Shown: one piece after another, positions 1 to 64,000 of the stretch | Numbering within the stretch: the stretch's first letter is position 1 | Layout: the number at the start of each line of letters is the position of its first letter | Source of the DNA: Arion vulgaris | Taxonomy: Eukaryota; Mollusca; Gastropoda; Stylommatophora; Arionidae | Reading direction: 5' to 3' | DNA: 64,000 bases | Assembly: GCA_020796225.1 (NCBI GenBank) | Contig: CM036764.1 | Span: forward strand, 21,280,733-21,344,732 | Program-made: the position numbers and the translations under genes | The notes under the pieces: model-generated | The model's input: the letters and a program-made list of their open reading frames with translations, nothing else | What the model was told of the DNA's origin: nothing | The model's database searches: none

Positions 1-818
1 AGCCATGTAACTCCACATCGTGATCTGTTGAGCCATTTTATGGTGTCATCGTGATCTATCACCATATGTCGTTATTTGCTTTACATGATATGTACATCCT
101 GTTTCCTATGTCACTGATGTGTTATCTGTTTTAATAGCTATTTTGTTGTTTGAGCTTTTATGCCCTAATACCTTCTGTTTTTAATCCCCAAATTAATTTC
201 CTAATGTTTTACATTTTTTTAAATTGTCGATCGTTTTTAGGGAGGATCATGTTTAATTTGTTGTTGTTGGTGATGATCGTCTCCAGCAACGATTACGTTT
301 AACGTGTTAGTGTTGTTGACGATCCCCGAATGTATATGAGTCATGCACCCTTTATCACTGTGCCAGGCAATGGAGTTGGTACTCTCCACTCCAGGTTGGT
401 GTTTCTCCTAGCTACCCTTTTTCACGTAATGATTTTCTAAAGTTTCCCTATCAAATCCCAGAAGTTGCCTGGCTTATGTAATGAGGAACATACAGTGAAC
501 TGTTGTCTTCTAATTCTGGACTCATAGATTATTGTGTAATCTCACATTTATATTCGTTGATTAATGCTTATTTCACAAATGCTATTGTTATGTATATAAG
601 AAAACATTTTCTTCTAGAATTTGGTCATAATGGACTTTGCAGCTGTTTACACATATAATATAAACATTAAAAACGTGGAAAGAAATATTTAGAATCAACT
701 TCATATCACTGCTTATTTTATTGTAACCTAACGAAAGTGTAGACGACAGTGCACTTACACAGTAGTTTCAGTGACAGTTCTTAATTTGTCCTAAGTTTAT
801 AAACTCTTGTTCTGCCCG
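1..818. other. AT-rich stretch, no feature seen
   Basis: No convincing coding frame, tandem repeat or element boundary is visible before the SINE that starts near 819. Confidence 0.5.
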
Positions 819-1008
819 CCTGCCCAGCGTGTTCGTAGCACGTTGGGCTGTGGGTGACAAGCCCTCTGTGAGTACGGGTTCAATTCCGTGGGCTGGCAGA
901 AAAGCCACAGGTTCTCCAGATTTACGGTGTTCGTGGCACCGAACCGTAGGGTTACGATGACCATGGCACCGAGCCGAAGAGCTGAAAAGCTCAAGTGCTT
1001 CTGGATCG
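819..1008 (+). mobile_element. tRNA-derived SINE, family A, copy 1
   Basis: The tRNA-like head carries a good RNA polymerase III B box (GGGTTCAATTCC). It is followed by a body ending in CTTCTGGATCGG and an A-rich stretch. The same head and body recur at about 20125, 32431 (reverse), 54750 (reverse) and 63740, which defines an interspersed family of about 190 bp. The head is not a functional tRNA because no acceptor stem forms. Confidence 0.8.
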
Positions 1009-1711
1009 GTATTTAAAAAAACTGGTTCTCATTTTGACGGAGTAGATTAGCTACAGACCCTGTCGGGATTTGAACATAATATGGTCACAAAATGATATAA
1101 TATATTTGAAAAATGATGGTTGATAGTTTATCAAGTTGTCATTATGTGTCATAGCCATACATTCTGACGATTATGTGGAACATACGATATTTACCGCATT
1201 CGTATGCGCATATAAATATGCAATTTCACGCGTACTGTAGTTGAAAATGACGACCATACTCGAAGATTGCGCTCCACCCAAGAACAGCGTGCTGTTGCAA
1301 TATGTTTTTTTGTTCAGTTAGAGGACTTGTGTCACTTATATTCATACGGAAATGTTTTAGTCTATAGTGGCAAGTGTTTGTCACCAAACACAGTACACAG
1401 TTGGATAAGTTACCACTAGAACGTTTGAACATTGTATATCGGTCTGGTGTTCTTGTACAGATTGTGACAAAAGCGTTGGTGTCAGTCGAGAAGATTATTC
1501 AAACCAACAAGCAGATAGCGATAGACTGTTGCAACTATTATGATTTTCTCATGGTTTTGTCTATATAGCATAATGTACGATTTGTTGAAAGTTTGATGAA
1601 TGCGACGTTCCGCAAGGGGCATGCTACTTACTTGACGAAAGTTTGCATCTCATTTAAGTCTTTTCTTCTTTAAATAGCTACATTTGATACATACTACAGT
1701 TATATATGAAC
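1009..1711. other. unassigned stretch
   Basis: Only short chance frames are seen, and no repeat or domain was recognised. Confidence 0.4.
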
Positions 1712-1945
1712 ATGAAAATCCTGGCATATCATTTACAGGACGTAGCCATCAACAACAGTAAACGAGTCGTCGATTTTCTAGGTACCACTTATACGTTCAG
1801 TAGTTTGCCATTGCTTTCTAAATGGTGAAGCCGACTTTTACCATTTGTAAAAATCTCACGGAAACTAATTTGCTTGCAAACTTGCCCACGCGGAGTTTGA
1901 ACCAGGTACGCTTGCGTTGTGATCGAACTCCGCTTAAACTACAGA
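1712..1945 (-). mobile_element. tRNA-derived SINE, family B, copy 1
   Basis: On the reverse strand the head carries a B-box-like GGTTCAAACTCC, and the body contains TTTACAGGACGTAG in forward sense. Related copies lie at 53875-54119 (same orientation) and 62491-62721 (opposite orientation). The copies have diverged by many substitutions, so this family looks older than family A. Confidence 0.7.
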
Positions 1946-2222
1946 TGTTATATATACGTTGGTAATTTAATTAATCTCGCTATCAATGTGATACTAAAAA
2001 CCCTTTATAAAAGTCGATAATAAGTTATTAACTACCGTTTTTAAGTCTATAAGAAACTTTACTGTCTCTGAAGAATTCTACTCATGAAATTTTCGTCGCT
2101 ACGTACGTAATCTAAACTTGCTCAAATGAATAAGGAGTCTTTTAAGAACCCATGGGGAAACAACAGATTAAATTAATATGATAAATAAATAGATAGTAAA
2201 CAAACTATTAAGGGTCTCCGAA

Positions 2223-2313
2223 TTTTTTTTTTTTTTTTTTTACACCAAATGACTCGAACCACAAAGATTTATTTCTTACGGCACCCATTGTCTAGCCTAG
2301 CAGACTAGCATTC
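2223..2313 (-). mobile_element. tRNA-like retrosequence with poly(A), family T copy 1
   Basis: Read on the reverse strand, a 75-bp tRNA-like block contains GCTAGGCTAGACAATGGG and a B box (GGTTCGAGTC). It is followed directly by a run of about 19 A. The structure is that of a short retroposed tRNA-derived sequence. Related blocks lie at 2641-2715 and 27030-27125. Confidence 0.6.
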
Positions 2314-2329
2314 ATATCAGCGGGCCAGT

Positions 2330-2600
2330 CAGTGGGTCGAGCTGATATTTTGAACACCCTCATAGAGTATGGCCGTAAAGAAGATTTTCATTTAAATCAA
2401 TTCACGTCGACTACTAGATTGAAGGAGCTGGGTTTGAAGATTGGAGTAGCAAGAAAAGAACAGCATAACAGGTACATGAGTAGGCTCATCAATCAAAATC
2501 GAACTGGTACGGTCAGTTGCTGAACGCTGTTGGAGATATTGCGAAGGAGATCGGAGCACCTATGGACATGTCCGGAGTGCAATGAAGATATTCGAAACTG
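2330..2600 (+). other. conserved peptide-coding repeat P, copy 1 (decayed)
   Basis: A frame from 2332 encodes a segment with TRLKELG, ARKEQH and RLINQNRTG, then hits a stop at about 2521. Just after it, in another frame, comes LRRRSEHLWTCPEC. The same peptide order is found at 56.6 kb and 59.1 kb. Many codon differences between copies are synonymous, so this was once a translated domain. The Cys-Pro-x-Cys pair suggests half of a metal-binding site. I do not recognise the family; it may come from an unidentified mobile element or a host gene family. Confidence 0.5.
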
Positions 2601-2640
2601 AAACTAACATTTTTCAGAGTACAACCATCTAGCTATTATA

Positions 2641-2715
2641 AAACGCTCGTCTGCAGGGCTAGACAATAAGTGCCGTAAGAAATATAGGTTAGGGTTTGAA
2701 TCCTGTTTTGAAAAA
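2641..2715 (+). mobile_element. tRNA-like sequence, family T copy 2
   Basis: The block has CGTCTGCAGGGCTAGACAAT, the shared GTGCCGTAAG core and a B-box-like GGTTTGAATCC. It resembles the reverse-strand copies at 2.3 and 27.1 kb. No acceptor-stem pairing supports a functional gene. Confidence 0.5.
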
Positions 2716-3390
2716 TTATTTCCCCTCAGAGATCCTTCTTTCCACGCTTTAAGCCGCACACTGCGCCACGGCGGAAGTCCGTTGCACGCTATAAGCCGCA
2801 CACTGCGCCATAGAGTTGCTTTCCTTATAAGAAGTCTTTCTTGTTTTACTTCTACTGTTTTACTTCTACTACTTTTCAACCTTGTTATTCTATTAGGTTG
2901 TCCAGTTTTCTTCAATTTAGTATATAATAATAATATATGTTTATTTATTGACGAGTAGTTGGGATCGTTTTATTACAATTTTTTTACTTCCCTTGAATTA
3001 ACTGCTTAAAAATTGAGGAAATACTGCACTTGGAAAGAGTTAATACTTATTTATTGTTTATTTATTTAGACTTGTTTAATGCTTTTTGCCAGATTCACGT
3101 TCATAGTTTGTTATCCATTATTAACATCTTCAGTGGTGCACTATCCTATAGTTAATCATGACTGGGAATAAGGACTACCAAGTGCTAGTTACAACATCTG
3201 AATAATCTCCAAGTTGGAAGCGCATCAATAAAGTGTTTAAAAAACAAAACTGTCATTACTGCCTATAGTACCGCTTTTTAGGGCGGTGTAGGACAGATAG
3301 GACGAGATCCTGAGGAATTTAATGGCCGCATGACTAGTACAGTCGCCGCGAAGCTGTTCAGGTGAGGATTTTTAAATTATGCCCACAACA
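2716..3390. other. unassigned stretch with a short direct repeat
   Basis: The only structure noticed is two copies of a 24-bp block containing TAAGCCGCACACTGCGCCA between about 2748 and 2812. Confidence 0.4.
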
Positions 3391-3392
3391 TA

Positions 3393-3478
3393 AACAAATC
3401 TTTGGCCTTACCGTGAATTGAACACTGGTCTCCAGCATGGGAGCCACGCTCTAATCCATTCGACCAGACGCGCTCCTG
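3393..3478 (-). mobile_element. tRNA-Gly-like sequence, probable SINE head or tRNA pseudogene
   Basis: On the reverse strand the anticodon-arm region (GGCTCCCATGCTGGAGAC) and B box (GTGTTCAATTC) resemble a tRNA-Gly with a CCC-like anticodon. The 5' and 3' acceptor strands do not pair, so it is not called as a working tRNA. Confidence 0.45.
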
Positions 3479-3999
3479 CTGAAAAAATACAAGTGTCGAA
3501 TAAAAAAAATATGACATTTTTTTAAAGGACAGTAACAGGCAAATTGTGTCTTTTCTATTATTTTGCTGTTGCATTTCTTTGCTCTTCTCGTGTTCTCGTT
3601 ACCCCTGAGAAACATGGAATTCTTCATCCAAATGTTCGCTGTTTCTGTAGCCTTCTTATTTTGTTCTTGAAAGGTAGATAGGTCTATCTCAAGCCTTACA
3701 TTAGCAGTATAGATTAACAAGAGAACAACGGACCTAACGGGTTTAGCGACATACAGGCTGCGTTGTGCCGCATAGTGGATGCTTTATCGAGTTAAACTAA
3801 ACTGGCCGATATTGAAGAAGCTCAGTTTGCGCTATAAGTGTTTGTTGCATTGATATTGAATAGGGTCAGTATCACTCTTGCAAATAAATAGTCATAGAAG
3901 ATGATAAAACATGGGAAATGGGGTTATAATTAACTAGATTAGTCAACAGAGAGAACCCATTCAGGCATCACATTTTGTTTAAAGTGCAAAAGCAATATC

Positions 4000-4775
4000 A
4001 GTTCTCTCGCGATAGTTCTGCACTGTTTTACTCACATCGACGTCCCCAAAGAGCGCATATGACAGGGAAACCATAATTTTGCAGTGTGTATACACATCTT
4101 GTATGTACATTGACAGAAGTGTCAGATTAAATATGTTATAAAACATGTAGTTCTTGGTTTTGTCTGATCATTTCTCCGTAGCTCCGCTATAGTTCTGCAC
4201 TGTTTTAGTTCACTATAAGTCCCTTACAGAGCGTACCGTGACAGGAAGATAATTTTTATACATTGACAGAAGTGTCAGATTAAACATGTTTTAAAACACG
4301 TAGCTATTGGTTGATATCTACAGTTCTCCGTAGCTCCGCTATAGTTCTACATTGTTTTACTCACATCGACGTCCCTCACAGAGCGTACTGTGACAGGGAA
4401 AAGATAATTGTATACATTGACAAAAGTGTCAGATTAAACATGTTTTAAAACATGTAGCTATTGGTTGACGTCTAACCAGTTCTCTGTAGCTCCCATGATA
4501 GTTCTACATTGTTTTACTCAATCGAAATCCCTTACAGAGCGTACTGTGACAGGGAAAAGATAATTGTATACATTGACAAAAGTGTCAGATTAAACATGTT
4601 TTAAAACATGTAGCTATTGGTTGACGTCTAACCAGTTCTCTGTAGCTCCCGCGATAGTTCTACATTGTTTTACTCAATCGAAATCCCCCACAGAGCGTAC
4701 TGTGACAGGGAAAAGATAATTGTATACATTGACAGAAGTGTCAGATTAAACATGTTTTAAAACATGTAGTTATTA
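4000..4775. repeat. tandem array, about 155-bp unit, about 5 copies, with palindromes
   Basis: Landmarks such as GTGTCAGATTAAA recur about every 152-156 bp (near 4121, 4273, 4428, 4583 and 4739). Most units carry a perfect palindrome, ACATGTTTTAAAACATGT, just after a smaller inverted repeat, TGACAGAAGTGTCA. The first unit is the most diverged. No coding frame runs through the array. Confidence 0.85.
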
Positions 4776-4977
4776 GATTTATGTCTGAGAGACATTGAGT
4801 AACAGTTGTGTGTGCAACTCATGCTATTAAGCTTTACTGACCTTTTCAAAAACAAAATCGATTTAACATGCAGACATTAAATATGCATGAATTATCTTTG
4901 TGTGGTATCAACATTTCTTTAGCCGATGTAGGAAAATGCCATTTTATGCTGAGTAATATCTGACTTTGTGTTGTATA

Positions 4978-5078
4978 GTCTGTCCATTAATTCGTGAGCA
5001 CGTTTGAAATTGATTTTCTCCAAAACTACCTGTTGGATCTCAGTGAATTTTTGCAAGCAGCCTTAGAATATCCATGAC
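4978..5078 (+). repeat. left terminal inverted repeat of the DD82E element
   Basis: It matches the reverse complement of 7057-7156 with only a few differences (for example CACGTTTG against CACCTTTG). It ends at CCATGAC. Confidence 0.9.
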
Positions 5079-5417
5079 ACTAGAGAAATATTTTTTTCCA
5101 AGAAAATTTGATGTAGTTTGAAATATTTCTTCTTCAGGTTATATTAAAATCAACCTCACCGGATTGTACACAATAGTAACAGATCTACGGTACACAGACG
5201 CGTTGTTCTAAAATACATTATGGTAACATTGAAATATCGTGAGTAAACAATTTCACGAATTTCCGTGCACCTAACCCAGTCGACTTTGAACGCGGAAAGC
5301 ATATGACGTTATAATTGGGATACCGTTGTATAGTTATAGGTGTATCTCGCTATTTGTATGAAGCTATTGTATCATATTTGTTGGCTTATCAAAACTGACA
5401 TTTATATCACATTCATA

Positions 5418-6682
5418 ATGAGTCTGAAGTGCACATTTATAACAATGCAGAAGGTTACAGTTTTACTATACCAACACTTCCGTAGGGAATCTAAGAGAGG
5501 TCATCTATATTGCGATATTCATAACCCTGAGAAACGAACGCAATTGGCGCTTGGTCTGAATAGAGAATCCTTTTCCCGATGGATTAAACAGGACACAAAG
5601 TGCACTAATGTCACGCAAGGAAGGAAAAGAACAATTGACGACTTTGACATAGATGTCATAAGACGGAGCTCTTGAAAATGTTTGCGACAAATCAACTTGT
5701 TACTCTCAGGAAACTGAAATTAAAACTGCAATCAGATTGCAGCATAGACATTTCTAAAAGTACTCTATGGAAAATTGTAAGAGCCGCCGGCTTCACCTTC
5801 AGAAAAACTATAGGCGGCAGGAATATTATTTGTGAAAAACCACATTTAATTGATGCGCGAAGTAAATACCTGAAGCAGATCCTGAGCGGCGGAGGCAAGG
5901 CTATGATATTGTATATTTGGACGAATCCTGGGTCAATGCTCACCACACCAATGCTAAAGAATGGCAATCAGTAGATGGTGAACAGAAAAGAAAAATACCA
6001 AGCAGCAAAGGCCAGCGTATTATACTAACACATGCATGAAGCAGTGAAGAAGGTCTTGTCCATGACGCTGGACTTATTTTCCAATCAAAAAATACCGACG
6101 GTAGGGACTACCACACAGAAATGAATGGACATATTTTCAGGCACTGGATGGAGAAAGATCTACTTCCAATTCTAAACAGACCATCATGCTTGGTAATGGA
6201 TAATGCATCCTATCACAACGCAATATCAGCGGAAGACAAAGTACCAACTGCATCAAATACAAAAGATCAAATTAGGACTTGGCTTGCTAAGGAAAATGTC
6301 AGCTTCGATGATACATATTTGAAACCCGAGTTGTTGCACCTGGTGAGGATGACAAATAAGACAAGGTGTTTATATTGACAAAATCATTGCGGAATACGGC
6401 CACACGTCTTTGCGACTACCTCCATATCATGCTCACCTCAATCCGATAGAGCTTGTCTGGGCTAAAGTAAAAGGGCAAGTTGCCGAACAGAACAGGACGT
6501 TTAAAATGTGTGATGTTGAAGTTCTGACACGTGAGTCCCTCTCAATGATAGACATGCAGTTCTGGAAGAAGTGTGTTGAACATGTGCTCCGAGAGGAAGA
6601 CGAGTACTGGCACCGAGATGGATTACAATTTGTCCAGCCAGTAACAATTATCAACCTCATGGAATCGTCAGATTCGGGATGA
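5418..6682 (+). pseudogene. DD82E transposase, broken
   Basis: This was a cut-and-paste transposase. An N-terminal helix-turn-helix region is followed by a DDE catalytic core: LDESW (Asp codon 5920-5922), VMDNASYH (Asp codon 6199-6201) and HLNPIELVW (Glu codon 6449-6451). The stretch between the second Asp and the Glu is 247 nt, which is 82 codons plus one extra base. That fits the DD82E spacing I recall for the Sailor family. Lesions seen: a frame change near 5672, another near 5900, a TGA at 6037-6039 and a frame change near 6360. The start is uncertain; ATG at 5418 or 5445 are the reasonable choices. The copy cannot make an active enzyme. Confidence 0.88.
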
Positions 6683-7056
6683 TACAAATCATATTTTGAT
6701 TACAGACTGAGAAATAGCAACGTATACATTTCCATATCCAAATGCGTCTACCATCATACAATTTGTGGTGAAGTTAAGACACCCTGGGGTCTAATGGTGA
6801 CCGAAGGGAGGACTAACTGTTGCATATTGTATCCAAGTTCACGATTGCACATAAAGGGCAACACAATTAATTACTTGACCTATCAAGTTAATATGGAGAT
6901 ACACCTATGAATAGAATTGACATGGACAAATTCTATGGATTACTGTAAAATCTAAAATTTGAGCCCCCGTATTTGCAATTGTCATAAAGATCAAAGGAAT
7001 TCGCCGATGTGCAAAATCCGTAACATCTATGAACTATTGGTTAGCTTTATTTTATC

Positions 7057-7156
7057 GTCATGGATATTCTAAGGCTGCATGCAAAAAATCACTGAGATCC
7101 AACAGGTAGTTTTCGAGAAAATCAATTTCAAAGGTGCTCACGAATTAATGGACAGA
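7057..7156 (-). repeat. right terminal inverted repeat of the DD82E element
   Basis: It is the reverse-complement partner of 4978-5078 and is followed by the TA target dinucleotide. Confidence 0.9.
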
Positions 7157-7234
7157 TAGTTCTTTTTTAACAACCATTCGGTAGCAGAATATGTTGTAGT
7201 CAAATATACGACATTTGTCGGTATATCAGTTCAA

Positions 7235-7700
7235 ACTACTCTATATATATATACTACCCTTGTGTTTGTTATATATATTCATACATCATATATATCTTTT
7301 CTGTATATTAGTATACTATTATATATCCCTGTGTGTTTGTTTATATTAGTTATATACTTATATATCCTGTGTGTTTTTTATATTAGTTATATAATTTATA
7401 TATCCCTGTGTGTTTGTCTGTATATTAGTTATACTAATTTATATACCCTGTGTGTTTGTCTGTATGTTAGTTTATACTAATTTATATATCACTGTGTGTT
7501 TGTCAGTATATTAGTTCAAACTACTTTATATATCCCTGTCTGTATATTAGTTCATACTAATTTATATATCCCTGTGTGTTTCTGTATATTAGTTTATACT
7601 ACTTTTTATATATCCTTGTTTGTCTGTATATTAGTTCAAACTACTTTATATATATCCTTGTTTGTCTGTATATTAGTTCAAACTACTTTATATACTAAGC
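7235..7700. repeat. AT-rich degenerate minisatellite, about 46-50 bp unit
   Basis: Variants of TATATCCCTGTGTGTTTG plus TGTATATTAGTT repeat about nine times with indels. Short hydrophobic frames over it are a by-product of the composition. Confidence 0.75.
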
Positions 7701-7989
7701 ATGTGTGGTTTTTTGTCTAGAGTAGGAAAAAAATGTAACCTCTATCTCCTATGGCATGTGGTAAAATCCAGCTAAGTGTGGGCGATAGTGGGTCCGGTGA
7801 CCTCGCACTGTTAAAAAATAAAACGGTCCAGAAAAAAATCGAAGCTGCTCAGGAAATGGAGGGAAAGTTTGTTTGCCTTTTTCTTATATGTTCTTGGACT
7901 TGATGAGGAATGATGATGAGTTGAAATAAATGCGCTTACAACACAAACTCAAACTAGTGGGCAATATTTGTTGCTTGTGTTGCATTTTG

Positions 7990-8250
7990 ATGCGCAACTA
8001 ATGTTTACATTGTAGATCTTTTCTCTTCTACTCTTCCACCAATTCTTCTTTATAAAAGTGGTTTGGGGAAGGAGGAGATGTAGTGATCTTGTGTGTGCTT
8101 GTTTTAAGGCACTTTGTAAACTGATATTCATTTTTGTAAGGCTGTTCTTGATGCCGTCGCTCCATCTTTTGCGTGGTCTTGCTTTGTACTCGCTACACTT
8201 TTTTTCTGTGTGGCTTTCTGTGGTAGGCGATACCAGGACATCAATGCACA
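7990..8250 (-). mobile_element. LINE 3' fragment (C-terminal end of reverse transcriptase protein)
   Basis: The reverse-strand translation contains ARPRKRWSDGI, the Arg-Pro-Arg-x-Arg-Trp-x-Asp motif typical of the C-terminal tail of many animal LINE proteins. It then reads through to about 7950. A related tail lies at 24.57-24.80 kb. The tandem duplication starting at 8071 cuts this fragment, so only its first part is repeated at 10.03 kb. Confidence 0.65.
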
Positions 8251-8908
8251 TCAGGGCAGCAGTGTTCATCAATTCATGAATTCAAATTAAAGGTGCATAG
8301 TTCAAACATCAGAGGAGGCAATACATCAAAGTTAAGAAAAACAAAATACAAGGATAATGAATAGAGTCGGCTTCTATATAAATACACATCACGTTTCCCT
8401 CACACATCCCTTACACCTGAGTAAAAATATCAACATAAAAGCACTAAAATACTAGTCCCAGCTACGGTTAATATTTTGTCTAAAGTGAGAAATTCAGCCT
8501 CGCCAATTTCAGCTAGTTTACTGAAAGATCGACTGTACAGGGAGTCAGCTGGTGCGAATGTCCAACTGACTGTCAACTGAGAAAACGAAGCAGTTAGACA
8601 AAATTATCATTATGAGACTAACTTTTAGAAATCAGTATCTATATCCTCGTCATGTCATAGTTGACATACACGACTTTTACAAATGATTTCCCCATTGCTG
8701 CTGATCTTTTGTGTCTATATGTATGTATCTATATCATTCACACTCTTTAATTTCCCTTTCCATCTTCTTTCACCAGGATTCCTTTAGTATTTCTCTTTCC
8801 TTCTTCTGTTCATCTAAGAGCTATCTTTACACTCTCATGCCCTCTTAATAAATAAATGACCAAATAAACAGTATAACCAAACGGATATAATAAACTCATT
8901 TTCCGTTT

Positions 8909-9160
8909 AAAGAGTTTTAAAGCCGAAGGATTGACTTCATTGCACCGAGTTTTTACCCCATATGGTTCGGCCCCTCTCCGCAGAAATGGCATGCCACCTA
9001 TCGAGAGTATTACAGAAAGCACAAACTCCGTAGCTCCGGCAACAATCCTAGGGTCTCTGGAAAAAACTTCACTCGTGAACAGAAGATCGCGTTTCGGATT
9101 TGAACTCACGATCTTCGACTCGCAAGGCAAAGGACTTAACCACTCAGTCACAGAGACCCC
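8909..9160 (-). mobile_element. tRNA-derived SINE, family C, copy 1
   Basis: The reverse-strand head resembles a Ser/Leu-type tRNA (GAGTGGTTAAG as A-box region, GAGTTCAAATCC as B box). The body contains CTCCGTAGCTCCGGCAACAA in forward sense and ends near AAAGAGTTTTAAAGCCG. Copies occur at 10.87, 13.9, 50.9, 55.3, 59.7 and 61.2 kb. Confidence 0.85.
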
Positions 9161-9551
9161 GCTGATTATAAGATATACATGTATAACCAAATCTATTGTA
9201 AAATGTGATGGTTTGTGCATTGGACTAGCAAACTCTTCTATATAGACTGTACATATCTACAGGAACCATCTTTTGTATAATTGAAACCGTCTTCAGTGTC
9301 GAATCCATGTTTAAGTATAGAATACAAAATATAAGAACTATGCAGTATAACATGGCAACGGGCAGCAGTGTTAGATTCATTGCAGCAGATCTTCGATGTT
9401 GAGATGGTATATTTCCAATCAATCAATTGAATTGTGTATATTTCAAGTTAGGCCTATTGGATCCATGTTTATCATGTATATTTCTGAAGTTTAGAACGTC
9501 GATATAGCGCAGTGACAGTGATATGAGTTTAATCACAAACAGATGGATATT

Positions 9552-9752
9552 TTCTTCTTCTTCTTCTTTGCGTTTGTTCTTTACGACCAAGTTTAATCAC
9601 TTTTTGTGATATGTTTGATCTTGTGTATATGTTGTACGTTGGTTTGGTAGGCCCCTAAACGCATAGACTTCTACGCGTTTAGGACATGTGCATACGATTT
9701 CAACCAAACCTCCTTAGTCGCCTCTTACGACATTCGTGGCAGGTAACAGTGG
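9552..9752 (-). mobile_element. interspersed repeat G with (GAA)n tail, copy a
   Basis: In reverse sense it begins near AGAACCACTGTTACCTGCC and GTCGTAAGAGGCGACTAAGG, and ends in GAAGAAGAAGAAG. The same ends are seen at 25.6, 38.6 and 60.6 kb. It contains a hairpin, CTAAACGC...GCGTTTAG. It looks like a short retroposon; no clear polymerase III boxes were identified. Confidence 0.65.
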
Positions 9753-9754
9753 TT

Positions 9755-10022
9755 CTGAGAGCCGCGGTAGCGTAGATGTTAGTGAACTCGCTTCTCAGGG
9801 CTGGCGGTCTGGGTTCAACTCCCGCAGTGCGCGTGGAATTTTTCCGACCGCGACGGCTCTCAGGTCGACCCAGCCTCAACTGGGTACCAGGCATGCTCTC
9901 GGAAAGTAAAGGCGGCCGGCGTGATGCTGACCATTTCACCCATCGTGTGCCGACGGTCAATGAAAAATACAGGCCTAACACTGTATTGCCCTATATACCA
10001 CGAGGTATGAATGGGTTAAAAA
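9755..10022 (+). mobile_element. tRNA-derived SINE, family D, copy 1
   Basis: The head has an A-box-like GGTAGCGTAG and a B box, GGGTTCAACTCCC. A body with GGTCGACCCAGCCTCAACTG follows, and a tail with TATATACCACGAGGTATGAA. Copies at 11.7, 19.2, 26.5, 45.9, 59.5 and 61.6 kb share the order head, body, tail. Confidence 0.88.
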
Positions 10023-10029
10023 GGAGAAA

Positions 10030-10205
10030 GGAGGAGATGTAGTGATCTTGTGTGTGCTTGTTTTAAGGCACTTTGTAAACTGATATTCATTTTTGTAAGG
10101 CTGTTCTTGATGCCGTCGCTCCATCTTTTGCGTGGTCTTGCTTTGTACTCATTACACTTTTTCTGTGTGGCTTTCTGTGGTAGGCGATACCAGGACATCA
10201 ATGCA
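10030..10205 (-). mobile_element. LINE 3' fragment, duplicated copy
   Basis: It is the same C-terminal tail as at 8.0-8.25 kb (ARPRKRWSDGI), truncated at the duplication junction. The final residues of the tail are replaced by SINE-derived codons. Confidence 0.7.
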
Positions 10206-10864
10206 CATCAGGGCAGCAGTGTTCATCAATTCATGAATTCAAATTAAAGGTGCATAGTTCAAACATCAGAGGAGGCAATACATCAAAGTTAAGAAAAACA
10301 AAATACAAGGATAATGAATAGAGTCGGCTTCTATATAAATACACATCACGTTTCCTCACACCCTTACACCTGAGTAAAAATATCAACATAAAAGCACTAA
10401 AATACTAGTCCCAGCTACGGTTAATATTTTGTCTAAAGTGAGAAATTCAGCCTCGCCAATTTCAGCTAGTTTACTGAAAGATCGACTGTACAGGGAGTCA
10501 GCTGGTGCGAATGTCCAACTGACTGTCAACTGAGAAAACGAAGCAGTTAGACAAAATTATCATTATGAGACTAACTTTTAGAAATCGAGTATCTATATCC
10601 TCGTCATGTCATAGTTGACACACACGACTTTTACAAATGATTTCCCCATTGCTGCTGATCTTTTGTGTCTATATGTATGTATCCTATATCATTACACACT
10701 CTTTAATTTCCCTTTCCATCTTCTTTCACCAGGATTCCTTTAGTATTTCTCTTTCCTTCTTCTGTTCATCTAAGAGCTATCTTTACACTCTCATGCCCTC
10801 TTAATAAATAAATGACCAAATAAACAGTATAACCAAACGGATATAATAAACTCATTTTCCGTTT

Positions 10865-11116
10865 AAAGAGTTTTAAAGCCGAAGGATTGACTTCATTGCA
10901 CCGAGTTTTACCCCATATGGTTCGGTCCCCTCTCCGCAGAAATGGCATGCCACCTATCGAGAGTATTACAGAAAGCACAAACTCCGTAGCTCCGGCAACA
11001 ATCCTAGGGTCTCTGGAAAAAACTTCACTCGTGAACAGAAGATCGCGTTTCGGATTTGAACTCACGATCTTCGACTCGCAAGGCAAAGGACTTAACCACT
11101 CAGTCACAGAGACCCC
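10865..11116 (-). mobile_element. SINE family C, copy 2
   Basis: Duplicate of the copy at 8909-9160, differing by a few indels, such as TTTTACC for TTTTTACC. Confidence 0.87.
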
Positions 11117-11506
11117 GCTGATTATAAGATATACATGTATAACCAAATCTATTGTAAAATGTGATGGTTTGTGCATTGGACTAGCAAACTCTTCTATATA
11201 GACTGTACATATCTACAGGAACCATCTTTTGTATAATTGAAACCGTCTTCAGTGTCGAATCCATGTTTAAGTATAGAATACAAAATATAAGAACTATGCA
11301 GTATAACATGGCAACGGGCAGCAGTGTTAGATTCATTGCAGCAGATCTTCGATGTTGAGATGGTATATTTCCAATCAATCAATTGAATTGTGTATATTTC
11401 AAGTTAGGCCTATTGGATCCATGTTTATCATGTATATTTCTGAAGTTTAGAACGTCGATATAGCGCAGTGACAGTGATATGAGTTTAATCACAAACAGAT
11501 GGATAT

Positions 11507-11708
11507 TTTTCTTCTTCTTCTTCTTTGCGTTTGTTCTTTACGACCAAGTTTAATCACTTTTTGTGATATGTTTGATCTTGTGTATATGTTGTACGTTGGT
11601 TTGGTAGGCCCTAAACGCATAGACTTCTACGCGTTTAGGACATGTGCATACGATTTCAACCAAACCTCCTTAGTCGCCTCTTACGACATTCGTGGCAGGT
11701 AACAGTGG
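11507..11708 (-). mobile_element. interspersed repeat G, copy b
   Basis: Duplicate of 9552-9752, with GGCCCTAAACG in place of GGCCCCTAAACG. Confidence 0.65.
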
Positions 11709-11710
11709 TT

Positions 11711-11978
11711 CTGAGAGCCACGGTAGCGTAGATGTTAGTGAACTCGCTTCTCAGGGCTGGCGGTCTGGGTTCAACTCCCGCAGTGCGCGTGGAATTTTTC
11801 CGACCGCGACGGCTCTCAGGTCGACCCAGCCTCAACTGGGTACCAGGCATGCTCTCGGAAAGTAAAGGCGGCCGGCGTGATGCTGACCATTTCACCCATC
11901 GTGTGCCGACGGTCAATGAAAATACAGGCCTAACACTGTATTGCCCTATATACCACGAGGTATGAATGGGTTAAAAAA
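11711..11978 (+). mobile_element. SINE family D, copy 2
   Basis: Duplicate of 9755-10022. The head reads GAGCCACGG instead of GAGCCGCGG. It is followed by AAAAACCCCCAAAAAC and a fragment resembling the start of repeat G (AGTGGTTCTATTC). Confidence 0.87.
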
Positions 11979-12405
11979 AACCCCCAAAAACAAACAGTGG
12001 TTCTATTCAATTCTCTCTATATTCGGTTACCTAGTCTATCCAACTAAACATTGGTACCCAGACTTTCTGAGTTTGTTAGAGTTTGGAATAATCTCAGAGC
12101 TACTGTGTAATTACATCGTCGCTGTTGCTTTCGACTAGCTGAAATAATATGAACACATATATAGGGAAGGTAGGGGGCAAGGCAGACGCACGTACGCACA
12201 TATACTCGCGCACATACACATAGTTACATATATGGAAGTTGATCACACACATTTTAATATGAAGTTCTACATAATGGAGTCATATTTAGTGTTTGTTGGA
12301 AGAAATCACTACATATTTGACTTCTAATAAAATATATACATCTAAACATATTTCATAGATATGTTTGTTTTTCTGCAGTACTTGCTATAGTAGTTGCGTG
12401 TAATT
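11979..12405. other. unassigned AT-rich stretch
   Basis: Short runs of ACGCAC/ATACAC simple sequence lie near 12187-12230. Nothing else was recognised. Confidence 0.4.
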
Positions 12406-12413
12406 CTCTAAAG

Positions 12414-12785
12414 CAGCGTTTTCCAAACTGGGGTCCGTAGAGGTACTCAAGAGGATCCTCAAGCGTTTGAAGAAATATTATCATCTTTGATATTTCAAAC
12501 AGAAAAATAAATTTCAGAAATATATATAAAACAGTGGTAGACTAGTTTCGCTGCGAAATCAAAGGATCCGGAACAGACCGGAGTCTAAATGTCTGACAGG
12601 ACAAAATGAAAGATCATTTGAAGTTTACCGCTGTCTGAGAAATTGGAGACAGCTTTACTGATGGTGTGGTGTAGTAATAACTTCATCGCTAGAAGATTTT
12701 CATATATAGAAATGTTTGTGGTCCGCGGCAGCAAAATGTATTTAAAAAAGGGGGTCGACGGTAATGCAAAGTTTGGGAACCGCTG
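12414..12785. mobile_element. hAT-type MITE with 8-bp target duplication
   Basis: The 372-bp element begins CAGCGTTTTCCAAACT and ends with the complement of CAGCGGTTCCCAAACT. It is flanked by CTCTAAAG (12406-12413) and CTCTAGAG (12786-12793), an 8-bp duplication with one mismatch. There is no transposase, so it is non-autonomous. The 8-bp duplication and CAG-type end point to hAT. Confidence 0.82.
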
Positions 12786-13064
12786 CTCTAGAGTCATATC
12801 GAACATCAGTTGTCACCAGGAGACGTGTCGCTAATTGTAGATTTATTGAGTTGTTTACCATACTAGGTAAAACGAAAGTAGGCGTCTGTTTAGTGAAATG
12901 TGACAGGTTGAAGACAATCATCTACAACAACAACGAAAGTAGATGTCTGAATCAGGACGCTTTGTCGGTTGCTCTCTCTTTCTGATATTGGTCACTTTGA
13001 CTGATATGACGATCATTGTCATCTATAATTTCATCTCTGTATTCATATTATCAAACATATACAG

Positions 13065-13402
13065 GTGCATTCCTTAATAAATTCCATCAAAACCTTGGTA
13101 CTAGTGCATTCCTTAATACATTTCCTCAAAATCTTGGTACAACTGCATTCTTTAATACATTTCCTCAAAATCTTGGTACAACTGCATTCTTTAATACATT
13201 TCCTTAAAACCTTGGTACAAGTGCACCCCTTAATAAATTTCATCACAACTTAGGTACAACTGCATTCCGTAACAAATTTTCTCAAAATCTAGGTACACGT
13301 GCACCCCTTAATAAATTTCATCACAACGTAGGTACAACTGCATTCCGTAACAAATTTTCTTAAAACCTTGGTGCAAGTGCACCCCTTAATAAATTTATTC
13401 AA
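13065..13402. repeat. minisatellite, 39-bp unit, about 8-9 copies
   Basis: Units of the form CATTCCTTAATAAATTT plus CTCAAAATCTTGGTACAA repeat with substitutions. The later units are more diverged. A CT microsatellite follows at 13403-13426. Confidence 0.85.
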
Positions 13403-13426
13403 AATCTCTCTCTCTCTCTCTCTCTT
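13403..13426. repeat. (CT)n microsatellite
   Basis: An uninterrupted CTCTCT run sits at the edge of the 39-bp array. Confidence 0.85.
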
Positions 13427-13599
13427 TCTGTCTATCGTGCACTACCACATGTTGTGTAACTTGAACAAGAAATCTACACACACACATTGTATACAGATAA
13501 AGCAGTATGTCTATATTACCTATGCATTATAGTCGTTCGTCGTCTTGCATTTGTCATCAATGTGCTCTCTGCATTCGTGATAATAAACGCATTTAGGTC

Positions 13600-13735
13600 C
13601 ACAAAGGGGTGGTGGGCATACTTGTAGGCACATAACTTGTACAACGTACAATCGCTGTTCGGATCAAATGACATACAAATCACAAAGAGTGGATTTAACA
13701 AGTGATTGATCTAGAGAGTTCGAAGGAGAAAATCC
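13600..13735 (+). mobile_element. interspersed repeat G, partial copy
   Basis: It shares ACAACGTACAATCGC and AACAAGTGATTGATC with the other copies, and ends in GTTCGAAGGAG where they have (GAA)n. Confidence 0.5.
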
Positions 13736-13901
13736 ACAATGATTCTTGCTTACCGTTTGTATTATACGTTACGGACATTGTCCCGTTGTTGAAGTTTCCA
13801 GTCGTGATAATAATCAATGACACAGTACTGAAAGACGTGGTACCGGGTACTCTAGGGGACACTTTTCTGAACGTTTATTCGTTCAGGCCATCACTGAGAG
13901 C

Positions 13902-14250
13902 CTGGGGGAGAACTAAATGGCGAAGTGGTTAAGTCGTTTGCTTGTCGTACTGAAGGTTGTGGATTCGAATCCGGACCGATACACTTTTGCTATTTTTTCA
14001 TGAGATCCCTAGGATTGTTACCGGAGCAAACTACTGGCCTAACGGAACAACACTCGGACATAAAACTACACGGACCTCTATGTCAGCTACAAAACACAGT
14101 GAAGACAAGAGATAACATTGAATATATAGACTATTTCAAGCGGACGAAAGGAAGGAAATTACCGGAGCTACGGAGTTCGTGCTTTGTGGCATGCCATCTC
14201 TGCGACAGGGACGGAACCGTATGGGGAAACCCGATTCAGTGTAGTCAGTT
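13902..14250 (+). mobile_element. SINE family C, copy 3, interrupted
   Basis: The head AAATGGCGAAGTGGTTAAG and a B box (GGATTCGAATCC) are clear. The body is split by about 115 bp of foreign sequence (about 14040-14155) and then resumes at ACCGGAGCTACGGAGTTCGT. Confidence 0.7.
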
Positions 14251-14255
14251 CATTT

Positions 14256-14828
14256 GCCGTTGGACCTTTTTTGGGACTGAGAGCCCATATTATGTGATTT
14301 GATTACACTTCAATCGTCTTATCTGCATAGTCCTGTAGTAGTATTGCTTAATGAGCTATTAACAATAAGGTAGATATAATCAATCATATTCGGATCAAAT
14401 ACGATAGCAAATGAAGAGCTTATAAAACCAACTGTGCATCATTGGAGACTATCATTAAAATACAAAGATACTAGTGGATTCGGCATGTATTTCATATACC
14501 AGTAGGGACATTGACGAGGACAGCAGACAGGCAACGAAAACCTGGACTTTCAAAGGAAATATGACGAATAACGGTGGAAAAATGGATTGTTGTCTGACGC
14601 ATAAAACAATTAATCGAAAGTCGGTAGAACTGCAGCAATGGAACTCTGTTCAGAAAGTTCTATGTGTTAAAAAGGATACGAAGAAAATATAGATACATAG
14701 ATTGGATTAACCACAGAGTTATGACCCAACCATAATTTTGATAAAAAAACAGTAGAGGCCGAGATGCACAGTTTTAAGTCTTGTTGCACACTAGGATGGG
14801 TCTCTACTATCCGAGCGATTTTTGTAGA
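14256..14828. other. unassigned stretch
   Basis: A 72-codon frame (14474-14692) was inspected. It shows no recognisable domain, so no gene is called. Confidence 0.4.
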
Positions 14829-15170
14829 TATATTTTGATTGCGCTACTTCTTTTGTCGTCACACTGCTACCGGATTGTTGTCCAGTGTCGTGGTTTTCTG
14901 TTTTTGTCTTGCGTTGTTTTGGTGGCTTGGTTGATTATTATTTTTGCTCTTTGACAGGATTCTGCTATGCCATCTAACCATCTTTTTCGTGGTCTTCCTC
15001 TCGCTTTCTTTCCTGATGTTCTGTTGTAGAAGACTTTGTATACTGTGGCGTTTGGATGCTTTCTTATTAAGTGGCCAAACTCTTCATTCTTTGTTTCTCA
15101 ATGTAATTCAAGCAATGTTCTGTTCCAACTTTCTGTCTTATGCTGATGTCGGTGACATGTCTTTCTGGTG
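14829..15170 (-). mobile_element. LINE 3' fragment, same family as the element at 51.6-53.9 kb
   Basis: The forward-strand text closely matches 51640-51980 (shared landmarks TTTTGTCGTCACACTGCTAC and TGTTCTGTTGTAGAAGACT). On the reverse strand it corresponds to the protein region covering the wing-like C-terminal tail. It is broken by substitutions and short indels. Confidence 0.75.
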
Positions 15171-15450
15171 TTGTTGTACTGCAGAACTCACAGATCGTGT
15201 CAGTTGTTTACTTCCTAGTTGTTCTTGACGGCACAGCGCGTGTGGGTCACAGACTACTTGGTTGTTGCACTGCGGGATATCATACAGCGGGCATGTCACT
15301 GAAAGCTTTGCTGTTACGCTACGGAAATTCACAGGGCGTGTCGTGTCGATCACTGGCAGTTTCGCTGTTGCGTTCCGTTACGTCACAGGTCGTGTCGGTC
15401 ACTAACAGCTTTGTGGTTGCACTGCAACGAGTGATTCCTGATGCATCGTT
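15170..15450. repeat. degenerate tandem repeat, about 47-bp unit
   Basis: Four or five diverged blocks of the form GTGTCGGTCACT...CTTTGTGGTTGCACTGC follow each other. The similarity is visible but weak. Confidence 0.5.
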
Positions 15451-15544
15451 TCCCGACCGTCAAATAAAACTGTCAACAGGGCATTACTACATACCTACAT
15501 TGTTTTTTTTGGCGTTGGGTTGATGGACACGGACGTCTCCACTG

Positions 15545-16190
15545 TGACCATTGTACCTTTGTTTCTTGATCGTACTCATAAACCTACGGCTCTATATGAT
15601 CACGGTTTTCAGGAAGTCAGTCGCTGTTAAGAATCACGAATATACGCCACAAGGCCAAACCATTATCAACAAGTACTACGTGGAGGTCATCCATCGTCTT
15701 CATGTTTATGTAACATCCATGGGTAACGGGAACTAGGCAACTTCATCATGACAACGCAATCCGTCCATGATTATCTTCTGATTCAGACTTTCTTGACGAA
15801 ACAAATTTCTTTGGTTCATCAGGCTTTCTACTCTCCCAATATGACTCCTTGCGATTTTTGTCGTTTCACAAGCTGACAATGCTGCTGAAAAAACCCCCAG
15901 CGATTTGAGCCACAAGAATACATTATGAAAAACATAGCTGTTAAGCTATACTCTATTCCCCCCCAAAAAGCCTTAATGATATGCTTGAAACAATCAATGG
16001 ACCGCTGGAGAAGCAAATTGTATTTTTCCTGATCACAAGTTGGACACTTTTTAAACAGATCTCGTATGTGGGGAAGAAACCTAGTCGCTATCAATTGCAA
16101 AGCAGTCGATCTAATCGCTTTTTTACTACGGCATTGTTTAGTAAACTGGGCTTATTAAAACTATACAATTGTGAACTGAATGCAAGTTTC
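15545..16190 (+). pseudogene. mariner (DD34D) transposase remnant
   Basis: The forward translation, with frame changes, contains HEYTPQGQTI, LHHDNA (Asp codon 15750-15752), LVHQAFYSPNMTPCDF (third Asp at 15853-15855) and a degraded C-terminal tail. These are signature motifs of mariner transposases. The gap between the two Asp codons is 100 nt, close to the 34 residues of DD34D once one frameshift is allowed. The N-terminal half and terminal repeats were not found. Several stops and frameshifts make it dead. Confidence 0.8.
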
Positions 16191-16414
16191 AATGTCCCAA
16201 CGACTTATTATTATATTCCTCTCCAACCTTTATATGTTACACCTGCAAGTAATTTTTTCATACCGCTCTATCCTGGACAACATCACCCAATCTCTTATAA
16301 GAAATTGAATTTCTCACTTCTCTCAGTAAAGTTCGTTTCAGAGTTGCCTATGGCGTATTTTCTCTCTGGAGCCCTTTGCCTCACACTGCAATGCCTGCGT
16401 TGTGGTTCAGTCAC

Positions 16415-16535
16415 ATACAAATCACACACAAATCACATGCATGTCACATACAAATCACATTCTAATGACGTACAAGCCACATGCAAATCACACACAAATG
16501 ACATAAACCACGCACAAACCACATGCAAATCATAA
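16415..16535. repeat. short tandem repeat, about 11-12 bp unit
   Basis: Variants of CACATGCAAATCACA recur about nine times. The array includes copies of the octamer ATGCAAAT, probably by composition. Confidence 0.65.
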
Positions 16536-16556
16536 AGAATAGCTAATATATATCTA

Positions 16557-16836
16557 CAGGATGTTCAAGATAAAAGCAGCTTCATCGTTAAGGAAGCATC
16601 GTCGTCAAGAGAGCTAATCTGGCATATGTTTAGGAAAATGAGAAGGTTCAGTTATGACGTAGTATAGGTCAAGGTTGTGTAACGGTGTGTAAAATGTAGT
16701 GCGGAAAGGGGCGATGAACAAATGGGGCATAGGACGAGATGGTCAGAACCAGTTTAAATAGTAAATATAAACAACGCAATAAGTAACTGACAACTTTTGA
16801 TTTGTCACTCGGGCCGCTTTTATCTTGAACATCCTG
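16557..16836. mobile_element. MITE with TA target duplication (family M), copy 1
   Basis: The 280-bp element has inverted ends CAGGATGTTCAAGATAAAAG and its complement, flanked by TA at 16555-16556 and 16837-16838. It shares its interior with 61625-61882, for example GAAAATGAGAAGGTTCAGTT. The TA target and short non-coding interior fit a non-autonomous Tc1/mariner element. Confidence 0.88.
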
Positions 16837-16984
16837 TATTATAGCGCAAAGATAAACAAAAAACACAAGCAAACAAACACTACATAAATGTAAGAAGTTA
16901 TGTTTTCAATCAAGAGAGATTTTTAAACAATTGATAAGCGGTCTTGAATTTCTCTTGAACAGAGGTGGTATATGACATGTTACG

Positions 16985-17560
16985 ATTCCTACATCTCAAT
17001 CCTCAAGTTTTGTTTATTGATCATTTCTTCTTGAGATACATATCTCCATCTTTTCTTTCTTATAACAGTTGTTACTAGTGGTTGACCAGACATTTCTCTG
17101 ATTTCATCACTTCTCCTGAATTCGTTCCATTCTATGTTCATTAATTTTCGCACACAACTATTTTCAAATGCATTCAACTTGCTTTCTATATCTTTAGTTA
17201 TTTTCCAACTCTCTGTGGCACATTCTAGGGTTGATAAAACATTGGAGTTGAAAAATGTGTAATTTAGTTTTAAAACTGTATAACACAGAGTTCCATATTT
17301 TATTTAGACTTTTAAAAGCTGATGTTGCTTTGACAATTTGTTGCATAGTTTTTTTTTGTTTTTGTATTTTCCTTGCGATCAAAATTGCTATCCAAATCGG
17401 GAACTGCTATGATATTTTTAGCATTTTTGATTCCAACGGGAAATCTTCATTACTTGTCATAAGTACCTTCATTATATTCTGTCATTTCATAGTTTTACCC
17501 TGCAGTCCAATTTTCTATTCTATAGATAATAAGTTGTGTTTTTCTTTTTCGTATCTTGGT
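16985..17560 (-). mobile_element. LINE fragment (reverse transcriptase C-terminal part)
   Basis: Reverse-strand frames contain KLNAFENSCVRKLMNIEWNE, IRKKRWRYV and, upstream, FKSLNKIWNS and IFQLQCFINPR. This is the order found after the catalytic palm in many animal LINE proteins (a WNSK-like block, then a C-x-E-W-like block, then an LRKLM-x-I-x-W block). Frameshifts separate the pieces. Confidence 0.7.
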
Positions 17561-17701
17561 TGCATTTACATAACAAGGGAATATCTTCTGTAAAATGTCT
17601 ATCTTCTGTTAGAGATTATTGACATCTCATTAAATAATTGTGTGATGACTGCGACATTATTCATTAAAAAGGGAAGACTGCAGTAAAACTTGGTAAAATA
17701 G

Positions 17702-17798
17702 CGAAACACGTAAACAAAGTACTATAGTTTTACAAAATACAGAAACAGTGACGATAAACAGCAACGTTTCGACCAAAAGGCCTTTATCAAGCAAACGA
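17702..17798 (-). repeat. left inverted terminal repeat of the Penelope-like element
   Basis: It is the near-perfect reverse complement of 18766-18864. A related solo stretch at 26713-26780 suggests the unit extends left to about 17678. Confidence 0.85.
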
Positions 17799-17799
17799 T

Positions 17800-18545
17800 G
17801 TGCTTGATTTCTTCCGCAAGAGCATATACCCGGAGAATGTGCTTGCATCTGCTATGCATCGCGTTCAGCAAATGGCTCGCCAGGAGACTCTTTCTAACCA
17901 GCATAGAGCTTCCAATTCTGACAGGGTGAAACTTATCTTAACTTTCCACCCTCATAGTTCCCTTGTGAAGAAAGTCTTCTTCCGTCATCTCTCTATTCTT
18001 CAGTCTGATCCTGAGACACGTTCAGTCTTCCAACACTATCATTTGGTGGCGTACAGACGGGACAGAAGTCTTAAGGATATGTTGGTTCCCAGTCGCCTCA
18101 AGCCTAATATCCAGTCATTTTGGCACCATCCAGTGTGGCCGTCGGCGCTGCACCACGTGTGCTTATGTAATACAGACCCGCACTGTGCCTTTTCCAAAAG
18201 GCACGATTATTATTGAAGACAGTTTCACGTGCGAGTCTCGTAATATTATCTATGCCATCACCTGCAAGCGGTGCAACAAGGCCTATATTGGTGAGACCGG
18301 CAAGAGGCTCAGTGACCGATTCGCCCAACACTTGCGCGATATACGCCAATGCTCTGTGACCCCTGTAGCTACTCATTTCAATGATACTGGCCATCCAGGA
18401 GCTTGCGATGTCCAGGTCACAGCCATCTGATCATGTTCCTCTGATGATCGTAGTCGATTTGCTCTGGAGAACCGTTTTATTTCGTTGTATGGTACCTTGC
18501 GACCGGTTGGACTCAACGCATTACATTCGTATGCTTCCTAGTACT
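17800..18545 (+). pseudogene. Penelope-like polyprotein remnant with GIY-YIG endonuclease
   Basis: The first frame (17800-18105) covers the linker, including LTFHPHSSLVKKVFFRHL and LVAYRRDRSLKDML. After a frame change near 18110-18180 a second frame gives NIIYAITCKRCNKAYIGETG and RLSDRFAQHLRDI. This is a GIY-YIG nuclease with its upstream zinc-knuckle-like Cys residues and the conserved Arg and His. A further shift near 18430 precedes the C-terminal LGTLRP-like tail. In intact elements this nuclease cuts the target site. This copy has at least two frameshifts. Confidence 0.87.
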
Positions 18546-18765
18546 TTCTCATCTCATGCCTTGTAATCTATATGTGTATTTGCTTCATATATATAAGTTA
18601 TATATTCACTTGATTGTTTATTGTTTCTCTTCTTTTCCACTTCTAATTTTGCGTTGCACTTATTTCGTTATTCGTTTTTATTCCCAGATTTTCATTTCAT
18701 ACGTTTGAATGCTTCTGTAATCGTCCATTTGTAGTGTTTATTTGAAATTCGTCACTTCTGTTGTG

Positions 18766-18864
18766 TCGTTTGCTTGATAAAGGCCTTTTGGTCAAAACGT
18801 TGCTGTTTATCGTCACTGTTTTTGTATTTTGTAAACCTATAGTACTTTGTTTGTACGTGTTTCG
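18766..18864 (+). repeat. right terminal repeat of the Penelope-like element
   Basis: Partner of 17702-17798; it differs at a handful of positions. Confidence 0.85.
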
Positions 18865-18894
18865 ACATTATTAATTGATAAACAAATAAACATC

Positions 18895-18995
18895 TCGCCC
18901 GGATGGTTCGCCCAAATTAGGGGTGTAAAGAATAGAACCACTGTTACTTGCCAAGCATGTCGTAAGATACATAAGGAGGTTGGCGTGGGGCTAGC
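18895..18995 (+). mobile_element. interspersed repeat G, head-only copy
   Basis: It contains GTAAAGAATAGAACCACTGT and CATGTCGTAAGATAC, matching the heads of copies at 9.7, 38.6 and 60.9 kb. The (GAA)n-like tail may be the run at 19157-19169. Confidence 0.5.
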
Positions 18996-19132
18996 TACCC
19001 CAACCAGGACAATTCATAGCTCGCCACCCGAGGAAAAGAAGGATCCCGCAAGGAGGACTCATGGCAAGAACATGGGGATATGTGGAAGATCTGGAAAAGA
19101 TCGCCTTGGATAGGCGGGATTGGATTGCGGAC
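18996..19132 (+). mobile_element. possible LINE C-terminal tail
   Basis: The frame ending at about 19130 reads MARTWGYVEDLEKIALDRRD, then WIADLC and a stop. The pattern of Glu-x-x-Ala-x-Asp-Arg followed by Trp is common at the extreme C-terminus of animal LINE proteins. It is short, so the call is tentative. Confidence 0.45.
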
Positions 19133-19170
19133 CTATGTCTCCCTAGGGGTGAATGATGAAGAAGAAAAAG

Positions 19171-19440
19171 TAAAGAACCCTTTCTCGTAGCATGGGATAT
19201 ATTGGGGAATATAATGTTAGGTCAGTGTTTTTTGTTGACAAATCACACACGATGGGGGCGATACGTCCAACAGCAAACCGCCCGCTTTTAAATCTGAGTG
19301 TTTTTGTGGTGCCAGGCTGAGGCAGGCTCGACCTGAGAGTCATTTCGGTCAAACAAATCTAATTCCAACCTTGACATATTGTCCTGGGACAACGCGCCTA
19401 CGAAGCCAGTTAACTAAACACTAGGCTACCGCTGCGCTCA
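19171..19440 (-). mobile_element. SINE family D, copy 3
   Basis: The reverse copy retains the CGATGGG, TGCCAGGCTGAGG and GACCTGAGAG landmarks. Divergence is high, and the B box is recognisable only by alignment to copies 1 and 2. Confidence 0.65.
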
Positions 19441-20124
19441 ATTATTGATCGATTCATATATTAAAAACGCGTACAAATTCTATTACTTCAGAATATTGCA
19501 TGCATCGTTGCCCTCCCTCCCCGATCAATAAATAGTAAAATATGTAGTGAAAAGAAAGTAGAGACGACCTTATTTGGGGTTCAAAATTAGATATTACGAT
19601 ATTGAAATCAACAACCAATGGCTTGTTCTGTATAGTATAGTACATCGCATGCGCTACAATGTGCGGTGCTCATATCTTCTTCTTTGAACGCTCCAAACAA
19701 ATCCAAGAATATTTCCAACAGGCGGAAATAAGGTGAAATTGTTGAAAATGTAACAAACGCACGTTGATATCGGATTTGCTGAACCGAAAGAGATAACATA
19801 TCGCTGCCTATCTGATGTAAACTACGGCTCAACGTAATTACGCTCTTTAGCGCAAATCACGCTCTTCAGCGCAGATCACACACAGATCACGGAAAGGGAT
19901 TAGCAAGTGGTTGTTTAGAATGAACGTCATCAAATAAAAACAAACATTGGAAATCCATGCCAATTCTTGTTGTCTTCAGACAGACACATGTTAGCATTGC
20001 GCACCGCGAGGAAGTGAGGCAATGTGACCTTGACCCTGCGAGCACACACGATTCTTCTCATATATACGCACACTGAGACATACAGAGACACACACATAGA
20101 TAGTTATATATATATATATTAATG
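19441..20124. other. mostly unassigned; fragments of repeat G
   Basis: Segments near 19675-19700 (CTTCTTTGAACGCTCC) and 19835-19925 (GCGCAGATCACACACAGATC) resemble parts of repeat G. The rest is featureless. Confidence 0.4.
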
Positions 20125-20311
20125 CTCGTCTGCCCAGCGTGTTCGTAGCGCGTTGACTACGGTGACTATCCTCTGTGTGTGGGGTTCAATTCGCGGATGG
20201 CAGAAAGCCACAGTTTCCCCAGATTTACGGTGTTTGTGGCACGAACCGAAGGGTTACGATGTCCATGGCACTGAGCCGAAGAGCTGAAAAGCTCAAGTGC
20301 TTCTGGATCGG
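20125..20311 (+). mobile_element. SINE family A, copy 2
   Basis: The full order from GTCTGCCCAGCGTGTTCG to GCTTCTGGATCGG is present. The B box has decayed to GGGGTTCAATTCGC. The A-rich tail runs into (AT)n and then directly into the 44-bp array. Confidence 0.8.
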
Positions 20312-20332
20312 AAAAATATATATATATATATA

Positions 20333-20572
20333 TTAATATTTCTGTGTGTCTGTTTCTGTGAATATATTAAATATAAATAATATTTCTGTGTGTCTGTTTC
20401 TGTGAATATATTAAATATAAATAATATTTCTGTGTGTCTGTTTCTGTGAATATATTAAATATAAATAATATTTCTGTGTGTCTGTTTCTGTGAATATATT
20501 AAATATAAATAATATTTCTGTGTGTCTGTTTCTGTGAATATATTAAGTATAAATAATATTTCTGTGTGTCTG
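20333..20572. repeat. minisatellite, 44-bp unit, about 5.5 copies
   Basis: TCTGTGTGTCTGTTT starts at 20341, 20385, 20429, 20473, 20517 and 20561, which is exactly 44 bp apart. One unit has AAGTAT for AAATAT. Confidence 0.93.
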
Positions 20573-21171
20573 TTTACTTTTGAACTAATCATTTGTCTTG
20601 TGTAATATTAAAGAGTTGTACATGTTATATATATATATATAACTTACAGACTGTTGTACACATTTGAAACTTGTACCTACATCTTTCGTGTAGTTCTTTG
20701 TTTGTCTGAAAATGAGAGACACAATCATGTGACACTGACTGACCAGCATATGATTCGTTAAGGTCTAACATGTCAGAGATTGGGTATGACATCAGTAGAA
20801 ATGTCCATTCAAGTCATAGTTCAGTTATAGCTCAAATAAAAATGGTGCTGTCTCCACAAACAAATGATCAATAACAAATTGCGTCTGTCCTCATTGCATG
20901 TCTGCTGCATACCTGTATTATATAGTTGTTCGTACTCTCACTCACGACGCACGCACCCACACACGCGCTGTTTTGTAGTCATACATTTGTTGATTTTGTT
21001 TTGGATTAAAACTATTTTTCGACGTCCGTCAAACACCCGAATACTAAGTTTTCAAATTAGAGAAGAAAGAATAACACTACTCTATGTTTCTGTCTATCTA
21101 TATTTTCTTCACGTTATAATTGATAATTGAGGTATTAACAAGTGATCCACATTGCAGCCTTTTTACTCATG
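20573..21171. other. unassigned stretch
   Basis: A short (TA)n run lies near 20625. No coding or repeat feature was recognised. Confidence 0.4.
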
Positions 21172-22075
21172 GTATCCCATCGTAGTTCACACACTTTCAT
21201 CCCATCTTAGCTCACACTCTTTCATCCCATCTTAGTTCACACTCTTTCATCCCATCTTAGTTCACACTCTTTCATCCCATCTTAGTTCACACTCTTTCAT
21301 CCCATCTTAGTTCACACACTTTCATCCCATCTTAGTTCACACTCTTTCATCCCATCTTAGTTCACACTCTTTCATCCCATCTTAGTTCACACTCTTTCAT
21401 CCCATCTTAGTTCACACTCTTTCATCCCATCTTAGTTCACACTCTTTCATCCCATCTTAGTTCACACTCTTTCATCTCATCTTAGTTCACACTCTTTCAT
21501 CCCATCTTAGTTCACACTCTTTCATCCCATCTTAGTTCACACTCTTTCATCCCATCTTAGTTCACACTCTTTCATCCCATCTTAGTTCACACTCTTTCAT
21601 CCCATCTTAGTTCACACTCTTTCATCCCATCTTAGTTCACACTCTTTCATCCCATCTTAGTTCACACTCTTTCATCCCATCTTAGTTCACACTCTTTCAT
21701 CCCATCTTAGTTCACACTCTTTCATCCCATCTTAGTTCACACTCTTTCATCTCATCTTAGTTCACACTCTTTCATCCCATCTTAGTTCACACTCTTTCAT
21801 CCCATCTTAGTTCACACTCTTTCATCCCATCTTAGTTCACACTCTTTCATCCCATCTTAGTTCACACTCTTTCATCTCATCTTAGTTCACACTCTTTCAT
21901 CCCATCTTAGTTCACACTCTTTCATCCCATCTTAGTTCACACTCTTTCATCCCATCTTAGTTCACACTCTTTCATCTCATCTTAGTTCACACTCTTTCAT
22001 CCCATCTTAGTTCACACTCTTTCATCTCATCTTAGTTCACACTCTTTCATCCCATCTTAGTTCACACTCTTTCAT
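21172..22075. repeat. minisatellite, 25-bp unit, about 36 copies
   Basis: The unit TTCACACTCTTTCATCCCAT plus CTTAG is almost uniform. A minor CTCAT variant is scattered and becomes more frequent near the right end, where every second or third unit carries it. Confidence 0.95.
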
Positions 22076-22079
22076 CTGC

Positions 22080-22320
22080 CTTTCCACCGTCATTCTTCAG
22101 GTTTCCTTTATCCTGCCTCCTCTCATTCTGTGTGCTATCCATCTTAAAGCTGTCTTTACCAAAGTGTCAGGTGGCATTCGGCACACACTTCCGAGATTAC
22201 TTGATCTTCTTCTGTTGATAGTATTTGCCTGTGAATTCATACGAAGCTCGCCATTTGTGATCCTTTCTAGCTGACATATTCTCAGGATTATCCAAAGACA
22301 TTTAATAATGTATATTTTCA
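22080..22320 (-). mobile_element. LINE 3' fragment
   Basis: The reverse-strand frame contains LGSVCRMPPDTLVKTALRW followed by RMRGGRIKET. It resembles the LGH-x-x-RM...K-x-ALRW...GR-x-K block of LINE proteins such as the one at 54.2 kb. The array to the left begins where the LINE ends. Confidence 0.6.
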
Positions 22321-22330
22321 TCTTTCAAAA

Positions 22331-22530
22331 TTCTGTATTGTACTGCAGTATAACACTATTACAAGAATGTTACTTTGGTGTGTTCGAAGTTTGGTCTTCT
22401 GTATTGTACTGCAGTATAACATTATTACAAGAATGTTACTTTGGTGTGTTCGAAGTTTGGTCTTCTGTATTGTACTGCAGTATAACATTATTACAAGAAT
22501 GTTACTTTGGTGTGTTCGAAGTTTGGTCTT
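22331..22530. repeat. minisatellite, 66-bp unit, 3 copies
   Basis: Three near-identical units run from TCTGTATTGTACTGCAGTAT to GAAGTTTGGTCT. A short frame stays open only because 66 is divisible by three. Confidence 0.92.
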
Positions 22531-23571
22531 CAAACCAAAAAGATTTTGATCTCCATATGCAGTCTTGCTATTAATAAAATGAAGCTTAAGAGGTTTTGCT
22601 AACAATTTCATGTAAAACACATCGCTATATACATCTCAAAGTGTCTCTTTTGTTAGATGATACTGTCTGCAAGGGTGTCAGTTGCAGTGATGGTATACAC
22701 GTCTTTTTTAAACATTGAATATCTGCTTGTCTCTATCTTGTCTTATGCATCAACAGGCAACTAACTAATGTTTATATCATACCTTTTTTGTTTTTAAATG
22801 ATTATTTATTGACCCCTATTATTGTGTGTTGAACCTAACACAGGGAGTATATCTACCTGTTGTAACGGAATTAATGGACTGGCAGTTTTAATTAAAATGT
22901 AAATAAATAAATATCTTGTCGACATTAAAGTGCTAATTTGGCCTTATATGTTTTTCATGGATTTCACATGAGCATTCGCGTTGGGTACATTCAGACTACT
23001 TCACTTCTGCGCTTTGTTTTATGCTATAACCGGATACCCGTATACAAGTTTACGAATCAGATCTTGAGGAACCGAAGTAAGGAGTAGTATTAAAACTGGA
23101 ATAACAGGTTTGTTTTTTTGCCTTTCCTTCTAATAACATGTATCAGTGCAAGATTTTGTTTAGTATAATCATGATCTCTGATTATTTTTTGTTATTTACT
23201 GCTAATTCAATAATTGATCTATTGATTAGGATGTGCTCAGTCAATACTGAACGTTCCTAAATTATTCTACTATTTCAAACTGTCATTGGTATCTTGTTTT
23301 ATTGTTTTTAAACTATCCATTACTGAAGTGTTTAGTGACTATCACATCATGCAGGACAGCTAGAACTCTTTATTTTTACTTCGTATGATCATCCCTAGTA
23401 TAGTGCTCATGGAAGTTGTCAAATGTGGTCTTTTTTCGCCTTCTCCACGAGGTGTATAGAATTGCAGGATTTGTAATGGTGTCATTAGATTTTCCTTTTA
23501 TAATATGACGAAATCACCTTTAGCGGTTAGTTGCTACTAGCATTTCAGCCCTTAATCTCACAACCTTATTA
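22531..23571. other. unassigned AT-rich stretch
   Basis: No coding frame of note, no repeat and no element boundary seen. Confidence 0.4.
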
Positions 23572-24098
23572 GTTCTACATATCACTGATGTCTAATGCTT
23601 TATTGTCCTCAAGTAGTAGCATGTCCTTCAGTTTTACATATCACTGACATCTCTTGCTTTATTGTCCTCAAGTAGTAGCATGTCCCTCACTTTTACATAT
23701 CACTGACATCTCTTGCTTTATTGTCTTCTAGTAGTAGCATGTCCCTCAGTTTTACATATCACTGACATCTATTGCTTTATTGTCTTCTAGTAGTAGCATG
23801 TTCCTCAGTTCTACATATCACTGACATCTCTTGCTTGTCTTCTAGTAGTAGCATGTCCCTCAGTTCTACATATCACTGACATCTATTGCTTTATTGTCTT
23901 CTAGTAATAGCATGTCCTTCAGTTCTACATATCACTGACATCTCTTGCTTTATTGTCTTCTAGTAGTAGCGTGCCCCTCAGTTCTACATATCACTGACAT
24001 CTCTTGCTTTATTGTCTTCTAGTAGTAGCATGTCCCTCAGTTCTACATATCACTGACATCTCTTGCTTTATTGTCTTCTAGTAGTAGCATGTCCCTCG
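23572..24098. repeat. minisatellite, 59-bp unit, about 9 copies
   Basis: The unit contains TTCTACATATCACTGACATC, TTGCTTTATTGTC and AGTAGTAGCATGTCC. The first units differ (TCCTCAAG for TCTTCTAG). One unit has lost about 7 bp near 23833. Confidence 0.92.
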
Positions 24099-24565
24099 GG
24101 GAACGTTGCTTTCATGACATCCCACCTGAAAAACTATCTGTCTCTAGCTTTCTCCAAAAATTCTTCAAGAGATCAATACATTGAAATTACGACATTGTTA
24201 CATGTTTGAATGCAACTTGTATTATTGATATGAGTGATGTGCATCTCAAATCACATTGAACTCTACATGTATCGTACATGAAATAAATATAGTAAATATG
24301 TAACGCAATCTCCAACTGACCCGATTAAAGAGTCAGACCAACAGTTAATCACATTATTCTATTTTTAGTTATTTTCAAGAGTTTATAGAGGTTTAGATAA
24401 CACAAATTCCACGAAATATTCTCCTGAAATAAGTGTGTGGTAACCGTATAGTGCAGACTTATTGGGACCGTATTCTTGACAAGGTAGGTTGTTTACATTT
24501 TTTGGGTGACGACTTTAGTCCGTAGACGCGTATAGGTATCCGATTTTGACTGCATACCTTTCAAT
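24099..24565. other. unassigned stretch
   Basis: Nothing recognised. Confidence 0.4.
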
Positions 24566-24800
24566 TAGATGAATGAAATTAGAAACGAAGAAATCAGAAG
24601 ACTGGATGTGAAACCAGTCATGCAATTCATAAAAGAAGAACATATTAAATGGTTTGGACACCTGACAAGAATACCCTGGTATCGCCTACCACAGAGAGCC
24701 ACACAGAAAAAGTTAATGAGTACAAAGCAAGAGGAAGACCACGCAATGGTGGAAGAGAAGAAGAAGATATCCTCCAGTTTGATCAGGAAAGCAGTTTTTT
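24566..24800 (+). mobile_element. LINE 3' fragment
   Basis: The frame contains KWFGHLTRIPWYRLPQRATQ, the LINE tail motif Trp-Phe-Gly-His-Leu followed by a block shared with the 8.0 and 10.1 kb fragments. The Arg-Pro-Arg-x-x-Trp motif is frameshifted. Confidence 0.68.
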
Positions 24801-25165
24801 AACAGTTATCAGATGAAGGTTCTCCCGTTTTTTGTTTGTGAATATTCTTAAACGCCACAGCGACTACAAACACGTGCATTTAATTTCTACTTTGTTCTAT
24901 GAAACTAATCATTTTCTCCATCCGTCAAAAACACCTTTATACACACTTATAATACTTCTTTAATTTCTTCACCATTTGTCAGTCAAACCACTGAATTGCA
25001 CTCGCCCACTTCTTGTTTTGTCATGCAATCTCTGTCACCAAGTCTGCACAGTTGCTCGTGATTTTTTGCCGGAAAAATTCCTATAATTTATCCGCGTCAA
25101 CTTACACCAGTTTTACTCTTTGTCTTCGCAAAAATCCATACACGACCACTTTCTGAAAGAAAAAG

Positions 25166-25177
<12 letters not shown>

Positions 25178-25215
<38 letters not shown>
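25178..25215. repeat. (GA)n microsatellite
   Basis: An ACACAC tract leads into a GAGAGA run. Confidence 0.9.
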
Positions 25216-25216
<1 letters not shown>

Positions 25217-25589
25217 CATGTGTTTGTTGGAAGTATTGAATTTCTTTGATTTGACGTGGTATATACAGACATTCTCAAAGACCTTAAAGCTAGAACGTCG
25301 ACGTATTTACATTTAAGCTGACGGGACGGGAGGGAGGTTTGTTGAAGTGTTATTCTTATCTTTGAAGCTTTTATTGATTCTTGTCTCATCATTCGACTAT
25401 AAAATGTAAGGTTGCTACGCTAACTTGTTTACAGATATTTGCATTTGAAACATCATATCGTATGTCTACACTTTCAGTGTAAATAGATGCGACAAATTAA
25501 GCAATAATAATAATAGTTTCGAATGTAAAGCTATCGACAGTACCTGTTCTCTTTCTCATCTGTTCTCAACTGCTGGATCAAGATATGCA

Positions 25590-25850
25590 TCTTCTTCTTC
25601 GAACGCTCCTATTATACCACTTGTTAACCACTCTGCGTGATCTGAGTCTAAGAGCGATTGTACGTTGTGCCAGTTATGCGCCTAGAAGTAGGCCATCACA
25701 TCCGATTTCTACGATGCTTTTATTTACTAGAGTAGCTTCCCTAGGCCCCTACTTCAGTCGCCTCTTGCGACGTGCCTTTAGGTCGCAACTGTACTGTTCT
25801 TCGCTTCCCTTGCGGGCTCCGCACCTCACGGGTGGGATCAAGATATTAAT
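25590..25850 (-). mobile_element. interspersed repeat G, copy
   Basis: From the (GAA)n end (CTTCTTCTTCGAACGCTCC in forward sense) through GAGCGATTGTACGTTGTGCC to CAGTCGCCTCTTGCGACG. It parallels the copy at 60640-60925 nearly block by block. Confidence 0.65.
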
Positions 25851-26500
25851 ACTTCTCAACATGCTTTTTTATCGTCTCCATTTATCTCCTACTTCTACTT
25901 AATCTTCCGATTAATCTTCTGGTAATTATTATAATGAAAAGTGTGTTATAGTTCTCGTCTCACGGTCAGGACATACTTCATCGGAAATAATATATCAAAT
26001 GTGAATGTTTCTGGAGTTACTTAAAAAAGGGAACAATGAAAGAATGAAGAGAGCTGACCACTTGATGTCTATTCTGTATTCTGGTGCTAACACTTATTTT
26101 TCTTGTTGTGTTCACCCGGTATGATATCAGGCGTAGTCAGGGCACGATTTCTTTTTTGCACCAAGATCTGCTTTCATTTTTATCATTGTCCCCCGCCATA
26201 CAGACGTGACTACCCCGACTTCAGAGGTGGTGCTAACACTCACACCTGACAGGTATTAAATGTTGGAAACAATTGTTATGAAATATGTTGTATAATAAAG
26301 CAATGCTTCCGCAAAAATAAGATTCATAATTACGCCAAAATTCATAGCCGGTGAAAAATGTCTAGTTTGTGCTGTTAACCAGATGTTAATTAAATCCCAT
26401 ACTTCAGTGTTTATATTGGACTGTTCTGAGAGATTCGCTTCTTTTGTCTGCCATAGAGAGACCAGGGCACTGCTTTTCGCAACGAAATCTAACACATGCG
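25851..26500. other. unassigned stretch
   Basis: No feature recognised. Weak coding-like frames show no domain. Confidence 0.4.
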
Positions 26501-26700
26501 TAAAGAACCCGTTTTCATATCGTGTGGTATAGTTGAAAATGCATTATTAGGTTAATTTTTCGTTGTACCAACCACACACGATAGGTGATGATAGCTAACT
26601 GCACGCAAGCGCCTTTAAATCCTAGTATCTCTCTGTACTTATTTGAGGTTTGGTTGATTCGAGCGTCTTTATGTTCAGAAAAACACCCTCCACTCCAACT
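26501..26700 (-). mobile_element. SINE family D, copy 4, old and truncated
   Basis: It shares TAAAGAACCCGTTTTCATAT and ACCACACACGATAGG with copy 3. The tRNA-like head is missing or beyond recognition. Confidence 0.5.
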
Positions 26701-26712
26701 AATATTGTTTTG

Positions 26713-26780
26713 TGCTTTGTAAAACTACTGTACTTTGTTTTTACGTGTTTCACCATTGTTACATAGTTTTACTGCAGTAT
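26713..26780 (+). repeat. solo piece of a Penelope-like terminal repeat
   Basis: TTTGTAAAACTACTGTACTTTGTTTTTACGTG-like sequence and TTTTACTGCAG match the outer part of the repeats at 17.7 and 18.8 kb. Confidence 0.6.
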
Positions 26781-26989
26781 ATTTCCTTATATCGATAACA
26801 CCGCTTCAAGTAACAAGTCCTGAAACCACGCATATACAAAGCAAAAGCATGAACCACTATGATATCAAGACTCTAAAACTCACCACATGTTCACTTAATA
26901 ACCGCAATAAACACAATTTAATCGCACCGCAGTCCAGAGTACTAGTTGTGCATACATCATCATGAAACTGTTGATCACCTTCCCTTTTC

Positions 26990-27125
26990 GTGTCATCAAC
27001 AAATAAACAGATACAGGTATTAAGAGCTTCCGAAAAACAAATAGACAAACACGGGACTCGAACCACTTACCCTAGTCCTTACGACACCAATCGCCTAGCC
27101 TAGCAATACGAGCGTCCTTACGTAC
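26990..27125 (-). mobile_element. tRNA-like retrosequence, family T copy 3
   Basis: The reverse strand has GCTAGGCTAGGCGATTGG, then a good B box, GTGGTTCGAGTCCC. A-rich sequence lies downstream. It is the best preserved of the three copies. Confidence 0.55.
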
Positions 27126-27189
27126 ACAACCAAAAAAATCGTGTCAATCGTTTAACGATTAGATAAATTGATTAGTTGATTATTTGATA

Positions 27190-27597
27190 TGACTTATACT
27201 TCGTTGAGTAACTATGTGTGCTCCTATCTCTTTCTTATACAGAAGATCTTAGCTGCAGTACACCAACTTCTTAGCACCGGCGAGGGTTCTCGATATAATT
27301 TTGAAGATATTTTTGTAGGAATTTTATATTTAATCTTTTCTGATGAATTTTACCCGGTCAGCGACTTTCCAGTCTGCTCTTCTCAATTTTGAACTGCCAA
27401 GGGTTTTTTTACTTGCTCAAATTGAACACGGGACCTACGTTTTATCTCCCGTCTCCGATAGGACTAGGAACTCGATATCACCTACATTGAGATCAGGAAT
27501 CTCTGGAAAAATATCCAGATGGCTCCACAATGGAGCGAACCTGGTACATTTGACAATAGAGATGAGCACCTAACCACTACGCCACAGAGATCCCTGG
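27190..27597 (-). mobile_element. tRNA-derived SINE, family F, copy 1
   Basis: In reverse sense the head has a near-consensus A box (TGGCGTAGTGGTTAGG) and a B-box-like GGTTCGCTCC. The body then has TTTTTCCAGAGATTCC, TCGGAGACGGGAGATAAAAC and GACTGGAAAGTCGCTGACC, and the tail ends near ACTCAACGAAG. Copies occur at 33.5-34.1 and 62.0-62.4 kb. Its tRNA end abuts the first unit of the 74-bp array. Confidence 0.8.
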
Positions 27598-30036
27598 TCA
27601 GATAAATAGAACACATTATATGGAAGAAAGCAACACCTTACATTACAAACACATTACAGGCACCTTTGTGGTCAGATAAATAGAATACATTATATGGAAC
27701 AAAGCAACACCTTACATTACAAACACATTACATACAAGCACCTTTGTGGTCAGATAAATAGAATACATTATATGGAACAAAGCAACACCTTACATTACAA
27801 ACACATTAGAAGCACCTTTGTGGTCAGATAAATAGAATACATTATATGGAACAAAGCAACACCTTACATTACAAACACATTACAAGCACCTTTGTGGTCA
27901 GATAAATAGAATACATTATATGGAACAAAGCAACACCTTACATTACAAACACATTACAAGCACCTTTGTGGTCAGATAAATAGAATACATTATATGGAAC
28001 AAAGCAACACCTTACATTACAAACACATTACAAGCACCTTTGTGGTCAGATAAACAGAATACATTATATGGAACAAAGCAACACCTTACATTACAAACAC
28101 ATTACAAGCACCTTTGTGGTCAGATAAATAGAATACATTATATGGAACAAAGCAACACCTTACATTACAAACACATTACAAGCACCTTTGTGGTCAGATA
28201 AATAGAATACATTATATGGAACAAAGCAACACCTTACATTACAAACACATTACAAGCATCTTTGTGGTCAGATAAATAGAATACATTATATGGAACAAAG
28301 CAACACCTTACATTACAAACACATTACAAGCACCTTTGTGGTCAGATAAACAGAATACATTATATGGAAGAAAGCAACACCTTACATTACAAACACATTA
28401 CAAGCACCTTTGTGGTCAGATAAACAGAATACATTATATGGAAGAAAGCAACACCTTACATTACAAACACATTACAAGCACTCTTGTGGTCAGATAAATA
28501 GAATACATTATATGGAAGAAAGCAACACCTTACATTACAAACACATTAGAAGCACCTTTGTGGTCAGATAAATAGAATACATTATATGGAACAAAGCAAC
28601 ACCTTACATTACAAACACATTACAAGCACCTTTGTGGTCAGATAAACAGAATACATTATATGGAAGAAAGCAACACCTTACATTACAAACACATTACAAG
28701 CACCTTTGTGGTCAGATAAACAGAATACATTATATGGAAGAAAGCAACACCTTACATTACAAACACATTACAAGCACCTTTGTGGTCAGATAAATAGAAT
28801 ACATTATATGGAAGAAAGCAACACCTTACATTACAAACACATTAGAAGCACCTTTGTGGTCAGATAAATAGAATACATTATATGGAACAAAGCAACACCT
28901 TACATTACAAACACATTACAAGCACCTTTGTGGTCAGATAAACAGAATACATTATATGGAACAAAGCAACACCTTACATTACAAACACATTAGAAGCACC
29001 TTTGTGGTCAGATAAATAGAATACATTATATGGAACAAAGCAACACCTTACATTACAAACACATTACAAGCACCTTTGTGGTCAGATCAACAGAATACAT
29101 TATATGGAACAAAGCAACACCTTACATTACAAACACATTACAAGCACCTTTGTGGTCAGATAAATAGAATACATTATATGGAACAAAGCAACACCTTACA
29201 TTACAAACACATTACAAGCACCTTTGTGGTCAGATAAATAGAATACATTATATGGAAGAAAGCAACACCTTACATTACAAACACATTACAAGCACCTTTG
29301 TGGTCAGATAAATAGAACACATTATATGGAAGAAAGCAACACCTTACATTACAAACACATTACAAGCACCTTTGTGGTCAGATAAATAGAATACATTATA
29401 TGGAACAAAGCAACACCTTACATTACAAACACATTACAAGCACCTTTGTGGTCAGATAAATAGAATACATTATATGGAAGAAAGCAACACCTTACATTAC
29501 AAACACATTACACGCATCTTTGTGGTCAGATAAATAGAATACATTATATGGAAGAAAGCAACACCTTACATTACAAACACATTACAAGCACCTTTGTGGT
29601 CAGATAAATAGAATACATTATATGGAAGAAAGCAACACCTTACATTACAAACACATTACACGCATCTTTGTGGTCAGATAAACAGAATACATTATATGGA
29701 ACAAAGCAACACCTTACATTACAAACACATTACAAGCACCTTTGTGGTCAGATAAATAGAATACATTATATGGAAGAGCAACACCTTACATTACAAACAC
29801 ATTACAAGCACCTTGTGGTCTGATAAATAGAACACATTATATGGAACAAAGCAACACCTTACATTACAAACACATTACAAGCACCTTTGTGGTCAGATAA
29901 ATAGAATACATTATATGGAACAAAGCAACACCTTACATTACAAACACATTACAAGCACCTTTGTGGTCAGATAAATAGAATACATTATATGGAAGAAAGC
30001 AACACCTTACATTACAAACACATTACACGCATCTTT
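27597..30036. repeat. satellite-like array, 74-bp unit, about 33 copies
   Basis: The unit contains CACCTTTGTGGTCAGATAAA, TAGAATACATTATATGGAAC and AACACCTTACATTACAAACA. Recurrent variants (TAGAATA/CAGAATA, GGAACAAAG/GGAAGAAAG, TTACAAGC/TTAGAAGC) are mixed along the array. The second full unit is longer by 4 bp, and units near 29776 and 29810 have small deletions. Confidence 0.95.
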
Positions 30037-30474
30037 GTTTCGTATGGCAAGAGACTAAGTACCACTGGATCATTAAAACTGAAGAACAATTTATTTTCGA
30101 ACATAATTTACTCAGTGACTTACTTGGTTCTCCATTTGATGTCTCATTGCAGTCAGTATATGTTAAAACTATAATCTCTTCATTGTCTTGATTCTGAAGC
30201 ACTGCTTGTTTATCGTGGGCATGACTAAGTGTTTACAAATATGTTATCCCAAGCGAAACGATAGTTATTTTTCGTTGAGGAGTAAATGATTAATTTTATG
30301 TTTTTTTGTTTCATAAATTGATTTAAATGTTGTATCAGTCCTAACATTTGCCAGCGAGAGTTGATAAAAGGAAAATAACAAATAAACAAACGAAATGTGA
30401 GCTGCTAGTTGGTTGTAACTATATATGACCACCATTTCTTTCCATCTAGCTATAAAAGAGTACCCGACACCAGG
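30037..30474. other. unassigned stretch
   Basis: Flank between the 74-bp array and a hAT MITE; nothing recognised. Confidence 0.4.
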
Positions 30475-30482
30475 GGTTAGGG

Positions 30483-30887
30483 CATAGGTTCCCAAATGTT
30501 TTCGGGCCACCACCCACTTTGCGAGACATTAATGTTGTCGCGTCCGCACCTCTCCCCTCTCTTTCTCCGATCTCCCATTATAACAGTTTTACGCGTTCAA
30601 GCAGTTTGATATTTTCGACGTAAATATCAACTGATACATTACTGCTTATGTCTTTAAAGTATTGAAAAAGTAGTGATCAATATGTGCTTCATATTGAACA
30701 CAGTTATTCAATTGCAAAATCAGGAAAATAAATTAAAAAAAAATATTTGTTATTAATTTCTTCTATATGGAGCCACCGACCCTTAGATCGCATGAACGCC
30801 TTCAAATGCTTCTGAACCCACTACGCCCTCTAGAAGGCTTCAGCACCCACTGAGGGTGGGGCGATACGCCCACTTTGGGAACCTATG
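30483..30887. mobile_element. hAT-type MITE with perfect 8-bp target duplication
   Basis: The 405-bp element has inverted ends CATAGGTTCCCAAA. It is flanked by GGTTAGGG at 30475-30482 and again at 30888-30895. The subterminal sequence is G/C-rich and hAT-like (GGGTGGGGCG near the right end). There is no coding frame. Confidence 0.9.
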
Positions 30888-30895
30888 GGTTAGGG

Positions 30896-31310
30896 AAATA
30901 TGTTTATGATCTCTACTGGAACTACGGATAACGTGATCTTTCGCCGGAGCTTTCAGTAAAAGTGTTGTGCGTCTCTGTTAAAACCAACAGGCTATTGGTT
31001 AATAATGTTAGACCTTTCAGATACACCTGAAGCATATGTCTTCAACAAGCAAACTTCATTTGTTTTCTGTCCTATGCTATGTTTTCGCGTTCTTCCAGTC
31101 CCTATACTACCTATTTCCTGTTCTCTTATGGCCTTCGTCTGTTTTTGTTTCTGGCGGATTCCAGTGATACAGTGGGCTAGGATAACGGGAACGTATGTTC
31201 CTGGCAGGGTCACCCAGGCCGGACAGGTCATTGAGAAGGATCAGACTAAATATGACTTACTGGTCCTCCAGGTTGGGGGTTTGGCTTGGGACTAACAATT
31301 ACATCCTGTA
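30896..31310. other. mostly unassigned; possible LINE-derived piece at its end
   Basis: A forward frame (31005-31295) ends in VIEKDQTKYDLLVLQVGGLA, which looks protein-like. I cannot assign a domain. Confidence 0.35.
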
Positions 31311-31394
31311 AAAAAATCTTTATGTTACGGAAACAACAACGATGACACTACATATTCACAGTCATGATGAGATACTAGAGTCATTGACTCAACA

Positions 31395-31470
31395 CAGAGG
31401 ACGACCAAGAATAGAAAATAATGGTGTTCACTTGTTGCTGCAATAAACGTCAGAGACGTCACACCTGGAG
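31395..31470 (+). mobile_element. short LINE C-terminal remnant
   Basis: The translation WCSLVAAINVRDVT matches the extreme C-terminus of the LINE at 54.4 kb (WCAFVAALNAKGVTG). It is followed by a (GA)n run at 31468-31492. Confidence 0.5.
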
Positions 31471-31689
31471 AGAGAGAGAGAGAGCGAGAGAGTTCTGTTT
31501 ATTATCAGACTTTAATATGCTCTGTTATTTAATGTCATAGAAATAATAAACACTGGACTTCAAGTTTATCTTCAGTAATTCTGTTGTATTTTGACCACTT
31601 CATTGTTTTGTTATTTCTTCGATATTAATGTCTGATTCTTATTCTCACCACTTCTATTGTTGACTTCTTTCATCAATTCTTTCAGCTTC

Positions 31690-32230
31690 TGTTACTTTTC
31701 AGCTAACAGTATTGTTTCGATCTCTTTTCTTTTCACATTCAACTCCCAACGGAGCACAGGTCTTCAACAAACTTCTTTCAGCTCTTCCTCTCTTCTGCCA
31801 TCCCTTCCAATTCTTCCCATGTTTTACATATCCTTTTAGTATCAGCCCCCAGCTCTCTTCTCCAGGTCTGTCTAGGCCTTTTCCTACTCCTCTTTTACCT
31901 TCGGGTTCTAAAACAGTGCCTGTCTTGCAATACTTCTGGTCGGTCTTCTCAATGTGTGTCCTATCCACAGCCAGCGTCTCTTCCGTAGCTCTTTCCTCAA
32001 CGTATTTGCTTAGTTTTTCTCTGAGTTCCTCGTTCGTAATCGTGTCATACCATCGAAGTCCCTCTATTCAACGTAAACATCCATTTATGAAGGTCTGTAG
32101 TTTGGTGGTTTCTTTTGTTGCCTCCCGTGTTTTCGAGCCGTAGAACAGCACTGACTTCACATTTAATTGAAAGATTCTCAGCTTTGTGTTTGTTTTGATC
32201 TCCTTTGACTTCCATATTTTATTCAGTACA
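31690..32230 (-). mobile_element. LINE 3' fragment
   Basis: Reverse-strand frames contain SVLNKIWKSKEIKTNTKLRI, NVKSVLFYGSKTREATKE and, further on, [12 protein letters not shown]. This is the usual order of the region after the palm and of the tail in CR1/RTE-like proteins (Tyr-Gly-x-x-Thr block, then the P-x-GKR block). Frameshifts break it. A SINE of family A sits directly upstream. Confidence 0.72.
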
Positions 32231-32434
32231 CTTTTTTTCCGATCTAGAAACACTTGCGCTTTCAGCTCTTCGGCTCGGTTCATGGACATCGTAACCCTTC
32301 GGTTCGGTGCCACGAACACCATAAATCTGGAGAACCTGTGGCCTTACTGCCAGCCCGCCGATTTGAACCCGCACTCACAGGGAGCTTGTCACCCGTCGTC
32401 CAACGCGCTACGAATACGCTGGGCAGGCGTTCAC
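32231..32434 (-). mobile_element. SINE family A, copy 3, with target duplication
   Basis: The complete reverse copy is bounded by TCAGTACA at 32223-32230 and 32435-32442. Its short A run joins LINE codons on one side, so it inserted into or at the edge of the LINE at 31.7-32.2 kb. Confidence 0.82.
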
Positions 32435-32651
32435 TCAGTACAATAATAAAGCGTCTATCTCTTATATAACTGAAATTACTTTACTTTTCTTCATTTATGT
32501 GAGTTCTGACATGAATTCAGTGTGTTCGAAATTGTGTGTTAATTGTATTTCTTAAAGAGACACGGTTAACATCATTTCTCTTACTCATACTTTACTGGTC
32601 TCAATCTATGAATAGCATTGAGATCACTGATATTCTTTCATGGAGTTTATA

Positions 32652-32806
32652 CAGTGGCGGCTCTTGCTAAGTTTTGTTGTTGGGGCCAGACATATTTTTG
32701 TGTGGAAAATCATGGTATTGGGTTAGGTTATAATTTAATTTATACACGTTACACATTATTTTGGTAGGGCTCGGCCCCACTGGCCCTTAATGACGAGCCG
32801 CCACTG
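32652..32806. mobile_element. short hAT-type MITE with perfect 8-bp target duplication
   Basis: The 155-bp element runs from CAGTGGCGGCTC to GAGCCGCCACTG (perfect 12-bp inverted ends). AGTTTATA lies on each side, at 32644-32651 and 32807-32814. The interior is AT-rich and non-coding. Confidence 0.92.
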
Positions 32807-32814
32807 AGTTTATA

Positions 32815-33495
32815 TATAGCAACGTACGACCAGCCACCACGTTGAGTTTCTGAGTACTCGAGTGACATACATCACTTTAGACACTGACACTATTTAAGAT
32901 ATTCAACAAGGACGAATACAAGCGATAACGCTACTTCTGTTGCAAGATAGACTGAAGGTGAGATTGTTTTTGATTTGGTATCAACCGTCCTTGTGTCCCG
33001 GAAATGAACCTATCCTGCTTGTGAACGATATCATCCAAAGTGTTGCTATATATATATACATACCGAGAAAGATAAGATAAACAGCCACTCTTCTACACAT
33101 GACATACACAATAACTAACATCCTGGACAACGGAATGTAATCGATCTGTTCTTATACAGACATGGCGATATCATATATACTTTGATTTCTTTCAGGTAGC
33201 TGATTATTTTAGCTGTAAGCGCAAACACAAAAGCCTTGTCCCAATCTCTCCACCTCTCGTCTCGCAGGGCCAGTAAGTTTACCCGAGTATGTTGTTGTTG
33301 TCGTCGAGCCCTCAGAAATAATTGGTTTTCACAAATTTTTTATATATTTGAGCGGGGGGAAAGTACATGGCTTTCTTGCAGACCCAGAAGACTCCAACAA
33401 CTCTAGGCGTGTAGTGCTATGCGTTGCGGAAACTCCTGCTTAGGTAGAGCATATCTAAGTTTATCGTATTCGAGGCATTCTGGAGTACCTGTACG
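32815..33495. other. unassigned stretch
   Basis: Nothing recognised. Confidence 0.4.
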
Positions 33496-33499
33496 TATT

Positions 33500-34085
33500 A
33501 TTCATAGGCAGAGGACTAGAAACTCGATCTCTCCTACACTAAGATCAGGGATCTCTGGAAAAATATCCCGATGGCTCCACGAGACAGATAACAGATGGCT
33601 CCACGAGACAGTGAACTGATGGCTCCACGAGACAGTGAACAGATGGCTCCACGAGACAGTGAACAGATGGCTCCACGAGACAGTGAACAGATGGCTCCAC
33701 GAGACAGTGAACAGATGGCTCCACGAGACAGTGAACAGATGGCTCCACGAGACAGTGAATCGAGTACCTTTGGCACGAGAGTTGAGCACCTAATCTCTAC
33801 GCCAGAGTCCTTCCCATCGGAGACGGGTGATAAAACGTTGGTCCCATGTTCAATTTGTGCACGTAAACGAACCACTGGCAGTTCAAAATCGAGAAGTGCA
33901 GGCTGGAAAGTCGCTGCCCGGGCACAATTCATTAGAAAAAATAAAAATACAATTTCTACAAAATATCTTCGCCGTCTTTATAATTACATCGGGAACCGGT
34001 GCTACGGAGTTCGTGCATTGCAGCTTAGATCTTCGTTGTAAGAACAAGATCGAGCACCATGGTTACTCATCGAAGTGCAAAGCTG
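33500..34085 (+). mobile_element. SINE family F, copy 2, with inverted 5' part
   Basis: Relative to copies 1 and 3, the head and first body block (33500-33810) lie in reverse orientation. The remaining body and tail (33811-34085, with TCGGAGACGGGTGATAAAAC and CATCGAAGTGCAAAGC) lie forward. A 24-bp minisatellite has grown inside the inverted part. The 5' inversion is the pattern expected of twin priming during LINE-driven insertion. Confidence 0.75.
33583..33762. repeat. minisatellite inside SINE F, 24-bp unit, about 7.5 copies
   Basis: ATGGCTCCACGAGACAGTGA plus ACAG repeats perfectly in the centre. The first unit differs. Frames over it encode an eight-residue repeat (MAPRDSEQ), which is not evidence of a gene. 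Confidence 0.93.
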
Positions 34086-34109
34086 ATGGTCCTATCAATC
34101 AAACAACAA

Positions 34110-37100
34110 TCAATCATAGACAGCTTGAAGTATATTTGTAAGACGTGAATATGGAGTTGACAAGTACACATTGTTATATCATTCATAGACAGCTTGAAGT
34201 ATATTTGTAAGACGTGAATATGGAGTTGACAAGTACACATTGTTATATCATTCATAGGCAGCTTGAAGTATATTTGTAAGACGTGAATATGGAGTTGACA
34301 AGTACACATTGTTATATCATTCATAGACAGCTTGAAGTATATTTGTAAGACGTGAATATGGAGTTGACAAGTACACATTGTTATATCATTCATAGACAGC
34401 TTGAAGTATATTTGTAAGACGTGAATATGGAGTTGACAAGTACACATTGTTATATCAATCATAGACAGCTTGAAGTATATTTGTAAGACGTGAATATGGA
34501 GTTGACAAGTACACATTGTTATATCAATCATAGGCAGCTTGAAGTATATTTGTAAGACGTGAATATGGAGTTGACAAGTACACATTGTTATATCATTCAT
34601 AGGCAGCTTGAAGTATATTTGTAAGACGTGAATATGGAGTTGACAAGTACACATTGTTATATCATTCATAGGCAGCTTGAAGTATATTTGTAAGACGTGA
34701 ATATGGAGTTGACAAGTACACATTGTTATATCAATCATAGGCAGCTTGAAGTATATTTGTAAGACGTGAATATGGAGTTGACAAGTACACATTGTTATAT
34801 CATTCATAGGCAGCTTGAAGTATATTTGTAAGACGTGAATATGGAGTTGACAAGTACACATTGTTATATCAATCATAGGCAGCTTGAAGTATATTTGTAA
34901 GACGTGAATATGGAGTTGACAAGTACACATTGTTATATCAATCATAGGCAGCTTGAAGTATATTTGTAAGACGTGAATATGGAGTTGACAAGTACACATT
35001 GTTATATCATTCATAGACAGCTTGAAGTATATTTGTAAGACGTGAATATGGAGTTGACAAGTACACATTGTTATATCATTCATAGGCAGCTTGGAGTATA
35101 TTTGTAAGACGTGAATATGGAGTTGACAAGTACACATTGTTATATCATTCATAGACAGCTTGAAGTATATTTGTAAGACGTGAATATGGAGTTGACAAGT
35201 ACACATTGTTATATCATTCATAGACAGCTTGAAGTATATTTGTAAGACGTGAATATGGAGTTGACAAGTACACATTGTTATATCAATCATAGACAGCTTG
35301 AAGTATATTTGTAAGACGTGAATATGGAGTTGACAAGTACACATTGTTATATCAATCATAGGCAGCTTGAAGTATATTTGTAAGACGTGAATATGGAGTT
35401 GACAAGTACACATTGTTATATCATTCATAGGCAGCTTGAAGTATATTTGTAAGACGTGAATATGGAGTTGACAAGTACACATTGTTATATCAATCATAGG
35501 CAGCTTGAAGTATATTTGTAAGACGTGAATATGGAGTTGACAAGTACACATTGTTATATCATTCATAGGCAGCTTGAAGTATATTTGTAAGACGTGAATA
35601 TGGAGTTGACAAGTACACATTGTTATATCAATCATAGGCAGCTTGAAGTATATTAGTAAGACGTGAATATGGAGTTGACAAGTACACATTGTTATATCAA
35701 TCATAGGCAGCTTGAAGTATATTTGTAAGACGTGAATATGGAGTTGACAAGTACACATTGTTATATCATTCATAGGCAGCTTGAAGTATATTTGTAAGAC
35801 GTGAATATGGAGTTGACAAGTACACATTGTTATATCATTCATAGGCAGCTTGAAGTATATTTGTAAGACGTGAATATGGAGTTGACAAGTACACATTGTT
35901 ATATCATTCATAGACAGCTTGAAGTATATTTGTAAGACGTGAATATGGAGTTGACAAGTACACATTGTTATATCATTCATAGGCAGCTTGAAGTATATTT
36001 GTAAGACGTGAATATGGAGTTGACAAGTACACATTGTTATATCAATCATAGGCAGCTTGAAGTATATTTGTAAGACGTGAATATGGAGTTGACAAGTACA
36101 CATTGTTATATCATTCATAGGCAGCTTGAAGTATATTTGTAAGACGTGAATATGGAGTTGACAAGTACACATTGTTATATCATTCATAGGCAGCTTGAAG
36201 TATATTTGTAAGACGTGAATATGGAGTTGACAAGTACACATTGTTATATCATTCATAGGCAGCTTGAAGTATATTTGTAAGACGTGAATATGGAGTTGAC
36301 AAGTACACATTGTTATATCATTCATAGGCAGCTTGAAGTATATTTGTAAGACGTGAATATGGAGTTGACAAGTACACATTGTTATATCATTCATAGGCAG
36401 CTTGAAGTATATTTGTAAGACGTGAATATGGAGTTGACAAGTACACATTGTTATATCATTCATAGGCAGCTTGAAGTATATTTGTAAGACGTGAATATGG
36501 AGTTGACAAGTACACATTGTTATATCAATCATAGGCAGCTTGAAGTATTTTGTAAGACGTGAATATGGAGTTGACAAGTACAATTGTTATATCATTCATA
36601 GGCAGCTTGAAGTATATTTGTAAGACGTGAATATGGAGTTGACAAGTACACATTGTTATATCATTCATAGGCAGCTTGAAGTATATTTGTAAGACGTGAA
36701 TATGGAGTTGACAAGTACACATTGTTATATCATTCATAGGCAGCTTGAAGTATATTTGTAAGACGTGAATATGGAGTTGACAAGTACACATTGTTATATC
36801 AATCATAGGCAGCTTGAAGTATATTTGTAAGACGTGAATATGGAGTTGACAAGTACACATTGTTATATCATTCATAGGCAGCTTGAAGTATATTTGTAAG
36901 ACGTGAATATGGAGTTGACAAGTACACATTGTTATATCAATCATAGGCAGCTTGAAGTATATTTGTAAGACGTGAATATGGAGTTGACAAGTACACATTG
37001 TTATATCAATCATAGGCAGCTTGAAGTATATTTGTAAGACGTGAATATGGAGTTGACAAGTACACATTGTTATATCATTCATAGGCAGCTTGAAGTATAT

Positions 37101-38246
37101 TTGTAAGACGTGAATATGGAGTTGACAAGTACACATTGTTATATCAATCATAGGCAGCTTGAAGTATATTTGTAAGACGTGAATATGGAGTTGACAAGTA
37201 CACATTGTTATATCATTCATAGGCAGCTTGAAGTATATTTGTAAGACGTGAATATGGAGTTGACAAGTACACATTGTTATATCATTCATAGGCAGCTTGA
37301 AGTATATTTGTAAGACGTGAATATGGAGTTGACAAGTACACATTGTTATATCATTCATAGGCAGCTTGAAGTATATTTGTAAGACGTGAATATGGAGTTG
37401 ACAAGTACACATTGTTATATCATTCATAGGCAGCTTGAAGTATATTTGTAAGACGTGAATATGGAGTTGACAAGTACACATTGTTATATCATTCATAGGC
37501 AGCTTGAAGTATATTTGTAAGACGTGAATATGGAGTTGACAAGTACACATTGTTATATCATTCATAGGCAGCTTGAAGTATATTTGTAAGACGTGAATAT
37601 GGAGTTGACAAGTACACATTGTTATATCAATCATAGGCAGCTTGAAGTATATTTGTAAGACGTGAATATGGAGTTGACAAGTACACATTGTTATATCATT
37701 CATAGGCAGCTTGAAGTATATTTGTAAGACGTGAATATGGAGTTGACAAGTACACATTGTTATATCATTCATAGGCAGCTTGAAGTATATTTGTAAGACG
37801 TGAATATGGAGTTGACAAGTACACATTGTTATATCATTCATAGGCAGCTTGAAGTATATTTGTAAGACGTGAATATGGAGTTGACAAGTACACATTGTTA
37901 TATCAATCATAGGCAGCTTGAAGTATATTTGTAAGACGTGAATATGGAGTTGACAAGTACACATTGTTATATCATTCATAGGCAGCTTGAAGTATATTTG
38001 TAAGACGTGAATATGGAGTTGACAAGTACACATTGTTATATCAATCATAGGCAGCTTGAAGTATATTTGTAAGACGTGAATATGGAGTTGACAAGTACAC
38101 ATTGTTATATCAATCATAGGCAGCTTGAAGTATATTTGTAAGACGTGAATATGGAGTTGACAAGTACACATTGTTATATCATTCATAGGCAGCTTGAAGT
38201 ATATTTGTAAGACGTGAATATGGAGTTGACAAGTACACATTGTTAT
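34110..38246. repeat. satellite-like array, 69-bp unit, about 60 copies
   Basis: The unit contains CAGCTTGAAGTATATTTGTA, AGACGTGAATATGGAGTTGA and CAAGTACACATTGTTATATC. Two positions vary among units: CATTCAT/CAATCAT and TAGACAG/TAGGCAG. The order of these variants repeats about 12 units apart in the left third. One unit at 36540-36590 carries two 2-bp deletions. Reverse-strand frames of 838 and 571 codons (23 residues per unit) are open only because 69 is divisible by three. Confidence 0.96.
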
Positions 38247-38559
38247 TTGCCAATCTTGAATTGTGTATCAAATATATATTGTTACGGATTCGGTAGTATC
38301 CTGTTTTCTTTTTCTTCTGCGTTCTGACTAGATTGGGATTTTGGATTCTCTAATAAAGGCATCCGTCTGCATCAGATTATCAGCCACACCATACAGTTTG
38401 TCTTGGACGATAGTGTTAGTGGGCCACCTCTTTCTTCTCAAGTCTGCATACTGGGGGGGCAGTTCTGTAGGATATAATTCCTATGATTTCTGCTTCCCGT
38501 TTGTGTCGACATCTTCTGGTGCATCTGTTTTCTGCAAGCATTTGTTTCGGGTTAGCATT
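38247..38559. other. unassigned stretch
   Basis: Right flank of the 69-bp array; no feature recognised. Confidence 0.4.
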
Positions 38560-38690
38560 CCTAGCGGACACATGCATCCGATTTCAGCCACACCTCCTTA
38601 GCTGTCTCTTACGACATGCGTGGCAGGTAACAGTGGTTCTATTCTTTACACCTAAATTTGGGCCCCGGTAACCACTCGGGCTGTATCCTG
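38560..38690 (-). mobile_element. interspersed repeat G, head copy
   Basis: The reverse sequence has GTAAAGAATAGAACCACTGT-like and TGTCGTAAGAGACAGCTAAG blocks. An open frame with TTVTCHACRKRQLRRCG crosses it, and similar peptides come from the other copies. Confidence 0.55.
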
Positions 38691-38941
38691 TTTTGAAACG
38701 CAGACTAACTTGTTCTAAGCTGCTCATATTTTGGTTGTCGTTCTTTATTGGTCTTGGTGGCTTTCGTTCTTTTACTTCTAATGATACATAACTGATACAT
38801 CCATACGATCTCATGCATCACCTTCCTTGGTAGGTTGGTCTGCTGTATCCTGTCCTCGTATTCCACATTTAGACCGTGTCTTCTCAATTGCGACCATACG
38901 CTGGCCGCACAGTTCAGACAGTTAGTACGGGCGTCGTACAT
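38691..38941 (-). other. unrecognised protein-like fragment
   Basis: A 78-codon reverse frame (38705-38941) contains NCLNCAASVWSQLRRHGLNV, then EYEDR. It looks more protein-like than chance frames nearby, but no family is recognised. It may be a retroelement remnant. Confidence 0.25.
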
Positions 38942-38995
38942 TTATGTATATTCGGTGAGGTTACTAGAGAATAAACTAAACATGATATTTAACAC

Positions 38996-39755
38996 CGTTC
39001 GCAAACTGTGATGATATGAGCTGAAGCACAGTAAACTGTGATGATATGAACTGAAGCACAGCAAACTGTAGATATGAACTGAAACACAGCAAACTGTAGA
39101 TATGAGCTGAAGCACAGTAAACTGTAGATATGAGCTGAAGCACAGCAAACTGTAGATATGAACTGAAGCACAGCAAACTGTAGATATGAACTGAAGCACA
39201 TCAAACTGTAGATATGAACTGAAGAACACCAAACTGTAATTATTAACTGAAGCACAACAAACTGTAGATATGAACTGAAGCACAGCAAACTGTAGATATG
39301 AACTGAAGCACAGTAAACTGTAGATATGAACTGAAGCACAGTAAACTGTAGATATGAACTGAAGCACAGTAAACTGTAGATATGAACTGAAGCACAGCAA
39401 ACTGTAGATATGAACTGAAGCACAGTAAACTGTAGATATGAACTGAAGCACAGTAAACTGTAGATATGAACTGAAGCACAGTAAACTGTAGATATGAACT
39501 GAAGCACAGTAAACTGTAGATATGAACTGAAGCACAGTAAACTGTAGATATGAGCTGAAGCACAGTAAACTGTAGATATGAGCTGAAGCACAGTAAACTG
39601 TGATGATATGAACTGAAGCACAGCAAACTGTAGATATGAACTGAAGCACAGCAAACTGTAGATATGAGCTGAAGCACAGCAAACTGTAGATATGAGCTGA
39701 AGCACAGCAAACTGTAGATATGAACTGAAGCACAGTAAACTGTAGATATGAACCG
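38996..39755. repeat. minisatellite, 28-bp unit, about 27 copies
   Basis: Unit: TGTAGATATGAACTGAAGCA plus CAGTAAAC, with A/G and T/C variants. A few units carry TGATGATATG instead of TGTAGATATG. It passes directly into the related 30/61-bp arrays. Confidence 0.94.
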
Positions 39756-42700
39756 ATCAACTCCAAATTGGGAATATCAACTGAATCACAACAAACTGGG
39801 ATGGTATGAACTGAACGACAACAAACTGGGATGGTAGGAACTGAACAGCAACAAACTGCAGTGATATGAATTTATACCTCAACAAACTGGGATGGTATGA
39901 ACTGCACAACAGCAAACTGCAGTGATATGAATTTATACCTCAACAAACTGGGATGGTATGAACTGCACAACAGCAAACTGCAGTGATATGAATTTATACC
40001 TCAACAAACTGGGATGGTAGGAACTGCACAACAGCAAACTGCAGTGATATGAATTTATACCTCAACAAACTGGGATGGTATGAACTGCACAACAGCAAAC
40101 TGCAGTGATATGAATTTATACCTCAACAAACTGGGATGGTAGGAACTGCACAACAGCAAACTGCAGTGATATGAATTTATACCTCAACAAACTGGGATGG
40201 TAGGAACTGCACAACAGCAAACTGCAGTGATATGAATTTATACCTCAACAAACTGGGATGGTAGGAACTGCACAACAGCAAACTGCAGTGATATGAATTT
40301 ATACCTCAACAAACTGGGATGGTATGAACTGCACAACAGCAAACTGCAGTGATATGAATTTATACCTCAACAAACTGGGATGGTATGAACTGCACAACAG
40401 CAAACTGCAGTGATAAGGAATTTATACCTCAACAAACTGGGATGGTATGAACTGCACAACAGCAAACTGCAGTGATATGAATTTATACCTCAACAAACTG
40501 GGATGGTATGAACTGCACAACAGCAAACTGCAGTGATATGAATTTATACCTCAACAAACTGGGATGGTAGGAACTGCACAACAGCAAACTGCAGTGATAT
40601 GAATTTATACCTCAACAAACTGGGATGGTATGAACTGCACAACAGCAAACTGCAGTGATATGAATTTATACCTCAACAAACTGGGATGGTATGAACTGCA
40701 CAACAGCAAACTGCAGTGATATGAATTTATACCTCAACAAACTGGGATGGTATGAACTGAACGGCAACAAACTGATAGTATGAACTGAACGGCAACAACG
40801 ATGGATATGAGCTGAAGCAACAAAACTGCGTAGATATGAATTTAGTCCATAAACTGGATGAGTATGAACTGAAGACAACAAACTGTGATTATGGAGAACT
40901 GTGAATGAGCAACACAAACTGTAGTATAGTGAATTATAGCCTAAGAACTGGATGTAAATGTGAATGAACGATCAATCAAACTGGGATGGTATCAACTGAA
41001 TCACAACAAACTGGGATGTATGAACTGAACCAACAAACTGGGATGGTAGGAACTGAACAAGCAAGCAAACTGCAGTGATATGAATTTATACCTCAACAAA
41101 CTGGGATGGTATGAACTGCACAACAGCAAACTGCAGTGATATGAATTTATACCTCAACAAACTGGGATGGTAGAACTGCACAACAGCAAACTGCAGTGAT
41201 ATGAATTTATACCTCAACAAACTGGGATGGTAGGAACTGCACAACAGCAAACTGCAGTGATATGAATTTATACCTCAACAAACTGGGATGGTATGAACTG
41301 CACAACAGCAAACTGCAGTGATATGAATTTATACCTCAACAAACTGGGATGGTAGAACTGCACAACAGCAAACTGCAGTGATATGAATTTATACCTCAAC
41401 AAACTGGGATGGTAGAACTGCACAACAGCAAACTGCAGTGATATGAATTTATACCTCAACAAACTGGGATGGTAGGAACTGCACAACAGCAAACTGCAGT
41501 GATATGAATTTATACCTCAACAAACTGGGATGGTAGAACTGCACAACAGCAAACTGCAGTGATATGAATTTATACCTCAACAAACTGGGATGGTATGAAC
41601 TGCACAACAGCAAACTGCAGTGATATGAATTTATACCTCAACAAACTGGGATGGTATGAACTGCACAACAGCAAACTGCAGTGATATGAATTTATACCTC
41701 AACAAACTGGGATGGTAGAACTGCACAACAGCAAACTGCAGTGATATGAATTTATACCTCAACAAACTGGGATGGTAGAACTGCACAACAGCAAACTGCA
41801 GTGATATGAATTTATACCTCAACAAACTGGGATGGTATGAACTGCACAACAGCAAACTGCAGTGATATGAATTTATACCTCAACAAACTGGGATGGTATG
41901 AACTGCACAACAGCAAACTGCAGTGATATGAATTTATACCTCAACAAACTGGGATGGTATGAACTGAACGGCAACAAACTGGGATAGTATGAACTGAACG
42001 GCAACAAACTGGGATAGTATGAACTGAACAGCAACAAACTGGATGGTATGAATTTATACCCAACAAACTGGGATAGTATGAACTGAACGCAACAAACTGG
42101 GATGGTATGAACTGAACGCAACAAACTGCAGTATATGAATTTGACTCAACAAACTGGGATGGTATGAACTGAACGACAACAAACTGGGATGGTATGAACT
42201 GAACAGCAACAAACTGCAGTGATATGAATTTATACCTCAACAAACTGGGATGTAGGAACTGCACAACAAAAACTGCAGTATATGAATTAACGCAACAAAC
42301 TGGGATGGTAGGAACTGAACAGGACAAACTGGTGATGTTTTACTAAAATGATTGAACGGCAACAAACTGCAGTGATATGAATTTATACCTCAACAAACTG
42401 GGATAGTAGGAACTGAACGCAAACTGAGTAGTATGAATTAACGTCAACAAACTGGGATGGTATGAACTGACACAGCAAACTGCAGTGATATGAATTTATA
42501 CCTCAACAAACTGGGATGGTATGAACTCACAAGAACTGCAGTGATAGATTTATACCTCAACAAACTGGGATGGTATGAACTGCACAACAGCAAACTGCAG
42601 TGATATGAATTTATACCTCAACAAACTGGGATGGTATGAACTGCACAACAGCAAACTGCAGTGATATGAATTTATACCTCAACAAACTGGGATGGTAGGA

Positions 42701-43855
42701 ACTGCACAACAGCAAACTGCAGTGATATGAATTTATACCTCAACAAACTGGGATGGTATGAACTGCACAACAGCAAACTGCAGTGATATGAATTTATACC
42801 TCAACAAACTGGGATGGTATGAACTGCACAACAGCAAACTGCAGTGATATGAATTTATACCTCAACAAACTGGGATGGTAGGAACTGCACAACAGCAAAC
42901 TGCAGTGATATGAATTTATACCTCAACAAACTGGGATGGTATGAACTGCACAACAGCAAACTGCAGTGATATGAATTTATACCTCAACAAACTGGGATGG
43001 TATGAACTGCACAACAGCAAACTGCAGTGATATGAATTTATACCTCAACAAACTGGGATGGTATGAACTGCACAACAGCAAACTGCAGTGATATGAATTT
43101 ATACCTCAACAAACTGGGATAGTATGAACTGAACGGCAACAAACTGGGATAGTATGAACTGAACGGCAACAAACTGGGATAGTATGAACTGAACGGCAAC
43201 AAACTGGGATGGTATGAACTGAACAGCAACAAACTGGGATAGTATGAACTGAACGGCAACAAACTGGGATGGTATGAACTGAACGGCAACAAACTGGGAT
43301 AGTATGAACTGAACGGCAACAAACTGGGATAGTATGAACTGAACGGCAACAAACTGGGATGGTATGAACTGAACGGCAACAAACTGCAGTGATATGAATT
43401 TATACCTCAACAAACTGGGATAGTATGAACTGAACGGCAACAAACTGGGATAGTATGAACTGAACGGCAACAAACTGGGATAGTATGAACTGAACGGCAA
43501 CAAACTGGGATGGTATGAACTGAACGGCAACAAACTGCAGTGATATGAATTTATACCTCAACAAACTGGGATAGTATGAACTGAACGGCAACAAACTGGG
43601 ATAGTATGAACTGAACGGCAACAAACTGGGATGGTATGAACTGAACAGCAACAAACTGCAGTGATATGAATTTATACCTCAACAAACTGGGATGGTATGA
43701 ACTGAACGACAACAAACTGGGATGGTATGAACTGAACAGCAACAAACTGCAGTGATATGAATTTATACCTCAACAAACTGGGATGGTAGGAACTGCACAA
43801 CAGCAAACTGCAGTGATATGAATTTATACCTCAACAAACTGGGATGGTATGAACT
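39756..43855. repeat. minisatellite block, 61-bp dimer and 30-bp monomer units
   Basis: The main unit is a dimer of GGGATGGTATGAACTGCACA (about 30 bp with its end) and GCAGTGATATGAATTTATAC (about 31 bp with its end), both finishing in CAAACT. Between about 43110 and 43660, monomers GGGATAGTATGAACTGAACG predominate, with dimers interspersed. Sections at about 40770-41060 and 42000-42540 are irregular, with many small deletions. The half units resemble the 28-bp unit to the left. Confidence 0.93.
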
Positions 43856-44629
43856 GGATCACAAACAACCCATACTTGATATATTCTGGCTGATTTATTC
43901 ATCCATACTTACTTGTCTGTGTGATTGATTTATTGTTCTGTACCGCCACTGTCTATGAGAAGGACATTAATAATGATCGATCTCATTGTTCTTGCTTACA
44001 TATACTGACTCCCTTGTGCATTGTCTTGATGGCTATATTATCGTGTTTGAATGTCTTTGTCTTATCTGTTCTTATAAAGGAGAAGTCAACCTATTTGAAT
44101 CGATATTTTCATGTATAACATATATCATCTTACATCTTAATCTTGCATGCCATTTTATTTTGGGACGTGTTTTCAAATCCAAGTACAGTTAATTGTCTCT
44201 GAATCTTCGCCGGATTTACTGTAGAAGTGCTCTGACGTTGAGACGTTTAGCTGGTGTCCATAAAGTTGAACTCTACCGAGCACTAGTAGGACACTGAGTG
44301 TATTATCGTCGATCTATTGCTACTTTTATTTTCAAATTTTTCAAATTTATGATAAGAATATATTTGTGCATTTTTATCATTCTTTCTGTATTTTTTGTTG
44401 TAGAATTATGTATGTACGTTTTCTTATTGTTGACGATATTGTGCTATGTCTGTTGTTGTGTTTACATCTCTAGAATTATTAGTCGTACAATTTTACAATT
44501 AACTTTTGATTGATTGATTAGATTTTCATCTCGATAGTCGACTTCAATTGATCTTCAACATCTCATTTTCCTTGCAGTGGGGGTGCTTTCTGTCAAACTG
44601 TCATTTATTCATCTTCTAACGTTTTCCGA
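43856..44629. other. unassigned AT-rich stretch
   Basis: It contains hydrophobic chance frames (for example 44298-44513) but no recognisable gene. Confidence 0.4.
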
Positions 44630-44790
44630 CATATTCTGCTGTATGCATGTGAACCATGGACAATAAACAGACACCCAGAAAAAATATCTAATAGCAGTGT
44701 AGAATAGTCAGGAACCACTCCTGAGACAAATACAAAGAGTATAATTGACGAACAGAGAAAAATTAATCAGGTTGTTCTCCAAGAAACAAA
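44630..44790 (+). mobile_element. short LINE fragment
   Basis: The translation contains LLYACEPWTINRHPEK, a variant of the Tyr-Gly-Cys-Glu-x-Trp block that follows the palm in LINE reverse transcriptases. Confidence 0.5.
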
Positions 44791-45024
44791 TAAATTTCAT
44801 AAATTAATTAGAGAAATTATATGTAAAGATTTGTTTGTGTGTCACATTATATGGATAATTAAAATTGAAACTTGAATGACAAATGGTAAACTTGATGGGA
44901 AGGCAAATAAGTATATATCTGGATGTCATGACTACATGGCATGGTCGAAGCAAGAACGCAGACTTGATCAGGACGAGCGATCGTGTGAATGGCAAACCAT
45001 GACCACCTACGTTTATCGGCATGG

Positions 45025-45223
<199 letters not shown>

Positions 45224-45920
45224 AGGCGCAGAATGTATCGACGACAGAGCACATTCGTTGTATTTTACATGACAGATGGGAATACGTGTCCTAACTGGTC
45301 GTACTAGAGACCCTTTGTTAACATCTAGGTCAACATAGAGCCGATAGTATTGTCAGGACCAGAGTATGTTGGGTCGACATGTCACCTCGAACAAAACAAA
45401 CACAACCGTAACCACTTTGATATGTTATGTAGTGTAAGACAATCTATGCTTTAAATATGAGTAATTTGTTGTACCAATGTGAGATCCTTTATCTCTTAAC
45501 AGATGCTGACTTTTCGTGAGTACGTCCTAAATCACTATAACCTGTTCTGGGATAAGACATAGACAGGAGGCGACCATCATATCATCAGTAACTTGGTTCC
45601 ATCTTATACATCACTTTCCAAGACCACAACCATGTCGATGAAATATAAGCAGTTCCCGAACATGAATCCTGCTCAGTAGTCGTCCAGTAAGTACATTTCT
45701 CAGTGTCTTTGTGACGATATAACATTGCATTATATGGTGTAGGGTTTTGTGTGAAGTGTTAGAATAGTTAGGGTTATTATGATCTATTTGGAGTACTGCA
45801 CTTAACTTGTTCGCATTGTATTGTCTGTTAATCATTGCATGATGTCAACCGAAATGTATGTGCTTGTGTCATGTTGTGAGCCACTTGTGTGCTCTACGTC
45901 ATGTAAGTACAATAAAAGTA
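45224..45920. other. unassigned stretch
   Basis: Nothing recognised. Confidence 0.4.
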
Positions 45921-46175
45921 ATACCTATTGGTATATAGGGTAATACGGTGTTATGCCCGTATTTTTCATTGACCGTCGGCGCACGATGGGTGATGTAGTC
46001 AGGATCACGCAGGTCGCCTTTATTTTCCAATGCTTTTCCTGGTGCCCAATTGAGGCTGGGTCGACATGAGAGCCATTCCGGCATGAAAAATTCTACGCCC
46101 ACTGTGGAATTGAACACGGACCACACGTCTAAAAAAGCGAGTTCATTAACAACTATGCTACCGAGACTCTCTCTA
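45921..46175 (-). mobile_element. SINE family D, copy 5
   Basis: A complete reverse copy. The tail block (TATATAGGGTAATACGGTGT), body (AATTGAGGCTGGGTCGACAT) and head with B-box-like GTTCAATTCCAC are all visible. Confidence 0.82.
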
Positions 46176-46820
46176 CATCATGTGTTGAAGTCATGATTCT
46201 CATATTTGACGTTGGTTTACCTGATTCTTTTAGTTTTGTTATGTTGATTTCATTTGGAAATATATATTTGTGAAACTACTCTTTGTCACAGCAAAAGCAC
46301 AACTTGCTCCATCTACAGTGTTCTTCTCGAGCTTAATGTGAGGCCCATGCCTTCGCTTTCCTCGAATCACTGAATCATCAGTGTACACCTTACATCACGA
46401 CTATTTCTATTTTTTCACGTATGTTTGCTTGGACCTCAAAATCAGAAATAGTAGGAACTTGTTCTCTACAGTTACTACCAAATGCAATATGTTACTGCAA
46501 ATAAAGTATTAACATCCACATGTATTGCAACCCAATTCTCTCCAAGATTGATATTTATAAGACTACATATATCCTCTGTAGGGCATCTTCAACACTGCCC
46601 ATCTATGTTATTTAGATTGTCCAAAATTAATCTGTCTTTGGTATTTTTTGTTTATACACTCGCAGACTCCCCCATTTGGTAGGTCTCCACTTTTCATGTA
46701 TTTGTCGTTGCTAGCTTCTGGTTCCCTACTTTGACAAGTGTAGAGTTTCTTGGCAAACATAATTTACAAAATACACTTAGAACTACTGACGCAAGTAAAC
46801 AATATTTTATATTGGGTACG
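46176..46820. other. unassigned; possible retroelement remnant
   Basis: A reverse-strand reading near 46385-46300 gives VYTDDSVIRGKRRHG, faintly like the start of an RNase H domain. The support is too thin to call it. Confidence 0.25.
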
Positions 46821-46821
46821 C

Positions 46822-47025
46822 TTAATTACAGCTGATGACAGATGTGGGGAAAAAAGAGATTATGAAGAGAATAGCAATAGCCAAAAGTACAGTCAATGTT
46901 ATGAGCATGTTACTATTATTGGTTTTTGAACCGACGTTGTTGCAATCCGGGCAGACCCATATGTGCTCAGTCTCCCCCAACAGATGTCGAAGGGTATGCA
47001 TACTAATTGTTCCATTGCCTAACAT
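46822..47025 (-). other. conserved peptide repeat P, possible copy 4, with hydrophobic tail
   Basis: The 67-codon reverse frame contains TLRHLLGETEHIWVCPDCN, resembling the LLRRRSEHLWTCPEC of copies 1-3. It continues into a strongly hydrophobic stretch (LITLTVLLAIAILFIISFF) that could span a membrane. The similarity is limited to about 18 residues. The N-terminal blocks seen in the other copies are absent. Confidence 0.4.
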
Positions 47026-47084
47026 CTATACAGATAACAAATAATCTAAAGATGATGCTTATCAAGTGTTGTATTTTCTCGGTA

Positions 47085-47440
47085 TTTTTGTATGGTTGAG
47101 AAACATGCTTACAGCAACACATCACAGAAAGCTCACCATGTGTGAAATTAAATGCTTGAGGAAGGCAGTGGGAGTCACCAGGAAAGACAGACCACGAAAC
47201 GAGGACATCTGAAGCAGAGTGGGCATAACTTCATGCACAGAATACATGGAAAGACAACAAATGCAGTGGTTTGGACATTTAATGAGAATGAAATACAACC
47301 AACCACCAATAACAGCATAAATAAAAAGAGATTGGGTACTAGAGCAAAGGGAAGACCAAGAAAAAGATGGATAGACGATATAAAGACCACACTACATAAA
47401 CACGGATATAAACCATACTCATGTAAACAATACTCATCTA
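47085..47440 (+). mobile_element. LINE 3' fragment
   Basis: Across frames the translation gives CEIKCLRKAVGVTRKDRPRN, QQMQWFGHLMRMKYNQ and RAKGRPRKRWIDDI. These are the ordered C-terminal motifs of an animal LINE protein, close to the element at 51.6-53.9 kb. Stops and shifts break it. Confidence 0.8.
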
Positions 47441-47639
47441 GCCTAGAACGCAAATTAAAGCTCCCATCCCTACGCTTAACAGCAAGAGTGGGCATCCAAC
47501 TACATCTTCCACCTGGGAATAGACAATAGATAATAGATAGAGAAACAAAGACAATGAACAAGCATTTACAACAACACAGAATTAATGTGCTGACACTAGG
47601 TCGTAGTTCATGAAAGGACAAACAGAAAAACAGTTATAG

Positions 47640-47880
47640 AAAAACGATTTATGAAGAATAAATTATTACATCAAATAAAAATCAAACAACTAAAATATGT
47701 TGGACTCATCAAGAACATATCACATTGATCAAAACGTTATTAGAGGGGGAATGCTGAATAACGACGAGCAAGAGGAAGACTAAGACACGGTTGGGAGGAA
47801 AACATCAAGAGATGGACAAAGTTCAGCCTGGCAGAGTCAACATCAAGGAAAGAGACGATGAATATTGAAGGACTATTCCA
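47640..47880 (+). mobile_element. LINE 3' fragment of a second family
   Basis: The translation contains KQLKYVGLIKN, RRARGRLRHGWEENIKRWT and FSLAEST. This matches a tail type with the pattern Trp-x-x-x-Ile-x-x-Trp-Thr and differs from its neighbour at 47.1-47.4 kb. Confidence 0.7.
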
Positions 47881-48780
47881 GCCAATCTTCTATGCGGAGA
47901 CTGTACCTGAATTTATTGTCGTAACTCCCTTTTATGTCTTTTTATATTTTTTTCCAATTCCAACAAGTTGACCATAATTGTGCAGTTTCAGATTGCTCCT
48001 AAATATGCTAGTAAGAATGAGACATTACCAGTAATGCTATATGGCCTCCATATTTTTTACTAATCACAGAATGGAGAGCATTCTTCAGCATATTGCTCTC
48101 GAAATATTTTCTGTTACGAGTCTCATCACCCAGTCTGTAACAGCAAGTGATAAATGTTGATATAGGACTTACTTGCAGTGCGCCAGTTTTTACTTTAAAT
48201 TATTGTCAACTCGTGGAAGACCTGACTACTTTTCGAAGAACAATCCTACAAGAAAGTAAACTATTGGGATGTAAAACCATACGAGACCTCCAACTGCTAG
48301 CAACGAACCGCATCACATGGATATCTAAAACCTCTGCCCTAGGTGCCGCCTTTGGCACGAAAGGAACAAACTAACAATTGTCAACTATAGCGGTGTCCAA
48401 CGATGTGCGCCGTTTGGTACACCCCTAAGTTAATCGGAATGTGTAAAAAAATGTGTTTCTAAATAACAGCATGAGTCAGTTTTTTCATAAGCACAATAAA
48501 AAACTAACTGTAAACTTGTAGTCAGGATTAAATTTTAATATTATTAATGTTAATATTAATATAGCAATTACCACATGGTGCCCGCACCTTACAGTCATTA
48601 GTCAGATGCTTCAGAATATATAAAGAACGCATTACCACGGATAGCACTGTGGTCTATTGTGATCGATCGACATTGTATGCGAAATTAGTAAACACGCTTT
48701 TCATAATTGTTAATATTTTGTTTTGAAGCTTCATATCCTGTCAGTATTATTAAAACGCTTTCTCTAGTTAGTTTACGTTG
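47881..48780. other. mostly unassigned; possible LINE tail
   Basis: A forward frame (48147-48374) has LQLLATNRITW followed by AAFGTKGT, faintly like a LINE C-terminus. Other parts are AT-rich and featureless. Confidence 0.3.
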
Positions 48781-48782
48781 CT

Positions 48783-48816
<34 letters not shown>
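48781..48816. repeat. (AATC)n microsatellite
   Basis: Nine tandem ATCA-type tetramers. Confidence 0.92.
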
Positions 48817-48819
48817 GTG

Positions 48820-49560
48820 CCATGCCTGCAGCCATAGGCGATCACGTCTCTCCACAACTCTCTCTCATTCTTTTCTTTGTTTTCTTCAATCCTGTTTTGC
48901 CTCACAGCGTCAGGTTAAGAAGAGGTTTCTAAAACGGGACTTTGTGTGCACTTCGTAGATAGTTCTTTCGTCGCCTCTGTTATCTCTGATGTCCATCTTT
49001 TGCGTGGCTAGCCTTTTGCTTTGTACCCATTGTATCGGAGCAGCATTGCTCTTTGAGGTGCACTGTCTGTTGGTAATCTGCTTATGTGGCCGAACCATTT
49101 AATTTGTTGTTTCTTGATGAAGTTCAGTGCTTATGTTGTACCCACTTTTTCCTGATGTCTTCATTTCTCAACCGGTCTCTTCTTGTTACCCCCAGCATTC
49201 TGCGTAGACACTTCATCTCTGTCGTGGCTAGTTTTCTTCTATCATTTGTTGTCAGCGTCCAGGTTTGGCACTGGTATCATAATGTGGGGAGAAAAGATTG
49301 TGTTGAACATTGCTCTGTTTGTGTTCATGGTACTCTCTCTCATTCGTGCAGGTAATCAGTTATGACGTCGATCTTATGTATCGAACCAAGATGTCAGATC
49401 ATCCAGCATCTTCTCCCTCTGTCTTCCACGATCTATTTTTCTAAGAATTTTACCTGTTGTCACCAAATGTTCTAAACCTCATGTTCACAATATATACCCG
49501 AAGAACCTTGATTGTCTGATGCTTGTTCTTTTGATAAGGTTTCTTTGTGACATTGCTAAA
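48820..49560 (-). mobile_element. LINE 3' fragment
   Basis: Read in reverse across frames: KWVQHKH, a Phe/Gly-His-x-x-Arg-like block, YNGYKAKGKPRKRW-like codons and a tail. It follows the LINE order seen at 47.1 kb but belongs to another copy. Several stops are present. Confidence 0.6.
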
Positions 49561-50065
49561 TACCTTTTCGAGATCGACATTGCTGTAAGTTTCTCTATGC
49601 TACATTGAACACTGTTCTATTATATATTTCTATATATGCATTCTATATTTACCTATCCTCACAGCCAGGCTATAGCCCAGGCCTACATCTGCTCAGGTAT
49701 TCTGCTAGATAAGAAAGGCTGACTATATTCTTAAGATCTCTTTACAGAAATCCATTACTGTTAGACATACATTTAATGACAAACATCATAACATGGTTTC
49801 AGAAATAATAAACTTGAGATATGGTCATAAAGAGTTTAAAGTAGTTTATAGTTGGCTCTGAGTCACTTACTTCTTCAGATTACTTTACTGTTCTGTTCTT
49901 GTATAATGATCCTTCTGGTTCTTAACAAACAAAAACACTGTTTTTTAGTTGTTTTTTGTTTGAAGCCAATTTCTTCTTTCTTCCTTTCCTAGATAGGTCC
50001 AAACCAAGGGCTCAAGTTCTCATCCGCTTGGTTGTGGTTTTTTATAGCTGAGTATTTTTACAGAA
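49561..50065. other. unassigned AT-rich stretch
   Basis: Nothing recognised. Confidence 0.4.
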
Positions 50066-50071
50066 AGGGGG

Positions 50072-50910
50072 AGTTAAACTAATCCCACGCCAAACCTCCA
50101 CTTTTGCTGTATACAGCATGTGGTAGGTTGCCTTGTGAGTCGAAGGTCGTGATAAACTAATCCCACGCCAAACCTCCACTTTTGCTGTATACAGCATGTG
50201 GTAGGTTGCCTTGTAAGTCGAAGGTCGTAATAAACTAATCCCACGCCAAACCTCCACTTTTGCTGTATACAGCATGTGGTAGGTTGCCTTGTGAGTCGAA
50301 GGTCGTGATAAACTAATCCCACGCCAAACCTCCACTTTTGCTGTATACAGCATGTGGTAGGTTGCCTTGTAAGTCGGAGGTCGTAATAAACTAATCCCAC
50401 GCCAAACCTCCACTTTTGCTGTATACAGCATGTGGTAGGTTGCCTTGTAAGTCGAAGGTCGTGATAAGCTAATCCCACGCCAAACCTCCACTTTTGCTGT
50501 ATACAGCATGTGGTAGGTTGCCTTGTGAGTCGAAGGTCGTGATAAACTAATCCCACGCCAAACCTCCACTTTTGCTGTATACAGCATGTGGTAGGTTGCC
50601 TTGTAAGTCGAAGGTCGTAATAAACTAATCCCACGCCAAACCTCCACTTTTGCTGTATACAGCATGTGGTAGGTTGCCTTGTGAGTCGAAGGTCGTGATA
50701 AACTAATCCCACGCCAAACCTCCACTTTTGCTGTATACAGCATGTGGTAGGTTGCCTTGTAAGTCGGAGGTCGTAATAAACTAATCCCACGCCAAACCTC
50801 CACTTTTGCTGTATAAGCTGGTATTTTTACAGAAAGGGGATAAGTTAATCCACGCCAAACCTCCACTTTTGCTGTATACAGCATGTAGTAGGTTGCCTTG
50901 TAAGTCGAAG
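50072..50910. repeat. minisatellite, 78-bp unit, about 10 copies, derived from a SINE head
   Basis: Each unit joins flank sequence (CCACGCCAAACCTCCACTTT, GCTGTATACAGCATGTGGTA) to GTTGCCTTGTGAGTCGAAGG, part of the tRNA-like head of SINE C. Two unit types (GTGAGTCGAAGGTCGTGA and GTAAGTCGAAGGTCGTAA) tend to alternate. At the right end an imperfect unit leads into an intact SINE C body. A 280-codon reverse frame is open only because 78 is divisible by three. Confidence 0.94.
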
Positions 50911-51116
50911 GTCGTGAGTTTCGAATCCGGATCGCGCCGTTCTGTTCACGAATGCAGTTTTTTTCCAGAGACCCCTAAGATTGCTGCTGGAGCTACGGAA
51001 TTCGTGCTTTGTGCAATACTCTCGGCAGGTGGCTTGCCATTTCTGCGGAGAGGGACCGAGCCATATGGGGTTAATCTCGGTGCAATGAAGCCAATCCCTC
51101 GGCTTTAAAACTCTTT
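50885..51116 (+). mobile_element. SINE family C, copy 4
   Basis: It begins inside the last array unit (GCCTTGTAAGTCGAAGG) and continues through the B-box region (GTTTCGAATCCGG), CAGAGACCCC and GGAGAGGGACCGAG to CGGCTTTAAAACTC. A short piece resembling the head of repeat G follows (AGTGGTTCTATTCTTGACCC). Confidence 0.85.
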
Positions 51117-51239
51117 AATAGTGGTTCTATTCTTGACCCCGAATTCGGGTCCCGGTACCTACACGGGCGCTTTTAATGTCATTCAACTCATTTGATTGTT
51201 AACGTTTGGAAATGATAGCTATTCATATCTTTGTATGGA

Positions 51240-51387
51240 GAATGGCAAACTACCTTCTTATACTGCCAAGACCCAGGATAAACATGATCTGAGAATGACT
51301 GCTGCTGACACCGGCCAACTTGCACAGAACAGACTTTTCAGGACTGCTGTCATGGCAGCCAAGTTCCGGAACGGACAAGCTACGTGA
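51240..51387 (+). mobile_element. possible LINE C-terminal tail
   Basis: The frame ends LAQNRLFRTAVMAAKFRNGQ and a stop, with Asp-Thr-Gly-Gln before it. It resembles the last residues of some LINE proteins; no longer context is present. Confidence 0.35.
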
Positions 51388-51619
51388 TGATGATAATATA
51401 CAATGTTTGATGTATTAATGATACTACAGCTAATTAATATTAAAGTTGAGCTATTTTTATTTATATTCCAAACAAGTTAAAGCGCTTTTGTCATGTGTAC
51501 TACATCAGTGCGGTGTGCTATCTGATGTTATCGTAATTAACATTATCAGGAAGTGTCATCATGTTTATTTACTGTAACAGTTGATTTGTCTTCCCTCCAC
51601 ATCCAGTTAATGTATAGTA

Positions 51620-52236
51620 AACACACTGCACACATATAAATACATCTTCTTTTTCTCTTCTTTTGTCGTCACACTGCTACCGGGTTGTTGCCCAGTGTCG
51701 TGGTTTTTTTTTTTGTCTTGCGTTGTTCTGGTGGCTTGTGTGATTGTTATTTTTGCTCTTTCACACGATTCTGCTACGCCATCTAACCATCTTTTCCGTG
51801 GTCTTCCTCTTGCCTTCTTTCCCGATGTTCTGTTGTAGAAGACTCTGTATACTGTGGAGTTTGGATGCATTCTTATTAAGTGGCCAAACCACTTCATTCT
51901 TTGTTTCTCTATGTAATTCAAGCACGGTTTTGTGCCAACTTTCTTTCTTATGCTGATGTTGGTGATTCTGTCTTTTCTTGTGTTGTTGGTAACTTTTCGC
52001 AGGCAACGCATTTCACATGTAGTTATTTTTGTGACTGCGCTTTGCTCAATGTCCATGTTTGGCTCTGGTAACACAAAGTAGGTATAAAAATGCTGTTGAT
52101 CATCTGTTGCTTAGCTGCCTGTGAAATTTTTGGGTACCTTAACAATAGGGCCAGCTGGTAGGTTACAGCATTTGCTTTTTGCACTCTAGCCTCTATCTAG
52201 TCTTCCGTCTTCTGTGAATATGCTTCCTAAGTATTT
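51620..52236 (-). mobile_element. resident LINE, 3' part (interrupted element)
   Basis: In reverse sense it starts at KYLG and gives SIFTEDGRLD, CEMRCLRKVTNNTRKDR, MKWFGHLIRMHP and RGRPRKRWLDGV, ending at about 51620. A 155-codon frame (51607-52074) is intact; one or two frameshifts lie upstream. The matching 5' part is at 53244-53870. The RNase H-bearing fragment separates the two at the KYLG codons. Confidence 0.85.
52226..52236. repeat. target-site duplication, right copy of the nested LINE insertion
   Basis: CCTAAGTATTT; the same 11 bases occur at 53244-53254. Confidence 0.8.
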
Positions 52237-53243
52237 CTTCTTCTTCAGCGATCTCTGGTCATGCGCTTAATTTACTGTGGACCACAAACTGGGCAGACAG
52301 CTTCAGGTCTGTCAGGCTTCCCAAAGCTTAGTTTTCAGGTCGACTGGGTGTGGCCACATGTTGCTTCTCAGCTCACACAGAAGAGGACAGTCTTGCAGGA
52401 TATGCTCTGGTGTCTGTTCTGCCTGCTGACACTGGCAGAGAGCTGTTTGACTTATTCCTAGTCTGTATAAGTGTTTGTTGAGTCTGCAGTGTCCGGTGCG
52501 TAGTCGAAATATAATGACCTGGTCTGTTCTGCTTAGGTCTTTGAGGGAGTCTTTTCCATAATCATATCCAGTGTTTGTCTTCCAGTCTGCTGCAGATTTT
52601 CTCTGTATGAGGGTTTTGACCTCTTGAAAAGACAAGGGTTGGTAAATTTGCTCTTTGGCACTGCCCTCCTTAGCTAAGACATCAGCACTCTCATTGCCTG
52701 CAATGCCACAGTGAGATGGAATCCACTGCAAGTGAATTTCTGCCTTTTCTGAAAGCTGAGCAAGTTCTCTTTTTAGTTTTTTACTGTGCTGTCAGTGGAT
52801 TTAGCCTCCAGGACTTGTATAGCTGACAGTGAGTCTGTAAGAAATACCATCTTGCCTGCAGCTGCTTTCATCTTATTCATGTGCTGTGCTGCCATCAGAA
52901 GGGCTAAGAGTTCTGCTTTGTAGTTGGAACATATTCTTCCAGTAGGGGCCGCTAGAGACACAGTAGTAGCATCTGGGTGCCTAATGTACACTCCTGCTCC
53001 ACCATTCATGGTTGCCTCCATTGCCGATCCATCTGTGTAAATTCTTATTCAGCTGTCTTCTGGAAACATGTAATGGAGATGTTCCATTGTAATTGCTTTT
53101 TCACTAGATTAGGCTCGGCATCTTTGCTTAATAATTTAGGGATGGAGGTTGATAAGTTTAGTGCTACTGAGTCTGGTTCCCAGTGATCAAAAGTAATTCT
53201 TCTGGTATGGACTTATGATTTAGTAGTTCCAAGTATGACTTTC
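52237..53243 (-). mobile_element. 5'-truncated LINE with RNase H domain, inserted into another LINE
   Basis: Reverse-strand frames encode an RNase H: YTDGSA (53022-53042 region), YKAELLALLMA, FLTDSLSAIQVLE and WIPSHCGIAGNESAD, so the acidic residues of the fold are all visible. A Cys-rich tail follows (CQCQQAEQTPEHILQDCP). RNase H after the reverse transcriptase is known in I/Jockey-group LINEs. The 3' end carries GAAGAAGAAG, and 11-bp direct repeats flank the fragment. Frameshifts split the domain near 52770, and upstream near 53040. Confidence 0.87.
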
Positions 53244-53254
53244 CCTAAGTATTT
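53244..53254. repeat. target-site duplication, left copy of the nested LINE insertion
   Basis: CCTAAGTATTT; matches 52226-52236. Confidence 0.8.
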
Positions 53255-53870
53255 GAATTCTTTCACTTGGTTTATTTTAGTGCCATTGGCATGGATGTCT
53301 AGATTATTATGTATTCATTATTTCTGTTTTAGTGTTGTTGATTTTCATGTCATGATTTATACAATTTTTGTTCACGGTGTCAATATGATGTTGTAGATCT
53401 TGTTCATTTTGATGTATCAGGCACTGATCATCTGCAAAAATCAGTTCATTTATTTCATCATTATCTGAATTTGACTCTTGAATTATTTTATCCATATATG
53501 CAATAAAGAGTAGTGGTGAGAGGACACAACCTTGTCTAACACCTGATGTAATGGAGAACCAGTCGGTCATTCCTTCTGTTGTTCTTACTGTACTCTGGCT
53601 ATCTTGATATAAGGCCATGATATTACCTAATAGTTGTCCCTGGACGCCATATTCTTCAAGGATCTTCCATAGTTTGCACCTGTTTACTCTATCAAATGCC
53701 TTTTATTGGTCTATAAATATAAGCTGTTTACTTTGATTGTATTCATTTGTTTGTTCGCAGATCTGTCTTAGTGTAAATATTGCTTCTGTGCAGCTCTTAC
53801 CCCTCCTAAACCCAAACTGGCTATTGCTTTTGCGTTTATTCCCATTTCAGTATTACTATGAGCTCATACT
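53244..53870 (-). mobile_element. resident LINE, reverse transcriptase part
   Basis: In reverse sense: FGFRRGKSCTEAIFTLRQIC, KAFDRVNRCKLWKILEEYG, then GVRQGCVLSPLLF and the catalytic FADD (53428-53439), ending at VKEFKYLG where the insertion begins. These are the palm motifs of an RTE/CR1-like reverse transcriptase. A stop replaces a residue just before KAFDR, and the 5' part beyond 53870 is missing. Confidence 0.88.
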
Positions 53871-53874
53871 ATCA

Positions 53875-54119
53875 CCATTCGAAAATCGTGGTATATCCTT
53901 TACAGGACGTAGTCATCAACCACAGTAAACGGATCGTTGATTTTCTAGACACCACTAATACATTCAGTAGTATTCCATTGCTTTATGAACGGTGAGGTAT
54001 ATTTGTACCGCTCGTTACCACAGGAAAAAAAAAAATTGCTTCCAAACATCTCGCGGTGGAGTTTGAACTTGGAACACTTGGGTTATGATCAAGCTCACTA
54101 CTGCTTAAGTTACAGACGC
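53875..54119 (-). mobile_element. SINE family B, copy 2
   Basis: It shares ATCCTTTACAGGACGTAG, GATTTTCTAGACACCAC and GGAGTTTGAAC with copy 1. It sits at the truncated 5' edge of the resident LINE. Confidence 0.72.
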
Positions 54120-54184
54120 CCACACTATCACCATTAAAACTTGTATATTGAGAATGTATTCTTGTCCATTGTTGGAGATGGATT

Positions 54185-54408
54185 GACATGTGATGCGCAT
54201 GGAGACTGGCTCCGACACGAAAACTGCACTGAGATGGACTCCAGAGGGTAGGCGAAGCGTGGAAGACCCAAGACGACCTGGGGAGAACGATAAGCAAGAA
54301 CTGAAAGAAATGAATCATAGCTGGAACACAATACAGAGGAAGGCCATGAACAGGGAAGAATGGTGTGCGTTTGTTGCTGCCCTAAACGCCAAGGGCGTAA
54401 CAGGCTAA
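54185..54408 (+). mobile_element. LINE 3' fragment with intact C-terminus
   Basis: The frame reads KTALRWTPEGRRSVEDPRRP, ELKEMNHSWNTIQRKAMNRE, WCAFVAALNAKGVTG and a natural stop. This is a tail type distinct from the Arg-Pro-Arg-x-Arg-Trp group and shared with 22.1 and 31.4 kb. Confidence 0.8.
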
Positions 54409-54554
54409 AGAGAGAGAAGAGATTCTTGTCCGGTTCTTTTTAATACCAATTCGAATTATTACTGAAATATAACACTTGTGACTTTTGTCGTATCCTTTAA
54501 TATCAGTCCCCAGCTTTCTTCAGGTATGGCTTAATTTCATCACCTTTCCTGCGC

Positions 54555-54750
54555 GTTTTTTTTTTTTCCCAATCCAGAGCACTGAGCTTTTCAGTCTTCA
54601 GCTCGTGCCATGGACATCGTAACCTCTTTGTTTCGGTGCCACGAACACCTGATCTGGAATCTGTGCCATTTTCTGCCTGCCACTAATGAAACCCGTCACA
54701 CAGAGGGCTGTCCCCAGTCAAGCGCTACGAACACGCTGGGCACGCGGGCT
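54555..54750 (-). mobile_element. SINE family A, copy 4, with poly(A)
   Basis: A reverse copy with CAGCTCGTGCCATGGACATC and ACACGCTGGGCACGC. About 13 T at 54555-54567 form its poly(A) tail. Several small deletions in the head. Confidence 0.78.
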
Positions 54751-54925
54751 TCCCTGCGCGTTTCAAAACAGTTCCTATCTTCTTTCTGTCAAGCTGTCTG
54801 TCTGTCAATCTGTCTATACCAGTCTCGTTTTTCTACACCCAATTGCAACTGATCTATTTCTCTCCTACTCTGCATGTCTGCCTGTCCTTATACATGTATC
54901 AATCTAATTGGTGTTTGTGTATTGT

Positions 54926-54932
<7 letters not shown>

Positions 54933-54961
<29 letters not shown>

Positions 54962-54990
54962 TCTCTCCCCCTCTCTCTTTTCCCTTTCCC
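54933..54990. repeat. (CT)n microsatellite
   Basis: CTCTCT run with a few CCCT interruptions. Confidence 0.92.
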
Positions 54991-55264
54991 CAAGCTTCCT
55001 TGCACATATTCATATTGAACTGATTGCATCATGTCTATGCCTAGCGGCATGTCGCCTACATTCCGTGAAGCAGCACTTGTCCACTTACGAACTTATGAAA
55101 TATCTGTCACAAGTAATTTTGACACTCTCATAACCGTCACAAATTAACTGACAACTGAGTTCCCAAACGAGCGCATTGTCATGTAGGTGCGTTACCTCTC
55201 ACCCCTCCACTTGTGTACTAAACACAGTTCTGAAGCCAACCAACATGGTACTATAGTTATTTGT
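54991..55264. other. unassigned stretch
   Basis: Nothing recognised. Confidence 0.4.
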
Positions 55265-55276
55265 ACATCAATACTT

Positions 55277-55529
55277 GTTCTCTGGGCTAAGTGGTTAAGC
55301 CCTTTGCCTTGTGAGTCGAAGGCCGTGGGTTCGATTCCGGACCGCGCCGTTCTGTTCACGAGTGCAGTATTTTCCAGAGACCCCTAGGATTGTTGCTGGA
55401 GCTACGGAGTTCGTGCTTTGTGCAATACTCAAGGCAGGTGGCTTGCCATTTCTGCGGAGAGGGATCGAGTCATATGGGGGTAAAAACCGGCGCATTGAAG
55501 TCAATCCTTCGGCTTAAAAACCCTTTAAA
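55277..55529 (+). mobile_element. SINE family C, copy 5, young, with 12-bp target duplication
   Basis: The best preserved copy: A-box region CTAAGTGGTTAAGCC, B box GGGTTCGATTCC, full body and the AAAACCCTTTAAA end. ACATCAATACTT flanks both sides (55265-55276 and 55530-55541), a perfect target duplication of the length made by LINE machinery. Confidence 0.92.
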
Positions 55530-55541
55530 ACATCAATACTT

Positions 55542-56189
55542 ATTGAAGATTCGACAGTAGATGACGTACTGATGGTACAACTTGACAAGTACAAACCTAG
55601 GTTTTACAACTGTGATTGGTGGAGTCGAGGGTGTAGGTGGTTTAATAAATTTAGTGCGATGTTTTGTGATGGGTTTAATGGGTGTTTGGGATTGCCTTTA
55701 GTGGAATGTATTGGGATGAGCTTTAGTGGGATGTTTTGACCCAGGAAACAATGCACGCCCAGCTTCTAGTTATGTGATAACGCATTTTGCAAGCAACAAA
55801 ATTAATGGACATTATTCACGCGAGAGGCGATGTGTGTTTAAACCTCTCGGCCACAATATTCTAAGATGGAAACAAAGTCACAGTTACACAGTGACTGCAT
55901 GACTGCCTTTTTGTATACATTTTATAGGAATGTAAAGGGATCTGAATTCTATATAGTTTGAGAACTACGACCAAAGTCATAATAATAACACTCGATGAAA
56001 GGCGTTATTCATAAATAAATAACAGCTTGACCGATTAAGACATTGTTGAACATATTTGCTGAATAGAAGCCACATTGTTATGTGTTTGAACTATTTACGA
56101 GCTGACTAATATGTCAATATATTTGTGTAACGCTGGTGAAGACAGCACACTCATACGATCAGACATAATTGTCGCGATGACAGCATCGT
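55542..56189. other. unassigned stretch
   Basis: A G/T-rich irregular repeat (TTTAGTGGGATGTTTTG-like) lies around 55650-55740. Otherwise nothing recognised. Confidence 0.4.
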
Positions 56190-56560
56190 GCATTGTTGTG
56201 AGACAGTTGGGTAATCTTTCTGCGATGTTGTTGCCTGACTGTCATATAGACTTTGCTGCTTTGTATACATTCATCATAAGCTTGTTGCCAATATGGAAGC
56301 AATGGATCTCATTGTGTACTGGCATGGGGTCTGATTGTGTGCTCACAGGGGTCTCATATTGTTGTGAGACAGTTGGGCAAATCTTTTGCGATGTTGTTGC
56401 CTGACTGTCATATAGACTTTGTGTTTGTATACATTCATCATAAGCTTGTTGCTAATATGGAAGCAATGGATCTCATGATGTGCTGGCAGGGGTCTCAATG
56501 TATGCTGACAGGGGGTCTCAGATGTGTTTGGCAGGGGGTCTCAATGTGTGTCAAAGATAC
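56190..56560. repeat. direct repeat, about 165-bp unit, 2 copies plus short remnants
   Basis: Blocks with GTTGTGAGACAGTTGGG, TTGTTGCCTGACTGTCATAT and CATTCATCATAAGCTTGTTG occur twice. They are followed by several short AGGGGGTCTCA-type pieces. Confidence 0.8.
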
Positions 56561-56579
56561 GCAATATATCACAACGTCT

Positions 56580-56935
56580 TAGTGACATTCTTCACGCATT
56601 GAGAGTCTTTCCGGACAGAGGAGTTTCAGGGCTGTGAATCCCACTCGCTGACCAGATTGAAAGAGATGGGTGTCCGTATTGGTGCAGCCCGAAAGGAACG
56701 ACATACTAAATATGCAAAGAGATTGATTAATCAACATCGAACTGGCGTGTTGGGTCGCTGGACGCTGCTGGATTTGCTGAGGCGGAGATCAGAGCACCTA
56801 TGGACATTTCCGGAGTGCTATGATGATAGTCCTCTAATAACTGATAGTCGCTGGACATTGTTGGAGATATTGTGAAGGAGATCGGAGCACCTCTGGTCAT
56901 ACTCGTAGTGCAATGAAGATATTCCAAACAGAAAT
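56580..56935 (+). other. conserved peptide-coding repeat P, copy 2
   Basis: The translation gives SHSLTRLKEMGVRIG, AARKERHTKYAKRLINQHRT, RWTLLDLLRRRSEHLWTFPE, then a second, decayed module (RWTLLEIL, stop, RRSEHLW). The repeated module suggests the parent protein had tandem Cys-Pro-x-Cys units. The first Cys of the first module is replaced (TFPEC). The family is unrecognised. Confidence 0.55.
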
Positions 56936-57589
56936 TGATACAGATATATCGGAAGATAATAAGAAAGGAATAAATAGAAGTGTAAATTGGTTATCACACA
57001 CCCAATGTTAATCATGGCAAGTTTAAAAACCAGTATATGTCAAGTGTCAGTGGAATTGATCGATACCGAACTATAATTGGAAGACAATTGTGAGACATTT
57101 GTTGACACATTCATCGTTCCGTCTTAGCAAAAATTATAAGTGTTAAGAGGTTGACCTGTCAGGGTGACACATTGTCACGCCCAGGAAAGTTTCCCGCCAG
57201 GTCATACTGTATAACCTTTTGAAGTTTGACCTGTATTGTTGTTCCATAAAGTGATGAAACTATTTGATAAGGTCATACGATAGGAAGAATTCCACTGTGA
57301 TTGAATCTATGTTTACTTTTAGTCCTGGATACGTGCGTGTTAATTATGTTTGTGATTTTAGTTATCATTGAGAGAGACAGAGAGTGTGGAATTTGCTGTC
57401 ATGTCATAACATTGATGATGACATGTGTCTTGTGATCTGTCAAATATTGTTCTCATTCGTTCGCTGTATTATTGTTACAACCAAACGGCTGCTGTCACAA
57501 TCACTGCCATTATTTCTATTATCATTGCCACCATCACCACCACTACCACCTTTAATATCAACATTAGCATCATCGTTGTTCATTATCAG
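56936..57589. other. unassigned stretch
   Basis: ATCACCACCACTACC-type simple sequence lies near 57500-57570. Nothing else recognised. Confidence 0.4.
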
Positions 57590-58330
57590 GTGCCTTGCCG
57601 GCTGACGTAGGCGATCATGGATCTCCACAAATCTCTATCTTTGGTTTAAAGGGGTTTTAAGTGTTTGCTATCAATTCAGATGTTGACGCTCTACTGTGCC
57701 ATGAAGTCAGGCTATCCCAAATTTTCTCTGTCTTCCTCTGTCTCGTCTACCCTCGATTTTACTAGTTGTTACAAACCTCCCCTCCTCATCAAATGTCCGA
57801 AAAATAATGACTTATTGATAATAAGTTTTGTCTGTGTCTTGACCTCATTCAACACCTCAACATTAGAGATTTTAGCAGTCCATGGAATTCTCATTATTCT
57901 TCTGTAAAATCACATCTCTGTGTCCTCTAGAGCTTTTTCGATCTGTTTGTTTATTGTCCATGACTGGCATCCGTATGTCAGTATTGGTTCTAAATAGCAC
58001 TGAATAACTCGCATTCTGACCTCAACTGACAAGGACGTGTTGCATATGATACATCTCATTTTCATGAACGATGTTTTCGTTTGCCCTATTCTGCTCTTTA
58101 TTTCAGATCGGCATCTGCCATCTGATGTTACCAGGACTCGAAGTATTTAAATTTGCTGCACTTGTCTTAGCTCTCCTTCTAAAATGGTGCATTTTGTCAA
58201 AGTCTGCTTTTGATATGATCATAACTTCTGTCTTCTTAATATTCAAACTGGGTCCTTTGTAATACTTTCTGTCACAACCTTATCAATTCATTTATGGAGC
58301 AGCTACATTTCATTTCTTGCTATTAAAAAA
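57590..58330 (-). mobile_element. LINE 3' fragment, same family as 62.9-63.4 kb
   Basis: In reverse sense: CYLEPILTYGCQSWTINKQI, RRIMRIPWTAKISNVEVLNE, a His-Leu-Met-Arg-Arg block, the VDETEEDREN region and a terminal block, PKIEICGDP. The order matches the plus-strand copy at 62.9 kb. Stops occur in at least three places. Confidence 0.78.
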
Positions 58331-58877
58331 TGAACCATGAAGTTAATCATCATCATTATTATCATCATTATTAAGGGGATCTTTGTAGCACCAGGTTAAC
58401 ACCAGCCATGAACGTTTGCAAATACAGTACGAATATGCTGTTACTGATGTTTTTCTACCTATGGTATCCCACTTCAGTGTATCTTATACTTTAAGGCTAA
58501 TCGTTCTTTATTTATGTTCTCTTTGATTTTTGTTTAAAATAGAACTTCAACATCAGAATTAACTCTGAGTCTGAGACTATGTTATACTTCTAGACTATGT
58601 TATACTTCTAGACTTTTGACTTTAGCTTTATTTGGTCTTTTTTGTTTTTTTAAATCGAGACACTAGGTCTTTTAATTAATGGGCACGCATCTGATTTTGT
58701 AGTTAATGCAACATCATTTTGAAGTGATGCGGGTGGTAATTAATAGCTGTCCAACGCAGACGATGACGACAGCCTCAGACGTGTTACTGTAGTTGTCTGA
58801 AGCTGTAACTTGTACTGTATTTAGATTTAAGTGAGGAAAAGTTACACTGTTCGTCAACCTCACTCTCTCGTCCAGGA
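58331..58877. other. unassigned stretch
   Basis: An (ATC)n-like run lies near 58340-58375. Nothing else recognised. Confidence 0.4.
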
Positions 58878-58879
58878 CT

Positions 58880-59165
58880 ATCTTATCCAGTTATCAGTTA
58901 TATGAGGACTATCATCATAGCACTTCGGACATGTCCATAGGTGCTCCGATCTCCGCCTCAGCAAATCCAGCAGCATCCAGTGGCCCAACACGCCAGTTCG
59001 ATGTTGATTAATCAATCTCTTTGCATAATTAGTATGTCGTTCTTTTCGGGCTGCACCAATATTGACACCCATCTCTTTCAATCTGGTCAGCAAGTGGGAT
59101 TCACAGCCCTGAAACTCCTCTGTTCGAAAAGACTCTCTCAATGCGTGAAGAATATCTTATCCAGG
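58880..59165 (-). other. conserved peptide-coding repeat P, copy 3 (best preserved)
   Basis: An open 87-codon reverse frame (58878-59141) contains FRTEEFQGCESHLLTRLKEM, RKERHTNYAKRLINQHRTG and LLRRRSEHLWTCPKC. It continues upstream to an in-frame DILHAL. No stop interrupts the domain. The metal-ligand-like pair is intact, but only one Cys-x-x-Cys is present, so a partner site would be needed. The family is unrecognised. Confidence 0.6.
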
Positions 59166-59479
59166 GACAAGACAAGTCGAGGTGATTGGAGATAGTACCA
59201 GCTGCAATGGATGATCAAAGCTTTCCACGTACTACATCGTATTTTATGCGGTCCATGCTGTGACCGTATTTCTAAGCGTTGAGCCAGATAGTGGCTTCAT
59301 CCGCGAAGTAAGCTGGATCCAGTCTTCACATGCATAGGTAGACAGTGTCTAGCTTACCAATGGTGTGAGACGCTACCCTCACCTGGTTTAGCCGCCAATG
59401 CGGTGATATAACTTTTGTAGTATGTGTAGTCTATGCGGGTGGTAGGGCGGTAGTAAAAGTAAAGGAATGGAATACGATT
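59166..59479. other. unassigned stretch
   Basis: Nothing recognised. Confidence 0.4.
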
Positions 59480-59671
59480 TCATACCATACGGATTGTTTG
59501 GGGATAGGTGTTTGACTATCGGCACTCAATGGGATATGGTCAACATCACGCCGGTCGTATTTACTTCCCACTGTTTCTCTGGTACTCTCTATTGAGGTTG
59601 GGTAGCTTTGAGAGCCGTTACGGTGAGAAAACAATTGCATACCCACTACGAAATTGCAATAATGAACTGTA
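59480..59671 (-). mobile_element. SINE family D, copy 6, truncated
   Basis: A reverse copy with AACATCACGCCGG, TATTGAGGTTGGGTAGC and GAGAGCCGTTACGG. The tRNA-like head is lost at the junction with SINE C copy 6. Confidence 0.65.
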
Positions 59672-59867
59672 CGCTTACGACCGCACCGTTCTGTTCATGG
59701 GTGCACTTTTTCCCCAGAGACCTCTAGTATCGTTGCTGGAGCTATGTAGCTCGTGTATTGTGCAATACTCTCGGCAGATGGCGTGCCATTTCTGCGGAGA
59801 GGGACCGAGTCATAGTGGGTAAAACCCGGTGCAACGAAGTCAACCCTTCAGCTTTAGACACCCCCCA
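59672..59867 (+). mobile_element. SINE family C, copy 6, headless
   Basis: The body is present from GACCGCACCGTTCTGTTCAT to CAACCCTTCAGCTTTA, but the tRNA-like head is missing. It abuts the broken head of SINE D copy 6. Confidence 0.8.
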
Positions 59868-60247
59868 TTGTTTTGATTACGTGAAGATTTCCATTGTTGT
59901 TCATGTAGGATAAGAATAGTTGGTTGTGACATCAACTGGCCGCCCATCTTGGCAGTTATAGCAGTACCGTAATGTCACACACACCAACCACATGCTGTTT
60001 TCTTCTTGCTGCATATCATATTAACCGAGTTTATAGCGCGATACACCACGAGTTATATCTAAGAGATGCAGTTTTATTGGTGTACCTGCACACTGCTATT
60101 TATATTCTATCCGCCCAACAAATAATGCTTAACAAAAATGTACAAAGTTTCAAAGTTGAGACGAAAACAAGAAACAATTCAGAAAAGTGATCATATCTTT
60201 GCCATCAGAAACATTACAGAACACACACATATAATATATATATATAT
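59868..60247. other. unassigned stretch
   Basis: Nothing recognised. Confidence 0.4.
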
Positions 60248-60249
60248 AA

Positions 60250-60352
60250 ACTGGCACAACGTACAATCGTTCTTAGACGCAGATCACATACATATCACGA
60301 ATAGGGGTTTAACAGGTTGTCGATATGGAGCGTTCGAAGAAGAAGAAGAAGA
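60250..60352 (+). mobile_element. interspersed repeat G, 3' part with (GAA)n tail
   Basis: CACAACGTACAATCG, CGCAGATCACATAC and TGGAGCGTTCGAAGAAGAAG match the tail side of the other copies. Confidence 0.6.
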
Positions 60353-60639
60353 GGCTTATGCAATAACATTCGGCTTAGCAATCAAACTTTGAGATAAAAG
60401 TGCACCATAAACCATATCATAACGCATCATCACGCTTACATATGATGATTAGACCATCCGATAAAACTCATGCTGTTGATCGACCTACCGAGTTTCTCGT
60501 CAAGTCATTAACTACTACATTGTATACTGCACATCATTGGAGATGAGCTGCAGACAACAGCTGCGTTTATCATAAGAACTCATCTGACGGCATAATCATC
60601 TAACAAGTCATCACAAGAAGAAGAGAAAGAACTCTGACT

Positions 60640-60925
60640 TCTTCTATTCTTCTTTTTCTTCGAACGCTTCAAATCAATCACTTGTTAACCACTATTTCTG
60701 ATTGCTAAGTGATTTGAGCCTAAGAGCGATTGTACGTTATGCCAGTTATGCACATACAAGTAGATCACCACATACGATTTCTGCGACGCTTTTTCTTTAC
60801 TAGGCTAGCTTCCCTAGGCCCCCTACCTCAATCGCCTCTTACGACATGCCTTGCAGGCCACAGTGTTACTATTCTTTGCTCCTCTTGAGGGCCCCGGCAA
60901 TACACAGGCGACTCTTACGCCGAGT
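60640..60925 (-). mobile_element. interspersed repeat G, near-complete copy
   Basis: Forward-sense order: TTCTTCGAACGCTTC, GAGCGATTGTACGTTATGCC, CGATTTCTGCGACGC, CAATCGCCTCTTACGACATG, GAGGGCCCCGGCAA. It is the longest copy with both ends recognisable. Confidence 0.68.
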
Positions 60926-61230
60926 TGTCTTAAGCTTTTATACGTACTCCTTCTAAGTGTTAGTACTATGAGATCTCATTATATAAGAATATAAGAGTAC
61001 CTTTACGTTGTATACTGTTTGTAGCTTCTGTGACTGCGTGTGTTCGTGTGTTACGTGACATCACATATCTAAAATGTATAAATAAAAGTATATGTTAATC
61101 ATATGTTTATTAACTATATCTATGCGACCAAATAAAACATAATTAACTTACAAAGCGAAATAAAACAACTCAAGAACTTGTACACAGTTTTTCTTATAAT
61201 TGGACTTTACATACAATACGAGAGACTGAA
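60926..61230. other. unassigned AT-rich stretch
   Basis: Nothing recognised. Confidence 0.4.
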
Positions 61231-61470
61231 GGGCCTAAAGCCGACGGATTGACTTTATTGCACCGGGTTTTACCCCATATGGCGCCGTCACTTTCTGCTG
61301 AAATGGCACGCCACCTGTCGAGATCGCTCAAAGCACGAACTCCGTGGCCCGGTAACGATCATAGGTCAATGAAAAAAATACAATCGCGAAAAACGACGCG
61401 GTCCGGATTCAAACCCACGAGCTTCGGAACGCAAGACGAACGGCGTAACCAATTCACCATGTATACCCCA
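61231..61470 (-). mobile_element. SINE family C, copy 7
   Basis: A reverse copy with GCCGACGGATTGAC, CACCTGTCGAGATCG and CGGATTCAAACCCACGAGC (a B box in the reverse sense). It is more diverged than copies 1, 2 and 5. Confidence 0.78.
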
Positions 61471-61624
61471 TATTTATTGTGAGATTTACAAGTACACAAC
61501 ACACTGCGACAATTAGACCTGCATGCCTTTATCTAGCAGGCAAACAACAACAACACACTAGATATAGAAAAAGAGCCTCGATAGCGTAGTGGTTAAACAC
61601 TTTCTTCGCAGCGGTATGGTTCTA

Positions 61625-61882
61625 CAGGGTGTTCAAGATAAAAGCAGCCTGTGAATGGAGTTAATCTGGCATATATGTATGAAAATGAGAAGGTTCAGTT
61701 ATGACGTTGTATATGTCAAGGTTATGTGACGGTATGTGATTGTAATGCGGGAAGGGGTGATGAATAAATGTGACGTAGGACGAGCTAGTCAGAACCGGTT
61801 TATATAGTAAACAGACACCACGCAATAGGTTAACTGGCAACTTTCGATTTGTCAATGGGGCTGCAATTATCTTGAACACCTG
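61625..61882. mobile_element. MITE family M, copy 2, inserted in the B box of a SINE
   Basis: The ends are CAGGGTGTTCAAGATAAAAG and the complement of CAGGTGTTCAAGATAA. TA precedes it at 61623-61624; the right-hand TA has changed to AG. The interior matches 16557-16836 (GAAAATGAGAAGGTTCAGTT, GTCAGAACC). Confidence 0.88.
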
Positions 61883-62021
61883 AGTTTCAAGTTTCACAGT
61901 GAGATTGGGGCTTTTCCCCGAGCGTCCCGTTCTCAGGTCGACCCAGCCTGAATTGTGTACCAGAGAAACACTGAGTAGTGAAGGCCACCAGCGTGATGTT
62001 GATCATATCACCCATCGTGTT

Positions 62022-62437
62022 GGGGTCCGTGTAGAGTGGAGGTAATGTGCTCGCCTCAAGGGTACTTAGTCCGTTCCCTGCGTGTAGCGATCGGAATATT
62101 TATTCAGATAATTCAATGTAGGTGAGATTGTGTTCCTAGTCACATTTGAGACGGACGATAAAAAGTAGAGCATGTGTTGAAGTAGATCACGTTAAAGAAC
62201 CATTGGCAGCAGTTAAATATCCATATGAATAGGCTGCAAAACCGCTGCCTGGACAAAACTCTTAATTAAAAAGATTAAAATACGATTTCTACAATTTTTT
62301 TCTCACGATATTAACAGTTACATCGTGGCCCTCGCCGATGCTACAGAGTTCGTGCACTGTCGCCGAGGTATTCCCTTGTAAGAAAGGTGAAAACACACAT
62401 GTATTATTCAGCAAAGTGCAGTGATGATTGTCCAACC
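62022..62437 (+). mobile_element. SINE family F, copy 3
   Basis: The head GTCCGTGTAGAGTGGAGG has a degenerate A box. The body has TTGAGACGGACGATAAAA, CATTGGCAGCAG and GATTAAAATACGATTTCTAC. The tail is AGCAAAGTGCAGTGATG. It keeps the normal head-to-tail order, unlike copy 2. Confidence 0.72.
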
Positions 62438-62490
62438 AATCAATCAACTCATCGTGTCCTGGTGGTCAAAGAAGAATGTGTGCGTAATAA

Positions 62491-62721
62491 GTGGCAGCGA
62501 GCTAGATCACAACCAAGCGTACCTGGTTGAAACTCCGCGACGGGCAAGTTTGGAGGCAAATTAGTTCCTTGGAATTTTACGAACGATAAAAATAGACCTC
62601 ACCGTACAGAAAGCAATGACAAACTACTAAACGTATAAGTGTTGCCTAGAAAATCGACGACTCTTTTACTGTTGTTGATGGTTAAGTTCTGTAAAGGATA
62701 TGCCACGATTTTCATTTTCAA
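62491..62721 (+). mobile_element. SINE family B, copy 3
   Basis: The head GGCAGCGAGCTAGATCACAA and B-box-like GGTTGAAACTCC are followed by the body with TAGAAAATCGACGACTC and TTCTGTAAAGGATATGCC. Confidence 0.75.
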
Positions 62722-62879
62722 TACCATATTACCGATATACCACATGGTATTAAAACGGGTTCTATTATTTTACATACGTTTAGAAAGAAATGGAAATAAA
62801 GTAGCTAAAATATAAGTTACGCCGTCAGTCAGTTCAGATGTATGTGTATATATATTCTGTATATAATAATATATATCAT

Positions 62880-63375
62880 TCCTGAAAATGAGAAGCATTA
62901 TCTGCAACAAGTCCTTGTCAATCCCGATCAGAATGCGAGTTATTCAGTGCTACATAGAACCAACACTGATATACGGATGCGAGTCATGGACAATGAACAC
63001 ACAGATCGAAAAATCTCTGAGGGCCACAGAAATGTGGCTTTACAGAAGAATGATGAGAATCCCATGGACTGCTAAAATGACTAATTTTGAGGTGCTGAAT
63101 GAGATCAAACACAGAGAAAGCTTATCATCAATATAAGAAAGAGGCAGTCATCATTTTTCCGGCATGTGATGAGGAGGGAAGGTTTAGAACACATTGTGAC
63201 AACCGGTAAAATCGAGGGTAGACGAGACAGGGAAGACAGAGAGAGAAAATGTTGGATATCCTGACTTCATGGCACGGTAGAGCGTCAACATCTGAGTTGA
63301 TAGAAAACACCAACGACAGAGATTTGTGGAGATCCATGATCGCCAACGCTAGCCGGCACGGCACCTGATGATGAT
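62880..63375 (+). mobile_element. LINE 3' fragment
   Basis: The translation gives MRVIQCYIEPTLIYGCESWT, MWLYRRMMRIPWTAKMTNFE, then, after a frame change near 63130, RKRQSSFFRHVMRREGLEHI and VTTGKIEGRRDRERQREN. It ends at a tail with SMIANASRHGT. The order is typical of a CR1/RTE-like C-terminal region. It is the same family as 57.6-58.3 kb, in opposite orientation. Confidence 0.85.
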
Positions 63376-63739
63376 GATATAATAATACAACACAACCGAA
63401 CCAAGCGTTATCATTGAGTGAAATAACTTGAGTGGAATTAGTGAACCCAAACTAGGACATAGTTCGGACAGACACATGAGAAAATAGAATAACACTGATG
63501 GAGAACAGAAACAGAGTAATATATGACATCTGCCCCGGGAGATCTAAATGAAGGAGATTGAGCTAGATTTGTCATATTGAGTTCATCTTATGTCGCGGAA
63601 GGGGAAGATAGACGAATCGCACAGCGTAAGGAGAGACAGATGCAGGTCCACATATGGAGACCAGCCGTTACAGAAGAACTATACAGTGTTATACGAAGAA
63701 AACACTGAAAACACACATTTATGGAGAGATAGAGACAGG
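63376..63739. other. unassigned stretch
   Basis: A forward reading near 63540-63710 looks somewhat protein-like (RRIAQRKERQMQVHIWRPAV) but matches no family known to me. Confidence 0.35.
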
Positions 63740-63925
63740 AGTTAGCGTGTTCGGTAGTGCCTTGGGCGACGGGTGACAAGATCCCTGTGAGTGCGGTTCA
63801 ACTCCGCGGGCTGGCAGAGAAGCCACAGGTTCTCCAGATTTACGGTGTTCGGGGCATCGAATCGAAGGTTACGATGTCCATGGCACCGAGCTGAAGAGCT
63901 GAAAGTTCAAGTGCTTCTGGATCGG
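63740..63925 (+). mobile_element. SINE family A, copy 5
   Basis: Head (GTTAGCGTGTTCGGTAG), B box (GCGGTTCAACTCCGC), body and GCTTCTGGATCGGAAAAAAA tail are all present. Confidence 0.85.
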
Positions 63926-64000
63926 AAAAAAAGAGAAGAGTTAAATTTCTTGCCTGGTTGAATAATGAGTTTTTCGCCCATTCGTATTTTGTCAACACAC

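What the first reader, a model, noticed from the sequence alone, without database searches (positions are those of the whole stretch)
2330..59165. Unknown conserved peptide family P (four loci) with a Trp-x-Cys-Pro-x-Cys motif
Three loci (2.3, 56.6 and 59.1 kb) encode the same ordered blocks: TRLKE-x-G, ARKE-x-H, RLINQ-x-RTG, then LLRRRSEHLWTCPEC. A fourth (46.8 kb) shares only the last block. Comparing copies 1 and 2 codon by codon in the TRLKE to RTG stretch, about half of the changed codons are synonymous, which suggests the sequence was selected as protein. Copy 2 has the last module twice. I cannot place it in any named family. It may be an undescribed mobile-element protein or a dispersed gene family.
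Basis: partly seen in the sequence, partly recalled or inferred. Interest (0 to 1): 0.75.

Follow-up and report, generated by a model that had tools for sequence, protein, structure and literature searches.

The report
Coding 3' end of a LINE
The puzzling peptide is the tail end of the copying enzyme of a very abundant jumping gene (a LINE), and its most conserved stretch looks like an RNA signal, shared with a short parasitic element, that happens to lie inside the enzyme's last codons.

Summary
In detail: four loci, ordered blocks, 11 of 21 changed codons synonymous, last module twice in copy 2. It is not an orphan gene family. The blocks are the C-terminal tail of ORF2 of a non-LTR retrotransposon (LINE): reverse transcriptase, RNase H (Pfam E 5e-13), then this tail. 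Copies share one 3' end, are ragged at the 5' end, carry target-site duplications and end in short tandem repeats holding the stop codon. The WTCPEC block has 13,693 exact matches in the 1.52-Gb host genome (20 for the reversed control). Copy 4 is a distant branch of the same group. Purifying selection between subfamilies is clear (dN/dS 0.15).

The last block behaves differently: 82-95% DNA identity among three subfamilies against 59-64% upstream, no synonymous change in 11 codons (A against B), and persistence in another frame in subfamily C. It also resembles the 3' end of a tRNA-headed SINE, with three copies in this window. I propose it is mainly the RNA tail that the LINE enzyme recognises, overlapping coding sequence; a hairpin is suggested, not proven. 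The LINE is of a known kind (I superfamily, probably Ingi, clade untested); the coding 3' signal is a new variant.

The parts
2313..2605 (+). Copy 1: 3' fragment of the LINE, subfamily A (C-terminal tail of ORF2; one in-frame stop)
   Evidence: 86-90% DNA identity over 290-300 nt to L001, L004, L005, L006; tblastn to RNase-H relatives
56584..56846 (+). Copy 2: 3' fragment, subfamily B (frame broken; WTFPEC)
56846..56934 (+). Second 'last module' of copy 2: 3' fragment of subfamily A abutting the end of the B fragment
   Evidence: 85% over 89 nt to copy 1; model hit 56877-56918
58891..59152 (-). Copy 3: 3' fragment, subfamily B; ends in its tail repeat
58879..58890 (-). 3' target-site duplication of copy 3 (CTGGATAAGATA)
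59153..59164 (-). 5' target-site duplication of copy 3 (CTGGATAAGATA)
46932..47018 (-). Copy 4: short 3' fragment of a distant branch (D) of the same LINE group
   Evidence: 16 of 30 columns identical to P0018; a sister copy in L060
2546..2587 (+). Conserved 3' block (proposed RNA recognition hairpin) in copy 1
   Evidence: 63.3 bits (same letters as row A of the model)
56784..56825 (+). Conserved 3' block in copy 2
   Evidence: 56.3 bits
58913..58954 (-). Conserved 3' block in copy 3
   Evidence: 64.0 bits
46935..46976 (-). Conserved 3' block in copy 4
   Evidence: 53.2 bits (copy 4 is one of the eight sequences the model was built from)
27198..27590 (-). tRNA-headed SINE of the family whose 3' end resembles the LINE block (this copy's own 3' end is decayed and was not found by the model)
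   Evidence: 86% to the SINE consensus over 403 nt; A and B boxes; candidate 8-bp duplication ATTTATCT
33812..34080 (+). SINE of the same family, lacking its head
   Evidence: 86% over 279 nt
62050..62426 (+). Older SINE copy of the same family
   Evidence: 74% over 388 nt; its 3' end also gave a weak peptide match at 62375-62434 (E 0.089)

Best explanation
The peptide family is the C-terminal tail of ORF2 (reverse transcriptase, RNase H, helical tail) of an abundant RNase-H-bearing LINE group of the I superfamily, probably Ingi. The copies here are 5'-truncated insertions made by target-primed reverse transcription (inferred from anatomy). In subfamilies A and B the 3' UTR is absent or nearly so: ORF2 runs into the terminal tandem repeat, which supplies the stop codon (seen in sequence). 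The last coding block (RSEHLWTCPEC and a few nucleotides after it) doubles as the RNA tail signal, probably a hairpin, that the enzyme recognises to start copying (inferred). A tRNA-headed SINE carries a similar 3' end without coding it and so can borrow the enzyme (inferred). Shown: LINE anatomy, protein-level selection, excess nucleotide conservation of the block, shift of frame, resemblance of the SINE end. Not shown: binding, the hairpin in RNA, mobilisation of the SINE.
For: RNase H upstream in frame: PF00075 E 5.9e-13 and 5.2e-13; reverse transcriptase PF00078 E 6.6e-6 and 5.8e-5 in pieces of L049, both under Pfam's curated cutoff. 67 protein relatives, 62 of them with PF00075; 21 of 22 aligned rows end within 15 residues of the block's Trp. 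53 of 55 motif-anchored sequences fall in one family with a shared 3' end and variable 5' truncation. Target-site duplications in 34 copies (those of the 46 A/B sequences whose 5' end lay in the fetched piece): mean longest shared word 6.97 against 4.62 (sd 0.22) when flanks are re-paired, 0 of 300 as high; 17 of 34 have 7 nt or more. Protein selection: dN/dS 0.15 between consensuses A and B; single copies against their own consensus 0.55-0.59, with 29 and 36 stop changes. Block: A/B 95%, A/C and B/C 82.5% identity (40 columns) against 59-64% upstream; the only three of 199 13-codon windows without synonymous change lie there, while outside the block pS is 0.71. Frame: subfamily C reads TGGACTAATTTGTTCGACGTGC, losing CPEC but keeping most nucleotides; the pattern written for it has 6,433 matches (control 0), all but nine of the listed places being the longer C form; 11 of 22 aligned relatives lack W-x-C-P-x-C. 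SINE: its consensus aligns with LINE B at both 3' ends, score 39 against a maximum of 28 in 1,000 base shuffles, and with A 35 against 32; a covariance model made from LINE sequences only found the 3' ends of 6 of the 10 SINE copies in the sources searched (E 1.5e-5 to 0.27), and nothing at E up to 5 in 256,531 bases of control DNA. Pairing: with SINE rows added, the covariation score was reached by 4 of 500 and 0 of 500 shuffles.
Against: The hairpin is not proven: single strands fold no better than shuffles (z -0.3 to -0.8); on eight LINE sequences alone covariation is not significant (69 of 500); the structure was drawn from these sequences; shuffles ignore relatedness; the number of pairs with double changes is not unusual in any count (86 of 500, 249 of 500), only pair 21/30 showing repeated double changes, and the neighbouring pair 19/32 is broken in 4 of 13 rows. 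The model missed 4 of 10 SINE copies searched, including all three of this window. Against subfamily C the SINE score is weaker (26; 5 of 1,000 shuffles as high), and those shuffles kept base composition only. With a sequence-only profile single SINE copies are marginal (best 0.0052 and 0.0078; ten random sequences gave bests from 0.0094 to 5.5). Recombination or conversion of 3' ends among subfamilies could also lower synonymous change. The clade (Ingi) was not tested. Apart from the window's own three, copies were sampled by the motif itself on one contig; the 5' part of each consensus rests on 7-8 copies and C is a single copy.
Confidence: 0.7

Rival explanations
1. Ordinary LINE ORF2 tail: the block is conserved only because the last residues (a possible zinc-binding C-x2-C) matter for the protein; the SINE likeness and low synonymous change come from chance or from exchange of 3' ends between subfamilies.
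For: W-x-C-P-x-C recurs in 11 of 22 aligned relatives. Protein selection is clear.
Against: The other 11 rows end differently, among them five with FDVQ and four with AFPSATMPS, and C keeps the nucleotides in another frame. In the predicted structure residues 302-311 are below pLDDT 50 and 291-300, which hold WTCPE, average 54, so there is no confident zinc fold. The SINE consensus does not code for it: 4, 7 and 12 stops in its three frames, longest open stretch 79 codons.
Confidence: 0.22
2. Undescribed host gene family or domesticated exon.
For: dN/dS 0.15 between subfamily consensuses.
Against: More than 13,000 motif matches, common 3' end with ragged 5' ends, target-site duplications, RT and RNase H upstream.
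Confidence: 0.02
3. The block is purely a SINE or MITE sequence without coding history, and the reading frame is accidental.
For: Copy 1 lies between inverted arms; a SINE carries a similar block.
Against: Subfamily consensuses are open over 211 codons and join RNase H in frame; 67 protein relatives.
Confidence: 0.02

Closest known systems
Ingi clade of the I superfamily of non-LTR retrotransposons (in molluscs)
   Same: RT followed by RNase H; PMC10294476 (passages read) reports Nimb and Ingi as the only named I-superfamily clades across molluscs, and PMC11203168 (passages read) reports large numbers of Ingi in several gastropods; one relative is from the land snail Bradybaena similaris (57% identity).
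Stringent LINE/SINE pairs (zebrafish L2 elements; PMC4176376, outline and abstract read)
   Same: A 3' tail stem-loop is recognised by ORF2; that a SINE with the same tail can use the enzyme is recalled general knowledge.
   Different: Those belong to the L2 clade, and the PMC5135761 abstract (start seen in a search listing only) places the stem-loop of stringent LINEs in the 3' UTR. Here the element overlaps the last codons of ORF2 in an RNase-H LINE; binding is untested.
The other RNase-H LINE of this window (52312-53702, minus strand)
   Same: RT (PF00078 E 3.9e-22) and RNase H (E 3.4e-7).
   Different: Its tail has FRLRTGH and CxC...EHxxxxC; zf-RVT is matched only weakly (E 0.0068, below cutoff).

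Membership tests
Non-LTR retrotransposon (LINE) | Reverse transcriptase in ORF2 | tested here: met
   PF00078 E 6.6e-6 and 5.8e-5; both pieces are partial and under the curated cutoff
Non-LTR retrotransposon (LINE) | Common 3' end, ragged 5' ends, variable target-site duplications | tested here: met
I superfamily | RNase H domain after RT (typical of this superfamily from recall; not exclusive) | tested here: met
   PF00075 E 5.2e-13; fold search best hit an E. coli RNase HI variant, E 4.2e-8
I superfamily, Ingi clade | RT groups with Ingi in phylogeny | not tested
   no labelled reference RTs in the tools; inferred from two papers
I superfamily | Upstream endonuclease and ORF1 | not tested
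   no intact full-length copy was read; both elements in L049 are interrupted
Zinc knuckle at the ORF2 C-terminus | Recognisable zinc-binding motif | tested here: inconclusive
   only C-x2-C; no zinc family for the copy 3 peptide, and for copy 4 only matches below cutoff (Zn_ribbon_LapB E 0.043, zf-UBP E 0.098); low pLDDT at the end
tRNA-derived SINE (element G) | A and B boxes in a tRNA-like head | tested here: met
   A box and B box in order in the consensus and in 1 of 6 copies tested (the window copy at 27198-27590); 1 chance match per Mb of random sequence; the other five copies miss the strict pattern. My first A-box pattern was mis-spaced and found none. ARAGORN: no tRNA in the window, and at a lowered threshold only implausible calls on the consensus
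Stringent LINE/SINE pair | Shared 3' tail | tested here: met
   A and B: 0 of 1,000 base shuffles as high; weaker for C, 5 of 1,000; 6 of 10 SINE copies found by the LINE-only model, 4 missed
Stringent LINE/SINE pair | ORF2 binds the tail and mobilises the SINE | not testable with these tools
   needs experiment

The most novel reading that the evidence does not exclude
A LINE group in which the RNA tail recognised by the reverse transcriptase is written inside the last codons of ORF2, with the stop codon supplied by the tail repeat, so that the RNA signal constrains the protein end; lineages have changed reading frame across it while keeping the RNA, and a tRNA SINE has captured the signal.
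Probability: 0.53. Interest if true: 0.6.

Novelty: new variant of a known kind. Interest (0 to 1): 0.42.

Why it matters
It turns an orphan peptide into a known kind of element, and shows how a conserved 'protein motif' can be an RNA signal read in codons. If right, it offers a LINE/SINE pair in an RNase-H LINE where RNA recognition and protein sequence must coevolve, which can be tested by codon changes that separate the two. In the listings of eight searches (two of them returned no paper) I saw no report of a LINE whose 3' recognition element lies in ORF2; the library lacks most subscription journals.

Tried and rejected
Pfam and solved-structure search with the 76-aa peptide alone gave nothing usable (Myc-LZ E 0.05; TAF3 and KDM2A at E 0.7-2.1). 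Viral contigs: no relative with the single peptide; four RNase H loci with alignment A1 at 26-30% identity. Prokaryote contigs: 70 loci, of which L066 (38% over 289 residues, in a bacterial MAG record) looks like a eukaryotic contaminant, an inference not followed up; most others match the RNase H part only. TIR element as the carrier of the peptide: rejected, since no arms of 12 nt or more flank copies 2 and 3 in the stretches tested. Host exon: rejected by ragged 5' ends. Hairpin from single-strand folding: not supported; from eight LINE sequences: not significant. The probability printed at the end applies to a 13-codon block that in fact holds three synonymous changes, in its first two Arg codons, so I do not use it. 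Target duplication for copy 4: none convincing; for copy 2 only a 7-nt word not abutting the start. SINE duplications: best words of 6-8 nt in four copies, no control run. Unbiased genome-wide sets of SINE and D-branch copies could not be had: the search machine was busy.

Full report
What was checked. The translations at the four loci were read directly. Copies 1 to 3 hold the ordered blocks. Copies 2 and 3 are 93% identical in DNA and copy 1 is about 72% identical to each. Between copies 1 and 2, 21 of 32 codons in the TRLKE to RTG stretch differ, 11 synonymously. The second 'last module' of copy 2 is a fragment of copy 1's subfamily placed directly after the first.

What it is. The window lies in an unnamed 1.52-Gb genome. 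The pattern for the WTCPEC block has 13,693 exact matches there, against 20 for the reversed pattern. Of 55 motif-anchored sequences (52 from one contig, two of them identical neighbours, and 3 from the window), 53 fall in one family with a shared 3' end and variable 5' truncation; the other two, both from L029, belong to another branch. Longer copies read upstream, in frame, into RNase H and, in locus L049, into reverse transcriptase pieces. Sixty-seven proteins match the 311-residue query, 62 of them with the RNase H family; 21 of 22 aligned rows end within 15 residues of the block's Trp. Target-site duplications are significant over 34 copies; copy 3 has a 12-nt duplication, CTGGATAAGATA. 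So the family is the C-terminal tail of ORF2 of a LINE with RNase H.

Ends. In subfamily B the last residues run into (TGATAAC)n and in subfamily A into (CTGAAA)n, and the stop codon TGA lies in that repeat (L043 shows several repeats, many copies only one or two). The one copy of subfamily C read ends in (CTAAA)n. There is thus no 3' UTR to speak of in A and B.

Selection. Subfamily consensuses A and B over 211 codons give dN 0.28 and dS 1.87 (near saturation), ratio 0.15; the tail alone gives 0.26. The 5' part of each consensus rests on 7 or 8 copies. Single copies against their own consensus give 0.55 to 0.59, with 29 and 36 stop changes in 24 and 24 copies, as expected of dead copies from a selected source.

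The last block. Upstream of it A, B and C share 59-64% of bases; within it 82-95%. The only three of 199 13-codon windows without synonymous change lie there. In subfamily C the sequence after TGGAC is longer and the reading frame shifts, so CPEC is lost while most nucleotides remain; the pattern written for it has 3,242 + 3,191 matches against 0, and all but nine of the listed places have the longer C form. Of 22 aligned relatives 11 lack W-x-C-P-x-C. A covariance model built from eight LINE 3' ends found, besides LINE copies, ends of a different repeat. That repeat is about 400 nt, has a tRNA-like head, a body, and the similar 3' end followed by (ATCA)n; A and B boxes in order are present in its consensus and in 1 of 6 copies tested. 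It is a SINE, with copies at 27198-27590, 33812-34080 and 62050-62426. Its consensus aligns with LINE A and B at the 3' ends better than 1,000 base shuffles; C is weaker, 5 of 1,000 as high. The model found 6 of the 10 SINE copies in the sources searched and missed 4, including the three of this window. It found nothing in 256,531 bases from 43 of the 74 viral and prokaryote loci held. A sequence-only profile shows single SINE ends as marginal: 0.0052 and 0.0078 for the best two, against bests of 0.0094 to 5.5 in ten random sequences.

Hairpin. The drawn structure is AUCG/UGAU, GCAC/GUGC and UGGA/UCCG. Single strands do not fold better than shuffles. On eight LINE sequences the covariation score is not significant (69 of 500 shuffles). 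With a SINE row it is 4 of 500 (majority row) or 6 of 500 (another typed row), and with five SINE copies 0 of 500, but related rows inflate this test and the number of doubly changed pairs is not unusual (86, 91 and 249 of 500). The innermost pair is A-U in six of the eight LINE rows, G-C in copy 4, G-U in a sister of copy 4, and U-A in four of five SINE copies. I treat the hairpin as likely but unproven.

Structure. A five-model prediction on 51 aligned sequences (mean pLDDT 81) gives an RNase H fold and a helical tail; residues 302-311 are below 50 and 291-300 average 54. The best fold matches are RNase HI and the RNase H domains of reverse transcriptases. There is no confident zinc fold at WTCPEC.

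Mechanism proposed. ORF2 protein binds the 3' end of its own RNA, at the block and the tail repeats, and primes copying at the nick; the SINE carries a similar tail and borrows the enzyme. Precedent: stem-loop recognition by ORF2 in zebrafish L2 elements (PMC4176376, outline and abstract read). Anatomy and conservation are shown; binding and borrowing are inferred.

Classification. RNase H after RT is typical of the I superfamily (recalled). In molluscs Nimb and Ingi are the only named clades of that superfamily reported (PMC10294476, passages), and Ingi is frequent in several gastropods (PMC11203168, passages). The host is probably a mollusc, judged from a 57% identical relative in Bradybaena similaris, and the window's other RNase-H LINE looks unlike it. 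Ingi is thus my guess, not a result.

Noticed in passing
window 2257-2312 and 2642-2697: Inverted arms (56 nt, 79%) enclose copy 1, so a LINE fragment seems to lie inside a MITE-like element.
   Followed up: partly
window 33963-38267: 69-bp tandem array of about 61 copies, open on the minus strand for 839 and 580 codons; it begins next to a SINE copy.
   Followed up: no
L029:993-1261; L056:4389-4662; G000 C1:11644950-11645155: The last module of the LINE or SINE occurs two to five times in short succession at several places (units of about 57 or 88 nt in two of them), recalling the doubled module of copy 2; perhaps template jumping or slippage.
   Followed up: partly
window 52312-53702 (-): A second RNase-H LINE with a conventional tail (FRLRTGH, CxC..EHxxxxC).
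   Followed up: partly
window 17758-18430 (+): ORFs resembling the GIY-YIG end of a Penelope-like element (judged by eye).
   Followed up: no
window 5340-6378 (+): ORF pieces that look like a DDE transposase (judged by eye).
   Followed up: no
window 47152-47529 (+) and 51607-52110 (-): LINE C-terminal remnants of another type (GRPRKRW motif, judged by eye).
   Followed up: no
L066:2790-3659: A relative (38% over 289 residues) in a bacterial MAG record (Ekhidna sp.), probably eukaryotic contamination.
   Followed up: no
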